Part shown: positions 1 through 64,000 of the stretch, piece by piece
Position numbering within the stretch: position 1 is the stretch's first letter
Layout: every line of letters starts with the position of its first letter
DNA from: Collinsella sp. An2
GTDB taxonomy: Bacteria > Actinomycetota > Coriobacteriia > Coriobacteriales > Coriobacteriaceae
Assembly: GCF_002160065.1 (NCBI RefSeq)
Contig: NZ_NFJW01000001.1
Location: 1-64,000 of the forward strand
Direction of reading: 5' to 3'
Length of the DNA stretch: 64,000 nt
Notes under the pieces: generated by a model
Told to the model about the DNA's origin: nothing
What the model saw: only the letters and a program-made list of their open reading frames with translations
Databases searched by the model: none
Program-made: the position numbers and the translations under genes

Positions 1-261
1 AGGCCGGGGAGGGACCCGTCAAAGCATCCGGTATCCGGTTCTCAAGGTGCAACGGTCCAAACTGAAGATTCCTGAAAGTTCTCAGCGCCTTGGTCTTGAC
101 TTCATATAGCTGGTCTCCTCCTTGGTTCGATCTGGCGCGGCGTCGCGCCCGGTCCATTGGCCTTTTAGTGTACTACCTTACCTGCCGCAGGCGCGGTTTC
201 CATCGGGTTCTCTATGCTGGGGTACGCGGCAGCGCGTCCCGCCGACGTGGCCCCGGCGCAA
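1..261 (-). other. possible rRNA operon leader or spacer
   Basis: No convincing protein gene is visible here. Read on the minus strand, about positions 50-25 contain TTGAGAACCGG preceded by TTGCACC. This resembles the boxA-like TTGAGAACT element found in actinobacterial rRNA leaders and 16S-23S spacers. An rRNA gene would then lie outside the window to the left, transcribed leftward. A minus-strand ribosome-binding-like AAGGAGG near 132-126 precedes only a 7-codon frame. There is no 16S 3' end in the stretch, so a 16S-23S spacer right after 16S is unlikely. Weak call. Confidence 0.25.
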
Positions 262-289
262 GAAAAACGGCGACCCCATTGGGGCCGCC
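262..289 (-). terminator. rho-independent terminator of trxA
   Basis: On the minus strand a GC-rich stem (269-277 pairing with 281-289, 3-nt loop) is followed by a run of T (268-264). It lies about 95 bases downstream of the trxA stop. Confidence 0.8.
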
Positions 290-382
290 GCCAAGGAAGG
301 GGACGAATGTTGCTGCAGGGCGGGCATAGGAATCAGCCTCGCCGTGCGGGTTCCGCCGGCTGGTGATGCGGGGCATCGAGGA

Positions 383-703
383 CTAGAGCGCCTTCTCGAG
401 CTCGGCCATGAGGCGGGCCTTCGGCATGGCTCCGACCGTGCGCATGGCCTCCTTGCCGCCTTTCAGCATCACGAGCGTGGGAATGGACATGACGCCATAC
501 TCCATGGCGATGTCCTGATTGTCGTCGACGTTGCACTTGGCGACCTTGATTTTGCCGGCCAGGTCGTCGGCAATCTCGTCGACGATCGGCGAGAGCGTGC
601 GGCAGGGGCCGCACCAAGGTGCCCAGAAGTCAATGAGGACAGGAAGCTCTTCGGTCAGCAGGGCGTCGAACGTGCTGGCGTTGACTTCGGTGATGGTTGC
701 CAT
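383..703 (-). CDS. trxA: thioredoxin
   Basis: A 106-residue thioredoxin: a cytoplasmic dithiol-disulfide oxidoreductase that passes electrons from thioredoxin reductase to target proteins. The active-site motif WCGPC is present in the expected context (FWAPWCGPC), followed by the conserved cis-proline region (SIPTLVMLKGG). Length is typical of the family. The reading frame stays open upstream, but the start at 703 is chosen because TAGGAGGAA lies just before it and the protein then begins with the normal first beta strand. It is a single-gene unit, divergent from the unknown gene at 864 and closed by the terminator at 262-289. Confidence 0.96.
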   Translation of the reverse strand: MATITEVNASTFDALLTEELPVLIDFWAPWCGPCRTLSPIVDEIADDLAGKIKVAKCNVDDNQDIAMEYGVMSIPTLVMLKGGKEAMRTVGAMPKARLMAELEKAL

Positions 704-863
704 GGTTCCTCCTATGGATATCGGCAGTACCGGGTATGTCACTTCGGTCAGGTTATACCCATCCGTTCCTGACGATTGCACATCAAATGGGGACGTTATT
801 TTTACCGGCGCAACCGGCTGGAGCCGCCCCGGCGTACAATGGCCCCAGGAGAAAGGGGCCTCT

Positions 864-1448
864 ATGGTGGTAACCTCGCACGACCGGACGCAGGCTATTG
901 TGGACGCAACCAAGCAGGAGCTCGAGGGCCTTGCAAGGCGGGGCGTCGTGGCGATGGGCAATGCGTTCTCTTCAATCGTGATGGTCAAGGGCATCCTCAA
1001 CGACGGCGAGCGCGGGGGAGGCACCCTGCTGGCGGGGGCCGACGGGGCGGCGCTTCGTGCGGCGCTGGAGCGTCTGGGGTATGCTCCCGAGGATTTCTGC
1101 GGGCTTGCGGCCGTGGCCGGCGCGGCAGAGGAGGGCTTTGCCGCGGCCGATGAGGGGGAGCTGTTGCCCGCTCCGGTCTTCCGAGAGGCGCTTGAGGCGC
1201 TCGACCCCGAGGCCGTGGTGCTGCTTGACGACGTCGCCACCCATGCAATGCGCGAGGCCTACGCAGACGCCCTGGCGGCTATCGAGGATTTCAACGCCGC
1301 GATGCTCGAGCCGGGGCTGGTGGTGCCCGTGCTGGGCAGGCGCGTGCTGGCGCTCGACGGCTTTGAGGCGGCGCTTGCCGACCCGCGCGCCAAACAGCGC
1401 GCATGGGCGTATCTCAAGCAGCTGCCCCCGCTTGGGGCGCCGTATTAG
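864..1448 (+). CDS. conserved hypothetical protein, 194 aa
   Basis: The start at 864 is supported by an AGGAGAAAGGGG ribosome-binding site. The protein is soluble, acidic and alanine-rich with no signal peptide or membrane segment. Visible blocks include VAMGNAFSSIVMVKGILND near the N-terminus, a glycine-rich turn (GERGGGTLL), and a C-terminal region ending KQRAWAYLKQLPPLGAPY. The GNAFS...VKG block and the C-terminal block are vaguely like uracil-DNA-glycosylase-type alpha/beta proteins, but I cannot see diagnostic catalytic residues and assign no function. Codon use matches its neighbours. It stands alone, divergent from trxA and about 200 bases before nadA. Confidence 0.75.
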   Translation: MVVTSHDRTQAIVDATKQELEGLARRGVVAMGNAFSSIVMVKGILNDGERGGGTLLAGADGAALRAALERLGYAPEDFCGLAAVAGAAEEGFAAADEGELLPAPVFREALEALDPEAVVLLDDVATHAMREAYADALAAIEDFNAAMLEPGLVVPVLGRRVLALDGFEAALADPRAKQRAWAYLKQLPPLGAPY

Positions 1449-1553
1449 GAGGCGTCCCCGGCCTTGGTAGGCTGCCCCTGCCAAGATAGGCCCTTGGCTC
1501 CGTCGCATCCCGATTCTCAACGTATGGCCCCGCCGTTTGTCAATGCTCTGTAC

Positions 1554-1614
1554 TGTCTTGTCATGTGTCTTGTCAGCTGTAAAGGCAGGTGCCATACTGT
1601 CACCCGTTGTCTTG
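1554..1614 (+). promoter_or_regulatory. nadA promoter with candidate NiaR operator
   Basis: Two exact copies of TGTCTTGTCA occur at 1554-1563 and 1566-1575, 12 bases apart, and a third partial copy (GTTGTCTTG) lies at about 1606-1614. A plausible sigma-70 promoter overlaps them: -35 TTGTCA at 1570-1575 and -10 CATACT at 1593-1598, with a 17-base spacer. Because the operon encodes NAD synthesis and is followed by niaR, these repeats are a good candidate for the NiaR binding site. That link is inference. Confidence 0.5.
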
Positions 1615-1651
1615 CGGGCACGCCATGCCCGAATCGCAAGGACGGTGTCAT

Positions 1652-2710
1652 ATGGATAGACCGGAAGAACGCGGTGGCGCACAGGGCCATCCGTCTCAGC
1701 GGGGGAGCGCTGCGTCCCCGATGATTGATAGCGCGCCGGCGGGCGGCACTCAGGGCTTTACGCCGAAGGGTGGCCTACAGGCTTTCGCAACGCGCGGTAC
1801 TTCGGAGCTGCTTCGCGAGCTCGATGAGCTCAAGCGCCAACACGACGCGGTGGTGCTCGCCCACTACTACGTGGGCGCCGAGGTGCAGCGGGCGGCCGAT
1901 TTCGTGGGAGACTCCTTTGCTCTGGCGAGGTTGGCCACGACGGTGCCGCAGCGCACCCTCGTGATCGCCGGCGTCTCGTTTATGGCCGAGAGCATGAAGC
2001 TCCTGAATCCCGATAAGCGGGTGCTTGCCCCCGACCTTTCTGCAGATTGCCCCATGGCCCACATGGTGAACCCCGAGACGGTGCGCCGGGCGCGGGAGCG
2101 CTACGGCGACGACCTGGCCGTCGTGTGCTATGTGAACTCGACGGCCGAGATTAAAAGCTGGAGCGACGTGTGTGTGACCTCGTCGAACGCGGTGAAGATC
2201 GTGCGCAACCTTTCCCAGCATCATGTGCTGTTTATTCCGGATGAGCATCTGGGGCGCTATGTCGCGCGCCAGGTGCCCGAGAAGCATGTGATCCTCAATG
2301 ATGGGTGCTGCCCCTTCCATGCACAGATTACTGCACAGGAGGTTCGGGCGCTCAAGCAGGCGCACCCAGATGCCCCCGTGCTTGCGCATCCCGAGTGCGC
2401 TTCCGAGGTGCTCGAGCTCGCCGATATCGTGGGTTCTACGGCCGAGATTATCGACGCGGCCGCCGCAAGCGATGCCCAAGAGTTCATCGTGGTCACCATG
2501 GCTGGAGTGCAGGCAGAGCTCGAGCGTCGCTGCGGGGCAGACAGGCGCTTCTATTTCACGGGCACGTCGCGCTGTCCGGAGATGGACAAGCTCACGCTGG
2601 AAAAGCTTGTGGCGTGCCTGCGCGACGGCACCGGCGAGGTGCCCATGCCGGCCTGCGCCGGCCAGGCGGCGGCAACGCTCGACCGCATGCTTGCATACGC
2701 GGCGCGCTGA
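1652..2710 (+). CDS. nadA: quinolinate synthase A
   Basis: Condenses iminoaspartate (from NadB) with dihydroxyacetone phosphate to quinolinate, using an oxygen-sensitive 4Fe-4S cluster. Family blocks are clear: AHYYVGAEVQ near the N-terminus, SADCPMAHMV, NSTAEIKSWSDVCVTSSNAVKI, ILNDGCCPFHAQI, and AHPECASEV. Candidate cluster cysteines lie in SADCPMA, HPEC and TSRCPEMDK. The start at 1652 (352 aa) is chosen for AAGGA about 9 bases upstream. Starts at 1625 or 1721 are possible, since the first 40 residues are poorly conserved and low in structure. First gene of nadABC; nadB follows after 10 bases. Confidence 0.96.
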   Translation: MDRPEERGGAQGHPSQRGSAASPMIDSAPAGGTQGFTPKGGLQAFATRGTSELLRELDELKRQHDAVVLAHYYVGAEVQRAADFVGDSFALARLATTVPQRTLVIAGVSFMAESMKLLNPDKRVLAPDLSADCPMAHMVNPETVRRARERYGDDLAVVCYVNSTAEIKSWSDVCVTSSNAVKIVRNLSQHHVLFIPDEHLGRYVARQVPEKHVILNDGCCPFHAQITAQEVRALKQAHPDAPVLAHPECASEVLELADIVGSTAEIIDAAAASDAQEFIVVTMAGVQAELERRCGADRRFYFTGTSRCPEMDKLTLEKLVACLRDGTGEVPMPACAGQAAATLDRMLAYAAR

Positions 2711-2720
2711 GGGGGCAACA

Positions 2721-4331
2721 ATGCAGACCGACAGGGACATCACGAGCCCGATTTGCAGCCAAGCAGGGTGCCTGCCACGCGACCTGACGTGCGATGTGGT
2801 GATCGTGGGATGCGGCGTCGCGGGGCTCTATACGGCGCTCTCGTTGCCGCAGGGCACCAAGACGATCATGCTGTCCAAAGGCGCGATCGACGAATGCGAT
2901 TCCATGCTGGCCCAGGGCGGCATCTGCGTGCTGCCCGAGGCCGAGGACTACGACGCCTATACCGAGGACACCATGCGCGCCGGCCATTACGAGAACCGGC
3001 GCGAGAGCGTCGACATCCTGCTGCGGTCCAGCAGAAGCGCCATCAACGACCTTCTGGCGCTTGGGGTGGATCTGGAGCGCGCTGCGGACGGCTCGCTGGC
3101 ATTTACCCGCGAGGGCGCGCACAGCCGGCCGCGCATCTGCTATCACGCGGACGTTACGGGGCAGGCGATCACCTCGAAGCTTCTGGAGCGCGTGCGTGAG
3201 CTGCCCTGGGTGACCATCGTGGAGCATATGGCCTGCATCGACCTGCTTGAGGATGCGGCAGCTGCCGAAGCGGGTGGCGCGGCGGACGCGGCGGCAGCCG
3301 CGGCAAACGATGTGGCGAGCCCCGCCTCCGGCGTGGCGCCGCGCTGTACGGGCGTGGTCGCGGTTCCGGTGACCGAAGGCGCCTCGACGCGCAAGGCTTC
3401 CGAGCTCGCCGGACGCGCGCCAGAGGACTCAGTGAACATCCACGCCCGCGCCGTCGTGCTCGCGACGGGCGGCATTGGCGGGCTCTATGAGCGTTCGACC
3501 AACTATCCCCAGCTTACGGGTGATGCCTGCGATATCGCTGCGGCTCATGGCGCCGTGCTGGAGCACATGGATTACGTGCAGATCCATCCCACAAGCCTCT
3601 ACGAGGGGCCCCAGGCGACCGGCCGCGCGTTCTTGATTTCGGAGTCTTGTCGCGGCGAGGGCGCGGTGCTGCTCAACCGGGCAGGGGAACGCTTTTGTGA
3701 CGAGTTGCAGCCGCGAGATGTGGTGACCGCAGCCATCCAGCGTCAGATGGAGCTCGACGACATGCCCTATGTGAGGCTTTCGTTTGAACGGGTGCCCGAC
3801 GATGTGATTCGAGGCCATTTCGCCAACATCTACGAGCATTGCCTAGCTGCTGGATACGACCTGTGTCACGAGCCCATTCCTGTGGTGCCGGCGCAGCACT
3901 ACTTCATGGGCGGCATCCACGTAGACCGCGACTCTGCGACGACGGTGCCCGGTCTCTATGCCGTGGGCGAGACCAGCTGCACGGGCGTGCACGGCAAGAA
4001 CCGTCTGGCAAGCAACAGTCTGCTCGAGGCGCTCGTGTTCGCACGGCGTGCCGCGTTTCGCATTGCAAAGGGAGAGAGCCTGCCGGTGGAGTGCGTAGGC
4101 GAGCCACCGCTCGATGGGCGCCATCGTGCGACCGGGTCGTATCGTTCGGGGCTGGACGTGCTGACGCGCGACGAGGGGGCGTCTCCCGCTGGCACCGCGG
4201 CGAAGGCGGGCGCGCGTCCCGGTGCAAATGGGACATGCGGCCCGAGAAGCGACGCCCGTACGGCTGCTGCAGAATACGACGCCGCCGCGCTGCTTGTGAC
4301 GGCCGGCAACACAAGGGAGGAAGTCCGATGA
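2721..4331 (+). CDS. nadB: L-aspartate oxidase
   Basis: Flavoprotein that oxidises L-aspartate to iminoaspartate for NadA; in an anaerobe fumarate is the likely electron acceptor. The N-terminus carries the FAD dinucleotide motif (VVIVGCGVAGLYTALSL). The succinate dehydrogenase/fumarate reductase-type block MLAQGGICV follows. HPTSLYEGP, SESCRGEGAVLLN and the C-terminal FMGGIHVD...GLYAVGETSCTGVHGKNRLASNSLLEALVF are all present. An alanine-rich insert of about 40 residues (positions 180-230) is longer than usual. At 536 aa it has a normal size but a short helical C-terminal domain. The start at 2721 follows GAGGGGG; the stop overlaps the nadC start (ATGA at 4328-4331). Confidence 0.96.
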   Translation: MQTDRDITSPICSQAGCLPRDLTCDVVIVGCGVAGLYTALSLPQGTKTIMLSKGAIDECDSMLAQGGICVLPEAEDYDAYTEDTMRAGHYENRRESVDILLRSSRSAINDLLALGVDLERAADGSLAFTREGAHSRPRICYHADVTGQAITSKLLERVRELPWVTIVEHMACIDLLEDAAAAEAGGAADAAAAAANDVASPASGVAPRCTGVVAVPVTEGASTRKASELAGRAPEDSVNIHARAVVLATGGIGGLYERSTNYPQLTGDACDIAAAHGAVLEHMDYVQIHPTSLYEGPQATGRAFLISESCRGEGAVLLNRAGERFCDELQPRDVVTAAIQRQMELDDMPYVRLSFERVPDDVIRGHFANIYEHCLAAGYDLCHEPIPVVPAQHYFMGGIHVDRDSATTVPGLYAVGETSCTGVHGKNRLASNSLLEALVFARRAAFRIAKGESLPVECVGEPPLDGRHRATGSYRSGLDVLTRDEGASPAGTAAKAGARPGANGTCGPRSDARTAAAEYDAAALLVTAGNTREEVR

Positions 4332-5185
4332 ATCCGGTAACGATGAAGCTGGTGGGCGATGACGCGATTCTGCGCGCCCTTCGAGAGGACATCACGTACG
4401 AAGATGTGAGCACCATGGCGGTATGTCCCGAGGCGCGATCTGCCGAGGTCCAGCTTATTGCCAAGGCGGCGGGGGTCATTGCCGGGCTCGACGTGTTCGC
4501 CCGAACGTTTGCGCTGCTTGACGAGAGCTCGTGGGTCGATGTGCGCGTGCAGGACGGCGAGGAAGTCGAGCCGGGGCAGCTGCTCGCCGTAGTTGTCGGC
4601 GACGTGCGCGCCCTGCTCTCGGGCGAGCGTGTTGCCCTGAACTTTCTGCAGCGCATGAGCGGTATCGCCACCTATACGCGGCGCATGGTGCGTGCGCTCG
4701 AGGGGACGAAGACCGTGCTGGTGGACACGCGCAAGACCACGCCGGGCCTGCGCATCTTCGAGCGCGAGGCCGTGCGGCTGGGAGGGGGATGCAACCATCG
4801 CTTCAACCTTTCGACGGCGGTCATGCTCAAGGACAACCATATCGATGCGGCGGGCGGCGTCACGCAGGCCGTTCGCGCGGTCCGCGCGCGGGCACCGTTC
4901 ACCTGCACCGTAGAGGTGGAATGCGAGAGCCTGGACATGGTTCGCGAGGCGGTCGATGCCGGCGCGGATATCATCATGCTCGACAACATGGGGCACGATG
5001 AGATGGCGTCCGCGATCGAGCTTATCGCCGGTCGGGCAAAGACCGAGGTGTCGGGCAATGTCGATGCTCAGAACATTCGCTCCCTGGCAGACCTGGGCGT
5101 CGACTACATATCATCGGGCGCGCTGACGCATTCGGCGCCGATTCTGGACGTGTCGCTGAAGCATCTTCGCATGCTGGACGCGTGA
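4328..5185 (+). CDS. nadC: nicotinate-nucleotide pyrophosphorylase (carboxylating)
   Basis: Converts quinolinate and PRPP to nicotinate mononucleotide, the third step of de novo NAD synthesis. Recognisable segments are GEDITYEDVS-like REDITYEDVSTMAV at the N-terminus, LNFLQRMSGIATYTRRMV, the substrate-binding block VDTRKTTPGLRIFEREAV, GGGCNHRFNLSTAVMLKDNHI, VEVECESLDM, and the C-terminal barrel motif VDYISSGALTHSA. It has 285 residues, the standard length. The start overlaps the nadB stop by four bases, so the two are translationally coupled. Confidence 0.97.
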   Translation: MNPVTMKLVGDDAILRALREDITYEDVSTMAVCPEARSAEVQLIAKAAGVIAGLDVFARTFALLDESSWVDVRVQDGEEVEPGQLLAVVVGDVRALLSGERVALNFLQRMSGIATYTRRMVRALEGTKTVLVDTRKTTPGLRIFEREAVRLGGGCNHRFNLSTAVMLKDNHIDAAGGVTQAVRAVRARAPFTCTVEVECESLDMVREAVDAGADIIMLDNMGHDEMASAIELIAGRAKTEVSGNVDAQNIRSLADLGVDYISSGALTHSAPILDVSLKHLRMLDA

Positions 5186-5370
5186 CGCTGGACGAGGTGC
5201 GGCAGGGCGTATAGCATGCGGGTTGCGCGTGCGGGCAGGTGCCGGTGCTTCGGGTACGCGGTGCGGCGCCGCGCTAACCGGAGTGCGTGCCGCGGCGGGA
5301 TGCTTTACCGTGGCGTCTGGGCGCCATGATGGCGCGGGCTGAGATTCTTGGTGTGGGAGGTTGAGCTGAC

Positions 5371-5925
5371 ATGACGGGATCCGAGCGCAGGGATGCCATC
5401 CTGGGGGCGTTGCGTGCCGCCAGCAAGCCGCTCCCAGGAAGCGCCCTGGCGCGTCTTGGCGGCGTAAGCCGCCAGGTGGTGGTGCAGGACATCGCGCTGC
5501 TTCGAGCCGACGGGCACGACATCGCCGCGACCAACCGCGGGTATGTGCTGCGCGATGCCGAGGATGCGACGCGTCCGGTGCGCCTGTTCAAGGTGCGTCA
5601 TACCGCCGAGCAGCTGGAAGATGAGCTCACCTGCATCGTCGATCTGGGCGGCGAGGTGCTCGACGTGACCGTGAACCATCGCGTGTATGGCAAGATTTCC
5701 GCTCCGCTGGGCGTGAGGAGCAGGCGCGATGTTGAGCAGTATCTCGAAGGCATTCGAACGGGGAAGAGTTACCCGCTCATGACGGTGACGAGCGGATATC
5801 ACTTCCATCGCGTCGCAGCGGATTCGCCTGAGGTGCTCGACGAGATCGAGGCTGCGCTGCGGGCGCGTGGGTACCTGGCGCCCATGCTGCCCTATGAGCA
5901 GGAGGCCGCGTCTTCGGGGTTATGA
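5371..5925 (+). CDS. niaR: niacin-responsive transcriptional repressor NiaR
   Basis: A 184-residue regulator with an N-terminal helix-turn-helix (about residues 5-60; LARLGGVSRQVVVQDIALLRADG) and a C-terminal 3H domain. The conserved histidines of that domain are visible in KVRHTAEQLEDE, VTVNHRVYGKI and TSGYHFHRVA. The family binds nicotinic acid as co-repressor and shuts off NAD synthesis and niacin uptake genes. Its place right after nadC (185-base gap, own GGGAGG site) fits control of nadABC through the repeats at 1554-1614. The spacing leaves room for a separate promoter. Confidence 0.93.
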   Translation: MTGSERRDAILGALRAASKPLPGSALARLGGVSRQVVVQDIALLRADGHDIAATNRGYVLRDAEDATRPVRLFKVRHTAEQLEDELTCIVDLGGEVLDVTVNHRVYGKISAPLGVRSRRDVEQYLEGIRTGKSYPLMTVTSGYHFHRVAADSPEVLDEIEAALRARGYLAPMLPYEQEAASSGL

Positions 5926-6226
5926 GACTTTGACAAAAAGCGCGCCTAATCTTGCGCTGCTCCCCGATTTCCGATGCTAGGAGAAACTCGTTTCGTTTTT
6001 ATGCAGTTGTTTTCAGAAATTCCGAGTAGACCGCCTTCTCAGGCCCTTGAATCCTGGCCTTTTGTCGACGAAATCGGCCGTCTACTCGGGGATTCCCGAA
6101 CTAACTGCATAAAAACGAAACGAGTTTCTGAAATGCTTCTCGTAACCCACTGTTACTGGCGTCGAGAGCCACTCTTGAGCCCGTTCGCGTATACAGGGCG
6201 AAGCGCCTTCGCAGAAACAGGGCTAA
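5926..6226. other. gene-free region holding a long inverted repeat
   Basis: No gene is supported between niaR and the ferredoxin terminator. The region is dominated by the 148-base inverted-repeat element described at 5982-6129; outside it I see nothing specific. Confidence 0.7.
5982..6129. repeat. long inverted-repeat element, copy 1 (27-bp arms)
   Basis: Arms 5982-6008 and 6103-6129 are perfect 27-bp reverse complements. Exactly 13 bases inside each arm lies a second complementary pair, CCGAGTAGAC (6022-6031) with GTCTACTCGG (6080-6089). The 48-base apical region can form a third small stem (AGGCC 6041-6045 with GGCCT 6056-6060). The element sits between convergent genes niaR and the ferredoxin. 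The same architecture with different arm sequence occurs at 27869-28017. There is no long T-run, so it is not a simple terminator. Confidence 0.9.
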
Positions 6227-6254
6227 TTAAAAAGGGCTCCCCGAAGGGAGCCCC
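6227..6254 (-). terminator. rho-independent terminator of the ferredoxin gene
   Basis: On the minus strand GGGGCTCCC pairs with GGGAGCCC across a tiny loop and is followed by TTTTT. It lies about 25 bases downstream of the ferredoxin stop. Confidence 0.9.
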
Positions 6255-6277
6255 GAGCTTGCGATAGCGATGGACTA

Positions 6278-6463
6278 CTAGTCCTCGGCGATCTCGGTGA
6301 TCGCGCCGGCCGGGCAAGACTCCTGGCAAACGCCGCAGGCGATGCAAGAATCCTCGTCGACTACGGTCGCGACGTCCTGGACCTCGAGAACGCCCTGGGG
6401 GCAGTCGTCAACGCAGACGCCACAGGCGATGCACTCATCGGCATCGATAACGGGATGTGCCAT
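6278..6463 (-). CDS. 2[4Fe-4S] bacterial-type ferredoxin
   Basis: A 61-residue clostridial-type ferredoxin, a low-potential electron carrier in anaerobic metabolism. Two CxxCxxCxxxCP motifs are complete: CIACGVCVDDCP and CIACGVCQESCP. The protein is acidic and ends EIAED. The start at 6463 is supported by GAGGAGG on the minus strand just upstream. It forms its own transcription unit and ends at the strong terminator 6227-6254. Confidence 0.95.
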   Translation of the reverse strand: MAHPVIDADECIACGVCVDDCPQGVLEVQDVATVVDEDSCIACGVCQESCPAGAITEIAED

Positions 6464-6835
6464 AGTTTCCTCCTCTGTTCGTGCCCGATGCCGTAGGCGA
6501 TGTGACATCGAGTCGTGTGGCTTCAATATACCCCGAGACGACTTCAATGCAACCCCTTGCGCCCAGCTTTTCATACCGTTCGCCGAGTAAGCCACGGCTT
6601 ACTGCCTGCGGGTTTGCTGTCGGTGCGGGAACGCTGGAACAAGGCGCGCCCGCCAAACGAGGGGGTTCAAATGCCAGGTGAGATTACTTGCTTGTCCATC
6701 AAACAAAAAATCTTATATGAATTGACTTAGATTTTGTATATAAGTCGGCTCAGGGGGATATGATAGAGAGCGAACGAACAGAGACGTGCCGGGCACGAGC
6801 GAAAGGATGCCCGGCAACGAAGGAAGGGATTATCC
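6464..6835 (+). promoter_or_regulatory. dnaK upstream region and leader
   Basis: No gene is seen in this 372-base stretch. It holds a small hairpin (AGTAAGCC 6586-6593 with GGCTTACT 6596-6603), the heat-shock element at 6708-6740, and a leader hairpin (TGCCGGGCA 6787-6795 with TGCCCGGCA 6808-6816) just before the dnaK ribosome-binding site GGAAGGGA. A candidate promoter is TTGTCC (near 6693) and TATATG (near 6714), 16 bases apart. Confidence 0.55.
6708..6740 (+). promoter_or_regulatory. heat-shock element shared with clpB
   Basis: AAATCTTATAT, six bases, then ACTTAGATTTTGTATA. The same two blocks with the same 6-base gap lie upstream of clpB at 49336-49368 (28 of 33 bases identical). The dnaK copy continues to TAAG, giving the imperfect palindrome CTTAGAT-N5-ATATAAG. 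HspR is encoded in the same operon and normally binds inverted repeats at dnaK and clpB promoters, so this is a likely HspR operator, although it differs from the classical HAIR sequence. Confidence 0.6.
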
Positions 6836-8731
<1,896 letters not shown>

Positions 8732-8733
8732 TC

Positions 8734-9603
8734 ATGCCCGCCCGGAATGCTCGCACGGAGGCGGCCGCCGCTGCCGCCTCCGCTGACTCTGAGGAGAAGG
8801 ACGTGAAAATTCCCGTAGAGGCCGCCGACGAGGCAACGGACGCGGCCCAGACCAACGAAGACGTCAAGCCCGAGGCCGATGGTGCCCAGACGGTCGAGCA
8901 GGCCGAGAAGGAGCAGACCATGACCGAGGAGGAGATGGTCGAGGCGGCCATTCGCGCCGGCGAGGAAGCGGCCGACAACGACTTCAAGCTCAAGTGCGAG
9001 CAGGCGGAGCAGAAGCTCGCCGATGCCCAGCGTGAGCTAGCCGAGGCCAAGGAGGCCAAGGAGGCTGCCGAGAGCCGAGCGCACGATGCGGTCGACCGCA
9101 TGGCGCGACTGCAGGCGGATTGGGAGAACTTCCGCCGCCGCACCGCCCAGGAGCGCCTGGCCGAGCAGAGCCGTGCGACCGAGAAGCTCGTGACCGCGCT
9201 GCTGCCTGTCCTCGACGACATGGAGCGCGCTATCGACCATGCCCGCTCGCAGGAGATGGACGAGGCGTTCTCGCAGTTCGTCGATGGCGTCGAGGCGGTC
9301 CACACCAAGATGCTCGACGTGTTCTCGCACGAGGGCGTCGAGGCAATCGATCCCAAGGGCGAGCCGTTCAACCCGCTCGAGCACCAGGCCGTTGGTCGCG
9401 TCGAGGACGCCGACCAATACGACGAGACAGTGAACGACGTGTACCAGAAGGGGTACCGCATGGCAGACCGCGTGTTGCGCTCGGCTATGGTCACCGTCAC
9501 GTACGGCGGAGCAAAGCGACCGGCTGAAGACGCGGAGCCGAAGGATGCGGCGGAAGACGCCGACGCCTCGGCAGAGGACGCGCCCGAGGCGACGGAAGCG
9601 TAA
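8734..9603 (+). CDS. grpE: nucleotide exchange factor GrpE
   Basis: Promotes ADP release from DnaK. The protein has 289 residues, long for the family. The first 85 residues are an acidic, low-complexity extension, then a coiled coil (residues about 85-130, FKLKCEQAEQKLADAQRELAE), then the conserved core ARLQADWENFRRRTAQE, LLPVLDDMERAI, FNPLEHQAV and VYQKGYRMADRVLRSAMVTV. An acidic tail ends the protein. It starts two bases after the dnaK stop with only a weak AGGA upstream, implying translational coupling. A strong terminator follows. Confidence 0.96.
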   Translation: MPARNARTEAAAAAASADSEEKDVKIPVEAADEATDAAQTNEDVKPEADGAQTVEQAEKEQTMTEEEMVEAAIRAGEEAADNDFKLKCEQAEQKLADAQRELAEAKEAKEAAESRAHDAVDRMARLQADWENFRRRTAQERLAEQSRATEKLVTALLPVLDDMERAIDHARSQEMDEAFSQFVDGVEAVHTKMLDVFSHEGVEAIDPKGEPFNPLEHQAVGRVEDADQYDETVNDVYQKGYRMADRVLRSAMVTVTYGGAKRPAEDAEPKDAAEDADASAEDAPEATEA

Positions 9604-9610
9604 GACGACG

Positions 9611-9641
9611 GGGCTCCGGGCCAATCTCCGGAGCCCTTTTT
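9611..9641 (+). terminator. terminator after grpE
   Basis: GGGCTCCGG (9611-9619) pairs with CCGGAGCCC (9628-9636), followed by TTTTT. It separates dnaK-grpE from dnaJ-hspR, so dnaJ may depend on read-through or on a promoter in the 224-base gap 9642-9865. Confidence 0.9.
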
Positions 9642-9865
9642 GCGTGTGTCCCTTTTGCCTGGTCGGACGTCATCCAAGGCAGGTGGGGCGCACGGCTGAA
9701 CGCGACAGCGCGCAAAGCTTGGCGATGCGGGGCCACGAGGCCCGGCATGAGCGACGCGGCGGCCGGCCGTAAAGAGCGGCTGGCAGGCGCGCCCGCGCGT
9801 TGTCGAGAGTAGGACCTAAGAGCTGCCGCCTGTGAGGGCGGCGACAGCATGAAAGGAGGCAGGCG

Positions 9866-10828
9866 ATGGCACAGACGAAGAACTTCTACGATGTCCTTGG
9901 CGTGAAGCGCGACGCCTCCGACAAAGAGATCAAGACCGCCTTCCGCAAGTTGGCGCAGAAGTATCACCCCGATGCGGGCGGCGATGAACAAAAGTTCAAG
10001 GAGATCAGCGAGGCGTATGAGACGCTCTCCGATCCCAAGAAGCGCAAGGAATACGACCAGCTGCTCATGTTTGGCGGTATGCCCGGAGCCGGCGGTCCCG
10101 GCGGGGCATACACCTATAGCGGCGGCGCTGGCGGCCCGGGCGGCTGGAGCGACATCTTCAGCAGCATCTTCAACGGAGACGGAGCGTTTGGCTCCGACTG
10201 GGCTAGCGGCTTTGGCGGTATGGGTGGCGCGGGCCGCGCGGCCAACCGTCCGCGCAAGGGCGGCGATCTGTCGCTGACCGTGGATGTGTCGGCCGAGGAC
10301 GCGTTCCGCGGCGTCACGCATAAGGTGACCTACCGCATCCCCTCGACGGGGGAGCAGCAGACCATTACCGTCTCGGTTCCTGCGGGAGCCGTCGACGGCG
10401 GCAAGCTGCGCTACAAACGTCGCGGCGAGTACGGCCAGAACGGCGGCGAGCGCGGCGACTTGGTGGTGACCACGCACGTGGCCGAGCACCCGCTCTTCAA
10501 GCGTAAGGGTGCCGACGTGCAGATGACGCTGCCCATTTCGGTGTACGAGGCAGCGCTGGGATGCCAGGTCGATGTGCCCACGCCGGGCGGTGCGACGGTG
10601 CGCCTGAAGGTGCCGGCGGGTACGCAGAGCGGAAAGACCTTCCGCTTCAAGGATCTGGGCGCTCCCGACGTGAAGCGCCGCGGTCGCACCGGTGCACTGC
10701 TGGTGACGGTGGACGTGCGCGTTCCTACGCAGCTTTCGACGGCGGAACGCGATGCGTTCGAGCGGTTGCGTGCCGCCGATACGCGTGACTATCGGCGCGA
10801 TGTCGACCGATATCGCGCAAGGGTATAG
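9866..10828 (+). CDS. dnaJ: DnaJ-family co-chaperone lacking the zinc finger (CbpA/type II Hsp40)
   Basis: Stimulates DnaK ATPase and delivers substrates. The J domain fills residues 1-70 with the HPD motif in [10 protein letters not shown] Gly/Phe-rich linker (about 75-130) follows, then two beta-sandwich substrate-binding domains. The zinc-finger CxxCxGxG repeats of classical DnaJ are absent, so this is a type II (DnaJ2/CbpA-like) protein, as is common as the second J protein in actinobacteria. 320 residues; start at 9866 with AAAGGAGGC upstream. The next gene is hspR. Confidence 0.95.
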
Positions 10829-10898
10829 ACGATGAACGGGCCCTGGGCGGTGCTGCCGTCCGGGGCTTGGGGTATGCCAGGAAGGTTGGTGAAGAAGA

Positions 10899-11312
10899 AT
10901 GGGTCAGTCTGATCGGGACAAACCGCTGTATATGATCAGCGTCGCGGCCGAGCTCACGGGCATGCATCCGCAGACGTTGCGTGTGTACGAGTCGAAGGGG
11001 TTGGTGAACCCGAAGCGCTCGGGCGGCAACACGCGCCTGTATTCGCGTGCCGACATCGAACGCCTTGAGCTGATCAACCAGCTGACAGATGAGGGCATCA
11101 ACCTGGCTGGCGTGGTGCGTATCCTGGACATGAAGGAGCGCGCCGAGAAGCGTGAGGCCGAGATGGAGCAGCTGCGCTCTCGCGTCCGCGAGCTCGAGGA
11201 TGAGGTTCACGAGCTCAAGGTCCAGAAGAAAATCACCGCGCTTGTTCCGCGCGGCGGCTCGGCCGACCCCGAACAGGTGCTCAAAGGGCTTCTGGGAGGC
11301 GGCGGCCTCTAA
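10899..11312 (+). CDS. hspR: heat shock repressor HspR (MerR family)
   Basis: A 137-residue MerR-type regulator. The winged helix-turn-helix occupies residues 10-75 (YMISVAAELTGMHPQTLRVYESKGLVNPKRSGGNTRLYS), followed by a long coiled coil (about 85-120). It represses the dnaK operon and clpB and works with DnaK as co-repressor in related actinobacteria. Its position as last gene of dnaK-grpE-dnaJ-hspR is the classic arrangement. The likely targets are the elements at 6708-6740 and 49336-49368. Confidence 0.94.
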   Translation: MGQSDRDKPLYMISVAAELTGMHPQTLRVYESKGLVNPKRSGGNTRLYSRADIERLELINQLTDEGINLAGVVRILDMKERAEKREAEMEQLRSRVRELEDEVHELKVQKKITALVPRGGSADPEQVLKGLLGGGGL

Positions 11313-11664
11313 CGCGCCGATTCGCAGGGCCTGCCGGCGACGCTTTGCCGCTGGAAGCTGACTCGCGGGGCCTCGCAAAGGCAAATCGCGGGGGTCATAT
11401 ATATCGAAACATAGACCAGCTACTAGATTTGTCTAAGTTAAGCCGCAAAAGCGGCCGATTTCTTAGTCAATTCCAGTAGCTGGACTTATTTTTATTGCTG
11501 TTCGTGGCGCACTGCCTTGGGAGGTATCAGCCGCGCACTGCCTTAGGAGCTGACTGCCACGCGCGTCCTCGCCAAACGCATTTGGGAGATGCTTGCTACA
11601 CGTTCCCTCGTCAAACGCGTGCGGAGCAGTCGTCGTTGGCAAGCAGGTTCTCTGTTGCTGGCGC
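11313..11664. other. gene-free region between convergent hspR and gntR
   Basis: Contains the stem-loop at 11411-11495 and two short direct repeats: GCGCACTGCCTT near 11507 and again near 11533, and a TCGYCAAACGC block near 11567 and 11612. No coding frame is convincing. Confidence 0.5.
11411..11495 (+). terminator. composite stem-loop after hspR, probable terminator
   Basis: Nested inverted repeats: CCAGCTACT (11416-11424) with AGTAGCTGG (11475-11483), CTAAG (11433-11437) with CTTAG (11462-11466), and a central GCCGC-AAAA-GCGGC hairpin (11442-11455). The stem is followed by ACTTATTTTTATT. It is longer than an ordinary terminator but placed correctly to end the heat-shock operon. Confidence 0.6.
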
Positions 11665-12420
11665 TTACACCACGTTGACGTCGCGGAGCTCGGCGCGGTC
11701 GCCCACATTGCGCGAGATGGAATATTCGAACGCAGTGCCGTCGTCGAAAAATCCGATCTGCTCCATCTCGAGAAGCGGGCCGCCAACCTCGGTCTCCAGG
11801 CGCTCGGCTTCTTCCTCTGTGGCGCTAACGGCGCGGATGATGCGGTGGAAGCTCGAGATCTTGTAGCCCAGCGTGTCCTGGATATAGCTGTAGACGGACT
11901 TGTAGAGCTGGCTTTTCTTAAGACCCGGAATGAGGTCGAGCGGCATGTAGGTGTACTCGATAACGATGGGTGTCCCGTTAAGACAACGCACGCGGCAATG
12001 GTGATAGGCGAAATCCTCGGGCTGAATATTGAGGTGCCGCGCGACCTTTTCGGGTGGATTCACAATGGAGAAGTCATAGACCACCGACGTGATCTCGCCG
12101 TCGCCCTGATGCTCGATGGTAAAGCCGCGGGCGCGGTCGGAGCGGTTGAATGCGAAGGAGCCCGAGCCGCCTACAAGGTAGGTGCCGGAGCCGCGTGGGT
12201 CTGAGATGTCCTGTGTGCTTTTCACATAGGTGCCCGATCCGCGCCGGCTGGCGATAAGGCCTTGCTCGATGAGCAGGTCGAAGGCGCGCTTCACCGTGAT
12301 CTTGCTCACGTCGTAAATCTGGCACAGCTCCACAACGGTAGGGAGCTTGTCGTTGGGCTTCAGGGAGCCGTCCTCGATGCTGTGCTGGATATCTGCTGCG
12401 ATCGCCTGGTACTTTAACAT
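11665..12420 (-). CDS. GntR family regulator (HutC/UTRA type) of the beta-glucoside locus
   Basis: 251 residues. The N-terminal winged helix-turn-helix (about 1-70; KLPTVVELCQIYDVSKITVKRAFDLLIEQGLIASRRGSGTYV) is followed by a UTRA ligand-binding domain (about 90-245; YHHCRVRCLNGTPIVIEYTYMPLDLIPGL...), as in regulators that sense phosphorylated sugars. It is divergent from the GH1 gene, with a 400-base shared region containing inverted repeats. Its likely ligand is a beta-glucoside 6-phosphate, inferred from the neighbouring PTS genes. It probably represses the cel operon. Confidence 0.9.
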   Translation of the reverse strand: MLKYQAIAADIQHSIEDGSLKPNDKLPTVVELCQIYDVSKITVKRAFDLLIEQGLIASRRGSGTYVKSTQDISDPRGSGTYLVGGSGSFAFNRSDRARGFTIEHQGDGEITSVVYDFSIVNPPEKVARHLNIQPEDFAYHHCRVRCLNGTPIVIEYTYMPLDLIPGLKKSQLYKSVYSYIQDTLGYKISSFHRIIRAVSATEEEAERLETEVGGPLLEMEQIGFFDDGTAFEYSISRNVGDRAELRDVNVV

Positions 12421-12822
12421 GAGGACACCTCTCTCTGCTCGATGTTCGTCGCACGCGGCCGACTGGTATCAAGAAACGCCAAGGCGTCTCGTGTGCCAAC
12501 TCGGAGCCTCCCGCAAGCGGTAGGTTTTCGCGGGTGAGCGGTTTCATGAAGTTCGTGATCTCTGGCCTCTGTAGCGCCCCAGCAGCCTAAAGCGAACGCG
12601 TTAAAACGCGCGTTGTCGCAGGTATAACGCCTGCATCCCCGTTGCGTAATCCATTATCCCCCAAAGTATGCCGATATATTTTCAAAAAGGCATACTCTAA
12701 AAGAAAATTAGAGCGCTATACTTTAGCTAAAAGCGCGGTACGCATATAAAATAATCGCGCTTATATATACGACGGAACGTGCGAAGAGCCGCACGAGCCG
12801 GATTATGGAACCAGGAGGCGCT
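12421..12822. promoter_or_regulatory. divergent control region of gntR and the cel operon
   Basis: AT-rich compared with its surroundings. Inverted repeats are GTATGCC (12666-12672) with GGCATAC (12689-12695), 16 bases apart, and CTCTAA (12695-12700) with TTAGAG (12708-12713). A TATACT that could serve as -10 lies at 12717-12722. The GTATGCC palindrome is the best operator candidate for the GntR regulator. No gene is seen. Confidence 0.5.
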
Positions 12823-14229
12823 ATGGCAGAGTTGACCTTGCCCAAGGACTTCTTCTTCGGGGCGGCAATGTCTGGCCCGCAGACAGAGGGCGGCTGGAAT
12901 GTTGGCGGCAAGCTCGAGAACCTGTGGGACACATGGTCCATCGAGGACATCGATGCGTTCTACAACCGCGTCGGCTCGTATGTGGGCAACAACTTCATGC
13001 GCCTCTATAAAGAAGACCTCGCCCTGCTCAAGAGCCTTGGCATGAACAACTACCGCACCTCCATTCAGTGGAGCCGCCTGCTCGACCAGGACGGCAACAT
13101 CAACCCCGAGGGCGCGGCTTGGTACCACGAGCTTTTCCGCGCTTCCAAAGAAGCCGGCCTCGAGGTCTTCGTGAACCTTTACCACTTTGACATGCCCACC
13201 TACCTCTTCCGCCGCGGCGGCTGGGAGAATCGCGAGGTGTGCGAGGCGTATGCCAACTATGCCTACAAGGCGTTCTGCGAGTTCGGCAAAGAGGTTCGCT
13301 GCTGGTTCACCTTCAACGAGCCCATCGTCGAGCCCGAGAACCGCTACTGGCATCCCGTATGGTATCCGCAGCACCACAGCTTCCAGGAGGCCTGCACCAC
13401 CCAGTACAACATCTCGATTGCGCACGCGCTGGCCGTTGCGAAGTATCGCCAGGCCGTCTCCGAAGGCCGCATGCTGCCCAACGCGCGCATCGGCATGATC
13501 TGCAACTTCTCGCCCTCCTATACCAAAGACGATCCCACGCCGGCAGACCTCGAGGCCCTGCGCATGAACGACGGCCTTACCAACCGTTGGTGGCTTGACC
13601 TGGTAACCAAGGGTCATCTGCCGCAGGACGTCATCGACACCCTTACCAACGACCTGGGCATCGTGCTCCCCGTCCGTCCGTACGACGACGCCGTGCTCGC
13701 CGAGGGCGTGGTCGACTGGATCGGCTGCAACTACTACCAGCCGAGCCGCGTCCAGGCGCCAAGCACGACCCACGACGAGTGGGGCAACCCGCTGTTTGCC
13801 GAGCCCTACATTTGGCCCGAGCGCGTCATGAACGAGTCCCGTGGCTGGGAGATCTACCCCAAGGGCATCTACGACTTCGGCATGAAGTGCAAGAAGGAGT
13901 ACCCCGAGCTTGAGTGGTACGTCTCCGAGAACGGCATCGGCATCGAGCGCGAGTACCTCAACAAGGATCCCGAGACCCAGCAGGTCCAGGACGACTACCG
14001 CGTCGACTTCGTGCGTCAGCACCTCGAGTGGATCGCGCGCGCCATCGACGACGGCGCCAAATGCGTGGGCTACCACTACTGGGGCATGATCGACAACTGG
14101 TCCTGGGCGAACGCATTCAAGAACCGCTACGGCTTCGTGGAGGTCGACCTCATGGAGAACTACGAACGTCGGCCCAAGAAGTCGGCCGCGTGGCTCAAGG
14201 AGGTCGCGACCTCGCACGTGGTCAAGTAG
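12823..14229 (+). CDS. GH1 family 6-phospho-beta-glucosidase
   Basis: 468-residue retaining glycosidase. The acid/base glutamate is in FTFNEP and the nucleophile in WYVSENGIGI. The N-terminus LPKDFFFGAAMSGPQTEGGW and the C-terminal KNRYGFVEVD are GH1 signatures. Being in a PTS operon suggests action on 6-phosphorylated beta-glucosides in the cytoplasm. The start at 12823 follows AGGAGGCGCT; an in-frame ATG at 12805 lacks a site. First gene of the cel operon (GH1, IIC, IIB, IIA, GH4). Confidence 0.93.
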   Translation: MAELTLPKDFFFGAAMSGPQTEGGWNVGGKLENLWDTWSIEDIDAFYNRVGSYVGNNFMRLYKEDLALLKSLGMNNYRTSIQWSRLLDQDGNINPEGAAWYHELFRASKEAGLEVFVNLYHFDMPTYLFRRGGWENREVCEAYANYAYKAFCEFGKEVRCWFTFNEPIVEPENRYWHPVWYPQHHSFQEACTTQYNISIAHALAVAKYRQAVSEGRMLPNARIGMICNFSPSYTKDDPTPADLEALRMNDGLTNRWWLDLVTKGHLPQDVIDTLTNDLGIVLPVRPYDDAVLAEGVVDWIGCNYYQPSRVQAPSTTHDEWGNPLFAEPYIWPERVMNESRGWEIYPKGIYDFGMKCKKEYPELEWYVSENGIGIEREYLNKDPETQQVQDDYRVDFVRQHLEWIARAIDDGAKCVGYHYWGMIDNWSWANAFKNRYGFVEVDLMENYERRPKKSAAWLKEVATSHVVK

Positions 14230-14424
14230 CCGGTTTGTTACCTGGCCCTTTTAGGGATGGCCGGCAGCTTGTGGGGAGCCGCTGGCCGACTGTCTGGCCT
14301 CGCCTTCGCCTATTGCCCGCAGCGCCGCGGGCGGCAGGTGAGGGCGGCGCCGGGATAGCAAGGGGAGCGTCGCTGAAGGGGGGCGCTTCTGAGGTAGGCA
14401 TGTTTTACGTTAGGAGTGGAAAAC

Positions 14425-15810
14425 ATGGCTAATGGATCGAACTTCCTCGATAAGTTCGCGGAAGTATCCGCCAAGATCGGTAACCAGGTGCACCTACGCA
14501 GCCTGCGCGATGGTTTCGCCACCATCATGCCGGTCTTCATCCTCGCCGGTATCGCGGCACTGCTGAACAACGTGGTCTTCAAGGGTCTGTGGAGCGCAGA
14601 TCCCACGAGCCTCGGCCTGTTCCCCAACGCCGACGTCCTGGCAATCGCCCAGTACTGGGGCAACGCGCTTTCTCAGGGCGCCCTCAGCATTTCGGCAATT
14701 CTGCTGTGCGGCATGGTTGGCTACAGCCTGGCCACCAACAAGCGCTTCGACAACCCGATCTCGTGCGTCGTCGTGTCGCTTGCGGTGTTCTTCATCATGA
14801 TGCCGCAGTCCGTTACGGCCACGCTTGCCGCCTCCTCGCCGCTCGTGACCGATGAGGTCACCACCGCCGAGGTGACGAGCGCCTTCATCACCAACTACAC
14901 CGGCACCAACGGCATGTTCACGGCCATCATCATCGGCTTGCTTGCCCCGACCCTCTTCATCAAGGTCTCCGGCGTCGAGAAGCTGCGCATCAAGATGCCC
15001 GAGGGCGTGCCGCCTGCGGTCGAGAAGTCCTTCAACGTCCTGGTACCGATGCTGCTTACGCTTGGTGCCTTCGGCCTGCTGGCCATGGTCCTGTTCGCCG
15101 GCTTCCAGACCGACATCACCGCGCTCATCAACACCTGGATCCAGACGCCGCTGCGTGCCCTCACCACCAACCCCGTGGGTCTCGTGTTCATCTACTCGCT
15201 CGGCGTGTTCCTGTTCACCCTCGGCATCCACCAGTCCACGATCAACGGCGTGCTCGTCGAGCCGGTCCTCACCATCGTGCTTGTTGAGGCCATGGAGCTC
15301 TATAACACCGGCGGCATCGATGCGGTCATCGCTCGTCCGGACCTGTACCTCAACATGAACGTCATCAACGTGTACGCGCTCATGGGCGGCTCCGGCTGCA
15401 CCCTGGCCCTGCTCATCGCCACGTTCATCTGGGGCAAGTGGCAGCCCTCCAAGGAGATCGCCAAGCTCGGCATCCTGCCCGGCATCTTCAACATCAACGA
15501 GCCGGTCATCTATGGCTACCCGATCGTCTTCAACATCCCGCTGATGATCCCCTTCGTGCTCTGCACCGCTCTCGGCATCGTGATTCCGTACTTCGCGACC
15601 GTCGCCGGCCTGGTCAACCCCACGTGCATCCAGGTGCCTTGGACTACGCCGATCATCGCATCGGGCCTGCTGTCCACGGGCGGCGACATCCGCGCCGCAA
15701 TTCTGCAGGTACTGCTGCTCGCGCTCTTCGTGATTATCTACCTGCCGTTCATGAAGGCGTCCGAGACCGCTCAGCGCAAGCAGTTCGAGATGGCCTCCGA
15801 GTCCGAGTAG
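14425..15810 (+). CDS. celB: PTS cellobiose/lichenan-type transporter, IIC component
   Basis: 461-residue integral membrane permease of the lactose/cellobiose PTS family, with about 10 hydrophobic segments. The N-terminus (FLDKFAEVSAKIGNQVHLRSLRDGF) and the motifs FTLGIHQSTINGVL and GIFNINEPVIYGYPIVFNIPLMIPF are typical of EIIC(cel), the last carrying the substrate-site glutamate. It moves beta-glucosides across the membrane while they are phosphorylated by IIB. The start at 14425 is 8 bases after AGGAG; a GTG at 14416 overlaps that site. Separate IIB and IIA genes follow. Confidence 0.93.
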   Translation: MANGSNFLDKFAEVSAKIGNQVHLRSLRDGFATIMPVFILAGIAALLNNVVFKGLWSADPTSLGLFPNADVLAIAQYWGNALSQGALSISAILLCGMVGYSLATNKRFDNPISCVVVSLAVFFIMMPQSVTATLAASSPLVTDEVTTAEVTSAFITNYTGTNGMFTAIIIGLLAPTLFIKVSGVEKLRIKMPEGVPPAVEKSFNVLVPMLLTLGAFGLLAMVLFAGFQTDITALINTWIQTPLRALTTNPVGLVFIYSLGVFLFTLGIHQSTINGVLVEPVLTIVLVEAMELYNTGGIDAVIARPDLYLNMNVINVYALMGGSGCTLALLIATFIWGKWQPSKEIAKLGILPGIFNINEPVIYGYPIVFNIPLMIPFVLCTALGIVIPYFATVAGLVNPTCIQVPWTTPIIASGLLSTGGDIRAAILQVLLLALFVIIYLPFMKASETAQRKQFEMASESE

Positions 15811-15862
15811 GTTTATCTCACACCACGCTCATCTCAGACGTGCGTGTTGCATCGGTTCCAAC

Positions 15863-15925
15863 GGGTGCGGCCTAGGTCGCACCCACGGGGCGCCGCCTTC
15901 GTCACAGCCCGCTGGGCGGCGCCCC
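15863..15925. other. two stem-loops between IIC and IIB genes
   Basis: GGGTGCG (15863-15869) pairs with CGCACCC (15878-15884). GGGGCGCCGCC (15887-15897) pairs with GGCGGCGCCCC (15915-15925), an 11-bp perfect stem. No T-run follows, so an mRNA-stabilising or processing role between celB and celA is more likely than termination. Confidence 0.6.
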
Positions 15926-16000
15926 TATACCCCCTAGGCGGCCGACGTGTGCCGGTCGCCCGCAGACAAGGCCGAAATTTCTGGCCGGAAAGGATCTGTC

Positions 16001-16300
16001 ATGAAGATCATGCTTTGCTGCAACGCTGGAATGTCCACGAGCCTGCTCGTCCAGAAGATGCAGAAGGAGGTCGCTGCGCGCGGCGAGGACACCACCATCG
16101 AGGCCCGTCCTATGAACGAGGCCATGGATCACATCGACGAGGCCGACATCATCCTGCTTGGCCCCCAGATCGGTTATGCCAAGGGCGATTTCGAGAAGGC
16201 CGTTGCCGGCCGCATCCCTGTGGCCGTCATCCCCATGGTCGATTACGGCCGCATGAATGCCGCCAAGATTCTTGACGACGTGAAGAAGCTCGTGGGCTAG
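16001..16300 (+). CDS. celA: PTS cellobiose-type IIB component
   Basis: 99-residue cytoplasmic phosphocarrier. The phosphorylated cysteine is Cys7, in LCCNAGMSTSLL, followed by a Rossmann-like alpha/beta fold (ADIILLGPQIGYAK). It takes the phosphate from IIA and gives it to the sugar entering through IIC. The start at 16001 follows GGAAAGGA. A leader of 190 bases with two stem-loops separates it from celB. Confidence 0.94.
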   Translation: MKIMLCCNAGMSTSLLVQKMQKEVAARGEDTTIEARPMNEAMDHIDEADIILLGPQIGYAKGDFEKAVAGRIPVAVIPMVDYGRMNAAKILDDVKKLVG

Positions 16301-16419
16301 AGCCTGCGCATCACACCACGGCGCCCGATCCGCACGGGCGCAAGAGACATTTTTTTGGGGCGCTTATCGCCGGACGCCGCTGGCGCCGCTTGGCCCCCTG
16401 CCGCAAGGAGGTACGTCCG

Positions 16420-16761
16420 ATGGACGAGATGGAAGAGCTGCAGATGACCTGCTTCGAGATCATCGGCTATGTCGGCACTGCAAAGAGCTGCTACATCAAC
16501 GCGATCTCGAAGGCAAAAGAAGGCGCCTTTGACGAGGCAGAAGCGCTCATCAAGGAGGGTGACGTCGCGTACAACGGCGGCCACGACGTGCACATGAAGC
16601 TGCTGCAGGCCGACGCCGCAGGCGAGCGCAACGGCGAGGCCCCGCTCATCCTGCTGCATGCCGAGGACCAGATGGCCGGCACCGAGACCTGCAAGCTCAT
16701 GGCGCTCAACTTCATTGACACCTATCGCGAACTGCAGGAGCTCAAGGCCAAGCTGGCCTAG
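16420..16761 (+). CDS. celC: PTS cellobiose/lactose-type IIA component
   Basis: 113-residue all-helical phosphocarrier that receives phosphate from HPr. Family landmarks are the N-terminal CFEIIGYVGTAKSCYINAI and the phosphorylation site in ILLHAEDQMAG (His). The start at 16420 follows AAGGAGG. It completes a three-gene IIC-IIB-IIA transporter. Confidence 0.94.
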   Translation: MDEMEELQMTCFEIIGYVGTAKSCYINAISKAKEGAFDEAEALIKEGDVAYNGGHDVHMKLLQADAAGERNGEAPLILLHAEDQMAGTETCKLMALNFIDTYRELQELKAKLA

Positions 16762-16912
16762 CTGCTTGGGTCGCATGGGCGGCGGCCGTCTTGCGGCCCG
16801 TGCCTGCGACGCAGCATCTTGCCTGGTAACAGGCAGCCTCGCCTTTGATGCGGGGGTCGCGTTTTATCCGGTGCGAGGATGAAACGTGGGAATCGAATAC
16901 ACACAGCACATG

Positions 16913-16948
16913 AAGGGCACCGCCGGAGACGACGATGCCCTTTTTTCA
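16913..16948 (+). terminator. terminator-like hairpin before the GH4 gene
   Basis: AAGGGCA (16913-16919) pairs with TGCCCTT (16936-16942) and runs into TTTTTT. It lies inside the 270-base gap between IIA and the GH4 gene, so it may attenuate transcription into celF. Confidence 0.7.
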
Positions 16949-17031
16949 AATCGTCGAACCGGCCGGGAGCGCGGGCGCAGGCCCAGGGCGCGCCCGGCGG
17001 AGATGCGACATGAGACAGAAAGGATATCGAC

Positions 17032-18429
17032 ATGACCGACACCAAGCGCCCGGTAAAGATCGCTACCATCGGCGGCGGTTCAAGCTATACCCCCGAGCTT
17101 GTCGAAGGGTTTATCAAGCGCTACGACAGCCTGCCCGTGCGCGAGCTGTGGCTCGTCGACATTCCCGAGGGCGAGGAGAAGCTCAAGATCGTAGGCGGCC
17201 TCGCCCAGCGCATGGTCGAGGCGGCCGGCTTGCCCATGGAAGTGCACCTTACGCTTGACCGTCGCGAGGCCCTGGCCGGCGCCGACTTCGTGACCACACA
17301 GTTCCGCGTGGGGCAACTCGACGCACGCATCAAGGACGAGCGCATCTCGCTCAAGCACGGGCTCATCGGTCAGGAGACCAACGGTGCTGGCGGCATGTTC
17401 AAGGCGCTGCGCACCATTCCGGTCATCTTTGACATCATCCGCGACATGCAGGAGCTCTGCCCGGACGCGTGGCTGGTGAACTTCACGAACCCGGTGGGCA
17501 TCGTAACGGAGGCCGTGCTGCGCTACACGGATTGGGACAAGATCATCGGCCTGTGCAACTGCCCCATCTCCATGCGCTTCGGCATTGCGAAATGGATGGA
17601 CGTCGACCCGTCCCGCGTGCGCATGGAGCTCTCCGGCCTCAACCACCACTTCTTCGTGACCGACGTCTTCATCGACGGCAAGAGCTGCTTCGACGAGGTG
17701 CTCGAACGCTATTGCGAGCTGCCGGTGGAGGAACTGGGCACCATGAAGAACATCATGGCCATCCCGTGGTCCAACCGACTGATCCGTGGCCTTCGCGCCA
17801 TTCCGGTGAGCTATCTGAACTACTACTTCTCGACGCGCGAGGAGCTTGACCAGCTTACGCGCGACTACGAGGCGCACGGCGTGCGTGCCGAGGTCGTGAA
17901 GCAGGTCGAGGCCGAGCTCTTCGAGCTCTACAAGAATCAGGATCTGCACGTGAAGCCCAAGCAGCTCGAGGAGCGCGGCGGTGCCCACTACTCCGATGCG
18001 GCGTGCAGCGTGATCGATTCCATCTACAACGACCGCGGCGACATTCAGTACGTGGACGTGCGGAACAACGGCGCCGTGAGCAACCTGCCCGAGGAGAGCG
18101 CGATCGAGTGCGCGGCGGTCATTACGGCCGACGGTCCCAAGCCGCTTGCCATCGGCGAGCTGCCGGTGCCCATCAACGGCACGATTCAGATGATCAAGAC
18201 CTTCGAGCGCATGGTGGCCGAGGCCGCGGTGACCGGTAACAAGGACCTGGTGGTTGCCGCGCTCGTCGCCAACAAGCTCTGCGACTCCGATGCCGTGGCA
18301 AACGCCGTGGTAGATGAGCTCATGGAGGCGCACAAGGACTATCTGCCGCAGTTCTTTAATGCTGACGGCACTCCCAAGGACGAGCGGGAGGCAAAGGCGC
18401 TCACCAGCAAGGTGTGCGCGTTGGCGTAA
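17032..18429 (+). CDS. celF: GH4 family 6-phospho-beta-glucosidase
   Basis: 465-residue NAD- and Mn-dependent glycosidase of family 4, which uses a redox elimination mechanism. The NAD-binding N-terminus is KIATIGGGSSYTPELVEGF. Further family blocks are QFRVGQLDARIKDERI, LIGQETNGAGGMFKALRTIPV, the metal-binding NCPISM region and LNHHFFV. Together with the GH1 enzyme it offers two chemically different routes to split imported beta-glucoside 6-phosphates. Start at 17032 with AAAGGATATC upstream. The oddity is two different 6-phospho-beta-glucosidases in one operon. Confidence 0.95.
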   Translation: MTDTKRPVKIATIGGGSSYTPELVEGFIKRYDSLPVRELWLVDIPEGEEKLKIVGGLAQRMVEAAGLPMEVHLTLDRREALAGADFVTTQFRVGQLDARIKDERISLKHGLIGQETNGAGGMFKALRTIPVIFDIIRDMQELCPDAWLVNFTNPVGIVTEAVLRYTDWDKIIGLCNCPISMRFGIAKWMDVDPSRVRMELSGLNHHFFVTDVFIDGKSCFDEVLERYCELPVEELGTMKNIMAIPWSNRLIRGLRAIPVSYLNYYFSTREELDQLTRDYEAHGVRAEVVKQVEAELFELYKNQDLHVKPKQLEERGGAHYSDAACSVIDSIYNDRGDIQYVDVRNNGAVSNLPEESAIECAAVITADGPKPLAIGELPVPINGTIQMIKTFERMVAEAAVTGNKDLVVAALVANKLCDSDAVANAVVDELMEAHKDYLPQFFNADGTPKDEREAKALTSKVCALA

Positions 18430-18509
18430 GGCTGGCGCACGCAGGCATTGATGTACGTGGGGCGGGGCTGCGCATGGCGCGGTCCCGCCCTATCTATGCA
18501 TCGCTGCGC

Positions 18510-19382
18510 CTAGCCCCACAGCTCGCGGATGCGGCTCAGGAAGACTTCCGCGGCGGGCGAGAAGGATTGGTAGCGCTTCCAGGCAATGAAGATGTCGGCC
18601 GTGACGGCGGGCTCAAGCGGCCGAAACGCCAGACCGCTTGTGGGCGACGTGTCAACGATGCCCTCGAGGCTTATGACGTAGCCCACGCCGCGCCGCGCCA
18701 ACAGCGAGGCGTTGTACAGCAGGTTGTAGGTGGCCACGACATCCAGCTCGGCAAAGTCGCGGCGAAACCACGTCTGCATCTCGCGGCTTGCCTGGGCAGA
18801 GAAGATGAGCGGCTTGTCGGCAAGGTCTTCGGCATGTATAACGTCCAGGCTGGCCAGGGGGTCGCTCGACGGCATGAAGACGCCCCAGCGGTCGCGCGCC
18901 GGCAGCTGCAGGCATTCATAGCGGTCCAGGTTGGCGTGGCCCACAAATACGCCGAAGTCGATGCGCCCATTGTCCAGGCGCTCGCTTACATCTTCGGCGT
19001 TGCCGCTGTGCAGGGCGAAGCGCATGAGGGGGTAGGTCTCCTGCAGCTCGGCTACGACGTCGGCTACGAGCGCCATGGCGGGCGTCTCGCCGCCGCCGAT
19101 GCGCACCTCACCGGCAAGGGTGTCGGCAGAGACATGGAACTCGGCCTCGGTGCGGCCTACAAGGTCCACGATCTCTTCGGCGCGCCGGCGTAGGCGCATG
19201 CCTGCCTCGGTAAGCTCAATGCGCCGCCGGCCGCGGTCGAACAGCTTGCAGCCCAGCTCGTGCTCCAGGTCCTGCATCTGGCGCGAGAGCGACGGCTGAG
19301 AGAGGTGAAGGACCTGCGCCGCACCCGAGATGGTTCCCTCGCGGGCAATCATAAGGAAATACTGCAGGTGGCGAAGTTCCAT
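18510..19382 (-). CDS. LysR family transcriptional regulator
   Basis: 290 residues. The N-terminal HTH (MELRHLQYFLMIAREGTISGAAQVLHLSQPSLSRQMQDLEHELG) is canonical, and the C-terminal part is a two-lobed effector domain. It lies 18 bases downstream of the TetR gene on the same strand, so the two are probably one transcript, divergent from the redox island that begins at 20368. A role in controlling that island is inferred from position only; the effector is unknown. Confidence 0.9.
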   Translation of the reverse strand: MELRHLQYFLMIAREGTISGAAQVLHLSQPSLSRQMQDLEHELGCKLFDRGRRRIELTEAGMRLRRRAEEIVDLVGRTEAEFHVSADTLAGEVRIGGGETPAMALVADVVAELQETYPLMRFALHSGNAEDVSERLDNGRIDFGVFVGHANLDRYECLQLPARDRWGVFMPSSDPLASLDVIHAEDLADKPLIFSAQASREMQTWFRRDFAELDVVATYNLLYNASLLARRGVGYVISLEGIVDTSPTSGLAFRPLEPAVTADIFIAWKRYQSFSPAAEVFLSRIRELWG

Positions 19383-19400
19383 GGGACCTCCCTGGAGGCG

Positions 19401-20042
19401 TTATGACGTGTAGTGTTCCAAACACATGCCGATGAAGTCGCACATGCTGTCGCGGAAGTCGCGGTCGTACCCCTTGACCTCCAGGATGTCGAGTGCCTGC
19501 TGCACGAGCGGATTGCTCATGCAATAGCCCACCAGGCCGACAGCGTGGAAGTAGATAGCCAGAAGCAGCTCGGACACGTGTTCCTGCGATATGGGGATGA
19601 TCTGCGGGAGGCGTTCGCCCAAGCGGTCGACATTGCGGTAGTAGTTGCGTTTGAATTCCACCAGGCGGTCGATGGTCACGTTGGTCTCGATGACGGCGGG
19701 GAGCAGGTCTCCCAGGCGGAAGTAGTCCTGATGGGCGTTGGCGATGCCTGCCCATACCTCGGCGATCACGGGCGGCGCGAGGCCGCAGCCCTCGGGCAGT
19801 GCCGCGAGCAGGGCGTCGTAGTAAGCGTCGCAGGCATCGGCCGCAAGCAGGAGGAAAATCTCCTCCTTGGTGGTGACATACTTATATAGGTTGGCGCGCG
19901 ACCAGCCGAGCTCTTCGGCAATCGTGGTGAGCGTGATCTCGTGATAGGGACGCTCGGAGAACTGTCGACGAGCAACGTCCTTAATCTGCGTGAGTCGTTG
20001 CTCTTTCTGTTCGGCGCTGCGTGCGCGAATAAACTCTGCCAT
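19401..20042 (-). CDS. TetR family transcriptional regulator
   Basis: 213 residues. HTH at about residues 15-60 (RRQFSERPYHEITLTTIAEELGWSRANLYKYVTTKEEIFLLL), and a helical C-terminal domain of the kind annotated TetR_C in LuxR-like regulators. Divergent from the flavin reductase-like gene at 20368, with a perfect 6-bp inverted repeat between them (20127-20146). Likely represses its own operon and/or the redox island. Confidence 0.9.
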   Translation of the reverse strand: MAEFIRARSAEQKEQRLTQIKDVARRQFSERPYHEITLTTIAEELGWSRANLYKYVTTKEEIFLLLAADACDAYYDALLAALPEGCGLAPPVIAEVWAGIANAHQDYFRLGDLLPAVIETNVTIDRLVEFKRNYYRNVDRLGERLPQIIPISQEHVSELLLAIYFHAVGLVGYCMSNPLVQQALDILEVKGYDRDFRDSMCDFIGMCLEHYTS

Positions 20043-20367
20043 GATGCTTCCTCCATTGATACGTCAAGAAGTATAGCGCAGCTTATTAAAAAAATAAGAG
20101 ATAAATCGTCGCTAAACACTTTACAAATTACGTGACGTTGCGTAATCTAAAATCCGGTAAAGAGACGTCAGGTTGGTGGGTGAGAGGCCGGCAGCACTGC
20201 GATTGACGGTCCCATCGGAGCCCGTTGACGTGCTTGTCTCGCATTACCGGCCGGACGGGCGTCTCAACAAACACAGCAGAATCGCCACGACGCCCGCCTG
20301 TGCCTCGCGCAGCGGACTGCGCTGTGCCCGCAAACATGAGGCGATTCCGTCTTCTATGGGAGGAACC
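20043..20367. promoter_or_regulatory. divergent region of the TetR/LysR pair and the redox island
   Basis: ATTACG (20127-20132) and CGTAAT (20141-20146) form a perfect inverted repeat with an 8-base gap, a good TetR operator candidate. CTTATT and AATAAG around 20083-20100 form an AT hairpin. The remaining 220 bases before the first island gene are GC-rich and hold no convincing gene. Confidence 0.5.
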
Positions 20368-20907
20368 ATGAAAAAGAACCTTGGTAGCTTGCTCGCTCTG
20401 TATCCCACCCCGGCGACCCTCGTGGGCGCGATGGTGGACGGTAAGCCCAACTGGATGCAGGTTGCCCACGTGGGCATCATCGGACACGACCGCATCATGA
20501 TCAGCTGCATGTCGAATCACTACACCAACAAGGGCATCCGCGAGACGGGCGTGGTGTCGGTAAGCCTGTGCGACCGCGCGATGCTGCCCGAGCTTGACCG
20601 CGCCGGCGCAGGCTCTGGTGCCAAGACGGACAAGTCGGAGCTGCTTGCCTGGACGCCTGCCGAGAACGGCGCGCCCGTGCCCGAGAAGGCGCCGCTCACG
20701 CTTGTCTGCCATGTGGTGGATACCTATGAGACCGAGAACTTTGACAACTTCGTGCTTGCGATTGACGCCACGCTCGTGGAGGAGGACAAGCTCGACGATG
20801 CCGGCAAGCCCGACTACGGCAAGATCTCTCCGGTGCTCTTTGAGTTCCCCACGTACTCGTATTACGCCACGGGCGAGAAGATCGGCAAGTGCCTGAGCTT
20901 CAAGTAA
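20368..20907 (+). CDS. flavin reductase-like protein (FMN-binding split barrel)
   Basis: 179 residues. The pattern LALYPTPATLVGAMVDGKPNWMQVAHVGIIGHDRIMISC followed by HYTNKGIRETGVVSVSL matches the flavin reductase/FMN-binding split-barrel family, which reduces free flavin or acts as a small flavoprotein. The start at 20368 is fixed by GGGAGGA. First gene of a same-strand series of flavin proteins reaching to 28467. The electron donor and acceptor cannot be read from sequence. Confidence 0.85.
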   Translation: MKKNLGSLLALYPTPATLVGAMVDGKPNWMQVAHVGIIGHDRIMISCMSNHYTNKGIRETGVVSVSLCDRAMLPELDRAGAGSGAKTDKSELLAWTPAENGAPVPEKAPLTLVCHVVDTYETENFDNFVLAIDATLVEEDKLDDAGKPDYGKISPVLFEFPTYSYYATGEKIGKCLSFK

Positions 20908-20990
20908 CAGGCGCTGTCGGAAACGTGGAGGCTGCTGCTTGGGCGCAGGGCAATGCGGTGAGAAGGCTTTGAAGCATAGGAGGTTGCATC

Positions 20991-21461
20991 ATGGCTGGTA
21001 AGACATTAGTTGCATATTTCTCGGCGAGTGGGACCACGGCGCGCGTGGCACAGCAGGTAGCCGGCGCCGTCGGGGCCGACACGTACGAGATCGTCGCGGA
21101 TCCGCGCTACACGGCCGCCGATCTCGATTGGCAGAACAAGCGCAGCCGCAGTTCGCTTGAGATGAACGACGAGTCGTGCCGCCCTGCCATCGCGGGCGCG
21201 CTTCCCGACATGTCGGGCTACGATGTCGTGCTTTTGGGATTCCCCATCTGGTGGTACAAGGAGCCGCGCATCGTCGACACCTTCATTGAGGGCATCGACC
21301 TTTCTGGCAAGCGCGTGGTTCCGTTTGCGACGTCGGGCGGCTCGGGCATCGGTGGCGCCGAGTCGCATATGAAGGGGCTGTGCCCGGACGCCCTATGGCA
21401 GTCCGGACGCCTGCTCAACGGCGGAGATGCCGCCGCGTGGGCGCGTTCGGTCTGCGCGTAG
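20991..21461 (+). CDS. flavodoxin, cytoplasmic
   Basis: 156 residues without signal peptide. The phosphate loop is VAYFSASGTTARVAQQV, and the flavin-stacking region is LLGFPIWWYKEPRIVDTFIEG. The C-terminal GGSGIGGAESHMKG is typical of the flavodoxin_4 group. It probably binds FMN and carries single electrons. Closely related domains occur in the exported proteins at 22683 and 23461, so this may be the cytoplasmic partner. Start at 20991 after AGGAGG. Confidence 0.9.
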   Translation: MAGKTLVAYFSASGTTARVAQQVAGAVGADTYEIVADPRYTAADLDWQNKRSRSSLEMNDESCRPAIAGALPDMSGYDVVLLGFPIWWYKEPRIVDTFIEGIDLSGKRVVPFATSGGSGIGGAESHMKGLCPDALWQSGRLLNGGDAAAWARSVCA

Positions 21462-21478
21462 CGAGAGAGGATGGGCCC

Positions 21479-22549
21479 ATGGGTTCGATGACACGCAAAG
21501 CGTTCCTGGCGAGCGTGGGCGTCCTTGCCGCCGCAGGCGTTGCCGGCTGTGCCGGCGGCGCATCTGGGGAAGGCGAGCCTGCGGCAGGGTCTGTTTCCGG
21601 GCGGGCCGAAGACTCTGCTCCAGGGACGGCCCCAGCTGGGTCTGCGCCGACAGACGGCTCCGTCTCAGGCGACGGTGGGGCGTCCCGGGTCTTTTTCACG
21701 CGGGACATCTCGCCTGCTGGCCTGCAGGCGGCCTTCGACGCACTTGGCGTCGAGCCGGCCGGCAACGTGGCAGTGAAGCTCTCCACAGGCGAGCCGGGTG
21801 GGAACAACTTCCTCTCGACCGACCTCATCGGCGACTTCGTGCGCAGCCTGGGCGCCACGATCGTGGAGTGCAATACGGCCTACGGCGGCGCGCGCTCCTC
21901 GACCGAGAGCCACCTGCAGGCGGCGGCCGACCATGGCTTTACCGCGATCGCGGACGTAGACATCATGGACGCGGAGGGCTCGATATCGCTTCCCGTCACG
22001 GGCGGCGCACATCTGACCGAGGACCTCGTGGGCGCACATCTGGCCAACTACGACTACGTGGTGTCGCTCGCGCACTTCAAGGGGCATGCGATGGGCGGCT
22101 TCGGCGGCGCCATCAAGAACTGCTCTATCGGCATCGCCGCGCGCGAGGGCAAGATGCTCATCCACTCCGCCGGCACCTCGGCCACGAGCTGGGGAAACCC
22201 TGCGCAGGACGATTTTCTAGAGTCTATGGCCGAGGCGGCGAAGGCCGTGAGCGACCACTTTGGCGGCGTGGGCGGCAGCATGTGCTACGTGAACGTCATG
22301 AATCGACTCTCGGTGGACTGCGACTGCGACTCCCACCCGGCCGAGCCCGAGATGGCAGACATCGGAATCCTGGCGTCGCTCGATCCCGTGGCGCTCGACC
22401 GTGCCTGCGTGGACCTGGTCTACGCCGCACCCGACGGCGCGGCGCTCATCGAGCGCATGGAGAGCCGCCATGGCGCACACACACTCGAGCATGCCGAGGC
22501 GATTGGGCTGGGAAGCCAGAGCTACACGCTGGTCGACCTCGACGCGTGA
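21479..22549 (+). CDS. DUF362 domain lipoprotein
   Basis: 356 residues. The N-terminus (MTRKAFLASVGVLAAAGVAGCAGG) is a signal peptide with lipobox VAGC, then a Ser/Gly/Ala-rich linker of about 45 residues. The DUF362 domain follows (NVAVKLSTGEPGGNNFL, YVVSLAHFKGHAMGGFGGAIKNCSIGIAAREGK, DIGILASLDPVALDRACVDLVY). DUF362 proteins often bind iron-sulfur clusters or are linked to redox enzymes, but this copy has no ferredoxin motif. It starts 17 bases after the flavodoxin. Exported to the outer face of the membrane. Confidence 0.85.
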   Translation: MGSMTRKAFLASVGVLAAAGVAGCAGGASGEGEPAAGSVSGRAEDSAPGTAPAGSAPTDGSVSGDGGASRVFFTRDISPAGLQAAFDALGVEPAGNVAVKLSTGEPGGNNFLSTDLIGDFVRSLGATIVECNTAYGGARSSTESHLQAAADHGFTAIADVDIMDAEGSISLPVTGGAHLTEDLVGAHLANYDYVVSLAHFKGHAMGGFGGAIKNCSIGIAAREGKMLIHSAGTSATSWGNPAQDDFLESMAEAAKAVSDHFGGVGGSMCYVNVMNRLSVDCDCDSHPAEPEMADIGILASLDPVALDRACVDLVYAAPDGAALIERMESRHGAHTLEHAEAIGLGSQSYTLVDLDA

Positions 22550-22682
22550 GTGCCGCAGCCGTGTGGCTCTGCTCGGCCGTAAAGGCGATGCTTGTCCTGT
22601 TGAGCGTTCGCGCCAGGGCGGGCGTGTAGTGGCAGGTGAGAGCGACCTGGTGGATGGACCTATTGGTTGGAGGATGAAGACC

Positions 22683-23375
22683 ATGACACGTATGACCGAT
22701 CTTGAGATCTCGCGCCGACGCCTGCTCAAGGACGTGGCGGCGCTCATCGCTGTGGTGCCGTTTGCCGGTTCGCTGGCTGCGTGCGGGCAGGAGCCTGCCG
22801 ACGACTCGGCAAACGACTCGGCAAACGATGCGGCTTCTGGAAGCGCGGCGGAGCCCGAGGCCCCGGAGACGTCCGATGACGCTGCCGCGCCGGAGGCTGC
22901 TGCCGGCTCCACGTTGGTGGCGTACTTCTCGGCAACCGGCAACACCGAGGGCGTCGCGCAGGCGATTGCCGAGCGGCTGGGTGCCGACGTGTTTGCCATC
23001 GAGGCAGCCGATCCCTACACGGCTGAGGATCTCAACTACAACGACGACGCGAGCCGCACAAGCCAGGAGCGCACCGATGCGCATCCCGAGCTTGCGCAGG
23101 TGACGCCCGACGGTTGGGAGGGATACCAGACGGTGCTTCTGGGCTATCCCATCTGGTGGGGCGAGGCGGCATGGCCGCTGCGCACCTTCGCTGCGGGCAA
23201 CGATTTTGCCGGCAAGACCGTGGTGCCTTTCTGCACGAGCGCGTCTTCGGGAATCGGTCGCAGCGGCGACGGTCTGGCCGAACTCGCCGGCTCCGGCGAT
23301 TGGCGCGAGGGCGAGCGATTCGCGGCCGGCGCGGGCGACGACGCTGCCGCCTGGGCCGAGGGCCTGGGACTGTAA
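22683..23375 (+). CDS. Tat-exported flavodoxin lipoprotein
   Basis: 230 residues. The N-terminus has a twin-arginine motif (SRRRLLK), a hydrophobic stretch and lipobox LAAC, then an acidic Asp/Ser/Ala linker (about 30-75), then a flavodoxin_4 domain: LVAYFSATGNTEGVAQAIAE, DLNYNDDASRTSQER, VLLGYPIWWGEAAWPLRTF, SGIGRSGDGLAEL. Tat export fits a protein that must bind FMN before secretion. The start at 22683 is preferred (GGAGG 9 bases upstream) over ATG at 22674. Flavodoxins are normally cytoplasmic, so an anchored extracytoplasmic copy is unusual. Confidence 0.88.
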   Translation: MTRMTDLEISRRRLLKDVAALIAVVPFAGSLAACGQEPADDSANDSANDAASGSAAEPEAPETSDDAAAPEAAAGSTLVAYFSATGNTEGVAQAIAERLGADVFAIEAADPYTAEDLNYNDDASRTSQERTDAHPELAQVTPDGWEGYQTVLLGYPIWWGEAAWPLRTFAAGNDFAGKTVVPFCTSASSGIGRSGDGLAELAGSGDWREGERFAAGAGDDAAAWAEGLGL

Positions 23376-23460
23376 GACGTTTATCGGTAGATGATGCGGC
23401 GGGGCGGTCTTGGATCCGCGCCGCCGCGATGCTAACGACGCTGTGAGGAAGGAGGAGTGT

Positions 23461-24930
23461 GTGGACGATAGGGGTATGACGCTCACCAGGCGTTCGCTTT
23501 TGGGCGTCGCTGGTGCGGCTGCAGCATCGTCGCTGGCTGCCTGTTCATGGACGCCGCGTTCGGAGTCTGCTGAGGGGCCGTCCAACGCAGTCGACGCCAA
23601 CGTCGAGGCGGAGCAGCAGGTCTCCGTAGACGACGGCTTCGTTGCGGTGACGGGCGGTACGTTTCTTATGGGAAGCCCTGAGGATGAACCATGGCGCAGC
23701 GCGGACGAGACGCAGCACGAGGTCGCAGTCTCGAGCTTTTTCATCGACCCATATGAGGTGACGCAGGCCGACTACGCTCGTCTCATGGGTGATAATCCCA
23801 GCGTCAACCAGGGGGATACCCTGCCCGTCGAGAACGTCACGTGGCTTCAGGCCGTCGAATACTGCAACGCGCGCTCCGCGGAGGCCGGCCTTACGCCCGC
23901 CTATGAGATTGACGGCGATGCGGTTTCGTGGGATCGCGCGGCCGATGGGTATCGTCTTCCCACAGAGGCCGAGTGGGAGTACGCATGCCGCGCGGGCACG
24001 ACGACTCCCTTCAACACCGAGACCTCTATCAGCCCGGACACCGAGGCAAACTACTATGGGACCTATCCCTACGAGATCGAAGACAACTACTTCGATTGCG
24101 GGGCGCTTCAGACGCAGCCCGGCATCTACCGTCAAACAGAGGTCGAGTCTGGAACGTTTGCCCCCAACGCATGGGGTCTCTATGACATGCACGGCAACGT
24201 GGCCGAGTGGGTGTGGGACCTCTATGGCGCCTACGACGAGGAGGCGTCGGCAGATCCCGTTGGCCCCGAGGAGGGAGCGCTGCGCGTGAACCGCGGCGGA
24301 GGCTGGAACGACTTCGCCAAGAACCTGCGAAGCGCCTACCGGGCGTCCCTCGCACCCGATGCCTCGAGTCCAAGCGTGGGATTCCGCGTGGCCCGAGGTG
24401 CGCTTGCGGGAGCGTCTCTGGTGGGCGGAGCCGCCGGCGCTCAGGGTGCGGCTGGCGGCGATGGCATCATCGTTTTCTTTAGCTGGAGCGGCAACACGCG
24501 CGACATCGCCGGCCAGATTGCCGAGCGTATAGGATTCGAGGCTGTTGAGCTTGAGCTTGTCGAACCGTATTCGACCGACTACTCTACGGTGCTCGACCAG
24601 GCGCAGGCGGATCAGGCTGCCCAGGCGCGTCCCGAGCTTGCCACGCATATCGACATGGATCGCTTTGGCACGGTGCTATTGGGCTATCCCAACTGGTGGG
24701 CGTCCATTCCCATGCCCATTGCGTCCTTCCTGGAGTCGGCTGACTTCTCGGGCAAGCTCATATGCCCCTTCTGCAGCCACGGCGGCGGGAGGCTGGGCCA
24801 GAGCGTGACGGCTATTTCCAAACTCGTGCCGACAGCGCGCGTGGGCGAGGCGCTCTCCGTGCACTATGGCGGCGACTCCGAGCTGCCCGGCCAGATTGAT
24901 GCCTGGCTTGCGGCGAACGGGGTGGCGTGA
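23461..24930 (+). CDS. Tat lipoprotein: FGE-sulfatase-like domain fused to flavodoxin
   Basis: 489 residues. Signal with twin arginine (LTRRSLLG) and lipobox LAAC; linker to about residue 55; then a formylglycine-generating-enzyme-like domain (GTFLMGSPEDEPWRSADETQHEVAVSSF, RLPTEAEWEYACRAG, GLYDMHGNVAEWVWDLYG, RVNRGGGWNDFAKNLRSAYR, VGFRVARG). From about residue 335 a flavodoxin domain follows (IIVFFSWSGNTRDIAGQIAE, VLLGYPNWWASIPMPI). True FGE enzymes have two cysteines in the segment after RGGSW; here it reads NDFAKNLRSAYRA with none, so formylglycine formation is unlikely. GTG start at 23461 is set by GGAAGGAGGA. The stop overlaps the next gene. Confidence 0.88.
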   Translation: MDDRGMTLTRRSLLGVAGAAAASSLAACSWTPRSESAEGPSNAVDANVEAEQQVSVDDGFVAVTGGTFLMGSPEDEPWRSADETQHEVAVSSFFIDPYEVTQADYARLMGDNPSVNQGDTLPVENVTWLQAVEYCNARSAEAGLTPAYEIDGDAVSWDRAADGYRLPTEAEWEYACRAGTTTPFNTETSISPDTEANYYGTYPYEIEDNYFDCGALQTQPGIYRQTEVESGTFAPNAWGLYDMHGNVAEWVWDLYGAYDEEASADPVGPEEGALRVNRGGGWNDFAKNLRSAYRASLAPDASSPSVGFRVARGALAGASLVGGAAGAQGAAGGDGIIVFFSWSGNTRDIAGQIAERIGFEAVELELVEPYSTDYSTVLDQAQADQAAQARPELATHIDMDRFGTVLLGYPNWWASIPMPIASFLESADFSGKLICPFCSHGGGRLGQSVTAISKLVPTARVGEALSVHYGGDSELPGQIDAWLAANGVA

Positions 24931-25655
24931 TGGCGGCGTCTGACAAAGGGGCGACGCGCCTGCCTGGGCAGCACGCACGGCAGCGCGGGCGCGCGGCACG
25001 CCGTGCGGTCGACATTGCCCTTGCCGCCGGGTTCTCGCTGGTGATGGCCACGGCGCTTGTGGAGGACGTTGCCCATGAGTGGATCGGCATCGGCGTGTTT
25101 CTGCTGGTGGTGACCCATCAGGTGCTCAACCGTTCTTGGTGGCGTACGCTTCTCCGCGGTCGCTGGTCTTTGCGCCGCGTGGTTTCATCTGCGGTGGATC
25201 TCTGCCTTGTTGTGGAGGTGCTCGCAATGCTGGCAAGCGCCTTGGTCGTCTCGGCGCATGCGTTCTCATGGTTGCCGGTCATTCCGGGTGCGGGCTGGGC
25301 GCGCCCGGCACATCTGCTCGGTTCGTACTGGGGTTATGTGCTTGTTGGGCTGCACACGGGCTTTCATGTGCAGCCGATGTTCGCACGGGCGTGGCGTCGT
25401 GGCAGATGCGTGCGTCTTGCGTTGCTGGCATGCTGCGCGGTCGTCCTTCTTGCCGGGGTGTGGTCGTTTGTGACGCTCGACGTGGGCGCCTATCTCACCT
25501 ATTCGTCGCCCTTCGTGTTCGTAGATTTCGACACGCCGTTTGCGCTGCGTTGGGTGCAGTGGCTCGCCGTGGGCGCGCTCTATGCGCTTGCGGGCTCGGC
25601 GCTGTGGGCGCTTATGGGCGGCGCTGCCGGGCGAAGACGGCAATCCCGTGCATGA
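24930..25655 (+). CDS. DUF4405 integral membrane protein
   Basis: 241 residues with five or six hydrophobic segments. Histidines lie at helix ends (AHEWIGIGVFLLVVTHQVLN, LVGLHTGFHVQPMF), the pattern of DUF4405 proteins, which resemble membrane b-type cytochromes. It could pass electrons from the quinone pool or cytoplasm to the extracytoplasmic flavodoxins; that is inference from position and histidines. Its ATG overlaps the preceding TGA stop (GTG at 24927 is an alternative), so it is translationally coupled to the fusion lipoprotein. Confidence 0.8.
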   Translation: MAASDKGATRLPGQHARQRGRAARRAVDIALAAGFSLVMATALVEDVAHEWIGIGVFLLVVTHQVLNRSWWRTLLRGRWSLRRVVSSAVDLCLVVEVLAMLASALVVSAHAFSWLPVIPGAGWARPAHLLGSYWGYVLVGLHTGFHVQPMFARAWRRGRCVRLALLACCAVVLLAGVWSFVTLDVGAYLTYSSPFVFVDFDTPFALRWVQWLAVGALYALAGSALWALMGGAAGRRRQSRA

Positions 25656-25690
25656 CATTCAGGATGTTTAGCAGAAAGAAGGGGCTTTGG

Positions 25691-26236
25691 ATGACGGCTC
25701 GAAACGTAGTGGTTCTTTCGTCGAGTCCGCGTAAGGACGGCAACTCCGACATGCTGTGCCATGAGTTTGCCGCAGCGGCTCGTGAGGCGGGAGCCGCGGT
25801 CGACGAGGTCGCACTGCGAGATCTCAAGATCGCGCCGTGTCGGGCATGCTATGGCTGCTGGAACTCGCAGCGCTGCGTGCTGGGTGACGATGTGGCGCCG
25901 CTGCTTGAAAAGATCGCTGCAGCCGACGTCCTGTGTGTGGCGACGCCCGTGTACTTCGGGCTGCCGTGTGGCCAGCTCAAGGTCATGATCGACCGGCTGC
26001 TGCCGCTCTGGCAGGGCCTTGGCGGCAAGGATGTCTACCTTATTTTGACCGGCCACGATGGTCGCGCGGGCCTCGCGCACGCCGCAGATGACCTGCGCCT
26101 GGTGTTCGAGAACCTCGGTGACGCCGTGTGCGGAATCGTGTGGGGCGAGCACGTGTGGCAAAAGGGCGAGGTCGTGGGCACGGCGGCCGTGGCTGACGCG
26201 CGGCAGCTGGGCACACGGGCGGCACATGGGGCCTAG
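25691..26236 (+). CDS. NADPH-dependent FMN reductase / flavodoxin-fold protein
   Basis: 181 residues, cytoplasmic. The N-terminal VVLSSSPRKDGNSDMLCHEF is the FMN phosphate loop of the iron-sulfur flavoprotein/NQO-type family, followed by a cysteine cluster CRACYGCWNSQRC that in related proteins binds a 4Fe-4S cluster or forms disulfides. VATPVYFGLPCGQLKVMIDR is the conserved dimer/flavin region. A quinone- or flavin-reducing role is likely. Start at 25691 after AAGAAGGGG. Confidence 0.85.
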   Translation: MTARNVVVLSSSPRKDGNSDMLCHEFAAAAREAGAAVDEVALRDLKIAPCRACYGCWNSQRCVLGDDVAPLLEKIAAADVLCVATPVYFGLPCGQLKVMIDRLLPLWQGLGGKDVYLILTGHDGRAGLAHAADDLRLVFENLGDAVCGIVWGEHVWQKGEVVGTAAVADARQLGTRAAHGA

Positions 26237-26311
26237 CGCGTTGTAGGGTTGGGCACAATCTCGGTTGACCCAAGCGCGCGATGGAGCGCGATAAGGATGG
26301 AGGAGCGCACG

Positions 26312-27163
26312 ATGGATACAATTACCCTGAACAACGGAATCGAGATGCCGCTCGAGGGACTGGGCGTCTTTCAGGTGACGGACGAGGGCGAGTGCGAGCG
26401 CGCGGTGCGCACGGCGCTCGATCTTGGCTACCGGCTTGTGGATACGGCCGCTTGCTACGGCAACGAGCGCGCCGTGGGCAGGGCGCTCAAGGCGAGCGGG
26501 CTGCCGCGCGAGGAGGTCTTTCTGACCTCGAAGGTGTGGATCCAGGACGCAGGCTACGAGCGCACCATGGCGTCGTTTGACCGTACGCTCGAAAACCTGG
26601 GGACCGATTACCTGGACCTCTATCTCATCCACATGCCCTACGGCGACTATCACGGCAGCTGGCGCGCCATGGAGGAGCTGCTTCGGGCGGGTCGCGTGCG
26701 CGCCATCGGCGTGTGCAACTTCTTGCCCGACCGTCTGGCCGACCTCATCCTTGCACACCAGGTGGTGCCGGCAGTGAACCAGATCGAGCTGCATCCGTTT
26801 TGCCAGCAGCGGCGGCTCCGCCAGCTCATGGCTCGCTACGACATCGCGCCCATGGCATGGGCTCCCTTCGCCGAGGGCCAGCATGGGCTCTTCTCCAACC
26901 CCACGCTTACGGCCATCGGCGCGGCGCACAACAAGACGGCGGCCCAGGTGGTGCTGCGGTGGCTTCGCCAGGAGGGCATCATCGCTATCCCCAAGTCGGT
27001 ACACGAAGAGCGCATTTGCGAGAACTTTGACATTGACGACTTCGAGCTCACGCCGGCAGATCTTGCGCAGGTCGATGCGATGGACGAGGGCGTCCCGACG
27101 ATTCTGGACGTGCCGGACGTGTGCGAGGTGTACCGCCTGCACGGCATTACGTTCGAGCAGTAG
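26312..27163 (+). CDS. aldo/keto reductase (AKR5-like)
   Basis: 283-residue NADPH-dependent TIM-barrel oxidoreductase. All four catalytic residues are visible: Asp and Tyr in RLVDTAACYGNE, Lys in LTSKVWI, His in YLIHMPY. The C-terminal NADPH site is IAIPKSVHEERICENFDIDDFEL. Similar to 2,5-diketo-D-gluconate reductase-type enzymes, though the true substrate is unknown. The start at 26312 follows GGATGGAGGA. Confidence 0.93.
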   Translation: MDTITLNNGIEMPLEGLGVFQVTDEGECERAVRTALDLGYRLVDTAACYGNERAVGRALKASGLPREEVFLTSKVWIQDAGYERTMASFDRTLENLGTDYLDLYLIHMPYGDYHGSWRAMEELLRAGRVRAIGVCNFLPDRLADLILAHQVVPAVNQIELHPFCQQRRLRQLMARYDIAPMAWAPFAEGQHGLFSNPTLTAIGAAHNKTAAQVVLRWLRQEGIIAIPKSVHEERICENFDIDDFELTPADLAQVDAMDEGVPTILDVPDVCEVYRLHGITFEQ

Positions 27164-27251
27164 TACGTGGTGGGTTTGAGGCCGGCAGTCCGTCTGGGTT
27201 GACGCTGCGGGGCCCGCTCCGACCACATTCGAGTGAGGCAGGGAGATAACC

Positions 27252-27791
27252 ATGAACATCGTGATTTTGCAGGGAAGTCCCAACCACAACGGCTCGACGG
27301 CGATGCTCGTCGAGGAGTTCGCTCGCGGCGCCCGCGAGGCGGGACATGCGGTTGAGCGCATCGACGTGTGTGCAGAGGACGTGAACCCGTGCCACGGCTG
27401 CGTGGCCTGTGGCTACGGTGCACGGCCGTGTGTGCAGCGCGACGGCATGGCGCGCATTCTCGACCGGGTGCTTGCGGCCGACATGCTCGTGCTGGCCACG
27501 CCGCTCTATTACTACGGCATGACCGCCCAGCTCAAAGCGGTTATCGACCGATTCTGCTCCGAGAACTCCGCGATTACAGCGAAGCGTCTGCGCTCGGCGC
27601 TCATCACGGTGGCGTGGAATGCCGACGACTGGACTTTTGAGGCGCTTGTGGCGCACTACCGCACGCTCGTGCGCTATCTTGACTTCAAGGATGCCGGCAT
27701 GGTGCTTGGCTACGGCTGCGGCACGCCCGGCATGACCAAGGCGTCGGGCGCCATGCTTAAGGCCTACGAGCTGGGACTGTCGCTGGAATAG
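27252..27791 (+). CDS. flavodoxin-family NAD(P)H-dependent oxidoreductase
   Basis: 179 residues. ILQGSPNHNGSTAMLVEEF is the FMN loop, followed by the cysteine cluster CHGCVACGYGARPCVQRDGM and VLATPLYYYGMTAQLKAVIDRF. A paralogue of the protein at 25691, probably a soluble flavin-dependent reductase of quinones or similar compounds. Start at 27252 after GGGAG. The long inverted repeat 27869-28017 lies just downstream. Confidence 0.88.
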   Translation: MNIVILQGSPNHNGSTAMLVEEFARGAREAGHAVERIDVCAEDVNPCHGCVACGYGARPCVQRDGMARILDRVLAADMLVLATPLYYYGMTAQLKAVIDRFCSENSAITAKRLRSALITVAWNADDWTFEALVAHYRTLVRYLDFKDAGMVLGYGCGTPGMTKASGAMLKAYELGLSLE

Positions 27792-28134
27792 GTGGTGGCT
27801 GCTCCAGGCGCTGGCATGGGTTTGGCCCCTGGGAAAACGCTGATTACAGCCTCCGAGCGCCCCCTCGTGCACGCTCGCTTCGGAAAAGGGCGTCCGAAAC
27901 GCGATCGGCCGAGTAGACCAGGATACCCGACGGACAAAGCCCCTGGTAGATGGCCCGGGGCTTAAGGGCCTACTCGGCGATTCAGGAAAGGGACGCCCTT
28001 TTCCGAAGCGAGCGTGCTTTGAGGTCATCCGCGAAGGCTCATATTCAGCGTTTCCCTGGGGCTCGTGGCAAAGACGATGTATCACGCGCCGCCTGCGGCA
28101 AGGTCGTGGCGGCACACAACAGAGAGGAACGATC
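27792..28134. other. gene-free region holding inverted-repeat copy 2
   Basis: Between the flavodoxin-family gene and the small monooxygenase gene; it contains the element at 27869-28017 and the ribosome-binding site of the next gene. No other feature is seen. Confidence 0.6.
27869..28017. repeat. long inverted-repeat element, copy 2 (27-bp arms)
   Basis: Arms 27869-27895 and 27991-28017 are perfect 27-bp reverse complements but unrelated in sequence to copy 1. Inner stem CCGAGTAGAC (27909-27918) faces GCCTACTCGG (27968-27977), each exactly 13 bases from its arm, as in copy 1. The apical part has its own stem, AAGCCCC (27937-27943) with GGGGCTT (27957-27963). Total 149 bases against 148 in copy 1. 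Here it lies between same-direction genes. Confidence 0.9.
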
Positions 28135-28467
28135 ATGGCATTCACGATGAACCTGTACTACACCGGCGAGAACGGCGCGGCGCGCAAGTTTGCCGAGGAA
28201 ATGGAGTCCTCGGGCACCGCCGACGCGATCCGGTCGCGGGAGGGCAACCTGGCGTACCGCTATTTCCAGCCGCTCGACGATCCCGAGACGGTGCTGCTCA
28301 TCGACTCATGGGCAAACCAGGAGGCGCTCGACGCCCACCATGCTTCGCCGGCGATGACGACGATCGCCGAGCTGCGCGACAAGTACAATCTGCACATGCG
28401 TGCCGAGCGCTACATCTCCGACGAGGAGGGCGTGCCCGCGAAGGACGCCGCTTTCATGAGGGAGTAG
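28135..28467 (+). CDS. antibiotic biosynthesis monooxygenase (ABM) domain protein
   Basis: 110 residues, ferredoxin-like dimeric alpha/beta barrel. GNLAYRYFQPLDDPETVLLIDSWANQEALDAHHASP is the hallmark ABM segment. Members act on quinol-type or aromatic substrates without a cofactor, e.g. YgiN-type quinol monooxygenases. Its neighbours (flavin and quinone reductases) suggest a quinone-related role. Start at 28135 after AGAGGAAC. Last gene of the redox island. Confidence 0.85.
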   Translation: MAFTMNLYYTGENGAARKFAEEMESSGTADAIRSREGNLAYRYFQPLDDPETVLLIDSWANQEALDAHHASPAMTTIAELRDKYNLHMRAERYISDEEGVPAKDAAFMRE

Positions 28468-28591
28468 CCGCCTCGACCGATAATTCAAGAGACTGTCGCG
28501 CGGTGGGCCCCGAGCTCTCGGGCGCCGCGGGCCGCCTGCTCGACAGGCACGTACAGGCAAGGTGGTCGACGACGCAGGAGAGGTGAGGCGC

Positions 28592-29470
28592 ATGTTCCTT
28601 ACGCATCGCATAGAAGAGATCGTTGTCCAGAGCACCGACACGCGGCGCGCTATCGGTGAGTTCGTGCTGCGCGAACGCTCCCACCTGGCCGATTACACGA
28701 TCGGCGACATCGCCGAGGCCACCTTTTCGTCCAAACCGTCGGTGACGCGCTTTGCCAAGGCGCTCGGCTACAGCGGCTGGCGGGACTTCATCCGCGACTT
28801 CGTTGCGGAGGTCCATTTTGAAGAAAGCCACCAGACGGCCGTCGACCCCAACTATCCGTTTGCGGCGGGCGATGCGGACGAGACCGTGATCAATGCGGTC
28901 GCCGACGCGCAGTTCGACGCCGTGGCCGACACGATGCGCTTGCTCAACCGCGGCGCCATTGCGCTGGGCGCCCGATACCTGCAACATGCGAAGTGCGTGC
29001 ACGTGTTTGGGGTGAGCCCAAACACCTACCTGGGCGAGCTGTTCTGCCGCAAGCTGCTTTCGGTGGGCAAGACCGCCCACGTGGCAAGTCCCGACGAGAA
29101 CGGCGTGGTGGCGCGCTCACTCACATCGGATGACTGCGCCGTCATCATTTCGTATTCGGGCAACAACCCTGCGGTGAATCCCATGCAGGTGGTCCCGACG
29201 CTGCTTGCCAACAAGGTCCCGACAATCGCCATCACCGGTGAAGGCGAGAACTACCTGCGCCACAACGTGCGCTGCACCCTCACCATCTCATCGCGCGAGA
29301 CGCTCTACGACAAGATCAGCACCTTTGGCACCGAGGCCTCGATCCTCTTCTTGCTCAATGCGCTCTTTGGTTGCTACTTCGCGCGTGCGTACGAACGCAA
29401 CAAGGCGTTCAAGACGCGCTCGGCGCAGGCACTCGAGCAGTCGCGCGAGGCCGCGGGCATCGAGCGATAG
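28592..29470 (+). CDS. MurR/RpiR family transcriptional regulator
   Basis: 292 residues. The N-terminal HTH_6 domain (DYTIGDIAEATFSSKPSVTRFAKALGYSGWRDFIRDF) is followed by a SIS sugar-isomerase-fold effector domain (HVFGVSPNTYLGELFCRKL, VIISYSGNNPAVNPMQVVPTL). Family members sense sugar phosphates. It directly precedes the beta-glucoside PTS gene, with a GAAAC/GTTTC palindrome between, so it very likely controls that locus. Start at 28592 chosen for GGAGAGGTGAGG; a GTG at 28562 is less likely. Confidence 0.9.
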   Translation: MFLTHRIEEIVVQSTDTRRAIGEFVLRERSHLADYTIGDIAEATFSSKPSVTRFAKALGYSGWRDFIRDFVAEVHFEESHQTAVDPNYPFAAGDADETVINAVADAQFDAVADTMRLLNRGAIALGARYLQHAKCVHVFGVSPNTYLGELFCRKLLSVGKTAHVASPDENGVVARSLTSDDCAVIISYSGNNPAVNPMQVVPTLLANKVPTIAITGEGENYLRHNVRCTLTISSRETLYDKISTFGTEASILFLLNALFGCYFARAYERNKAFKTRSAQALEQSREAAGIER

Positions 29471-29554
29471 CCGCCTTTTTTCGGACATGTATACCCTCCG
29501 CCGTTCACCGGCGATTTTCTGCAAGTTTCATCGACCCCCGCCGCCGCGAGGGGT

Positions 29555-29580
29555 GTTTGAGAAACCTTGTTTCACATCCT
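29555..29580 (+). promoter_or_regulatory. candidate RpiR operator upstream of the beta-glucoside PTS
   Basis: TGAGAAAC-CTT-GTTTCACA is a near-perfect palindrome at about 29559-29577, centred in the 198-base gap between the RpiR regulator and the PTS gene. A further AAGTTTC lies at 29522. Confidence 0.5.
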
Positions 29581-29668
29581 GCGATAGCTATGTTTCCTGC
29601 TCACGGCCCTCCCTAGTATCGGGGTCGCCAAGCGTTCAGGTTGCGATCCGCAAGGAAGGAGAGGAAGC

Positions 29669-31564
29669 ATGAGCAAGAAGTATGAAGGGCTTGCACGCGA
29701 TATCGTGCAGCTCGTGGGCGGCAAAGAAAACGTCAGCAACGCGTATCATTGCCAGACCCGTCTTCGCTTCACGCTTGTCGACGAGGACAAGGCCGACGAG
29801 GAAGCGATCAAGGCTCATGACGGCGTCGTGGGAGTCATCCATGGTGCCGGCCAGTTCCAGGTGTGCATCGGCCCGCAGGTCGCCGATGTGTTTGAAGAGG
29901 TGGAAAAGCTCGTCGACACGGGAGCGAAGGATGCCGAGCCGGCCGAAGCCGAGAAGAAGGGTCCGTTTGACCGCGTGATCGACTTCGTGGCAGGCACGTT
30001 CCAGCCCATCATCCCCGCGCTGTCGGGCGCCGGCATGGTCAAGGCCGTCATGGCGCTGCTCGTCGTGTTCAACCTCATCGACTCGACGTCGCAGACCTAC
30101 CAGATGCTCAACATCTTTGCCGACGGCGTGTTCTACTTCCTGCCGATGCTCCTGGCGTTCACCGAGGCGCAGAAGCTCAAGTGCAACCCCATTCTCGCCG
30201 CGGGCGTGGCAGCCATGATGCTTCACCCGACGTGGAGTGCATTTGTAAGCGCGGGCGACCCGGTCAACTTCTTCGGTGTCATTCCGTTTACGCTGGCGAG
30301 CTACGGATCGAGCGTCATCCCCATCATCTTGGTGGTGTTCGTGCAGTCCTTCGTGGAGAAGTGGCTGAACAAGCACATTCCCGCCTCGGTGAACCTGGTG
30401 TTTGTTCCCATGCTCACGTTCTTGGTCATGGGTACGCTGGCCTTCTCGATCTTGGGACCCATCGGTGCGATCGTGGGCAACTGGCTCGCGGTGTTCTTCA
30501 CGTTCCTGGCCGAGAATGCGGCTTGGGTGCCTGCGGTGCTCATCGGCGGCCTCTGCCCCGTGATGGTCATGTTTGGCATCCACAACGGCGTGGCGCCGCT
30601 CGGCCCGGTGCAGATGGCCCAGCTTGGCTACGACAGCATCTGGGGCCCGGGCAACATCGTGTCCAACATGTGCCAGGCAACGGCTGGCCTCGTGGTGGCC
30701 TGGCGCTCCAAGCGTGACCGCAAGGCGGCCCTGCCCGGAGCCATCACCGCTTTCATGGGCATCACCGAGCCTATTCTTTACGGCACCAACCTGCCCAAGA
30801 AGTATCCGCTCGTAGCTGCGATGATCGGCGGCGCCGTGGGCGGCCTGTACGCCGGCCTCACGCAGACCCATCGCTTCGCGACGGGTTCCGGCGGCCTGCC
30901 TGCAGTCCTGCTCTACATCGGCGGCGACGACCTCTCGAACTTCTTCAACATCATCATCGCCATGGTGATCGGCGTGGTGGTGACGGGCGTGCTCACCTTC
31001 TTCCTGTCGCTTAAGTTCGAGGGCAAGGAAGACGCTTCCGAGCAGAACGGCGCCGAGGACGCGTCGGCTGCCGCTCCGGCTTCGGACGCCGTCGAGGTCG
31101 TGCTTTCCGACTCCTTGGTCGCAGCTCCGATCTCGGGCGAGGTGGTTGCCATGGAGAACGTCTCCGACCCCATCTTTGCCAGCAAGGCCATGGGCGAGGG
31201 CTGCGCGATCGTTCCTACTGAAGGCGAGCTCGTGTCGCCGTCGAACGGCGTGGTGAGCCTGGTCGCCGACACCGGACATGCGGTCGGCATCGTGTCTGAC
31301 GAGGGCGTCGAGGTCATGATGCATGTGGGCATCGATACCGTGAACCTCAAGGGTGCGCCGTTCACCGCGCATGTAAAGCCCGGCGATCGTGTGCTTGTGG
31401 GCCAGAAGCTGCTCGATATCGACCTCGACCAGATTCGCGCCGCCGGCCTCTCGACGGAGACGATGGTCATCATCACCAACACACCGGCGTTTGCCTCGGT
31501 GAAACCGGTGGCGTCGGGGACCGTTGTCGCAGGCGAAGACCTGGTAAGCATTACGGCGAAGTAG
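29669..31564 (+). CDS. bglF: PTS beta-glucoside transporter, IIBCA fusion
   Basis: 631 residues in one chain. The IIB domain (about 1-90) has its phosphocysteine Cys28 in NAYHCQTRLRF. The IIC domain (about 100-460) has around 10 membrane segments with TEPILYGTNLP and FGIHNGVAPLGP. The IIA domain (about 480-631) has its phosphohistidine His552 in VEVMMHVGIDTVNLKG. It imports and phosphorylates aryl-beta-glucosides or similar sugars. Start at 29669 after AAGGAGAGGAAG. The downstream GH1 enzyme would hydrolyse the product. No antiterminator protein or RAT site is evident; control appears to be by RpiR. Confidence 0.95.
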   Translation: MSKKYEGLARDIVQLVGGKENVSNAYHCQTRLRFTLVDEDKADEEAIKAHDGVVGVIHGAGQFQVCIGPQVADVFEEVEKLVDTGAKDAEPAEAEKKGPFDRVIDFVAGTFQPIIPALSGAGMVKAVMALLVVFNLIDSTSQTYQMLNIFADGVFYFLPMLLAFTEAQKLKCNPILAAGVAAMMLHPTWSAFVSAGDPVNFFGVIPFTLASYGSSVIPIILVVFVQSFVEKWLNKHIPASVNLVFVPMLTFLVMGTLAFSILGPIGAIVGNWLAVFFTFLAENAAWVPAVLIGGLCPVMVMFGIHNGVAPLGPVQMAQLGYDSIWGPGNIVSNMCQATAGLVVAWRSKRDRKAALPGAITAFMGITEPILYGTNLPKKYPLVAAMIGGAVGGLYAGLTQTHRFATGSGGLPAVLLYIGGDDLSNFFNIIIAMVIGVVVTGVLTFFLSLKFEGKEDASEQNGAEDASAAAPASDAVEVVLSDSLVAAPISGEVVAMENVSDPIFASKAMGEGCAIVPTEGELVSPSNGVVSLVADTGHAVGIVSDEGVEVMMHVGIDTVNLKGAPFTAHVKPGDRVLVGQKLLDIDLDQIRAAGLSTETMVIITNTPAFASVKPVASGTVVAGEDLVSITAK

Positions 31565-33040
<1,476 letters not shown>

Positions 33041-33084
33041 GAGGGGCTTGCGCGTGGGCGCCGAGGCACCCGGGCATCGTAGGG

Positions 33085-33117
33085 CGGGGGGCGCGCGAAA
33101 GAGTCGTGCGCCCCCCC
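33085..33117 (+). terminator. GC-rich hairpin after the bgl operon
   Basis: GGGGGGCGCGCG pairs with CGTGCGCCCCCC around a short loop. There is no T-run, so it may be a rho-assisted or weak terminator. Confidence 0.5.
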
Positions 33118-33139
33118 GTGTGAGCAGGAAGGTTTTGAG

Positions 33140-34108
33140 ATGGTCGATATCGCAAGCGTGCTGGGAAGCATGGCGTCGCTCGTCGTGGTGACGCTTTTGG
33201 GCTATATCGCGGCGAAGCTGGGATTTCTGTCTGCCCAGGTGCGTCCGGCATTGTCGGGGCTCATCTTCAACATCACGTTGCCCTGCACGATTCTGGCTTC
33301 GGTGGGGGAGGTCGACGCATCGTCCGGTGGTGACCAGATCGTCTGGTCCATCATCCTGGGCTTTGCGCTGTTCTTTGTCATGCTGGGGGCCGCGGCGCTT
33401 GCGTGCCTCGTCTCTCGTCCGCAGCGCGCTGAGCGCAACCTGTATCTCTTCATGGGCGTCCTCACCAACACGGGCTTCATTGGGTTTGCCGTGCTGGAGT
33501 CGATCTTTGGCGGCGGGTCGGTCTTTTTGGGAAGCGTCTTCATCGCGGTTTCGAACGTCTTTCTCTACAGTATCGGCATCGCGGTGCTCACGTCGGGGTC
33601 CCACGACTCTGACAGTGCTGCTGCAAGGCCGACGCGGCGCGAGCGGCTGCGGACGATGCTCGACAATATGCTCAACGCGCCGCTTGTGGTGAGCCTTGTC
33701 GCCATGGTGATCTTCTTTGCGCAGCTTCCCGTTCCCGCGCCGATCATGCAGGCGGCCGATATGGCGGGCGGTATCACCTCGCCGCTTGCCATGATGCTCG
33801 TGGGACTTTCGATTGCCGATGCCGACCTGAAGCGGGTGCTTGGTGACGTGAAGCTTTGGGTTTACACCGCCGTGCGCTTTCTGGTGGTCCCGCTTGCGGC
33901 CTATGTGCTTTTGGCTCCCGTGGTACCAAGCAAGCTTGCGCTCGGGATCTTCATCGTGATGCTGGCCATGCCCACGGGCTCCATGGCAGGGCCCATTGCG
34001 GCCACCTATGGGCAGAGCGGGGAGACGCCGGCGCGCGGAACCATCGTCTCGACGCTCGCGTCGTTTGCAATTGTGCCGGTGCTCTGCCTGGTGATGAGCG
34101 TGGGCTGA
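33140..34108 (+). CDS. AEC family transporter (auxin efflux carrier-like)
   Basis: 322 residues with about ten hydrophobic helices. The N-terminal half (LLGYIAAKLGFLSAQVRPALSGLIFNITLPCTIL) and the repeated second half (MLVGLSIADADLKRVLG, ALGIFIVMLAMPTGSMAGPIAATYG) match the AEC family, which moves organic acids, amino acids or hydrophobic anions. Substrate unknown. It is convergent with the LysR gene at 34136-35056. Start at 33140 after AGGAAGG. Confidence 0.88.
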   Translation: MVDIASVLGSMASLVVVTLLGYIAAKLGFLSAQVRPALSGLIFNITLPCTILASVGEVDASSGGDQIVWSIILGFALFFVMLGAAALACLVSRPQRAERNLYLFMGVLTNTGFIGFAVLESIFGGGSVFLGSVFIAVSNVFLYSIGIAVLTSGSHDSDSAAARPTRRERLRTMLDNMLNAPLVVSLVAMVIFFAQLPVPAPIMQAADMAGGITSPLAMMLVGLSIADADLKRVLGDVKLWVYTAVRFLVVPLAAYVLLAPVVPSKLALGIFIVMLAMPTGSMAGPIAATYGQSGETPARGTIVSTLASFAIVPVLCLVMSVG

Positions 34109-34135
34109 GACCCGCGACGAGAGCCGGCGTGCTGG

Positions 34136-35056
34136 CTACGCGCCGGGAGCCAGGTGCCCGTCAGCGCTCGCCCCGTCTTCCCGTACGAAGGCAAGAAAGC
34201 GGCTCGCGGCATCGCCGAGCGGGGCGTCGCGCTTCCAGGCGAAGTCGATAACCGAGATGAGCGGCGGGAAGAGCAGGCGAAACTCGAGGTTCGTGCCGGG
34301 GCCCGCCGGCGTGAGGCCTTCGTAGGTAAGCATGCTGCCCACGCCCTCGCGCACCAGCACGGCGCCGTTGAACGCAAGGTTCACTGTGGCTGCGACATGC
34401 GGTCGGCTCGTCTGGTCGCCCAGCCAGGTGGCAAAGAGGCCACCGATCTCATCGCCCTGCGCGAAGCGTTCAGGGAGGATGAGCTCCTTGCCTGCAAGGT
34501 CGGCGGGACCCACGGTGTCGTGCGCGGTCAACGGGTCATCGGCCCGCATGAGGATACCCCAGGCGTCGGTGGGCGTCAGACGTATGTGCGCGTAGCGGTC
34601 GATGCCGGGATGTGACATGAGAACCGAGAAGTCGTCGAGCCCGCGCTCGAGGCGCTCGATGAGGTCCGGTGCATTGCCGCTGTGCACATGGAACCTCACG
34701 CCGGGATGCCGCGCGCGAAACGCACGGACGCGAGCGGCGATGACGCGGATGCCGTCGGACTCGCCCGCGCCGATGTGGATGTCACCCTCTACGATGTCGT
34801 CGCGATGCTGGAGGTCGGCCTCGGTCTGGTCGCTGAGCCCCACGATTTCCCGCGCGCGTCGCTGCAGGTAGAGGCCCTTTTCGGTGGGGGTGACGTTTCT
34901 GCTGTGACGCTCGAGCAGGGTGCAGCCCAGTTCGCGCTCGAGTGCGGCGATCTGGCGCGAAAGCGCCGGCTGGGTGACGTGCAGGGTCTCGGCCGCGCGC
35001 GACATGGTGCCGTACTCGCAGACGGCGAGAAAGTAGCGCAGGGTGCGGAGTTCCAT
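34136..35056 (-). CDS. LysR family transcriptional regulator
   Basis: 306 residues. HTH MELRTLRYFLAVCEYGTMSRAAETLHVTQPALSRQIAALERELG, then an effector domain with HVHSGNAPDLIERLERGLDDF. It is similar in layout to the LysR protein at 18510 (both have an HSGNAxDxxERLxxGxxDF block), so the two are probably paralogues that respond to related ligands. Divergent from the genes beginning at 35175; the palindrome between (35073-35105) is the likely operator. Confidence 0.92.
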   Translation of the reverse strand: MELRTLRYFLAVCEYGTMSRAAETLHVTQPALSRQIAALERELGCTLLERHSRNVTPTEKGLYLQRRAREIVGLSDQTEADLQHRDDIVEGDIHIGAGESDGIRVIAARVRAFRARHPGVRFHVHSGNAPDLIERLERGLDDFSVLMSHPGIDRYAHIRLTPTDAWGILMRADDPLTAHDTVGPADLAGKELILPERFAQGDEIGGLFATWLGDQTSRPHVAATVNLAFNGAVLVREGVGSMLTYEGLTPAGPGTNLEFRLLFPPLISVIDFAWKRDAPLGDAASRFLAFVREDGASADGHLAPGA

Positions 35057-35072
35057 AAGTCCTCCTATAACG

Positions 35073-35105
35073 ATTGCTCATAGCACACTATAAAACATAA
35101 GCAAT
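35073..35105. promoter_or_regulatory. LysR operator candidate
   Basis: ATTGCTCAT (35073-35081) and ATAAGCAAT (35097-35105) form an inverted repeat with 8 of 9 positions paired, 15 bases apart, in the divergent gap between the LysR gene and the cyclophilin-like gene. Spacing and AT content fit a LysR-type recognition site. Confidence 0.6.
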
Positions 35106-35174
35106 GGTATTTAGCGGTGGGCGGCGCGATACTGGAGGCGAAGCAACGATGAAGGCTTGGCGGGGAGGTGCGCG

Positions 35175-35603
35175 ATGCGGGTCACAATGGAGTTTGACGC
35201 GGTCGCAGTCCCTGTCGAGCTCAACGATTCCCCGGCCGCCCAAGCGCTCCTTCAGCATCTGCCGCTCAGGTTGAGCATGAACGGGTCGAGCGTGGGGTGC
35301 TGCGGCCAGCTGCCGTTTGCCCTGCCGCACGACGCCGCGCAGCTCCACGACGGCTGGGCGGATGGCGACCTCAACTACAAGCCGGCGGGCGACTGGCTTG
35401 CGCTGTTCTTTGACGACGAAGAGAACTCGGCGCGCTATGGCGGTCAGGTGACGCTGGGGCATGTGACGGGGCCGCTGGGGCCGCTGCGCGACCTTGCGGG
35501 CGAGCACGCGGCACGCATCGTGGCGACGGGCGAGGACGGCGTGGCGGGTGCCAGCGCTCGCGAGGGGGTGCATGTGTCCGTTGAGGCGCCTGCGAGCGGC
35601 TAA
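35175..35603 (+). CDS. cyclophilin-like fold protein
   Basis: 142 residues. The N-terminal half (MEFDAVAVPVELNDSPAAQALLQHLPLRLSMNG) and GDWLALFFDDEE match the small bacterial cyclophilin-like proteins found near reductases and ABC transporters. It lacks obvious peptidyl-prolyl isomerase residues. It contains CC in VGCCGQLPF. The true role of the family is not established. Start at 35175 after GGGGAGGTG. A second member lies at 43732. Confidence 0.8.
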   Translation: MRVTMEFDAVAVPVELNDSPAAQALLQHLPLRLSMNGSSVGCCGQLPFALPHDAAQLHDGWADGDLNYKPAGDWLALFFDDEENSARYGGQVTLGHVTGPLGPLRDLAGEHAARIVATGEDGVAGASAREGVHVSVEAPASG

Positions 35604-35709
35604 GACGTTGCGGCAGCGTGGCCGCATGGCTTTGTGCGGCGGCGCGATGGCTGGACCGTGCGCCGCGTGTTCTTTCTGACGTAGCTAACCAACGACGATT
35701 GGAGCGAAT

Positions 35710-36429
35710 ATGGCACTGACCACCGATATGACGGCATTCGAGCAGACCGACCCAGAGTTTGCGGAGCGCTTCTCGCACTTTGCAGGGACCGAGGTTCCGG
35801 GCGAGCCGGCAGCCAAGCTTCCGGCGCGCGAGCGTCACCTTGTGATTCTGGCGGCGCTGCTGGGCTGCCAGGGCGTGGATGAGTTTCGCGTCCAGCTTGC
35901 CGACGCCCTTGACGATGGCGTGACGCCCATCGAGGCCCGCGAGGTGGTCTATCAGGCCACGGCGTATCTGGGCATCGGCCGCGTGCGCCCGTTCCTGAGC
36001 GCGCTCAACGAGGTACTCGCCAAGCGCGGCGTGGAACTGCCGCTGGCGCCCCAGGCCACGACGACGCTCGACACGCGTCTTGCCGCGGGCAACCAGAAGC
36101 AGATCGACTACTTTGGCGAGGGCATGCGCGAGAGCTGGGCAAACGGTCCTGCAGAGCGCGCGCACATCAACCGCTGGCTCGCCGACAACTGCTTTGGCGA
36201 CTACTACACGCGCGGCGGTCTCTCTGACGAGGACCGCGAGATGGTGACCTTCTGCTATATCGCCGCGCAGGGAGGTTGCGAGCCGCAGGCCACGGCGCAC
36301 GCGGGCGGCAACCTGAACCTCGGCCGCACGAAGGATTTCTTGTACCGCGTGGTCTCGCAGATGGTTCCCTACATTGGCTATCCGCGCAGTCTGAACACGC
36401 TGACGTGTGTGGACAACGCCGCGAAGTAA
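35710..36429 (+). CDS. carboxymuconolactone decarboxylase family protein, two domains
   Basis: 239 residues comprising two CMD/AhpD-like helical domains (about 10-110 and 125-235). LVILAALLGCQGVDEFRVQLADALDDGVTPIEAREVVYQATAYLGIGR is the first core. The second has DREMVTFCYIAAQGGCEPQATAHAGGNLNLGRTKDFL. The CxxC/H catalytic motif of AhpD peroxiredoxin reductases is not complete, as only single cysteines are present. It is in a run with a cupin and an aldo/keto reductase, a frequent combination. Start at 35710 after GGAGC. Confidence 0.88.
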   Translation: MALTTDMTAFEQTDPEFAERFSHFAGTEVPGEPAAKLPARERHLVILAALLGCQGVDEFRVQLADALDDGVTPIEAREVVYQATAYLGIGRVRPFLSALNEVLAKRGVELPLAPQATTTLDTRLAAGNQKQIDYFGEGMRESWANGPAERAHINRWLADNCFGDYYTRGGLSDEDREMVTFCYIAAQGGCEPQATAHAGGNLNLGRTKDFLYRVVSQMVPYIGYPRSLNTLTCVDNAAK

Positions 36430-36538
36430 TGTGTGCGGCGGGCGGGCGCCCGTGCGGCAGCCGTCGCTCAACCAAGATACGTGTGGCTGCTGGCCTGCAA
36501 CATACGATAAGAAACAAACAATGAGAAGGAGAACAACC

Positions 36539-36955
36539 ATGAGTGAACAGAACGACTTCACCCCGACCTTTGGCCTCGGCGCGCCCAACGACGCCTACGC
36601 GCAGTACTTCATTGGCCAGTCCTACCTCAACGCGCTGACCGGTCCCGAGGCAGGCGTGGCGCTTGCCAACGTGACCTTCGAGCCGGGGTGCCGCAACAAC
36701 TGGCACATCCACAACGCCGACAAGGGCGGCGGCCAGATTCTCATCTGCACCGACGGTCGCGGCTGGTACCAGGAGTGGGGCAAGCAGCCGCAGGAGCTCA
36801 CGCCCGGCACCGTCGTGGTGATCCCCGCGGGCGTGAAGCACTGGCACGGCGCCGCGCACGACAGCTGGTTCTCGCACATCGCCTTCGAGGCTCCGGGCGA
36901 GAACTGCAGCAACGAATGGCTTGAACCCGTTACCGACGAGCAGTATCCGGCGTAA
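36539..36955 (+). CDS. cupin domain protein
   Basis: 138 residues, one cupin barrel. Metal-site motifs: NNWHIHNADKGGGQILICTDGRGWYQ (HxH...E/Q-like) and GVKHWHGAAHDSWFSHIAFE. Small cupins beside CMD proteins are common and may act on quinone-like or aromatic compounds; the substrate is unknown. Start at 36539 after AGAAGGAGAAC. A terminator follows, so the downstream reductase may have its own promoter. Confidence 0.9.
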   Translation: MSEQNDFTPTFGLGAPNDAYAQYFIGQSYLNALTGPEAGVALANVTFEPGCRNNWHIHNADKGGGQILICTDGRGWYQEWGKQPQELTPGTVVVIPAGVKHWHGAAHDSWFSHIAFEAPGENCSNEWLEPVTDEQYPA

Positions 36956-36961
36956 GTTGCT

Positions 36962-36996
36962 AGGCGCATCCATCGAACGGCGGGTGCGCCTTTTTG
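36962..36996 (+). terminator. rho-independent terminator after the cupin gene
   Basis: AGGCGCATCC pairs with GGGTGCGCCT and is followed by TTTT, a few bases past the cupin stop. Confidence 0.8.
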
Positions 36997-37034
36997 CACG
37001 CGGCGCGGGCCGTGCGCGTGAGAGGAGAGACAGA

Positions 37035-38057
37035 ATGGCAGAGATGTATACCACGCTGGGACATTCCGGCATTCAGGTGAGTCGCATCTGCCTGGGAGGC
37101 ATGAGCTTTGGCGAGCATATCCCGGGTGGGCATCAGTGGACGCTGGGCCCGGACGAGACGCGTGACGTGATTGCGCGGGCGCTCGAGCAGGGCGTGAACT
37201 TCATCGACACCGCCAACTGCTACGCAGCCGGCACGAGCGAGGAGTACATCGGCGCCGCACTGCGCGAGCTTGGTGTGCAACGCGATAAGGTGGTCCTTGC
37301 CAGCAAGGTCTTCTTCAACGAGGGGCGGCTTTCGGCCACGGCCATCGAGCACGAGATCGACGGGACGCTGCGCCGCCTGGGCACCGACTACCTGGACCTC
37401 TATATCATTCATCGCTTTGACTACGACACACCCATGGAGGAGACCATGGAGGCGCTCGACAAGCTGGTGCGCGCCGGCAAGGTGCGAGCGATCGGTGCGA
37501 GCGCCATGTATGCCTATCAATTCCATAACATGCAGGTAATCGCCAAGCAGAACGGGTGGACGCCGTTTACCAGCATGCAGTGCCACTACAACCTGCTCTA
37601 TCGCGAGGACGAGCGCGAGATGATCCCCGTGTGTCGTCAGTTCGATGTGGCGCTCACGCCGTACAGCCCGCTTGCCTCGGGACATCTGTGCCGTCCTACC
37701 TGGGATTCAAGCTCGGTTCGCTCCACGACGGACAACACCATGCGCCAGAAGTACGACGCCGATCGGGAGCGCGACCTGCCGATTGTGACGCGTGTTGCCG
37801 AGGTCGCAACGCAACATGGCGTGCCCATGTCGCGCATCGCGCTTGCCTGGCACTGGGCGCGCGGCGTCACGGCGCCTATCGTGGGCTGCTCGAAGCCCGA
37901 GCGTGTCGACGATGCGGTCGCGGCGCTGGATATTGTGCTCACGTCCGAGGAGCTTGACTACCTGGAAGAACCGTATGTGGCCCACGAGCTCGTGGGGCCG
38001 CTGGCACGCCCCGGCGAGAAGCCGCTTGCGGGCACGAACGATCCGAACAAGAAGTAG
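37035..38057 (+). CDS. aldo/keto reductase
   Basis: 340 residues of the YghZ/Kv-beta-like aldo/keto reductase subgroup. The tetrad is present: NFIDTANCYAAG (Asp, Tyr), VLASKVFF (Lys), YIIHRFD (His). The NADPH site near the C-terminus is APIVGCSKPERVDDAVAAL. Substrate unknown. Start at 37035 after GAGGAGAG. Confidence 0.93.
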   Translation: MAEMYTTLGHSGIQVSRICLGGMSFGEHIPGGHQWTLGPDETRDVIARALEQGVNFIDTANCYAAGTSEEYIGAALRELGVQRDKVVLASKVFFNEGRLSATAIEHEIDGTLRRLGTDYLDLYIIHRFDYDTPMEETMEALDKLVRAGKVRAIGASAMYAYQFHNMQVIAKQNGWTPFTSMQCHYNLLYREDEREMIPVCRQFDVALTPYSPLASGHLCRPTWDSSSVRSTTDNTMRQKYDADRERDLPIVTRVAEVATQHGVPMSRIALAWHWARGVTAPIVGCSKPERVDDAVAALDIVLTSEELDYLEEPYVAHELVGPLARPGEKPLAGTNDPNKK

Positions 38058-38205
38058 ACGGCTGCATGAACGTGCCGGGCGTCGGTCAGGGGTCGATGCC
38101 CGGCACGGGCAAGCGGGTCCGATGCGGTATCCGGTTTGGGGCATGCTGCTCGCAGGAGCATATTCGGGCTGTTTTTTGTCGGCACGAACGCTATATATCA
38201 TCGCG

Positions 38206-38402
38206 ATGGTCAATTTACCCACTGAGGTAGTTTTTTCCGCGGCTGTAAGAGCTCGAATTGGGCATGTATAACGCCCCTGTTAAGACAAGCTTCCAACAAG
38301 CTGCGTTTGCAGTGGTGCTTGTGACGCGTAGAACGGGTTTTCCGGGCTGCTCGGACGCTTTGCACGATGACAAAAAACTACCTCAGTGGGTAAATTGACC
38401 AT
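38206..38402. repeat. long inverted-repeat element with perfect 31-bp arms
   Basis: Arms 38206-38236 and 38372-38402 are exact reverse complements. The 135-base interior contains further hairpins: GGGC/GCCC around 38260-38275, CAAGC...GCTTG around 38286-38321 with an inner CTGC/GCAG, and CGG-TTTT-CCG around 38334-38344. It lacks the CCGAGTAGAC core of the elements at 5982 and 27869, so it is a different class. A structured RNA or a degenerate miniature mobile element are both possible. Confidence 0.85.
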
Positions 38403-38543
38403 CCATTTAATATTTAGCAATCCGAAAAACGGTATGTGCGAGCTAATTGATATTTATTCCTAATAAGTATGCAAATCATGAAACTATTTATGCAAAATTG
38501 ACGTGAAGGGCAAGTGCAGAGCCCTGGGAACGCGTGCCAGAGC

Positions 38544-38577
38544 GTCCGGGGACGTGCGATGTCGCACGTCCCCGGAC
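38544..38577. terminator. 16-bp perfect hairpin after the GNAT gene
   Basis: GTCCGGGGACGTGCGA (38544-38559) pairs perfectly with 38562-38577 around a 2-base loop. It lies 13 bases beyond the stop of the minus-strand GNAT gene. There is no T-run in either direction. It could terminate transcription, protect the mRNA end, or be a dispersed repeat. Confidence 0.55.
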
Positions 38578-38589
38578 AGCGTGCGGCTG

Positions 38590-38862
38590 CTAGGCGCGTA
38601 TGTCCGACCGGTCGGGATGCTTTTCGAACCACGCAACGGCATACGAGCAAGTGGGACGCGCACGCATGCCTCGGACGGCAATAGCGTCTGTGGCGCGGCG
38701 CAGCAGCTCACCGGCTATGCCTTGCCCGCGCAGCGATGGGTCGACAAACGTGTGATTGATCTCGACGATGCCGGGTTCGACCTCGGGGAAGGTGACTTCG
38801 GCAAGCACGGCTCCCTGCTCGTCCATGTAGCGCACCGCGTCGTCTGTCGTCTTGAACTCCAT
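38590..38862 (-). CDS. small GNAT-like N-acetyltransferase (NATD1/YjdJ type)
   Basis: 90 residues. GIVEINHTFVDPSLRGQGIAGELLRRATDAI carries the acetyl-CoA binding motif (RGQGIA), and the C-terminus CSYAVAWFEKHPD is the hallmark of the small Gcn5-related group. Substrate unknown. Start at 38862 on the minus strand after AAAGGAGA. Confidence 0.9.
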   Translation of the reverse strand: MEFKTTDDAVRYMDEQGAVLAEVTFPEVEPGIVEINHTFVDPSLRGQGIAGELLRRATDAIAVRGMRARPTCSYAVAWFEKHPDRSDIRA

Positions 38863-38965
38863 GTGTTCTCCTTTCCGGTGGCGGCGGGACTTCGCGCCCC
38901 GCATGGGCCACGAGCATGAGACAATGGCTGCTAACATGTCGTCATTGTCTCATCGAGGAGGTGCC

Positions 38966-39244
38966 ATGGGAGAGTCGAAGACGCACAACTACCAGTTCTT
39001 CAACCATACGGCGTGCGAGTATTATCCCTGCCACGATATGCCGGCCGAGGAGCTTAACTGCCTGTTCTGCTTCTGTCCGCTCTACTGTCTGGGCGACACC
39101 TGCGGCGGCAACTTTACGTATGTGGGCGAGGCGGGGGACATCAAGGACTGCTCCGCTTGCACACTGCCGCACCACAGGGAGAACTACGCGTATATCATGC
39201 GCCAGTATCAGCGCGTGAAAGAGCTTGCCGCTCGCCGCTCCTGA
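38966..39244 (+). CDS. cysteine-rich small domain protein
   Basis: 92 residues with eight cysteines, in the order HTACEYYPCH, LNCLFCFCPLYCLGDTCGG and IKDCSACTLPHHREN. This is the pattern of the cysteine-rich small domain found near cobalamin or metal genes in anaerobes, and it likely binds a metal or iron-sulfur centre. No signal peptide. The start at 38966 follows GAGGAGGTG. Divergent from the GNAT gene. Confidence 0.85.
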   Translation: MGESKTHNYQFFNHTACEYYPCHDMPAEELNCLFCFCPLYCLGDTCGGNFTYVGEAGDIKDCSACTLPHHRENYAYIMRQYQRVKELAARRS

Positions 39245-39330
39245 TGCGCGTTGGCGGCTAAGCTCGCTTTTGAGCCTTTGCGCGGGTAGACGTGCTACGA
39301 CGGCACGCGACGCGGAGGAGGGTGTTAGCT

Positions 39331-39777
39331 ATGGCGCAGGACCAGCACATCGATCTGTCCTTTTGGTTCGAAGGCTTTATGGACGGTGTGTCCTTGCTTG
39401 ACGAGCCGCAGCGCAACCGGCTGTTTCGGTCGTGTGCGCGTCGCTGCCTGGCGCAGGGTACCATGGCGTTCTATGGCGAGCTCTTCGAGCGCGCACACGG
39501 CAACATCGACAGCTTCTTCCGGCTGGTCGACGAGGTCCCAGGTGTCGCGGCACGCATCGAGCAGCCCGGCGGGGCGTGGAAGCTCTCGTTTATGGAATGC
39601 ACCTGCCCCTTGCACGGATGCGGTTTGGTGAATGCGCCTGAGCTCTGCGAATGCTCCCGCCAAAGTGTGACGCTGGCCATGCACGAGCTGTGGCCCGACG
39701 AGCGATTTGCCGTGGAGCTCGAGGGGTCGATTCTCGCTGGGGATGATGCCTGCACGCTAGGCATTACGCGGCATTAG
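39331..39777 (+). CDS. conserved hypothetical cysteine-containing protein
   Basis: 148 residues, start at 39331 after GGAGGG. No signal or membrane segment. The C-terminal half has FMECTCPLHGCGLVNAPELCECSRQSVTLAMHELW, with five cysteines spaced like a metal or cluster site. The N-terminal helices (FWFEGFMDGVSLLDEPQRNRLFRSCARRC) include two more. I recognise a resemblance to the DUF6144/ATC-hydrolase-like group of anaerobes but give no function. Confidence 0.7.
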   Translation: MAQDQHIDLSFWFEGFMDGVSLLDEPQRNRLFRSCARRCLAQGTMAFYGELFERAHGNIDSFFRLVDEVPGVAARIEQPGGAWKLSFMECTCPLHGCGLVNAPELCECSRQSVTLAMHELWPDERFAVELEGSILAGDDACTLGITRH

Positions 39778-39852
39778 CCGGACGTGTGTACCGCTGTGGC
39801 ATCCTAGCCATACCATACAATTTCTGAATAGAAGCATATACAGCATAGGTCT

Positions 39853-39881
39853 TTTACATGTCAAAAGCTCCTTCCTAGTAT
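39853..39881 (+). promoter_or_regulatory. promoter of the amino-acid ABC transporter operon
   Basis: -35 TTTACA (39853-39858), 17-base spacer, -10 TAGTAT (39876-39881). Transcription would begin near 39888, about 18 bases before the start codon at 39906. Confidence 0.65.
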
Positions 39882-39905
39882 GTAACTATGAAAGGAGCTG
39901 ATGAT

Positions 39906-40208
39906 ATGGGCGACTTGGGTGAGGACGTCGCGCGTTGCCTGTGCGACTGTGAGTGCGATGCAGAAATGGCGGCGCGCGCCAAGAGCTCGTGCGAGGAGGG
40001 TAGGGCCCGCGAGGCGAAGCGCGTCCTGCTGGGCGAGCGTCAGCGCCTGCTGGACACGATGCATGCGTCGCAGCGAGGCATCGACGCGATTGACCATATG
40101 CTACACCGTGTGAGCTGCGAGTGTGTGGCGCATGCAGTGTCCGAAGCCGATAAGGCGCAGCATGGGGTTTCCCGCGACATGGCCGGCGAGGAGGGCGCCC
40201 ATGAGTGA
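39906..40208 (+). CDS. small CxCxCxC protein coupled to ABC permease
   Basis: 100 residues, soluble and highly charged. Near the N-terminus four cysteines fall in ARCLCDCECDAEM, followed by a helical region (REAKRVLLGERQRLLDTMHASQRGIDAIDHMLHRVSCECV) with another CxC. Its stop lies 8 bases inside the permease gene, so the two are translationally coupled. The start at 39906 follows AAAGGAG. I do not recognise a family. The clustered cysteines suggest metal or thiol sensing linked to the transporter; that is inference. Confidence 0.65.
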   Translation: MGDLGEDVARCLCDCECDAEMAARAKSSCEEGRAREAKRVLLGERQRLLDTMHASQRGIDAIDHMLHRVSCECVAHAVSEADKAQHGVSRDMAGEEGAHE

Positions 40209-40875
40209 GCGCGTTCTTGGCATTCTGGCCGATTCCTTTACGAAGATTCTAATCCCTGGTCTCACCGCGACGATCCCACTTGCGGTCATCTCTTTCGTGC
40301 TGGCGCTCATCATCGCCACGGCCGTCGCGTTGGTGCAGTACGTCCGCGTGCCGGTGCTTACGCAGCTGGCGCGTTTTTACGTCTGGATCGTACGCGGCAC
40401 GCCGCTTTTGGTCCAGCTCTATGTGGTGTTCTACGGCCTGCCCGATTTCGGGATCGTATTGGATCCGTTCCCGTCGGCCATCATCGTGTTCTCGCTGAAC
40501 ACCGGCGCGTATGCCGCCGAGACCATCCGCGGCGCGCTCGAGGGCGTGCCTGCCGGCCAGCTTGAGGCGGGCTATTGCGTGGGTATGTCGTTTCTGCAGG
40601 TCATGCGCCGCATCGTGATGCCCCAGGCGCTGCGAACGGCGTTTCCGGCGCTTTCGAACGAGCTTATCTCGCTGGTAAAGGATACGTCGCTCGCGGCGAA
40701 CATCACCGTGCTCGAGATGCTCATGGCGACGCAGCAGATCGTTTCGCGTACCTATGAGGCGCTCCCGCTGTATCTGGAGGTCGGTGTGATCTACCTGCTG
40801 TTCTCGACGGTGCTCACCTGGCTGCAGGGTGTAGGCGAGCGCTGGCTGGCCGCACGTGGCATGGAAAGGGGCTGA
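40201..40875 (+). CDS. polar amino acid ABC transporter permease
   Basis: 224 residues, about five membrane helices. [26 protein letters not shown] and [22 protein letters not shown] are the N-terminal signature of His/Gln-type permeases. The cytoplasmic coupling loop is [30 protein letters not shown] (EAA motif). It pairs with the ATPase that overlaps its end and the lipoprotein at 42859. Cystine or another polar amino acid is a likely substrate. Confidence 0.94.
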
Positions 40876-41660
40876 TGACCATGGAGCAACGCAACGAGGC
40901 CAAACAGGGCGTGCCGATGCTTCGCCTCAAGGGCGTGCGGAAGTCCTTCGACGGCACAGAGGTGCTGCATGGCGTGGACCTTTCGGTGGACGCCGGCGAG
41001 GTCGTAGCCATTCTAGGACCGTCCGGCTCGGGCAAGACGACGCTGCTGCGTTGCGCAAACTTCCTAGAGCGGGCCGATGCCGGAACGCTGGAGCTCGCGG
41101 GCGAGCGTCACGATCTGGCAACGACGCGTCCACGCGAGATGGCCGACGTGCGCCGCCGCACTGGGTTCGTGTTCCAGGGCTACAACCTTTTTCGCAACCG
41201 GACCGTGCTGGGCAACGTGTGCGAAGGCCTGGTGACGGCGCGCAAGATGCCGCGAGCCCAGGCGGAGGAGCGGGCACACGCGTGTCTGCGCCGCGTGGGC
41301 ATGGACGACCGCTGCGACGCCTATCCCGTTCAGCTGTCGGGCGGTCAGCAGCAGCGCGTGGCCATCGCCCGCGCCATGGCGACCGACCCCGAGATCATCT
41401 ACTTTGACGAGCCGACCTCGGCACTTGACCCGGAGCTTACCGGCGAGGTGCTGGCGGCCATGAGGCAGCTTGCGGAGGACGGCATGACCATGCTCGTGGT
41501 GACGCACGAGATGGCGTTCGCGCGCGATGTCGCCGACCGCGTGGTGTTCATGGAAGACGGGCGCGTGGTGACCGAGGCCCCGGCGCGCGAGTTCTTCGAG
41601 CGTCCGGCAAACGACCGCATTCGTGCGTTTCTGCGCATGGCCGGCGGCACGACGGCGTAG
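40875..41660 (+). CDS. amino acid ABC transporter ATP-binding protein
   Basis: 261 residues. Walker [11 protein letters not shown]-loop VFQGYNLF, signature [16 protein letters not shown], Walker [15 protein letters not shown] and H-loop [14 protein letters not shown] are all intact. It belongs to the GlnQ-like family. The start overlaps the permease stop by one base, with AAGGGG upstream. Confidence 0.96.
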
Positions 41661-41774
41661 CCCAGCTTGACCGCGGGCGCGGCTTAGGACAGCGCTTGCG
41701 ACGGGGCGCTCCCAGGCACCTTCGATATTCGATGCTGCTTTGGCACAAACCATCTTTCGGGATTGGAGAGAATT

Positions 41775-42776
41775 ATGACAGAGGAAAAGCTCGAGCTCAC
41801 GCAGGAGTGGGACAAGACGTTTCCGCAGAGTGACAAGGTCGATCACAGCAAGGTGACCTTCCATAACCGTTATGGCATCACCCTGGCGGCGGACCTGTAT
41901 GCACCCCGGGATCGCGCGGCGGCTCAGGCGGGCGCGGACGGCAAACTTGCAGCCATCGCCGTGTGTGGCCCGTTCGGCGCTGTGAAGGAGCAGTGCTCGG
42001 GCCTCTACGCGCAGACCATGGCGGAGCGCGGCTTTCTGACCATCGCCTTCGACCCGTCGTACTGCGGTGAGTCGGGCGGCGAGCCGCGCTACATGGCGAG
42101 CCCGGATATCAACACCGAGGACTTCATGGCCGCGGTGGACTATCTGAGCTGTCGCGACGACGTCGACCCCGAGCGCATTGGCATCATTGGCATCTGCGGC
42201 TGGGGCGGCATGGCGCTCAACGCCGCCGCGCTGGACCCGCGCATCAAGGCGACGGTTGCAAGCACGATGTACGACATGAGCCGTATTGCCGCTAAGGGAT
42301 ACTTCGATGCCAACGACAGCGCCGCCGAGCGCCAGGCGCAGCGCCGCGCCTACGCCGAACAACGCACCAAGGAGTATGCATCGGGCACCTACGAGCGCGC
42401 CGGCGGCGTGGTGGACCCGCTGCCCGAGGATGCGCCGTTCTTCGTCAAGGACTACTACGACTACTACAAGACGCCGCGTGGCTACCACCCGCGCTCGCTT
42501 AACAGCAACGACGGCTGGAACGTGACGGGCACTATGAGCTTTTTGAACCAGCCCATCCTGACCTATATCGACGAGATCGAGAACGCCGTCATGGTGCTTC
42601 ATGGAGACAAGGCACACTCGTTCTACATGGGCAAGGATGCCTTCGAGCGTCTGACCGGCGACAACAAGGTGTTTGAGGTCGTGCCCGGCGCGGTGCACAC
42701 CGACCTCTACGACGGTGGCGGCAAGAACGCCATCCCGTGGGACAAGCTCCAGGCGTTTTTCGAGCAGTACCTGTAG
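41775..42776 (+). CDS. alpha/beta hydrolase with Cys nucleophile motif
   Basis: 333 residues. The nucleophile elbow reads GICGWGG, with Cys in place of Ser as in dienelactone hydrolases. Other blocks are KVTFHNRYGITLAADLYAPRD, FDPSYCGESGGEPRYMASPDINTEDFMAAVDYL and a likely catalytic histidine in GAVHTDLYDGG. This subgroup (YcjY-like) is common in gut anaerobes. It sits between the ABC ATPase and its binding protein, so it may process a transported compound. Start at 41775 after GGAGAG. Confidence 0.88.
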   Translation: MTEEKLELTQEWDKTFPQSDKVDHSKVTFHNRYGITLAADLYAPRDRAAAQAGADGKLAAIAVCGPFGAVKEQCSGLYAQTMAERGFLTIAFDPSYCGESGGEPRYMASPDINTEDFMAAVDYLSCRDDVDPERIGIIGICGWGGMALNAAALDPRIKATVASTMYDMSRIAAKGYFDANDSAAERQAQRRAYAEQRTKEYASGTYERAGGVVDPLPEDAPFFVKDYYDYYKTPRGYHPRSLNSNDGWNVTGTMSFLNQPILTYIDEIENAVMVLHGDKAHSFYMGKDAFERLTGDNKVFEVVPGAVHTDLYDGGGKNAIPWDKLQAFFEQYL

Positions 42777-42858
42777 CGCGACGACACGTAGCGCGACGAC
42801 GTATGGTGCAACGACGCGCGGCATGGCGACGCGTGCATGAAAGGGGATTGAGCAATCT

Positions 42859-43710
42859 ATGGCATACGAGATGAATCGAAGGTTGTTTGTGGCGGCGTTC
42901 GCAGGCCTGGCGGGCGTTGCCGCCGCAGGGCTTGTGGGCTGCAGCGGCTCCAATGGCTCCGATGCGGGAGCGGGCAGCGCGTCCGCCGGCGGTTCGGGTG
43001 ACCTTCTGGACCAGATCCGCGAGCGCGGCGAGATGATCTTCGCTACCGAGGGCACGTGGAGCCCGTGGACCTTTCACGATGATTCCGGCGAGCTGACCGG
43101 TTACGACATCGAAGTGGCCCGCGGCATCGCGGAGCGTCTGGGCGTCGAGGCAAGCTTTGCCGAGGGCGAGTGGGACGGCCTGCTTGCCGGCCTCGACTCT
43201 GGACGCTACGACACCATGGCGAACGGCGTCTCGGTCACCGAGGAGCGCGAGGAGAAGTATGACTTCACCGAGCCCTACGCCTACAACCGTATCGTCGTCA
43301 TCACCATGGCCGATTCGGACATCGCATCGCTCGACGACCTTGCCGGCAAGACCACGGCGAACACGCTGGGCTCGAGTTACGCCGCGCTTGCCGAGGCCCA
43401 CGGTGCTACGAACACCGGCGTCGACGACTTCAACCAGACCATTCAGCTGCTCGAGGCGGGGCGCATCGATGCGACGCTCAACGACGAGGTCGTGTTCTAT
43501 GACTACATGAGCCAGCATCCGGATGCGAACCTCAAGATCGCGGCGGAAAACGACGAGCCCACGCACGTGGCGTTCCCGCTGCGTAAAGAGGCTGCGACCG
43601 AGAGTCTGCTGGCGGCTATGAACGACGCCATCGCGGACATGCGCGAGGACGGGACGCTGTCCGACCTTTCGAACGAGTTCTTTGGAATGGACATTTCCTC
43701 TAACGATTGA
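42859..43710 (+). CDS. amino acid ABC transporter substrate-binding lipoprotein
   Basis: 283 residues. Signal peptide with lipobox LVGC (cysteine at about residue 31), a short Gly/Ser linker, then a type 3 periplasmic-binding fold: MIFATEGTWSPWTFHDDSGELTGYDIEVARGIAERLG, YDTMANGVSVTEEREEKYDFTEPY and TLNDEVVFYDY. Likely binds a polar amino acid such as cystine. It delivers to the permease at 40201. The ATG at 42859 has a distant GGGG; 42871 is an alternative. Confidence 0.94.
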   Translation: MAYEMNRRLFVAAFAGLAGVAAAGLVGCSGSNGSDAGAGSASAGGSGDLLDQIRERGEMIFATEGTWSPWTFHDDSGELTGYDIEVARGIAERLGVEASFAEGEWDGLLAGLDSGRYDTMANGVSVTEEREEKYDFTEPYAYNRIVVITMADSDIASLDDLAGKTTANTLGSSYAALAEAHGATNTGVDDFNQTIQLLEAGRIDATLNDEVVFYDYMSQHPDANLKIAAENDEPTHVAFPLRKEAATESLLAAMNDAIADMREDGTLSDLSNEFFGMDISSND

Positions 43711-43731
43711 AACGATGGGGGTGAGGCTACG

Positions 43732-44085
43732 ATGGCCTCGCAGGTTGTATTGACGGTGGGCGGGAGGGCGTTCTCGGCGACGCTCGAGGACAACGCCGCC
43801 ACGCGTGCGCTGACGGCGATGCTGCCCATGACCGTCACGATGTCCGAGCTCAACGGCAACGAAAAGTACTGTTACCTCGAGAGCTCGCTGCCAGCGCGGG
43901 CCGAGCGCGTGGGGTCTATCCAGGCGGGAGACATCATGCTGTTCGGTAGCGACTGCCTGGTGGTTTTCTATCAGAGCTTCTCTACGGGCTATAGCTACAC
44001 GCGTCTCGGGCATATCGACGATGCGGCAGGGCTCGCCGATGCCGTGGGATCGGGCGACGTCGAGGCGAGCTGGCAGCTCGCTTAA
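43732..44085 (+). CDS. cyclophilin-like fold protein
   Basis: 117 residues: VVLTVGGRAFSATLEDNAATRALTAMLPMTVTMSELNGNEKYCYL, then IQAGDIMLFGSDCLVVFYQSFSTGYSYTRLGHI. This is the typical small cyclophilin-like protein; a distant paralogue is at 35175. It follows the binding protein by 21 bases and appears to be the last gene of the ABC operon. Its stop codon and that of the convergent anti-sigma gene share the same TTAA (44082-44085). Confidence 0.85.
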   Translation: MASQVVLTVGGRAFSATLEDNAATRALTAMLPMTVTMSELNGNEKYCYLESSLPARAERVGSIQAGDIMLFGSDCLVVFYQSFSTGYSYTRLGHIDDAAGLADAVGSGDVEASWQLA

Positions 44086-45080
44086 TCGAGCGAAGCTGAG
44101 GTGTGGCGGCGGTGCGCGTGCCCGGTCTCCAAGGCGTTTCCGGCGGATTCGTGCTCGGCGTCCTCGCCCGCCGCTGCTGTAGCTTCTTGGTCTCTATGGA
44201 GGTGTTCTTCCTCGTCGCGGCTGTCGTGCACTGCGACGCCCACGCCGTGCTGCTGCGCCAGGTCGAGCAGCTCGCGCATGGTCATCGACTCGGCATCCTC
44301 GGCGGAGATTGACATGCCTGCATCGACAAGCTGCCGGTAGATGCGGTATTTTCCAAGCCCCATGTCATGGTCGGAAGCCTCATGGTGCTCTGCCTCGCTT
44401 GCATGCGAGCAGTGCACCTGACCGGTTTGGTCGGTATCGAGGCAGTGGACACCGGTCGATTCAAGCCGGGCCGCCGCGTCGCGGTCGTCGCAGACGATTG
44501 TCAGCTCGATCACGGCGTCTTGGGTCAGATAGTCTTGCAGGGCGTCGTCGATGGCGGCGAGGGCTTCCTCATAGCTCTTGCCCTGCACGTCCGCTTGCTG
44601 CAGGACCTGCTCGCCGTCCTTGTTGTAGGCGCGCGTGTCGGCGACGCAGTCGAAGCGATTGATGCCAAGCTCAAGGGAAGGGTTTACGTCGATGCCGATA
44701 TAGGCGTACGGCGTCGAGGCCCAGGCAACGCCTCCTATGCCCAGGAGCACCAGCAGCAGACATGCGGCGGCTGCGAGCACAATGTGCCTGCGACGCTGGG
44801 GTGAGGCGGCGGGTCGTTTCTGGGCAACGAGGGAGAGGTGCGGCTGATCGTCCGACGCCTTTCGATGTTGGGGGATCGAAGGGGAGGGGTCGTGTTCGTC
44901 CGCGGCGGGCTGTTCGGCGAGCTTGTGTGTCCGGCCCGCTGGGGCTGTCTGACCCGAGCCGCCTGCCTGGTCGGCAGTTCGGATCTGCTCGATGCGCTCC
45001 AAGGTGCGTTCGGCCAGGTCGGCCGGCACATGCGCGTTATCGAAGGCGTCCTGCAGACGCCGCTTCACATCGTCGGTCAT
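44082..45080 (-). CDS. RsgI-like anti-sigma factor with His-rich tail
   Basis: 332 residues. A cytoplasmic N-terminal segment (1-105) is followed by one membrane helix (RRHIVLAAAACLLLVLLGIGGVAWA). An extracytoplasmic domain then begins ASTPYAYIGIDVNPSLELGINRFDCV, the hallmark of RsgI/anti-sigma-I proteins. The C-terminal 120 residues are rich in His, Asp and Glu (HHEASDHD, EEHLHRDQ, GHAHRRHTS). It would hold the sigma factor encoded just upstream (ATGA overlap at 45077-45080) until a signal is sensed outside. The His-rich tail suggests metal binding (inference). Confidence 0.85.
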   Translation of the reverse strand: MTDDVKRRLQDAFDNAHVPADLAERTLERIEQIRTADQAGGSGQTAPAGRTHKLAEQPAADEHDPSPSIPQHRKASDDQPHLSLVAQKRPAASPQRRRHIVLAAAACLLLVLLGIGGVAWASTPYAYIGIDVNPSLELGINRFDCVADTRAYNKDGEQVLQQADVQGKSYEEALAAIDDALQDYLTQDAVIELTIVCDDRDAAARLESTGVHCLDTDQTGQVHCSHASEAEHHEASDHDMGLGKYRIYRQLVDAGMSISAEDAESMTMRELLDLAQQHGVGVAVHDSRDEEEHLHRDQEATAAAGEDAEHESAGNALETGHAHRRHTSASLD

Positions 45081-45562
45081 GACAGGGCCTCCCTCAGTTG
45101 CTGCTTCCCGCGCGAAATCCATGAGTACACGGTGCCGGTAGGCATGCCGGTCATGCGCGAGATGTCGCGGGCGGTATATCCCTCGTACAGGGCGAGGTAG
45201 AGCTGTGTTTTAGGCGGATCGCCAAGCGTGTCCAGGGCGTTTCGAATATCGATGAGGCCTTCGGGGCTGTCGCCTGTGGCCGGCAGGGCTCCCTCGCCAC
45301 CCTGCTCGACAAGGCCTTCGAGCGAGGTGTTTTTGTTCCGCGCGGCCTTGAGGACATCCTTGCAGGCGTTGATGGCCACGCGGAGCAGCCAGGCCTTTTT
45401 GTGGCGCTCGCTGCGAAAGGGGGCGTCGTGCAGGGCGTATTTGATATAGACATCCTGGAAGACATCTTCGGCATCGGAGGGCGCAAGGTAGAGAAGGCAG
45501 GCGCGCCACACCGCGTCGCCATAGGCATGCATGGCCTGTTCGATGTCCGGGGCATCGCGCAT
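45077..45562 (-). CDS. ECF-type RNA polymerase sigma factor
   Basis: 161 residues. Region 2 is AVWRACLLYLAPSDAEDVFQDVYIKY...KAWLLRVAINACKDVLK, and region 4 is LDTLGDPPKTQLYLALYEGYTARDISRMTGMPTGTVYSWISRGKQQLREAL. The two are joined by a short linker, and there is no region 1 or 3. It is encoded directly before its anti-sigma factor and 54 bases after the secreted Cys/Asp-repeat protein on the same strand. Start at 45562 after AAAGGAGA. Confidence 0.93.
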   Translation of the reverse strand: MRDAPDIEQAMHAYGDAVWRACLLYLAPSDAEDVFQDVYIKYALHDAPFRSERHKKAWLLRVAINACKDVLKAARNKNTSLEGLVEQGGEGALPATGDSPEGLIDIRNALDTLGDPPKTQLYLALYEGYTARDISRMTGMPTGTVYSWISRGKQQLREALS

Positions 45563-45616
45563 GTCTTCTCCTTTCCCGTTCCTGTATTCGCCGGTCGCGA
45601 GGCGTCCGAACGTCGC

Positions 45617-46231
45617 TTATGCCCAGGTGCCGTGGTGTCCGGCGTCGTGGCTGTCGTGGGCGGCGCCGTTGTGATGCGCTCCGCGGCGGGCATTCGCACC
45701 GCTGCGGGCGCCGCTTGCTGTTGCAGCTCCCGTGCCGCCGCCTACGCCGTGTCCACACGCCGGTGCGCCCGCATTGGTGCAATTGTCGCAGATGCCGTTG
45801 GCGTCTGCGTCGACGTAGGAGCTGCAGGCATGGTGCGTGCGGCCCGCGGCGTTTCCGCAGGTGTCGCAGCGGCCGTCGTTGTCGGCATCGAGGAATTCGT
45901 TGCGGGCGTGCGCGTTCTTTCCAGGGGCGCGTCCACAGGTGTCGCAGATTCCGTCCCCGTCGGTGTCGCAGAACGCGTTGCAGGCCTTGTTGTTGCCGGT
46001 AACCCGTGCTCCGCAGAGGTCACAGAGGCCGTCTTCGTTGGCATCGCGACATTTCGGAGAGGTGTGTGCCGAGCCGGGCTGCGTTGCCGAGGCAAGTTGG
46101 GCCTGCAGTGTTGCGGTCCTGCCGACGCCTGCTCCCGCCGCTGTGGCAGGGCCCGCTGCAACCAGGCTAAACCCCAGCGCCGCTGCAATCGCTATGCCGG
46201 CCGCTGCTGAAATCAGATGGCTGCGTTTCAT
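45617..46231 (-). CDS. secreted protein with Ca-binding-like DxDxDGxCDxCG repeats
   Basis: 204 residues. Signal peptide (MKRSHLISAAAGIAIAAALGFSLVAAGPATAAG), then four repeats about 26 residues long: DANEDGLCDLCG, DTDGDGICDTCG, DADNDGRCDTCG and DADANGICDNCT. Each combines an EF-hand/dockerin-like Asp loop with CxxC, often with a preceding C or H. The C-terminal 45 residues are Gly/Ala-rich then His-rich (GAHHNGAAHDSHDAGHHGTWA). No enzyme domain is present. It is probably a secreted metal-binding protein and a target of the adjacent ECF sigma factor. Confidence 0.85.
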   Translation of the reverse strand: MKRSHLISAAAGIAIAAALGFSLVAAGPATAAGAGVGRTATLQAQLASATQPGSAHTSPKCRDANEDGLCDLCGARVTGNNKACNAFCDTDGDGICDTCGRAPGKNAHARNEFLDADNDGRCDTCGNAAGRTHHACSSYVDADANGICDNCTNAGAPACGHGVGGGTGAATASGARSGANARRGAHHNGAAHDSHDAGHHGTWA

Positions 46232-46465
46232 GATGCGCTCCTTTCGATGGTTGGAAGGCGGGTCTCGCATCCCCGTCATAACCAATACGATTCAGACTGC
46301 CTCTTCCTTGCAACGAGTCGATGTTTTTTGACATGCGGACGCCGTGCCCTCGTGCGGGTGGACGCTGTTGCGAGTGCCTCACCGTCGATACACGATGAAT
46401 ATGCAATTCAAGCATGGTGAAGAATAAAGAATAGGTATTTGTAATATAACAAGGAAAACGCCACC
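46232..46465. promoter_or_regulatory. divergent region of the ECF operon and the MFS gene
   Basis: On the minus strand, GCAAGGAA (near 46314) followed about 15 bases later by CGTAT (near 46290) resembles an ECF-type -35/-10 pair, consistent with autoregulation of the secreted-protein/sigma/anti-sigma operon. On the plus strand, an AT-rich stretch (46425-46450) precedes the leader ORF. No other gene is seen. Confidence 0.35.
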
Positions 46466-46558
46466 ATGGATGCCAATCAATCCGAGCCGCGCGCAGCGAT
46501 GCGAGTCGTGCAAAGTGCGGCAGAGCGAAAGGAGCGAATTCGTGAAAGGTGGCAATAA
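46466..46558 (+). CDS. possible 30-aa leader ORF overlapping the MFS start
   Basis: ATG at 46466 with AAGGA 10 bases upstream; TAA at 46556-46558. The short charged product (MDANQSEPRAAMRVVQSAAE...) runs 17 bases into the MFS gene, whose GTG and ribosome-binding site lie within it. Translation of the leader could open or block the MFS site. Evidence is limited to frame and site. Confidence 0.35.
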   Translation: MDANQSEPRAAMRVVQSAAERKERIRERWQ

Positions 46559-47747
46559 CAAGCTGCTGGTGCTCATTTTGACCATCGGCGTCTTTGGCAT
46601 CCTGAACACTGAGATGGGCATTGTGGGGGTGATTCCCTACGTCGCGGAGCGGTTTGGCGTCAGCGTACCCGATGCCGGTCTGCTGGTAAGCATGTTCGCC
46701 CTTATCGTTGCAATCGCTGGCCCTACGATGCCGCTGCTGTTTTCGAAGGTGAATCGCAAGACGGTCATGCTTCTAGCGCTCGGTGCGTTCTCCGTGTGCA
46801 ACGTTGTGGGCATGCTAGCTCCCACGTTTGAGGTGCTGCTTGCCGCGCGTGTGATCCCGGCGGCCTTCCATCCACTGTACGTCTCGATGGCCATGGCGGT
46901 GGCGCAACAGACTGGCGAGACTGCGGCGGAGCGCGCAAAGAACTCCTCGCAGGTATTTGTGGGCGTCTCGGCCGGTATGGTGGTGGGCGCTCCCATTGCG
47001 GGCCTGTTGGCCAGCTCGATCTCGTTTGCGGCCTCCATGGCGTTCTTTGCGGTGGTCACCATCGTGGCGCTGGTTATGACGGTGGCGCTTGTGCCGTCCA
47101 TGCCTGTGGAGCACCCCATGAGCTATGGCAGTCAGATCGCCATCCTCAAGAACCCGCTCGTCATTGTTTCGCTGCCTGCGGCCGCCACGATCAACGCGGC
47201 TATGTTCGGCTTTTATAGCTACCTGAGCGACTACCTGGGCAGTGCCGTTGGGATGGGTCCTGCGCTGGTAAGCGGCGTGTTGTTCGCGTACGGTCTGGCG
47301 AATATCGTAGGCAACGTGGTCTCGGGACGCAGCCTTGGTGTCTCGCCCAAGATGACCATGGTCGTTGGTCCCCTTGCCCTTGCGGCGCTGTATGTCGCCC
47401 TGTTTGTGGCAGGTAGCGTGCAGCTTGCGGCGATTGCTCTCATGCTTGTGCTGGGCGTGGCGGTTGGCCTGGCCAACAACTGCGACCAGTTCATGGTGTC
47501 GCGCTCGGCGCCCGAGGCGCCGGACTTCGCCAACGGGCTCTTCCTCACGGTGACCAATCTTGGAACGACCGTGGGTACCACCGTGTGCGGCTCGCTCATA
47601 ACTGCGGGTGGCACGCACATGGCCGTACTCGGTACGCTGCCGTGCCTGGCGTTGGGCATCGTCTTTACGATGGCGTGCATTCGCCTTATGGGCAGGACTG
47701 CGTCCGGCCAGGAAGAAGCTGCTGCGACCCAGTCAGCTCGGGCATAA
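46542..47747 (+). CDS. MFS transporter (drug:H+ antiporter-1 type)
   Basis: 401 residues with about 12 membrane helices. The N-terminal FGILNTEMGIVGVIPYVAERFGVSVPDAGLLVSMFALIVAIAGP is typical of the AraJ/CynX-like efflux group, with the cytoplasmic loop-2 motif near KVNRKTVM. GTG start at 46542 with GAAAGGAG upstream is preferred, because the ATG at 46470 would add a charged non-membrane extension. It probably exports a small hydrophobic compound or sugar. Confidence 0.9.
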   Translation: MKGGNNKLLVLILTIGVFGILNTEMGIVGVIPYVAERFGVSVPDAGLLVSMFALIVAIAGPTMPLLFSKVNRKTVMLLALGAFSVCNVVGMLAPTFEVLLAARVIPAAFHPLYVSMAMAVAQQTGETAAERAKNSSQVFVGVSAGMVVGAPIAGLLASSISFAASMAFFAVVTIVALVMTVALVPSMPVEHPMSYGSQIAILKNPLVIVSLPAAATINAAMFGFYSYLSDYLGSAVGMGPALVSGVLFAYGLANIVGNVVSGRSLGVSPKMTMVVGPLALAALYVALFVAGSVQLAAIALMLVLGVAVGLANNCDQFMVSRSAPEAPDFANGLFLTVTNLGTTVGTTVCGSLITAGGTHMAVLGTLPCLALGIVFTMACIRLMGRTASGQEEAAATQSARA

Positions 47748-47754
47748 CACCGAG

Positions 47755-47867
47755 GGACGCCCGATCAACCGACGGACGTCCGCTCAATCAACGGACGCCC
47801 GCTCAACCAAAGGGCGCCTGCTCGATCGAAGGGCGTCCGCTCAACCGACAGGCGCCCGCTCGCATCC
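47755..47867. repeat. tandem repeat, 6 x 19 bp
   Basis: Six head-to-tail units of 19 bases, consensus GGACGCCCGCTCAACCRAC, at 47755, 47774, 47793, 47812, 47831 and 47850 (the last is 18 bases). Units differ at 2-6 positions. It starts 8 bases after the MFS stop codon. Confidence 0.9.
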
Positions 47868-48052
47868 AAATTGGGCTCCCGGTCGCGGTTTCTCCTGAAC
47901 TATATGCACGGCGACAGCCCGGCTCATTCCTCGCACGCAATCGAAGTCCTTGATTTTGCCGTTTTGGGCCTCTAAAACATCCAAATTGAGGACTTCATCC
48001 GGGAGTTTTTCGCACCTACTCGAGAACATCTCGATCCAAGCAATTGGCTGCG

Positions 48053-48103
48053 CGCCTGCCTGCGGCCGTTCGCCTGCCTGCGGCTGTGTACCTGCCTGCG
48101 TGG
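48053..48103. repeat. tandem repeat, 3 x about 18-19 bp
   Basis: Three copies of a CGCCTGCCTGCGGC-type unit at 48053, 48071 and 48090; the third is diverged at both ends. Confidence 0.7.
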
Positions 48104-48215
48104 CAAAGTGGCAACAAACCTTGTGCTGAACCATACTCCAGGTATCAGAACGTCATCATCCAATAGCTATCGTTGCAGCAGCCAGCGGTAAAGCGCGGCG
48201 CAAGAAGGGACAGAC

Positions 48216-49313
48216 ATGGAATATCGCACGTTGCCGCATGGCGGCGAAAAGATCAGCGTCCTGGGTCTAGGAGCGGGCAGCCTTCACAACGCCGATACCG
48301 CTGAGGTCGAGCGCACAATCGAGGCCGCTATCGAAGCAGGTGTCAATCACTTCGATTTTATTCCCAGCAACAGCAAGCCGTTCGAGGGCATGGCCCGGGC
48401 GCTGGGCCGTCACCGCGACGAAGTCCATATTCAGGTTCATCTGGGTGCCGAGTACACCAAGGGCGATTATGGCTGGACGACCGATGCGCCGCTTGCCATA
48501 TCGGAATTCGAGCGTCGGCTTGCATCGCTTGGTACCGACTACGCCGACTTCGGCTTCATACACTGTATCGACGAAGATGCCGACCTTGATCGCGTGATGA
48601 ACGGCGGCATCTGGGATTATGCGCTCCACGCAAAGCAGGAGGGGATTATCCGGCATCTGGCGTTTTCTACGCATAGCACCCATATAGCGCGTCGCCTGGT
48701 CGCCACGGGCGAGTTCGACCTGGCCATGTTCAGCCTGAATCCCATGTATGACTACACCGATGCAAGCGAGTACGGGCGCGGCGAGGCATCCGATCGTATG
48801 GCGCTGTACCAGGAGTTCGAGCGCGCCGGCATAGGGGTGTCGGTCATGAAGCCCTTCGCAGGCGGTCGGCTGCTCGACGCCGCTCAGTCGCCGTTCGGGC
48901 GTGCGCTCACACGCGTGCAGTGCATTCAGTATGCGCTCGACAAGCCCGGCGTGCTCACGGTGCTGCCCGGCGTGCGGGGCATGGATGACCTCCGCGAGAT
49001 TCTGAAGTACCTGGACGCTTCGCCTGAGGAGCGAGACTACTTGGAGCTCGCCGACGTGGCCCCACAGGTGCGCGAGGCCCGCTGCGTGTACTGCAACCAC
49101 TGCCAGCCATGTCCGGCAGGCTTGCAGATCGCGCTCATCAACAAGTACTACGACCTGGCCTGTCTGGGCGATGAGCTTGCGGCGGACCACTATCGTAACC
49201 TGGAGCTCCATGCGAGTGACTGCGTTGCGTGCGGTCACTGCGACAGCCGCTGCCCCTTTGGGGTGGAGCAGTCTGCTCACATGAATACCATCGCCGAGTA
49301 CTTCGGCATATAG
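48216..49313 (+). CDS. aldo/keto reductase-fold protein with 2[4Fe-4S] ferredoxin domain
   Basis: 365 residues. An aldo/keto reductase barrel (about 1-275) is followed by two cluster motifs, CVYCNHCQPCPAG and CVACGHCDSRCPFG. The histidine of the catalytic tetrad remains (GFIHCIDE). The usual Asp-x-x-x-x-Tyr loop reads HFDFIPSNSKPF with no Tyr, and the Lys strand reads HIQVHLG with no Lys. It may therefore not be a classical NADPH carbonyl reductase but an iron-sulfur electron-transfer protein on the same scaffold. Start at 48216; AGAAGGGAC upstream. Confidence 0.9.
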   Translation: MEYRTLPHGGEKISVLGLGAGSLHNADTAEVERTIEAAIEAGVNHFDFIPSNSKPFEGMARALGRHRDEVHIQVHLGAEYTKGDYGWTTDAPLAISEFERRLASLGTDYADFGFIHCIDEDADLDRVMNGGIWDYALHAKQEGIIRHLAFSTHSTHIARRLVATGEFDLAMFSLNPMYDYTDASEYGRGEASDRMALYQEFERAGIGVSVMKPFAGGRLLDAAQSPFGRALTRVQCIQYALDKPGVLTVLPGVRGMDDLREILKYLDASPEERDYLELADVAPQVREARCVYCNHCQPCPAGLQIALINKYYDLACLGDELAADHYRNLELHASDCVACGHCDSRCPFGVEQSAHMNTIAEYFGI

Positions 49314-49335
49314 GTTGGACGTCAAGGCGCTTAGA

Positions 49336-49368
49336 AAATCTTATATATAGACACTTAGATTTTGTATA
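49336..49368 (+). promoter_or_regulatory. heat-shock element upstream of clpB
   Basis: AAATCTTATAT-N6-ACTTAGATTTTGTATA, matching the dnaK element (6708-6740) in both blocks and in spacing. An extra CTTAGAA lies just upstream (about 49330). It is 146 bases before the clpB start. Likely HspR-controlled. Confidence 0.6.
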
Positions 49369-49514
49369 GCAATGAATATTAAGGGAACAATACCTCTCGG
49401 ATAGACGAGTGCCGCCCCGCAGGGCGGCAGGCCGCGTCGCCATCACGGGCAGAGCCCTTCCAGACTATGCCGAGCAGCGATGGTGGTGCGGCCACCCTAA
49501 GAGAGGTGATTCTC

Positions 49515-52139
49515 ATGAGAATCGACAAACTGGCCATGACGGCGCGGGAGGCCCTGCAGACCGCCATGGGCATCGCGAGCGACGCGCAGGCGGGAGCGGT
49601 GGAGCCGATTCATCTGCTGTCAGCATTGCTCACCGGCGGCGAGCGGAACATCTCGGTGATTATCGAGCGCATCGGTGCCGACCCGCAGCTGCTGTCGCGC
49701 GCCACGCAGGAGGCCATCGACCGTGCGCCGAAGGTCTCGGGCGACGGCGCCGAGATGGGGCTGTCGCGCGACCTCGTGCGTACGCTTGAGCGCGCCGAGA
49801 AGCGTGCGAGTAAGATGGGCGACAACTTTGTCGTGACCGAGCACCTACTTATGTCGCTGGCTGAGGACAAGGGCGACGCCGGCCGAGTGCTGAAGGACGC
49901 CGGGGTCACGACCGAGCGCATCGAGGAGGTCTACCAGGAGCTTCGCGGCGACGATCGCGTGACGTCTGCGGACGAGAAGACGCAGTTCGAGGCGCTGGAG
50001 CAGTATGGTCGCAACATCTGTGACCTCGCGCGCGCCGGCAAGCTCGACCCGGTCATCGGCCGTACCGAGGAGATTCGTCGCACCATCCAGGTGCTGAGCC
50101 GTCGTACCAAGAACAACCCGGTGCTCATCGGCGAGCCTGGCGTGGGCAAGACTGCCATCGTGGAGGGCATCGCCCAGCGTATCGTGGCGGGTGACGTCCC
50201 GAGCACGCTGCGCGACCGCGACCTTATCGAGCTTGACATGAGCGCGCTCGTCGCAGGCGCCAAGTACCGCGGTGAGTTCGAGGACCGTCTGAAGGCGGTG
50301 CTCAAGGAGGTCGAGCAGTCCAACGGCAAGATCATCCTGTTCATCGACGAGCTGCACACCATCGTAGGCGCTGGTGCCACCGAGGGCTCCATGGACGCCG
50401 GCAACATTCTGAAGCCGGCGCTGGCCCGTGGCGACCTGCATGCGATCGGCGCGACGACGCTCGACGAGTATCGCAAGTACATCGAAAAGGACGCGGCCCT
50501 TGCCCGTCGTTTCCAGACCGTGCTGGTCTCCGAGCCTTCCGTCGAGGACACCATCTCGATTCTGCGCGGCCTGAAGGAGAAGTACGAGATCTTCCACGGC
50601 GTACATATCACCGACAGCGCACTCGTGGCCGCAGCGGACCTCTCCGACCGTTACATCGCCGACCGATTCCTGCCCGATAAGGCCATCGACCTTGTGGACG
50701 AGGCAGCGAGCCGTCTGCGCATGGAGCTCGACTCCATGCCGGTCGAGATCGACCAGACGCAGCGTAAGCTCACCCAGATGCAGATCGAGGAGCAGGCGCT
50801 CATGAAGGAGACGGACGACGCCTCCAAGGAGCGCCTTGAGGCGCTCCGGCAGGAGATCGCCGAGGTTCAGGAGAAGCTGAACGTGCAGAAGGCGGGCTGG
50901 CTCAACCAGAAGAACGCCATCGATTACGTGCAGGACCTCAAGAGCCAGCTCGACGACGCTCGCGGCGAGGAGGAGCGTGCCACGCGCGATGGTGACCTGG
51001 CCCGTGCCAGCGAGCTGCGCTACGCACGTATCCCCGAGCTTGAGCGCCAGATCAAGGAAGCCGAGGACGAGCTCGACGCGCAGCGCGACGGCGGAGAAGG
51101 CCTGAACGAGCAGGTGACCTCCGACGAGATCGCCGAGGTCGTGAGCGCCTGGACCGGCGTGCCGGTGTCCAAGATGATGCAGGGGGAGCTCGACAAGCTG
51201 AAGAACCTCGAGGGCGAGCTGCACAAGCGCGTTATCGGCCAGGACGAGGCGGTAAGCGCCGTCGCGTCGGCCGTGCGCCGCAGCAGGGCCGGCCTCTCCG
51301 ATCCGGACAAGCCTATCGGCAGCTTCTTCTTCCTGGGCCCCACCGGCGTAGGCAAGACCGAGCTCGCCAAGGCGCTGGCAGAGTGCCTCTTCGACGACGA
51401 ACGCGCGCTCGTGCGTATCGACATGTCCGAGTACATGGAGAAGTTCTCGGTCCAGCGTCTTATCGGCGCGCCTCCGGGATACGTCGGTTACGAGGAAGGC
51501 GGTCAGCTGACCGAGGCCGTGCGTCGTCGTCCGTACAGCGTCATCCTGCTCGATGAGATGGAGAAGGCGCATCCGGACGTGTTCAACGTGCTTCTGCAGG
51601 TGCTCGACGACGGCCGCCTCACGGATGGCCAGGGACGTCAGGTGTCCTTCAAGAACACGATCATCATCATGACGTCGAACGTTGGCTCGAGCGCCATCGC
51701 CGAGCTGTCCGGTAAGGATGACGAGGCTATGAAGCGCGAGGTCGACGAGGCTATGCGCCAGACCTTCCGTCCGGAGTTCCTGAACCGTATCGACGATATC
51801 GTGGTCTTCCATCCGCTCGGCATGGCTCAGATCGAGAAGATCGTCGACATCCAGCTTGCCGACGTGCGCGAGCGTCTGGCGAAGGAGCGCATGACGCTCA
51901 ACGTGACGCCCGGCGCCAAGCAGATGCTTGCCGTTGGCGGCTTGGACCCGGTGTATGGCGCGCGTCCGCTCAAGCGACTCATCCAGAGCGAGGTCGTGGA
52001 CTGCATCGCGAAGGCCATCATCGACGGCGTGGTGCGCGAGGGCGACCAGGTGACGGTGGACGTGGATACCGAGGGCAGCTTCTATGTGGTAGAGGATGCC
52101 TCCGGTCCGGCTCCGACCTATGAGGTGCCCGAAGCCTAA
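49515..52139 (+). CDS. clpB: ATP-dependent chaperone ClpB
   Basis: 874-residue disaggregase that extracts proteins from aggregates with DnaK. N-domain (1-150), then AAA-1 with Walker A GEPGVGKT and Walker [11 protein letters not shown]. The M-domain coiled coil (about 405-525) marks it as ClpB rather than ClpC/A. AAA-2 has Walker A GPTGVGKT and Walker [14 protein letters not shown]. The C-terminal region includes [10 protein letters not shown]. Start at 49515 after GAGAGGTGATT. Regulated with dnaK to judge by the shared element. Confidence 0.98.
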
Positions 52140-52235
52140 TGGGTCTTAGGTGCCTGTAAGGTCGACCGGCGCAAGGTTGCCTGGCGCAAGATCGCTTAGT
52201 GCGAGCGCCGAGAGCGGGCCAGCACATTGTTCATT

Positions 52236-52279
52236 GGGTGCGGCAACATCGGTTTTGCCGGGGTCGCCGCACCCTTTCT
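52236..52279 (+). terminator. hairpin after clpB, likely terminator
   Basis: GGGTGCGGC (52236-52244) pairs with GCCGCACCC (52266-52274), followed by TTTCT. The loop is 21 bases. Confidence 0.65.
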
Positions 52280-52346
52280 GTGCGGAGCTGCTAGGATGTG
52301 TGGCAGGGCGACACGGGTCGCCGTGTTGTAAGAAGGGGAGGGCGCT

Positions 52347-52517
52347 ATGGCTCATTCGGGCGAGAAGGACGCGACGTCACGTGAGGCGCGCCGGCAGGAT
52401 GCGCCGTCCTATGACCCCTACATTCGCGCAGAGAACGAAGATGACGATGGCTACGACCCCTACTCCGACCGTCGGCCCGAGCCAGAGCCGCTCTTTGAAC
52501 GCGACCCCTGGGACTAG
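52347..52517 (+). CDS. small acidic protein, 56 aa
   Basis: ATG at 52347 with an excellent GGGGAGG 6 bases upstream; stop TAG at 52515-52517. The product is hydrophilic and acidic with the repeated blocks SYDPYIRAENEDDD, GYDPYSD and LFERDPWD, so three DP-aromatic motifs. No membrane segment. Function unknown; probably intrinsically disordered. It lies between the clpB terminator and a convergent hairpin (52611-52650). Confidence 0.65.
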   Translation: MAHSGEKDATSREARRQDAPSYDPYIRAENEDDDGYDPYSDRRPEPEPLFERDPWD

Positions 52518-52610
52518 CTCGATTTGGCTTTTCTTGGCGGCGGCCACCGTTAAGGCTGCGCTGCCGGTCAGGTGGCTTCGAGGCTATCAAGCAGCTGATA
52601 TATAACGGTT

Positions 52611-52650
52611 GCGGCCCTGTCACGACGATGCTACGTCATGGCAGGGCCGC
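52611..52650. terminator. hairpin between convergent genes
   Basis: GCGGCCCTG (52611-52619) pairs with CAGGGCCGC (52642-52650). It lies between the small acidic gene and the end of the minus-strand TetR gene, so it may act in both directions. Confidence 0.5.
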
Positions 52651-52671
52651 TCGCTCTGTAGCGTGGATCCT

Positions 52672-53310
52672 TTATGCCGGGGCGGGGCATTCGGGGTTGC
52701 GGCTGGCGTATTTTGCCGTGAAGCCCTCGATATGCAGCGTGCTCGCGATGATGTCCTTTATGACTTCGGTCGATGTGTAGGGATGTGAGCGGATAAACAT
52801 GATGAGACCGCTGATGAGCACATAGAAGGTCTCAAAGACATGGTCGATGAGCACTTCGTGGTAACGCTGAAACTCGACGACTGTCGAGTCGCAGATGTAG
52901 CGAGCGCAACGTTCGGCAACGCGGTGCACAAAGTCCGTGTACAGGATGGCGTCGCCGCCGATTGCGATTGATTTGGGCAGGTCGGGAGTCTGCAGCACCA
53001 TGGAGCGCAAAAGCGCCGAGATGGTGTCGAGCGCCCCCTCGATGTCGCCACGCGTGCGGTTGGCGTTCCACGTGCGCAGACGGTCGATGAACGCGTCGAT
53101 GGTGTAGTCGAGCGCGGCTTCGAGCGCCGCCTCTTTGTTGGGGAAGTAGTGGTAGAACAGCGAGCGAGTGCAGCCGACATGCTTTGTGATGTTGGAGACC
53201 GAAAGCTTGCTGATGCCCTCTTGGGCGCAGACGTCGATCACCGCGCGGAGCAGCTCTTCCTTGCGCACGTCGTGTGCAAGGCGAGTTTGACGCGCCTGGT
53301 TGGTGTTCAT
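52672..53310 (-). CDS. TetR family transcriptional regulator
   Basis: 212 residues from MNTNQARQ. HTH at about 15-60 (LLRAVIDVCAQEGISKLSVSNITKHVGCTRSLFYHYFPNKEAAL); the C-terminal ligand domain is helical. The ATG at 53310 has only a weak site. A TTG at 53319 is 6 bases after AGAGGTG and could be the real start, adding three residues. Target unknown; it has no same-operon partner, and the tRNA-Arg gene is divergent. Confidence 0.88.
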   Translation of the reverse strand: MNTNQARQTRLAHDVRKEELLRAVIDVCAQEGISKLSVSNITKHVGCTRSLFYHYFPNKEAALEAALDYTIDAFIDRLRTWNANRTRGDIEGALDTISALLRSMVLQTPDLPKSIAIGGDAILYTDFVHRVAERCARYICDSTVVEFQRYHEVLIDHVFETFYVLISGLIMFIRSHPYTSTEVIKDIIASTLHIEGFTAKYASRNPECPAPA

Positions 53311-53569
53311 GTCGCTCAACGCCGTCACCTCTTTCGTTGGCATTGCTTGGGCGACGGACCGGCCTGCTCGCAAGGTCTTGGGCGGAGCGTGCAAGGCCAT
53401 ATGCCTTGGGGTCAGTCCAGGTTGCCCCATTGTGACATAAAGAAAGACACTTTTGCCAATTTCGTCAACAGAAACGCGAGGATAACATGATTGTTGAAGC
53501 GGGGTGCTTTCTTGTTGGCGGTCGCTAAGCCTGCGCGTGCGGCAGGCTTCTGCTAGAATCACATTACTT

Positions 53570-53645
53570 GCCTCCGTAGCTCAGGGGATAGAGCACCGCT
53601 CTCCTAAAGCGGGTGTCGACGGTTCGAATCCGCCCGGGGGCACCA
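53570..53645 (+). tRNA. tRNA-Arg (anticodon CCU)
   Basis: A 76-base cloverleaf. The acceptor stem GCCTCCG pairs with CGGGGGC (one G-U), the D arm contains AGCTCAGGGGATAGAGC, the anticodon loop is CTCCTAA (anticodon CCT in DNA), the T arm is GTTCGAATC, and CCA is encoded (53643-53645). It reads AGG arginine codons. Confidence 0.96.
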
Positions 53646-53730
53646 GGGAACATGACGGCGTCGCGCGTGTGGCGCCGTTTCTGGTTGAGGGGGCAATGCC
53701 GGCGGATTCGGGCCGCCGGCGCCCGCCTCT

Positions 53731-53864
53731 GTTCTGCGGCAATATACACGCTCGGGTTCTTCGTCTGGTAAGTTCTGCAGCAATCCACACGCTCAAGGCC
53801 CCTATAGAGGGGTGTGAGCGTGTGGATTGCCACAACATAGAATTCAAGCGTGTGGATTGCCACA
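53731..53864. repeat. four-copy 15-bp repeat cluster, two in each orientation
   Basis: GCAATCCACACGCTC (or one to two changes) occurs forward at 53739 and 53780 within a longer 23-base direct repeat (53731-53753 and 53772-53794). It occurs reversed at 53816-53830 and 53846-53860 within a 30-base tandem period. The second and third copies form a stem around CCCCTATAGAGGGG. Copies are too short and uneven to call a CRISPR array. Confidence 0.8.
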
Positions 53865-53908
53865 ATTCAGTACCTCTAGAAGAGGGACCTATAGAAGAAG
53901 GACCTATG

Positions 53909-53968
53909 GAAAAACCGCAGGGGCAGGACGCGCATTCGAAGTCGAATCGTCGTCGCTGCTCCCTGCGG
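53909..53968 (-). terminator. terminator of the envelope signalling operon
   Basis: On the minus strand CCGCAGGG (53968-53961) pairs with CCCTGCGG (53922-53915) and is followed by TTTTT (53914-53910). The 38-base loop has its own AT-rich inverted repeat. It is 75 bases past the PASTA kinase stop. Confidence 0.7.
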
Positions 53969-54042
53969 TCGGGTGTGGCAGATGTGCTCACAAAAACGTG
54001 CGTCGCGCAGGTACCCCGGTGCGAAGCGGTGCGCGCACGATG

Positions 54043-56034
54043 CTACTCGTCGCTGCCCTTGGAGATGACAACCGTGAGCGTGTTGCCCGAAAGCGTGGCG
54101 TCCATGACCATACCGGAGTCGTAGTCGTTGCTAAACTCGTACTCCTTCTTCACGGTGATGCTGGACGGCACGTTGCTGGTAAGGTTGCTCTCCCAGGTTC
54201 CTACAAGCGCAGACGCGTCAGACGACGTGAAGTCGTTCGAGCTGCCGCCGCCGTTGTTGTTGCTGGTCGAGCCGCCGTTGTCGCTGTTGCCACCGCTGTT
54301 GTTGCTGCCCGAGTTGCTCGAAGTGGAGCCCGAGGAGATGGTGACCGTAATGCTGGTGCCCTTGGGTTGCAGGCCGCGCGGGTTCCAGTCGATGACCTTG
54401 CCCTTCTCGACGCTGTCGCTTTCCTCGTAGTTCACGGTGTAGCCGAAGTCCTCGCCCAGCGCATCGGCGACCTGGCTCTCGGTCATGTTGCTCAGGTTGG
54501 GCACGCTCACAGAGCCGGGCGCGACGGCGACGGTGATGGTGACGGTCTCGTCCTCGTCGATCATCTCGCCGGCCTTGCGGCTCTGGTCAATGACCGTGTT
54601 CTCATCGTCGCTGTCGCTTTCCTGCTCGTTGACCGTGTACTTGATGTTGAGGTTCTGCAGCTTCTGCTCGGCCGTCTCAAGTGTGTCACCCACGACGTTG
54701 GGCATCTCGGCCTGCTCGGTAGCGGGGCCGCGAGACACAGTGATGTCGATCGAGGAGCCCTCGGGCGCCTGCTGGCCGTTGTCTCCCTTGGGGGTCTGGT
54801 CCATGACCTCGCCCTCGTCGTAGTCGTCGCTGTAGCCAGGGTCGACGGTGCCCACCTCGAAGCCTGCATCCTCAATGGCTTCGCGCGCCTGGTCCTCGGT
54901 CATGCCGATGACGTTGGGAACGTCGGCCATGGTGGCGCTGCTGCCAAACAGGTTCACAGCAAGTGCCACGATGACGCCCAGGATTGCGATAACCGCAATC
55001 ACGCCGGCGACGATCTTGCCCTTGCCGCTGTGTTCCTCCTCGACGTCCTCATACGAAGACGAGCTGCCGGCAAGCGGAGCCCTGCCAGACGAGCGGGTGC
55101 TGTCGACAGCGGGGCGTGCCATGGCACGCGTCTGATCGCTCATGACGCGCGTCTCGGTGGCACCCACCCCGGCGACGCCGGCGCTGATGACGCGGGTCGG
55201 CTCGGGTACGTCTACGGTACGGCCGGCCAGGTAGGCGTTGAGCACCTGGCGCAGCTCGTCGGCGGTCTGGAAGCGGTTGGCGGGGTCCTTTTCCATGCAG
55301 CGCAGGATGATGCGCTCAAGGTCGGCATCGACGCCGGGGTTCACCTGCGACGGCGGCACGGGCAGCTCGTTGACCTGCTTGAGGGCGACCGAAATCGCAT
55401 CGTCGCCGTCGAAGGGCACCTGGCCGGTCGCGCACTCGTACATGACCACGCCGAGCGAGTAGATGTCCGAGGTCGGGCCAAGCTCCTGGCCGCGGGTCTG
55501 CTCGGGGGAGACGTAGTGCGCGGTGCCCAGCACGTTGTTGTCCTGGGTGAGGTGGCTGTTTTTGGCGCGGGCGATGCCGAAGTCCATGACCTTGATGTTG
55601 CCATCGGGCTGCACCATGATGTTTTGCGGCTTGATGTCGCGGTGGATGATCTCGTGCTTGTGGGCTACCGAGAGCGCCGCGCAGATCTGTGAGCCGATCT
55701 GCGCGACCTTCTTGGGATCAAGGGCGCCGTGGCTGCGGATGCCGCTCTTCAGATCGGTTCCGCGGAGGTACTCCATGACGATGTAGTAGGTGTCGCCCTC
55801 CTTGCCCCAGTCGTAGACGCCGACGATGTAGGGGCTCTGCAGGCCCGCGGCCGCCTGGGCCTCCTGTTTAAAGCGCGCTGCAAACGTGGCGTCGGCTGCG
55901 TACTGCGGCAGCATAATCTTCACCGCCACCGTGCGGTCGAGGACCTGGTCCTGCGCACGGTAGACGGTGGCCATGCCACCCGCGCCGATCTTATCCTTGA
56001 GGAGGTACCTTCCCCCGAGGACCTGCTGCTCCAT
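54043..56034 (-). CDS. pknB: PASTA-domain Ser/Thr protein kinase (PknB/PrkC type)
   Basis: 663 residues. Cytoplasmic kinase domain (about 8-270): P-loop GAGGMATVY, VAVKIM, catalytic loop HRDIKPQN, DFG, and SPEQTRG. One membrane helix (KIVAGVIAVIAILGVIVALAVNLF) follows, then three PASTA domains (DVPNVIGMTEDQAREAI..., EMPNVVGDTLETAEQKL..., SVPNLSNMTESQVADAL...). A Ser/Asn/Gly linker of about 50 residues leads to a final segment ending MVMDATLSGNTLTVVISKG that looks like the second half of a fourth PASTA. It senses muropeptides/lipid II and phosphorylates division proteins. Start at 56034 after AGGAGCAC. Last gene of the operon. Confidence 0.96.
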   Translation of the reverse strand: MEQQVLGGRYLLKDKIGAGGMATVYRAQDQVLDRTVAVKIMLPQYAADATFAARFKQEAQAAAGLQSPYIVGVYDWGKEGDTYYIVMEYLRGTDLKSGIRSHGALDPKKVAQIGSQICAALSVAHKHEIIHRDIKPQNIMVQPDGNIKVMDFGIARAKNSHLTQDNNVLGTAHYVSPEQTRGQELGPTSDIYSLGVVMYECATGQVPFDGDDAISVALKQVNELPVPPSQVNPGVDADLERIILRCMEKDPANRFQTADELRQVLNAYLAGRTVDVPEPTRVISAGVAGVGATETRVMSDQTRAMARPAVDSTRSSGRAPLAGSSSSYEDVEEEHSGKGKIVAGVIAVIAILGVIVALAVNLFGSSATMADVPNVIGMTEDQAREAIEDAGFEVGTVDPGYSDDYDEGEVMDQTPKGDNGQQAPEGSSIDITVSRGPATEQAEMPNVVGDTLETAEQKLQNLNIKYTVNEQESDSDDENTVIDQSRKAGEMIDEDETVTITVAVAPGSVSVPNLSNMTESQVADALGEDFGYTVNYEESDSVEKGKVIDWNPRGLQPKGTSITVTISSGSTSSNSGSNNSGGNSDNGGSTSNNNGGGSSNDFTSSDASALVGTWESNLTSNVPSSITVKKEYEFSNDYDSGMVMDATLSGNTLTVVISKGSDE

Positions 56035-56147
56035 CTGTGTGCTCCTAACCAAACTCATACACGCCCGAGGAGTTTGTACCCCTCGGAATTGATTCCAACT
56101 CGCCTCCGCCGTTGCCGGCGTGCGTCCACCGATGCGATGCGACCGCG

Positions 56148-59060
56148 CTACGAGCTCTGTGCGGCGAGGGCCGCCGCCAGGACCCGTCCGGCAATAGATG
56201 CTGCCGAGATGTCGTGGTCGTAGTAGTTCTCGATCACGACCGAAATCGCGACCGTCGGTGAGTCATAGGGGGCGAATCCCACGAAGGTGGAGTTCGCGTT
56301 GTCGTTGTTGACCTCGCCCGTGCCCGTCTTGCCGGCCACCTGGACGCCGCTGATCGCAGCCTCGCCGCCCGTGCCGCTCTGTACGACGGAGAGCATGGCC
56401 TCACGGATCTGCTCGGCGGTGTCGGCGCTGATGGGCTGGCCCAGCGAGCGGGGCTGCGTGGTGCTTACCACGGTGCCGTCGGGTGCCAGGATCTGGGAAA
56501 CGATGTAGGGGTTCATGGCGATGCCGCCGTTGGCCACTGCAGCCACGATCACCGCGTTCTGCATGGTGGTGACCTGCGGTCCGGGGGTGTGACCCTGGCC
56601 GACGGGCTGGCCGGCGCCTGCCCAGGCGGTCTCCCACTCCGTCATGACCGACGGGTCGGGCATGATCGAGGGCGTGGTGGAGAAGTCCTGGCCAAGCGAG
56701 GTGCCAAAGCCGTAGGCGTTGGCATACTGCACGAGGGTGTCGGCCCCCAGGTCAACGGCAAGCTGGCCGAAGGCGACGTTCGAGGACACGGCAAAGGCCC
56801 GCTGCAGGCTGATGGTGCCATAGCCCACGTCCTCGGCGTTCGTGACCGGCGCGCCGCCGATGTCCATCTCGGCCGGGGCGTTGTAGGTGGTCTTGAGCGT
56901 GGCGAACCCGGTCTCAAGCGCGGCGGAGAGCGTCACCACCTTGAAGGTCGAACCGGGCGTGTAGAGCGCCTGGGTCGTGCGGTCGTACATGGCGGAGTCC
57001 GCCGCGTTGCCCGAGAGCACCGAAGCGATGTCGGTGTTGTCATAGGTGGGCGAGCTCGCCTTGGCAAGCACCGCGCCCGTGCGCGGGTCGAGCACCACGA
57101 TGGCGCCGGAAAGGCCGTTCAGGGCCTGCTCGGCCGCCTGCTGGATGCGGGAGTCAAGCGTGAGCATGACCGAGTTGCCCGGCTGCGAGGTGCCCGCGAG
57201 CGAATTCAGAGCATTCTCCCAGCTGGAGTAATCCTTCGAGCCGGTGAGCGTATCGTTCATAGAGCTCTCGATGCCGGCAGAGCCGTACTGCGTGGAGTAG
57301 TAGCCCACGGTATGCGCGGCCATGTTGCCGTTGGGGTAGGAGCGCACGTAGGTGCCGTCCTCCTGCTGGAGTGACTCGGCAAGGGTCACGCCGTCGGACG
57401 TGATGATGGAGCCGCGCTTGATGTAACGGGCGCGCTCGATGGTGTGGTTGTTCGAGGGCATGCTCTGGTACTCGTCGGCCTTGATGACCTGAATGTAGGT
57501 GAGGTTGCCGATGAGCACGGCGAACAGGGCCGTGAAGAGGAAGACGGCGCGGGTGAGGCGCTTCGCGAGGGCTACGCGGCCCAACACGCCGGATTCGGGC
57601 GTGTCGAGCAGGCGGCGGCGGAGGCGCGATCCCGGGCGAGCATGGGAGCCGCCCGAGGCGGCGTTGCCCGGCCCTGCGGCTGCCGATCCCTTGCTGAAGA
57701 TACGCGTGCCGGCCTTGCTCACCATGGCCTCGGCTGCCTCGCCGGCGGATGCCTCGGGAAGTGAGGTCATGATGCCCGTGCCGGCAAGCTCCGTCTCGCG
57801 GCCGGTCGCCTCGTCGCCGGCGCGCATGAGCAGTGCCACGATGATGAAGCTCGCCAGCAGCGACGAGCCACCCTGGCTCATGAAGGGCAGGGTCACGCCG
57901 GTCAGCGGGATAAGGCGGGTCACGCCGCCCACGATGAGGAAGGCCTGGAACGAGATGGCCGCGGTGAGGCCGGTGGCGCTGAAGGCAGCCAGGTCGGATT
58001 TGGCACGTGCCGCCGTGGTGAGGCCGCGCACGGCGAAGAGCATGAACAGGATGAGCACCGCAGAGCCGCCGAGCAGGCCAATCTCCTCGCCGATGGCCGA
58101 GAAGATGAAGTCGGACTCAACGACCGGGATGTTTGTCGAGAGGCCCTTGCCGATGCCCGTGCCAATCAAGCCGCCGTCGGCAAGCGAGAAGAGGGACTGG
58201 ACAAGCTGGTAGCCGCCGCCCTGGGCGTCGGCAAAGGGGTCGAGCCAGATCTGGAAACGGGTCTGCACGTGGCTCATCACCTGATAGGCGCCGAAGCCGC
58301 CGATGGCAAGCAGCACCAGACCGATGAGCACATACGACACGCGTCCGGTGGCCACATAGAGCATGATGAGGAAGATCGTGTAGAAGAGCAGGGCGCTGCC
58401 CAGGTCGCGCTCGAACGCCACGATGATAAGGCAGATGCCCCACACCACGAACAGCGGTACGAACAGACGCAGGCGCGGCAGCTTGAATCCCAGGATGTTG
58501 TGGCTCGCGATGGAGAACAGCTCGCGGTTCTCGGACAGGTATCCCGCCAGGAAGAGCACGATAAGCACCTTGGCGAACTCGCCGGGCTGGATGGTGAAGA
58601 TCTCGCCGATGCCGATCCACAGGCGCGAGCCGCCGCGCTCCACGCCGATGAAGATCGGCAGGATGAGCAGGATGATGCCGGCGATGCCCAGCGTGTACTT
58701 GTAGCGCCGCACGACGTCGAGGTTCTTTACGAGCGCGAGCGTGCCCACCATGAGGGCGATGCCCACGAACAGAAAGACGATCTGGTTCATGGCGACCTCG
58801 GGCCGCAGGCGCGTGACGAAGGTGATGCCGATGCCCGAGAGCGCAAAGACGACGGGCAGGATGGCGGGGTCGGCCCCGGGGGCAAGGATGCGCACGGCGA
58901 TATGTGCCGCGGCGAAGGCGACAAACAGGCCGATCGGCACGGCGAGGGTGCCGAAGGTGAGCGCGGTGCCGGTGAACACCACGTACATGGCGTACAGCAG
59001 GGTTACGGGGAACGCTGCCGCTATGAGCAGGAAGAGCTCGGTGTTGCGACGGCTACTCAT
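56148..59060 (-). CDS. FtsW/RodA SEDS glycosyltransferase fused to class B PBP (PBP2-like transpeptidase)
   Basis: 970 residues in one uninterrupted frame. Residues about 1-430 form a SEDS polytopic protein: [66 protein letters not shown] and [10 protein letters not shown] cytoplasmic linker (about 430-495) and one helix ([22 protein letters not shown]) lead to the transpeptidase: [18 protein letters not shown], SxxK at Ser704 (GSTFK), SSN (VSSNVAF), KTGTG. The chain would couple glycan polymerisation and crosslinking. In other actinobacteria rodA and pbpA are separate adjacent genes at this place. The start overlaps the PP2C stop (ATGA). Confidence 0.95.
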
Positions 59061-60769
59061 TGCGTCGCGCCTCCTTCCTGGGACGGTTCGGGGTTCGTTT
59101 CGGGGCCTTCGGCGGAAGATCCGCTGTCCCCGGCTTCGGCGGAGGTGTCGCCGGTGGCGTTACCGATGGCCTCGGCGGTGTTCGCCTGGCGGGTGAGCGC
59201 CTCGTCGATCTGCTTGCGATAGTTCGAGAGCGTCTGGCGAGCGGAGTCCATGGACGCCTGGGGTATGCCGTCGCGCAGGCGGTTCTGAGTGTCCTCGGGC
59301 AGGTTGCTCAGCTCGATCGCGGTCTCGTCGTTGAGCCAGTAGAGGTCGAGCCCCATGAAGGACTCGGGGATGCCGTTGTAGATGGCCACGTGCCCGTCCT
59401 TCTCGCCCAGGAAGAGCGAGTTGGTGATGGACACGGCGAGCACGATGCCCGCGATGGCGAAGGTCGCCACGAAGGCGCACAGGGCGATGATGACGTTGCG
59501 GCGGCGCCTGCGCATGATGTCGCGCATGCGGCCGTCGTCGACCACGTCGACCACCACAACGGTCACGTTGTCCGAGCCACCTGCGGCAAGCGCCGCATCC
59601 ACCAGGTTGTCCACGCAGATCTGGGCGGTGGAGGACTGGTTGGCAATCTCTTCGATCTCGCCGTCGGGGATCATGCTCGAAAGGCCGTCCGAGCACAGGA
59701 TGAGCCGGTCGCCCTCTTCGATGTTGAGCTGGAAATGGTCGGCGTACATGGCCGGGTCGGAGCCGAGCGCGCGGGTGATGACCGAGCGGTTGGGGTGCAC
59801 GCGCGCCTCGTCGGCCGTGATCTCGCCCGCGTCGACGAGCTCCTCAACGTAGGAGTGGTCGCGGGTGACGCGGATGAGTGTGCCCTCGTGCACCAGGTAA
59901 GCGCGCGAGTCGCCCACGTGGGCGAGGGCGATGGTGTTGCCCTCGATGTAGGCGGCCGTGGCGGTGCAGCCCATGCCGGGCTTGCCGAGGCCGTTTGCCG
60001 CCGCCTCGATGATCGCGGCGTTGGCCGCCTCGACGGCGGCTGCGAGCTGCGCCGGGTCGGCCGTCTTCGGGGCCATGCGCGCCACGGTCTCCACGGCAAT
60101 GGACGAGGCGACCTCGCCCGCGGCGTGGCCGCCCATGCCGTCGCACACGCAGAAGAGCGGCGATTGCACCAGGTAGGAATCCTCATTGTGCGTGCGCACG
60201 CAGCCCACGTCGGAGCGCGCACCCCACATGAGCGAAGTGGTGGTGCCGGCGTCGTAGGTGGAGTCGGTGTCGATGCGCTCGTCGGCGATGGGCGCGAAGC
60301 TCTGCGTGGTGCCCGGGTCGCCCAGGCGCGACTCGACCGCCGTCACGTCGATCTCGGCGGTGGTGTCGGGCGCAGGCACCTCGTCGTCCTGTTCGGGGGA
60401 AGGCTCGGCGTCGCCGGGCGCGTGCGCACCGTCGAAGGGCTGGTCCGAGAGAGGCTCCGCGGCGTCGTCGGAAACGGGGGCGGCGTCCTCTATCGCGTCA
60501 TGGGGCGGCTGGGTCTGGGGCTCTGCCTGCTCGGGTTGCTCGGGCCGAGCAGCCGTGTCCGGCGTGGAGTCTACGCGCAGGTGCGCGCCTGTCAGCGGGG
60601 CCTCCTCGTCCGCGGCGGCCGCGTCGTGCTCGGACGGCGCGGCTACGGGGGGTTCGGAGACAGGCGCTGTATCTGCCCGTTGCGGCGCAAAACCGCCCGG
60701 CACCTCTTCGGGCGCAGGGCGGCTGGAGCCGTCAAGCGGTGGGAAGATGCGGTCTTCGTCCGTGGTCAT
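59057..60769 (-). CDS. pstP: PP2C-type Ser/Thr phosphatase with long disordered N-terminus
   Basis: 570 residues. The first 180 are an acidic Pro/Glu/Ala-rich extension with no fold. The PP2C domain (about 185-415) has [49 protein letters not shown] and [11 protein letters not shown], with all metal-binding aspartates. A helix ([21 protein letters not shown]) anchors an extracytoplasmic tail of about 100 residues. It reverses the kinases of this operon. Start at 60769, overlapping fhaB (ATGA). Confidence 0.95.
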
Positions 60770-61179
60770 CGGCGGTTCACTTTCATGACGACGTCGCCGA
60801 TCTGAACCTCGTCACCCTCGCGTAGGGTGGCAGGCTCGAGCAGCTGATGCCCGTTGACGAGCGTGCCGTTGAGCGAGTTGAGGTCCTCGATGACGAGCGC
60901 CGGCCCCTGCAGCGAGAAGCGCGCGTGCGAGGCCGAGACAAACGGTTCGTTGATGCAGATGTCAGAGCTGGGCGAGCGGCCCACGATGACCGGCCCCAGC
61001 ATGTCCACGTGGATGCCGCGGATGCCGCGGGGGCCCTTGTCGACATCGATGGTCCAGATGGCGGAGTCCCGCCGCTGGCCGCGCACGAGCCCCACGCCCG
61101 TCTTCATGACGGCGAACAGGAAGATGTACAGCAGGACGACGAGAACGATCCTGCCAACGAAGAGGGTGATGTCGATCAT
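60766..61179 (-). CDS. fhaB: FHA domain protein FhaB
   Basis: 137 residues. An N-terminal membrane helix (LFVGRIVLVVLLYIFLFAVM), then a C-terminal FHA domain: VIVGRSPSSDICINEPFVSASHARFSL, DLNSLNGTLVNG, with the phosphothreonine-binding Arg and Ser-His conserved. It reads phosphorylation by the operon kinases and likely recruits them to the SEDS/PBP machine. Eight bases after fhaA. Confidence 0.94.
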   Translation of the reverse strand: MIDITLFVGRIVLVVLLYIFLFAVMKTGVGLVRGQRRDSAIWTIDVDKGPRGIRGIHVDMLGPVIVGRSPSSDICINEPFVSASHARFSLQGPALVIEDLNSLNGTLVNGHQLLEPATLREGDEVQIGDVVMKVNRR

Positions 61180-61187
61180 CTGGCGAT

Positions 61188-62216
61188 TCAGCCCCTAAAC
61201 TCGAACGTGCTAAGGCCAAAGGTAAGCAGGTCGCCGTCGCGCAGCGGGCAGCGCGTGACGCGGCGGTTGTTGACGAGCGTTCCGTTGGTGGAGTTGAGGT
61301 CCTCGATGGACCAGGCGCCCCCGGCGCAGATGACCTGGGCGTGGCGGCGCGATACGTTGGGGTCCTTGAGTGCTACGTCCGACGACGCGCGCTCACGACC
61401 GATGACGCACTGGGGTCCGCGGATCTCGAAGACGTCGCCGGTCACCACGTCGACAAGCTGCGCCACGGGCTGGCTCGTCGCGCGGGGGTTTGCCATGTTG
61501 GAGGCGATGCTGGCGGCGGCACCCAGGGCGGCTCCCGTCGCGGCGGCCCCGCCCATGCCGGCGAGGGCCTCGCGGCTCACGGTCTTGGGCACGCTCACCA
61601 CGGGCTCGGCGATGTTGGGAGCGAAGGGGTCGGCGACCGGAGACCCGGCCGCACCTGCGGCAAGGCCGCCGTCGGCGATGGCCACTTCGGGAACGCGGGC
61701 GCCCATGGCCGATGCGTGTCCGCGACGCGACGCGGGACGCGGGGTGGGGCGAAGCGGGGCGGGCTCGGGCTCAGGCTGGCGATTGACCGTCTGGGCCTGG
61801 ACGTTCTGCGAAATGCCGCTCTGGTAGGCGCGCTCCTCCTCATAGAGGCGTGCGAGGGTGGGGGCATCCACGTTCTCCGCGAACACCGAGAACTTTCCGG
61901 CTCGCAGGGATGGGTCGATCATAAAGCGGACGAGCGGGTCGCCCACGAAGTTGTAGCGCTTGCGCTGGGCCTGCGCCTTCACGAACTCGCCGAGCTCACG
62001 CGTGAGTTCGGGATAGTAGGGAGCCATGAGGGGGTCATCCTCGTTGGCGATGAGCACGGTATAGAGCGCCGGCGCGGTGTTCACGCCGTTCACCACGAGC
62101 GTCTGATCTTCCATCTCGCGGGCCGCCTGCTTGGCGAGCTTCTTGAACGAGAACGGTGCCCGCGCGGCGCCGAAAATGCCCGCGACGTGGTTCTCGAAGA
62201 TATTCAGGAAGTTCAC
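61188..62216 (-). CDS. fhaA: FHA domain protein FhaA (DUF3662 + FHA)
   Basis: 342 residues. N-terminal DUF3662 domain (about 1-110: MNFLNIFENHVAGIFGAARAPF..., PALYTVLIANEDDPLMAPY), a disordered Ala/Pro middle (about 145-245), and a C-terminal FHA domain (PQCVIGRERASSDVALKDPNVSRRHAQV, DLNSTNGTLVNNRRV). Mycobacterial FhaA works in peptidoglycan synthesis with MviN and PknB. Start at 62216 overlapping the kinase stop. Confidence 0.94.
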   Translation of the reverse strand: MNFLNIFENHVAGIFGAARAPFSFKKLAKQAAREMEDQTLVVNGVNTAPALYTVLIANEDDPLMAPYYPELTRELGEFVKAQAQRKRYNFVGDPLVRFMIDPSLRAGKFSVFAENVDAPTLARLYEEERAYQSGISQNVQAQTVNRQPEPEPAPLRPTPRPASRRGHASAMGARVPEVAIADGGLAAGAAGSPVADPFAPNIAEPVVSVPKTVSREALAGMGGAAATGAALGAAASIASNMANPRATSQPVAQLVDVVTGDVFEIRGPQCVIGRERASSDVALKDPNVSRRHAQVICAGGAWSIEDLNSTNGTLVNNRRVTRCPLRDGDLLTFGLSTFEFRG

Positions 62217-64000
62217 AGACGATCACCTTCCGATAGGTCTTTACGGTATCCGAGTAACGAGACACATATATCGAGGATTATAGAGGATAGGGCTGCCGAC
62301 CCCAGGGCCGCGAGGGGTCCGGTGGGGTCGACACCGCCATTTTCCATAGGGTTTGCAAGCCAGAGCAGCAAAACAACCACAATTGCGAAGAGCGCGCACG
62401 GCGCGGCGATAAGACCTTTGCCGCGGGATTCCTGTACGTTGTGCCACAGGCGCGCCAGCAGGAGGCTCGATGCCGCGGAGGCGGCCGAAAGCGATACGGC
62501 TCCCACCCAGAGCCAGGGATCTGCGAGGGCCGCGACCGCTTGGTCGGCCCCAAGCGCGCCGCCTGCGGCAAGAGCGGCGGCGCACAGGCGGGCGAAGAGG
62601 GTCCCCGCCGCAACCGACGCGGCTGCGGGAACAGGCGGCAGCAGGTAGGAGGCGACGGCGGCGATGGGCCCTGCAAGTACGAGGGCGTCTCCCGTTGTTA
62701 TGCCCGCCGCAACGATGGCGGCAAGTACGGCCGACGCGGCAGGCGCGGTGCGGCCCCAGGTGTACCACCAGCCCGCGAAGCAGGAGCAAAACAGTATGAG
62801 GACGGGAAGGGCGGACAGAAGCTCGGTGGAGCTCGCGACGAGCATGACGAAGCAACAGGCGACCAGCGCCGATCCGATCTGCGGGGCGATGCCCGCCGCC
62901 AGGCCTATGGCCGCGGCGGCAAGCAGGAGCGCGGGGCCTGCGGCGACGCCCAGCTGTGCGAGCATGCCCAGGCTTGCGACAAAGACCGATACGCCTGCGA
63001 GAAGTCCGCAGGCGATGTCCCGGGCCCGGGGCGTGCGACTTCCCAGCCAGCCCTCGGCGGGATCCAGCTCCCATACCTTGCCTGTCGCCGTCAGCTCGTC
63101 GTCGTCCTCGGGCAGCCCGTCGGAGGTGAGCCGGGCGATGATGCGGGCCAGGCTGCGGCGACCCTCGCGCGCGTCGCCCAGGCCGTCCAGGAACTGGTCG
63201 GCAAAGTCCTGGACGTCGCCAAGGCGCTCGGCAGGATCGGCGGCAAGCGCTCCCAGCAGGGCGTCCTCTGCGGTTTCGGGGATGTCGGGGAGCAGGTCGC
63301 TCGGACGGATCACGCCTCGGGCGATGTTTTTCAGCGAATCGGCCGGCGTGGCGGCGCGGAAGGGTGCGGTGGCGCAGAGCGACTCGTAGAGCACGCATCC
63401 CAGCGCAAAGATGTCCGTGCGCTCGTCTACCAGGTCGCCCGTCAGCTGCTCGGGCGGCATGTAGCCGATGGTGCCGCCGCGTGCCCCGCCGAAGCCGGCC
63501 GCGCTCGCGAGCGTCGCCATGCCGAAGTCGGTGAGCTTTACATGGCCGCTGCGGTCAATGAGGACGTTTCCCGGCTTGATGTCCAGATGCAGCACGCGGT
63601 TCTCGTGTGCGAAGGCGAGCGCCTGCGTGAGGGCGTCGGCGATGCAGGCGCATTCGTCGTAGGTGAGCGAGTTCCCGTCGACGCCTGCGAGGAACTCCTC
63701 GAGCGACATGCCGTCGATGTATTCCATGACGAGGTAGGCATAGGCGTCGTCGTAGGTGAAGTCGATCACCGAAACGATGTTGGGGTGCTGCAGCATGCTC
63801 GCCGTGCGCGCCTCGGCGAGCGCCTGCGCGCGGACGTCCTCGGGCGTGGTGTTGTAAGGGGACGAGAGGGGGATGCGCTTGATGGCGACGCGACGCTGCA
63901 GGCGGGAGTCCAGGCAGATCTCGACGCTTCCGAAGCCGCCGGTTGCGCGGGTCTCCAGGGGGCGGTACCGCTTGAGCAGCGAGGTCGCGGCCGCGCCGGC
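62213..64000 (-). CDS. Ser/Thr protein kinase with polytopic membrane domain (partial at window edge)
   Basis: The 5' end is outside the window; 595 codons are visible. The frame at the edge reads through a P-loop (ATRATGGFGSVEI) and the ATP-site lysine in RRVAIKRIPL, so little is missing. The catalytic loop is HLDIKPGN, then LTDFGMATL and GYMPPEQLTGDLVDE. After the kinase (to about 310) come some 10-12 hydrophobic segments with no PASTA or other known sensor, ending GYRKDLSEGDRL. The catalytic loop has Leu in place of the usual Arg (HLD, a non-RD kinase). It overlaps fhaA. Confidence 0.93.
   Translation of the reverse strand, partial: AGAAATSLLKRYRPLETRATGGFGSVEICLDSRLQRRVAIKRIPLSSPYNTTPEDVRAQALAEARTASMLQHPNIVSVIDFTYDDAYAYLVMEYIDGMSLEEFLAGVDGNSLTYDECACIADALTQALAFAHENRVLHLDIKPGNVLIDRSGHVKLTDFGMATLASAAGFGGARGGTIGYMPPEQLTGDLVDERTDIFALGCVLYESLCATAPFRAATPADSLKNIARGVIRPSDLLPDIPETAEDALLGALAADPAERLGDVQDFADQFLDGLGDAREGRRSLARIIARLTSDGLPEDDDELTATGKVWELDPAEGWLGSRTPRARDIACGLLAGVSVFVASLGMLAQLGVAAGPALLLAAAAIGLAAGIAPQIGSALVACCFVMLVASSTELLSALPVLILFCSCFAGWWYTWGRTAPAASAVLAAIVAAGITTGDALVLAGPIAAVASYLLPPVPAAASVAAGTLFARLCAAALAAGGALGADQAVAALADPWLWVGAVSLSAASAASSLLLARLWHNVQESRGKGLIAAPCALFAIVVVLLLWLANPMENGGVDPTGPLAALGSAALSSIILDICVSLLGYRKDLSEGDRL

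What the first reader, a model, noticed from the sequence alone, without database searches (positions are those of the whole stretch)
5982..28017. Family of 148-149-base intergenic elements with perfect 27-bp variable arms and a conserved inner stem
Two sites 22 kb apart (5982-6129 and 27869-28017) share length, perfect 27-bp inverted arms, a 13-base offset on both sides, and an inner CCGAGTAGAC / GYCTACTCGG stem, each with a further apical hairpin. The outer arms have no sequence similarity between copies, yet each pairs perfectly. Such covariation with fixed geometry points to selection for a hairpin of defined shape, not to a copied transposon end. It could be a structured RNA, a DNA hairpin recognised by a nuclease or integrase-like enzyme, or a double-stranded-RNA source. 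No mobilising gene is adjacent.
Basis: partly seen in the sequence, partly recalled or inferred. Interest (0 to 1): 0.78.

Follow-up and report, generated by a model that had tools for sequence, protein, structure and literature searches.

The report
Gut-bacterial hairpin repeats with partner nuclease
The two odd hairpins belong to a large set of scattered DNA hairpin repeats in Collinsella-like gut bacteria, and types of hairpin go together with their own genes for a nuclease-like protein of unknown function, which looks like a previously undescribed repeat-plus-enzyme system.

Summary
Both sites are real and as described: perfect 27-bp inverted arms, 13-base offsets, inner CCGAGTAGAC stem. 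They are two of many. The host genome holds 30 paired copies of the first type (A), one more with a damaged arm, and 22 of the second (B). A covariance model matches 63 of 65 genomes of the family (Coriobacteriaceae). Geometry, inner stem and a central ACAAAACCGCAGGT motif are shared; arms fall into families, several per genome, nearly fixed in sequence within a family. The surprise is a partner gene: elements lie beside, often on both sides of, an unnamed protein whose C-terminal half resembles DUF559/MTES_1575 (PD-(D/E)XK) nucleases, in 40 of 67 loci examined against 0 of 31 Y1-transposase loci. Flanking arms match arms scattered in the same genome, and related proteins carry related arms (p about 5e-5). 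At one fixed site both arms have switched family together between species. Nearest architecture: REPIN-RAYT, with an unrelated enzyme. Best reading: a mobile or formerly mobile hairpin repeat with a dedicated nuclease-like partner that recognises the arms. Linkage and co-divergence are shown; binding, cutting and mobilisation are inferred. One site is present in some species and absent in another.

The parts
5982..6008 (.). Element 1, left 27-bp arm (family A: AGAAACTCGTTTCGTTTTTATGCAGTT)
   Evidence: perfect complement of 6103-6129; 30 arm pairs of this family in the genome
6009..6021 (.). Element 1, left 13-nt spacer
   Evidence: spacer length largely kept across families
6022..6031 (.). Element 1, inner stem, 5' side CCGAGTAGAC
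6032..6079 (-). Element 1, apical region with the conserved centre, read on the - strand
   Evidence: model R1 matches best on the - strand, 118.6 bits; centre conserved across genomes
6080..6089 (.). Element 1, inner stem, 3' side GTCTACTCGG
6090..6102 (.). Element 1, right 13-nt spacer
6103..6129 (.). Element 1, right 27-bp arm
27869..27895 (.). Element 2, left 27-bp arm (family B: GCACGCTCGCTTCGGAAAAGGGCGTCC)
   Evidence: perfect complement of 27991-28017; 22 arm pairs of this family in the genome
27896..27908 (.). Element 2, left 13-nt spacer
27909..27918 (.). Element 2, inner stem, 5' side CCGAGTAGAC
27919..27967 (+). Element 2, apical region with hairpin AAGCCCC..GGGGCTT and the conserved centre, read on the + strand
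   Evidence: 107 bits on +
27968..27977 (.). Element 2, inner stem, 3' side GCCTACTCGG
27978..27990 (.). Element 2, right 13-nt spacer
27991..28017 (.). Element 2, right 27-bp arm
27832..28056 (.). Outer unit (ends approximate) with its own short terminal inverted repeats GGAAACGCTGAWTA that carries element 2; shared wholly or in part by about 14 of the 22 B copies, a secondary amplification
   Evidence: read by eye

Best explanation
The sites are two members of a dispersed palindromic repeat whose arms are recognition sequences for a dedicated partner protein. An arm family has, or had, a cognate gene, often bordered by copies of its own element, that encodes a DUF559/MTES_1575-like (PD-(D/E)XK) nuclease-like protein. 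The conserved inner stem and centre are common to all families; the arms give specificity and diverge together with the protein. Most likely the protein binds the arms of a copy (as duplex, or as a hairpin or cruciform extruded by the palindrome) and nicks or cuts it, and repair or copying puts a new copy into, or over, another intergenic site. The elements would then be non-autonomous passengers of a low-copy enzyme, in the manner of REPIN-RAYT but with an unrelated enzyme. Shown: the family, its geometry, the gene-element linkage, the arm-protein match and co-divergence, one site with and without the element, and one site where both arms changed family together. Inferred: binding, catalysis, mobilisation, and which DNA form is recognised.
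For: Dispersal: 30 A and 22 B arm pairs in the host genome, 93-96 or 105 bp apart, plus one A copy (L090) with a damaged second arm; no A or B arm hit is left without a partner. R1 matches in 63 of 65 family genomes. Linkage: two A copies flank a 353-aa ORF at G000:C20; two copies of another arm family flank a 41%-identical ORF in G023. R1 elements in 19 of 30 top protein loci, the two discovery loci included, 10 of 17 further loci and 11 of 20 distant-homologue loci; 13 of these 40 on both sides. Control: 0 of 31 Y1-transposase loci. Chance of an element within 400 bp of a gene is 3.4% (G044) and 5.0% (G023); 3 of the 3 and 4 of the 5 genes listed for these genomes are so placed (4 and 2 weaker matches were not listed). 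Distribution: protein in 64 of 65 genomes; G059, the one without it, has no element. Arm match: in 9 of 10 loci the flanking arm matches arms of the same genome within 4 of 18 positions (for G000 and G061 the compared set includes flanking copies themselves, but 28 and 6 others match too), and the tenth (G023) has one more matching copy. In G002 two dispersed arm families match two different genes. Co-divergence: 10 protein pairs of at least 47% identity have arms differing at 4.6 of 18 positions against 8.04 shuffled, p=5e-5. Nuclease likeness: at E<=1, MTES_1575 in 15 of 18 members (best 5.5e-6), DUF559 in 10 of 18 (best 1.9e-5); E207, D252, E267-x-Q269-G, H274, D283, R286 invariant in the 18. 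A 31%-identical homologue on a viral-collection contig also has an R1 element beside it. Turnover: element in four genomes, absent at the same locus in C. aerofaciens NZ_OY725717.1; at another locus three genomes carry arms TTTCGGAAGTATGCGGCA and two carry TTTCGGAAGTGCGGKGAA, both arms changed together, the interior changed too.
Against: No cognate gene found for family B in the host genome: the other host homologues (10 loci, fewer genes) have no R1 element. 27 of the 67 loci have no element; one group of nine orthologues (L273-L280, L282) has none. The 67 are not independent, and some further loci were chosen after their coordinates had shown an element (L309, L318, L328, L251, L263, L383). 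No consistent target-site duplication in 20 A and 8 B copies. Similarity to nuclease families is below the Pfam cut-offs where shown, and the one fold prediction failed (pLDDT 36). Orthologous copies can persist in place and vary less than their flanks (15% of arm columns against 27-38% of flank columns in three sets, one flank inflated by a rearranged genome), which also fits a host function. The correlation over all pairs is weak (rho -0.11, p=0.066); the signal is in close pairs. At the empty site one boundary is at the arm end but the other about 27 bp outside it, so deletion is possible.
Confidence: 0.62

Rival explanations
1. Host-function system: the nuclease-like protein and its scattered sites serve the cell (chromosome maintenance, DNA repair, regulation or defence) and the copies are functional binding sites kept by selection.
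For: Orthologous copies are kept at the same locus in several species and vary less than flanks; arms and centre stay fixed while spacers decay; genes in 64 of 65 genomes.
Against: Arm families are clade-specific and several per genome; presence/absence at one locus and replacement at another; genes bordered by their own repeat, as expected for selfish repeat-enzyme pairs.
Confidence: 0.14
2. Homing or gene-conversion system: the protein cuts elements, and repair copies another element, or the gene with its flanking elements, into the cut; solitary elements are targets and products.
Against: Explains replacement of elements better than new sites for tens of gene-less copies; genes are few beside the copies.
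Confidence: 0.14
3. Ordinary MITEs: the arms are terminal inverted repeats of known DDE-transposase insertion sequences and the nuclease-like gene is a hitch-hiker.
For: MITE-like size and dispersal; B copies do sit inside a second, MITE-like unit.
Against: No consistent target-site duplications; in the host assembly the A and B arms occur only as element pairs; the gene bordered by the arms matches no known transposase.
Confidence: 0.05
4. Structured non-coding RNA or dsRNA source.
For: Very stable predicted fold; between-family covariation and a two-arm change at a fixed locus; the inner stem has more G.U than A.C on the standard strand (13 against 5 in A1).
Against: Arms show no G.U excess (2 G.U against 7 A.C in A1); arms kept as sequences within families, with the same left/right difference in 12 of 14 copies of one family; no Rfam match on an element; no clear preferred gene orientation (crude gene calls).
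Confidence: 0.03
5. REPINs of the RAYT (Y1) transposases present in the same genomes.
For: RAYT-like genes in 52 of 65 genomes; similar repeat-enzyme architecture.
Against: Many of the RAYT genes there are bordered by other repeats, typically GGGGACGG-like, with no R1 element at 31 Y1 loci; G023, with 47 elements, has no RAYT match at E<=1e-10.
Confidence: 0.01

Closest known systems
REPIN-RAYT / REPtron (PMC3116915 and PMC6006769, passages seen)
   Same: Short inverted doublets scattered between genes, several types per genome, a type tied to a gene bordered by that type; conserved ends, more variable middle, hairpin geometry.
   Different: The partner is not an HUH tyrosine transposase but a DUF559/MTES_1575-like protein; inner stem and centre are shared across arm families; RAYTs of these genomes have other repeats.
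Correia and other bacterial MITEs (review PMC10969869, passages seen)
   Same: Size, inverted-repeat ends (Correia end length of about 26 bp recalled), intergenic, tens of copies; inversion is reported for Correia and inferred here.
   Different: No TSD found, no DDE parent element found; arms differ between families while the core is shared.
DUF559 / REase_MTES_1575 nuclease-fold proteins (Pfam PF04480, PF18741)
   Same: C-terminal pattern E..D..ExxG...H..D..R (weak Pfam matches).
   Different: Below the Pfam cut-offs where shown; an N-terminal half of about 200 aa without a family match; linked to a repeat.
Homing endonucleases
   Same: Nuclease-like gene with a long cognate site; possible in-place replacement of elements.
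   Different: Tens of gene-less element copies; no intron or intein context seen.

Membership tests
REPIN-RAYT | Dispersed inverted REP doublets that can form hairpins | tested here: met
   (inverted arm pairs, fixed spacing)
REPIN-RAYT | Cognate gene bordered by the same repeat | tested here: met
   (40 of 67 loci; not for family B)
REPIN-RAYT | Partner is a Y1/HUH tyrosine transposase | tested here: not met
   no Y1_Tnp match in the partner; no R1 element at 31 Y1 loci
REPIN-RAYT | Excision or transposition intermediates | not testable with these tools
   needs reads
MITE of a known insertion sequence | Target-site duplication | tested here: not met
   none consistent in 20 A and 8 B copies; the mixed set of 61 is not interpretable because arm lengths differ
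MITE of a known insertion sequence | Related autonomous element with the same ends and a transposase | tested here: inconclusive
   host assembly: arm hits only as element pairs; other genomes were not searched with these arm patterns
Structured RNA family | Match to a described Rfam family | tested here: not met
   E<=5, eight loci: no match on an element
Structured RNA family | G.U-tolerant pairing in the main stem | tested here: not met
   arms have no G.U excess
DUF559 / MTES_1575 nuclease fold (partner protein) | Score above the Pfam cut-off | tested here: inconclusive
   best E 5.5e-6 and 1.9e-5 among 18 members; first member below the cut-off; bits of the others not shown
DUF559 / MTES_1575 nuclease fold (partner protein) | Acidic active-site pattern | tested here: met
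   E207, D252, E267 invariant in 18; the third position is Q here and N, Q, H, K or E in distant relatives; the reference pattern is recalled
DUF559 / MTES_1575 nuclease fold (partner protein) | Nuclease activity | not tested
   bench work

The most novel reading that the evidence does not exclude
A new kind of mobile repeat system: a PD-(D/E)XK-type protein, of a family unnamed in the libraries searched, is the dedicated mobilising enzyme of palindromic repeats. A constant hairpin core is combined with exchangeable arms that co-evolve with the enzyme, so that one core has radiated into many arm-enzyme pairs within a single bacterial family, several coexist in one genome, and elements of one pair can replace those of another in place.
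Probability: 0.45. Interest if true: 0.9.

Novelty: new variant of a known kind. Interest (0 to 1): 0.8.

Why it matters
Repeat families paired with a dedicated enzyme are known to me mainly from REPIN-RAYT. A second, independent pairing with an unrelated nuclease-fold protein would show that this life style arose more than once, and would supply dozens of natural arm-protein pairs from which the DNA-recognition code of DUF559-like proteins could be read. It also accounts for a large repeat class in common human gut bacteria (Collinsella and relatives).

Tried and rejected
RAYT/REPIN as the driver: rejected after finding other repeats at RAYT genes and no R1 element at 31 Y1 loci. Target-site duplications: scanned, none consistent; one 2-bp signal in A (6 of 20 against 1.05 expected) was not kept because several hundred offsets and lengths were tested. 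RNA hypothesis by G.U bias: arms negative; my first count had an unsafe orientation rule and was redone on alignments, where the larger set is biased because cmsearch picks the better strand. Pair counts on A2 are not used: that alignment is fitted to the model and holds both strands. Rfam: no match on an element. Helical-phase idea: G023 lengths are 127-131 and 139-141 with one of 116, G044 128-135 with 108 and 151, but the long forms may be a few subfamilies, so not used. Gene orientation around A and B copies: no clear preference, crude gene calls, only loci of 2.5 kb or more. Circular 1,785-bp record NZ_OY725722.1 looked like an excision circle but is an IS21 fragment joined to a truncated homologue. 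Alignment of two orthologous gene groups for element-sized gaps gave nothing usable. Structure: AlphaFold2 on the L308 protein alone gave pLDDT 36; no fold search was made. Viral contigs: stem and A-arm patterns 0 hits; protein one locus (re-found), none with another query. Phage records: no protein match; plasmid records: three, all Collinsella. Present/absent search with seven queries: L228 gave the absent site; L233 and L244 led to a locus where the record carries an element, which on alignment showed the arm switch; L237 and L232 matched an element only; L242 one flank only; L243 nothing. Literature: the listings showed no paper on such repeats in Collinsella or Coriobacteriaceae, nor on DUF559 with transposition or palindromic repeats; the library lacks most subscription journals, so absence from print is not shown.
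Full report
What is in the window. Element 1 lies between converging genes (a 3H/HTH-domain gene ending at 5925 and a ferredoxin-like gene at 6278-6595). Element 2 lies between two + strand genes (FMN reductase/flavodoxin-like, ending at 27791, and an antibiotic-biosynthesis-monooxygenase-domain gene starting at 28135). Model R1 finds only these two in the window.

How many there are. Arm searches allowing 3 mismatches gave 60 hits for family A and 44 for family B in the 2.54-Mb host genome. They form 30 and 22 inverted pairs when up to 4 mismatches are allowed; the one remaining A hit (L090) has a partner arm whose outer part is damaged. Arm spacing in A is 94 or 95 bp, with 105 in four copies and in L090; in B it is 93-96. 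Flanks of most copies are unrelated. About 14 B copies, element 2 among them, share wholly or in part a surrounding unit with its own short inverted ends, and about ten A copies share partial flanks; both look like secondary amplifications (by eye). In the A copies with shared flanks the interior points one way in L001, L003, L008, L085, L087 and the other way in L004, L025, L032, L041, L046 (by eye; L008 and L046 share one flank only), so inversion between the arms has happened; I saw no inverted B copy in the shared unit.

What is conserved. An exact-stem scan of genomes of 84,980 species returned nine stretches, eight from Coriobacteriaceae or Collinsella and one from Gemmatimonas without complementary arms. 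An alignment of 30 copies chosen by me (13 A, 9 B, 8 from other genomes) shows the inner stem and a central CGCAGGT motif as the best-kept parts. The arms carry two-sided changes at all 18 modelled pairs; 93.3% of cells pair, against 34-43% with partners slid by 1-3 columns. Much of this marks different families: within family A the arms of one copy are only slightly more alike than arms of different copies; B, G044c and G023iii are clearly more alike within copies; G044b is not significant (p=0.09), and G044a and G023i show no such likeness. Arms show no G.U excess. I read the arms mainly as DNA recognition sequences.

Spread. Each has several arm families, for example AAAATGTGTGGGGTT, CGGGCGAAAAGGTAACGA and TTTCGGTATTGGGAAGCT in G044.

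The partner gene. Two A copies at G000:C20 flank a 353-aa ORF, and two copies of another arm family in G023 flank a 363-aa ORF; the proteins are 41% identical. A profile of the two finds the family in 64 of 65 genomes at E<=1e-6; the one without it, G059, also has no element. G031 has protein matches but no element. R1 matches lie beside 19 of 30 top loci (E<=0.01; the two discovery loci are among them), 10 of 17 further loci (E<=0.1; L360 left out because it repeats L296, L356 because it is a gene-less stretch of G059, L355 counted as no because its weak match lies about 600 bp off), and 11 of 20 loci of distant homologues that I picked from the listing (E<=0.1; L381, L382 and one side of L378 are weak). 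Together 40 of 67, 13 of them with an element on both sides. These loci are not independent: several are orthologues, and six (L309, L318, L328, L251, L263, L383) were taken after coordinates had shown an element nearby. Outside the 67: 10 loci of remote homologues in the host genome, none with an element, and two plasmid-borne fragments, none. Control: 31 Y1-transposase loci of the same genomes, none at E<=1.

Arms go with genes. In 9 of 10 loci compared, the flanking arm matches arms of the same genome within 4 of 18 positions; matches in other genomes are mainly among close relatives (for L269 also G001, G002 and one G061 copy). The tenth, in G023, matches one more copy when all G023 copies are read. 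G044 has three listed genes beside three different arm families of 14, 14 and 4 copies, flanking copies included (and my division of the clusters). In G002 two dispersed arm families correspond to two different genes. Across 24 gene-arm pairs, the 10 protein pairs of at least 47% identity have arms differing at 4.6 of 18 positions against 8.04 after shuffling, p=5e-5; without the two pairs above 80% the mean is 5.25 with the same p. Over all 276 pairs the correlation is weak, as expected if distant arms are saturated. Since one genome holds several unlike arms, and alike arms occur in different genomes beside alike proteins, the arms follow the protein lineage more than the species.

A switch in place. 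At one intergenic locus three genomes (G013, G040, G018) carry an element with arms TTTCGGAAGTATGCGGCA, while G039 and G017 carry one with TTTCGGAAGTGCGGGGAA or ..GCGGTGAA; left and right arms differ from the others in the same way, the outer TTTCGGAAGT is kept, the interior differs as well, and the flanks align (L233 on both sides, L244 mainly on one). In G039 the partner gene is flanked by the same GCGGGGAA arm (L293). Replacement of one element by another is the simplest reading; step-by-step compensatory change is not excluded.

What the protein is. Of 18 members, 15 match MTES_1575 and 10 match DUF559 at E<=1, weakly (best 5.5e-6 and 1.9e-5). Residues E207, D252, E267-x-Q269-G, H274, D283 and R286 are invariant and fit the pattern of those families (pattern recalled). 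NCBIfam (two members) and PHROGs (three) give nothing; PADLOC gives one weak homing-endonuclease match. The nearest solved chain is 3hrl 'Endonuclease-Like Protein', E=1. In two Collinsella plasmid records the gene is annotated 'hypothetical protein'.

Does it move? Direct evidence is thin. At a locus near rpsL four genomes carry the element and C. aerofaciens NZ_OY725717.1 does not; one junction is at the arm end, the other about 27 bp outside it, so loss is as possible as gain. No consistent target-site duplication was found. Orthologous copies elsewhere stay put and vary less than their flanks.

Judgement. The architecture is that of REPIN-RAYT (PMC3116915, PMC6006769; passages seen), but the defining enzyme was tested and differs, so it is not a member. 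I file it as a new variant of the repeat-plus-dedicated-enzyme kind, with a real possibility that it is a kind of its own.

Noticed in passing
G000:C3:36980-37732 (L084/L128): RAYT-like Y1 protein gene bordered by inverted repeats GCCATTGGGGACGGGTACAAATG; such genes in 52 of 65 genomes. The repeats resemble the GGGG[AT][CG]A[CG] repeats mentioned for a TnpAY1 subclass in PMC6006769 (passage).
   Followed up: partly
window 27832-28056 and B copies: A second MITE-like unit with ends GGAAACGCTGAWTA and frequent CTAG-like flanks carries a B element and has amplified with it.
   Followed up: partly
L233:251-380 and L244:251-380 against L246, L227, L230: Same intergenic site, different arm family on both arms: element replacement or concerted arm change. 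Found late; a survey of many loci would be worth while.
   Followed up: partly
L004, L025, L032, L041, L046 against L001, L003, L008, L085, L087: Interior of A elements in both orientations relative to shared flanks: inversion between arms.
   Followed up: partly
L308 (IMGVR_UViG_3300018479_000265): Viral-collection contig with a distant partner-protein homologue and an element next to a large serine recombinase gene: a possible mobile carrier.
   Followed up: partly
L016, L206-L209, L225, L226 (G042, G048): Elements whose arms (CCCGTTTAGGGGACGGTT and near variants) look like the GGGGACGG repeats at RAYT genes; possible exchange between two repeat systems.
   Followed up: no
L013:1466-1604: A B element lies about 150 bp from the RNase P RNA gene (L013:953-1313).
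   Followed up: no
G023:C3:1701226 and 1705987 (L253): Two identical elements with identical adjoining bases 4.8 kb apart, perhaps part of a larger duplicated unit; no Rfam match in L253.
   Followed up: no
L030, L034, L042, L090, L092: A elements 11 bp longer, with an extra CACTTTA..TAAAGTG-like hairpin; similar long forms occur in G023.
   Followed up: no

Follow-up and report, generated by a model that had tools for sequence, protein, structure and literature searches.

A putative extracytosolic electron-transfer module with an FGE-like/flavodoxin fusion lipoprotein and a DUF4405 membrane protein in Collinsella sp. An2

Described relatives and the layout of the locus

Flavodoxin_4 domains outside the cytosol have been described together with membrane proteins of the DUF4405 family. 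One DUF4405 protein was shown to bind heme b; it has six transmembrane helices and four central histidines, genes of this family are often encoded with apbE and flavinylated extracytosolic Flavodoxin_4 proteins, and transmembrane electron transfer has been proposed (PMC11334425, mSystems 2024). Flavinylation in these proteins has been proposed to protect the flavin from loss outside the cell (PMC11334425). DUF4405 also has a published structural similarity to MsrQ-like and PepSY-like proteins with four histidines (PMC11334425), membrane cytochromes that likewise have an extracytosolic redox partner. Solved Flavodoxin_4 structures from Bacteroides (3klb, 4ici, 4j8p) are single flavodoxin domains, 3klb with non-covalent FMN, and their records describe no FGE-like fusion or cytochrome partner. 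The PvdO/FGE-sulfatase superfamily (FGE, EgtB, GldK/PorK, TvpA) shares the FGE-type fold, and several of its members are extracytosolic. PvdO carries out an extracytosolic final oxidation for which the electron path is unresolved (PMC6206403).

The window analysed here is a stretch of 64,000 nucleotides of Collinsella sp. An2. Between positions 20991 and 27791 it holds a compact run of genes on the plus strand, part of what we call the island. The run begins with a cytosolic Flavodoxin_4 protein of 156 aa without signal peptide (20991–21461; PF12682, E = 1.7e-61; NCBIfam PRK07116 above cut-off), a candidate partner on the inner side of the membrane. It is followed by a DUF362 lipoprotein of 356 aa (21479–22549; PF04015, E = 8.2e-45), a Tat-type lipoprotein flavodoxin (22683–23375, although the start may be at 22674 instead), a Tat-type lipoprotein in which an FGE-like domain is fused to Flavodoxin_4 (23461–24930) and a DUF4405 protein (24930–25655). 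A cytosolic protein of the NADPH-dependent FMN reductase family (25691–26236; PF03358, E = 8.9e-24), an aldo/keto reductase (26315–27163; PF00248, E = 2.5e-48) and a second FMN_red/Flavodoxin_2 family protein (27252–27791; PF03358, E = 7.1e-21) complete the run. A counterpart of this last protein is present in the related islands L171–L174, L084, L086 and L088. The island also includes, on the plus strand, a gene for a cytosolic Flavin_Reduct domain protein (20362–20907; PF01613, E = 3e-15), a candidate for electron input. A LysR (18510–19382) and a TetR regulator (19401–20042) lie on the opposite, minus strand; the same pair is found beside the island in three relatives (G065, G026 and G020). 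Another open reading frame of the window, 2298–4328, was considered as an exported flavin reductase and rejected: it reads as cytosolic, without signal peptide, and we take it to be an L-aspartate oxidase-like FAD protein.

In DUF362 the cysteines C281 and C283 of a DCDC motif and a third cysteine, C310, are invariant in the 11 sequences compared, and they are possible metal or Fe-S ligands. Its signal is Tat-like, of RK type in the Collinsella genome and RR in two relatives. DUF362, an uncharacterised family, shares a Pfam clan with LarA (PMC11770544). When solved structures were searched with the DUF362 and DUF4405 sequences, no useful match came up.

The module appears to be of the DUF4405/extracytosolic Flavodoxin_4 kind of PMC11334425, in a version without the flavinylation motif. 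Unlike the published system it has neither flavinylation insert or motif nor a linked apbE; instead it has Tat lipoprotein export, a fused FGE-like domain, an island with DUF362 and FMN_red/AKR genes, and a Coriobacteriia host. It differs from the MsrQ/PepSY-like cytochromes in that the partner is a flavodoxin and no MsrP molybdoenzyme was found in the genes examined.

Predicted exported flavodoxins, their putative flavin and the FGE-like domain

The initial annotation had described two consecutive genes with twin-arginine and lipobox N-termini, and these are seen in both. The N-terminal region of the Tat flavodoxin contains ..LEISRRRLLKDV..AGSLAAC and that of the fusion ..MTLTRRSLLGVAG..SSLAAC, in each case with a twin-arginine motif, a hydrophobic segment and the cysteine of a lipobox. 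The likely start of the fusion is the GTG at 23461, preceded by AGGAGGAG. All nine aligned fusion orthologues have the RR pair, and eight of the nine keep the lipobox cysteine; the RR and lipobox form of the Tat flavodoxin also occurs in relatives. Of the Tat machinery, on which that annotation depended, TatC is present in the Collinsella genome; it was found in 13 of 13 Coriobacteriia genomes tested. At the sequence level both proteins are confirmed as predicted membrane-anchored, exported flavodoxins. That both genes encode flavodoxins holds insofar as Flavodoxin_4 (curated cut-off 24 bits) is found in both: from residue 77 on in the Tat flavodoxin (114.1 bits, E = 5.5e-33) and at residues 336–460 of the fusion (59.6 bits, E = 3.2e-16). 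The second protein is an FGE-sulfatase and Flavodoxin_4 fusion, of which the initial annotation had missed the FGE-like domain. Flavodoxins are small electron carriers that normally stay within the cell. Location of such proteins outside the cytosol, which had been regarded as unusual, is retained as a prediction, but extracytosolic Flavodoxin_4 proteins have already been published, in flavinylated form (PMC11334425).

FMN may occupy both flavodoxin domains, judging from conserved sequence motifs. The phosphate loop S(W/A)xGNT is conserved (SATGNT and SWSGNT), its residues being kept in the nine aligned fusion orthologues, and so is a GYPxWW loop. The nearest solved structures to the Tat flavodoxin are 4j8p, 4ici and 3klb, and the FMN complex 3klb is among the nearest folds of both domains. 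An [ST]GA[ST]-like flavinylation motif was absent from the flavodoxin domains of the window and from related flavodoxin open reading frames of the fetched loci, 87 in all, and ApbE flavinylation was rejected on this ground. The flavinylation insert was likewise not found in the window's flavodoxin domains. Two apbE genes of the Collinsella genome are both on other contigs. Since the motif is absent and apbE is unlinked to the module, the flavin, if present, should be non-covalent, and non-covalent FMN could be lost outside the cell. It is important to note that these conserved exported flavodoxins do without the very feature that the published account proposes to hold the flavin in place outside the cell.

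The FGE-sulfatase domain (PF03781, E = 5.9e-46) spans residues 59–312 of the fusion, and the flavodoxin half extends over residues 336–485; the two-domain assignment is based on Pfam, orthologues, AlphaFold2 and Foldseek. The AlphaFold2 model of the fusion (pLDDT 80, pTM 0.76) has TvpA (2y3c), PvdO (5hha) and FGE among the best Foldseek matches of its N-terminal half, and the Flavodoxin_4 structures 4ici, 4j8p and 3klb for its C-terminal half. True FGE carries a Cu-binding cysteine pair in a C-terminal RGGS...C....C stretch. This pair is absent: the fusion has RGGGWNDFAKNLRSAYR there and no cysteine between residues 213 and 435. The RGGGWNDFAK stretch is conserved in the nine aligned orthologues. 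The N-terminal DinB domain of EgtB, with its iron-binding His, is absent as well, as the Pfam scan of the fusion gave FGE-sulfatase and Flavodoxin_4 only. True FGE or EgtB activity was rejected on these grounds. The PvdO equivalog model NF051459 scored 82.6 bits against a cut-off of 500 bits, so likeness to PvdO is one of fold only. Unlike the other members of the superfamily, the fusion joins this fold to a flavodoxin. The most economical reading is that the FGE-like domain serves as a ligand- or partner-binding module. A search of open-access literature turned up no previous description of an FGE-flavodoxin fusion.

Distribution of the fusion and its association with DUF4405

About 11 of the 400 Coriobacteriia genomes searched have a near-full-length orthologue of the fusion, with 58–68% identity, and two families (f2 and f3) are represented beside that of Collinsella sp. 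An2. The orthologue is in two pieces with a stop in G304 and has one in-frame stop in G376. Among 397 sampled genomes of the phylum, the fusion was found only in the Collinsella genome and one other of the same order. Among the matches listed, it also occurs in Clostridia MAGs (Lachnospiraceae, Clostridium and unclassified Clostridia), and a broken copy is found in a Solobacterium MAG. Named public genomes hold at least nearly 600 stretches matching the fusion. As orthologues are spread over three Coriobacteriia families and Clostridia, an accident or assembly artefact specific to the window was rejected. In a tree in which most forks are weak, four Clostridia copies group together, apart from those of Coriobacteriia. 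In genome G195 (locus L071, 1991–4646) the fusion has two more flavodoxin-like open reading frames nearby, in which long inserts precede the GNT loop.

The product of 24930–25655 had been described as a histidine-containing membrane protein in an electron chain. It is a membrane protein, and it could be identified further as a member of the DUF4405 cytochrome family (PF14358). The single-protein scan gave 23.2 bits, below the cut-off, and the genome search 26.9 bits, just above the cut-off of 26.7 bits; homologues confirm the assignment. His49, His63, His128 and His142 are invariant in 16 DUF4405 homologues. By analogy with the family member for which heme has been shown, the protein is probably a membrane heme b cytochrome.

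Its gene is closely tied to the fusion. The fusion's TGA and the DUF4405 ATG have one base in common. All 12 Coriobacteriia genomes that carry the fusion, in G293 without its FGE part, also have DUF4405, and at E ≤ 1e-6 none of eight relatives without the fusion does; these genomes are related, so that the association does not represent independent events, and many of them are fragmented and probably MAGs. DUF4405 adjoins the fusion in 11 of the 12; in G317 the two are on separate contigs, and DUF4405 has a different flavodoxin nearby. In G003 (contig C2; loci L003 and L080, 8559–9269) remnants of the fusion and of DUF4405 lie side by side, adjoining an intact Tat flavodoxin, a case of joint decay.

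The best evidence that DUF4405, the FGE-flavodoxin protein and DUF362 work together comes from natural fusions. More specifically, a Lachnospiraceae MAG (L082) has one open reading frame of 735 aa in which DUF4405 is followed by FGE-sulfatase and then Flavodoxin_4, all over the Pfam cut-offs, and in L086 (13504–15255) DUF4405 and DUF362 are in a single open reading frame. Joining of DUF4405, FGE and flavodoxin in one polypeptide argues that the parts belong together and that the flavodoxin faces outward. If DUF4405 has six transmembrane helices as published, an extra hydrophobic helix after it in L082 would place the FGE-flavodoxin part outside. The AlphaFold model of the three-domain protein is of low confidence (pTM 0.37), and for this reason we make no claim on heme-to-FMN geometry; a Foldseek search with it gave no cytochrome among the matches listed. 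In G293 the fusion (L081, 6300–7007, reverse strand) has lost the FGE-like domain in-frame, with signal, lipobox, linker and flavodoxin kept, and the FGE-like part is therefore dispensable there. The FGE-flavodoxin-cytochrome fusion suggests that these anaerobes have a discrete machine at their surface that reduces a substrate.

Comparative genomics of the 21479–25655 block thus gave a divided answer: the fusion goes with DUF4405, but the Tat flavodoxin does not have to. In four relatives (G065, G004, G026 and G020) fusion and DUF4405 are missing, yet the cytosolic flavodoxin, the Tat flavodoxin, FMN_red and AKR are retained, and in G004 and G026 DUF362 as well. Within the family the Tat flavodoxin can therefore occur without DUF4405, and in these four it needs another donor or role. 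The pair of fusion and DUF4405 resembles a cassette that was gained or lost by the island.

Relatives differ in their way of export. Coriobacteriia copies of the fusion have Tat lipoprotein signals, while the Bacillota relatives have Sec lipoprotein signals (L083 and L086), an N-terminal anchor (L085), a Sec-like leader (L084) or a DUF4405 domain (L082 and L088). A TatC search gave no match in four of six Clostridia hosts, genomes for which completeness is not given. Outward placement by unrelated means supports a function at the surface. FMN loading before export had been offered as the reason for Tat. As relatives are exported without Tat, this cannot be the general reason, and the proposal is weakened. 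Sec-exported relatives would have to acquire FMN outside. Export of the same protein by Tat in one phylum and by other means in another provides a natural comparison of how flavoproteins are loaded and retained outside the cell.

Electron donor, direction of flow and alternative explanations

It is likely that the block 22674–25655 encodes an extracytosolic electron-transfer module. The sequence itself shows the domains, the N-termini that direct the proteins outward, the invariant histidines expected to hold heme, the overlap of the two genes, their co-occurrence and the single-polypeptide fusion. DUF4405, as a heme b cytochrome of the membrane, would pass electrons to the outside, and the FGE-flavodoxin lipoprotein at the outer face would take them into non-covalent FMN. 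The FGE-like domain may keep a substrate, a ligand or a partner near the flavin, and the Tat flavodoxin may be a second carrier at the same place. The most likely source of the electrons would be the island's own cytosolic reductases (Flavin_Reduct, FMN_red and cytosolic flavodoxin), with menaquinol less likely. The membrane-to-surface chain of the initial annotation is well supported as a chain of fusion and DUF4405, by co-occurrence and the one-polypeptide relative; a membrane (quinol) donor is doubtful from the UbiA and MenA searches, and the quinones, drugs or dietary compounds named in that annotation would be candidate acceptors. More tentatively, and with rather less confidence than the module itself, we propose a class of surface oxidoreductases in Coriobacteriia and Clostridia in which an FGE-fold selects the substrate and a flavodoxin with non-covalent FMN reduces it via DUF4405 heme b, in some cases within a single polypeptide. 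Such enzymes would need no covalent flavinylation and, in several hosts, probably no quinones.

A respiratory chain fed by quinol and ending in two Tat-exported, FMN-preloaded flavodoxins that reduce dietary or drug acceptors would agree with the Tat motifs and TatC, with the resemblance of DUF4405 to b-type cytochromes and with the one UbiA-family protein of the Collinsella genome. It is unlikely, as the same genome gave no match to MenA, export of the protein does not depend on Tat in close relatives, and the FGE-like domain is left unexplained. Moreover, of 17 genomes searched, each a carrier of the fusion (FGE-less in G293), 10 had no UbiA-family match, several of the ten being incomplete or of unstated completeness, while 14 of 14 control genomes had one. 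Because several hosts gave no match to a UbiA prenyltransferase, a cytosolic donor is more consistent with the data, and it is probably a flavin or flavodoxin reductase of the island. Menaquinol as a general donor is weakened by these searches, with the Collinsella genome itself kept as a possible exception.

Electrons could also run the other way. Flavodoxins usually work at low potential, which favours donation and speaks against an inward path, in which a PvdO-like oxidase would oxidise an extracellular substrate and flavodoxin and DUF4405 would carry the electrons in. PvdO (5hha) is among the best fold matches and acts outside the cytosol with an unsettled electron path (PMC6206403), and electron carriers beside an oxidase-like domain would fit. 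No siderophore or other substrate pathway was recognised among the genes examined around the module, and in G293 flavodoxin and DUF4405 remain without the FGE-like domain; we regard this reversal as quite improbable. Very remote is the idea that the FGE-like/flavodoxin lipoproteins only bind or scavenge flavin at the surface without electron transfer: it would suit Sec-exported relatives, which would pick up FMN outside, but it leaves unaccounted for that these proteins are tightly linked, and in places fused, to a family of heme cytochromes.

The Collinsella genome has two DUF4405 genes, both near Tat flavodoxins. In the second cluster (L169, G000:C1:366000-380000) positions 5082–7216 encode a Tat flavodoxin, a Peptidase_S9-like protein and DUF4405, in this order.
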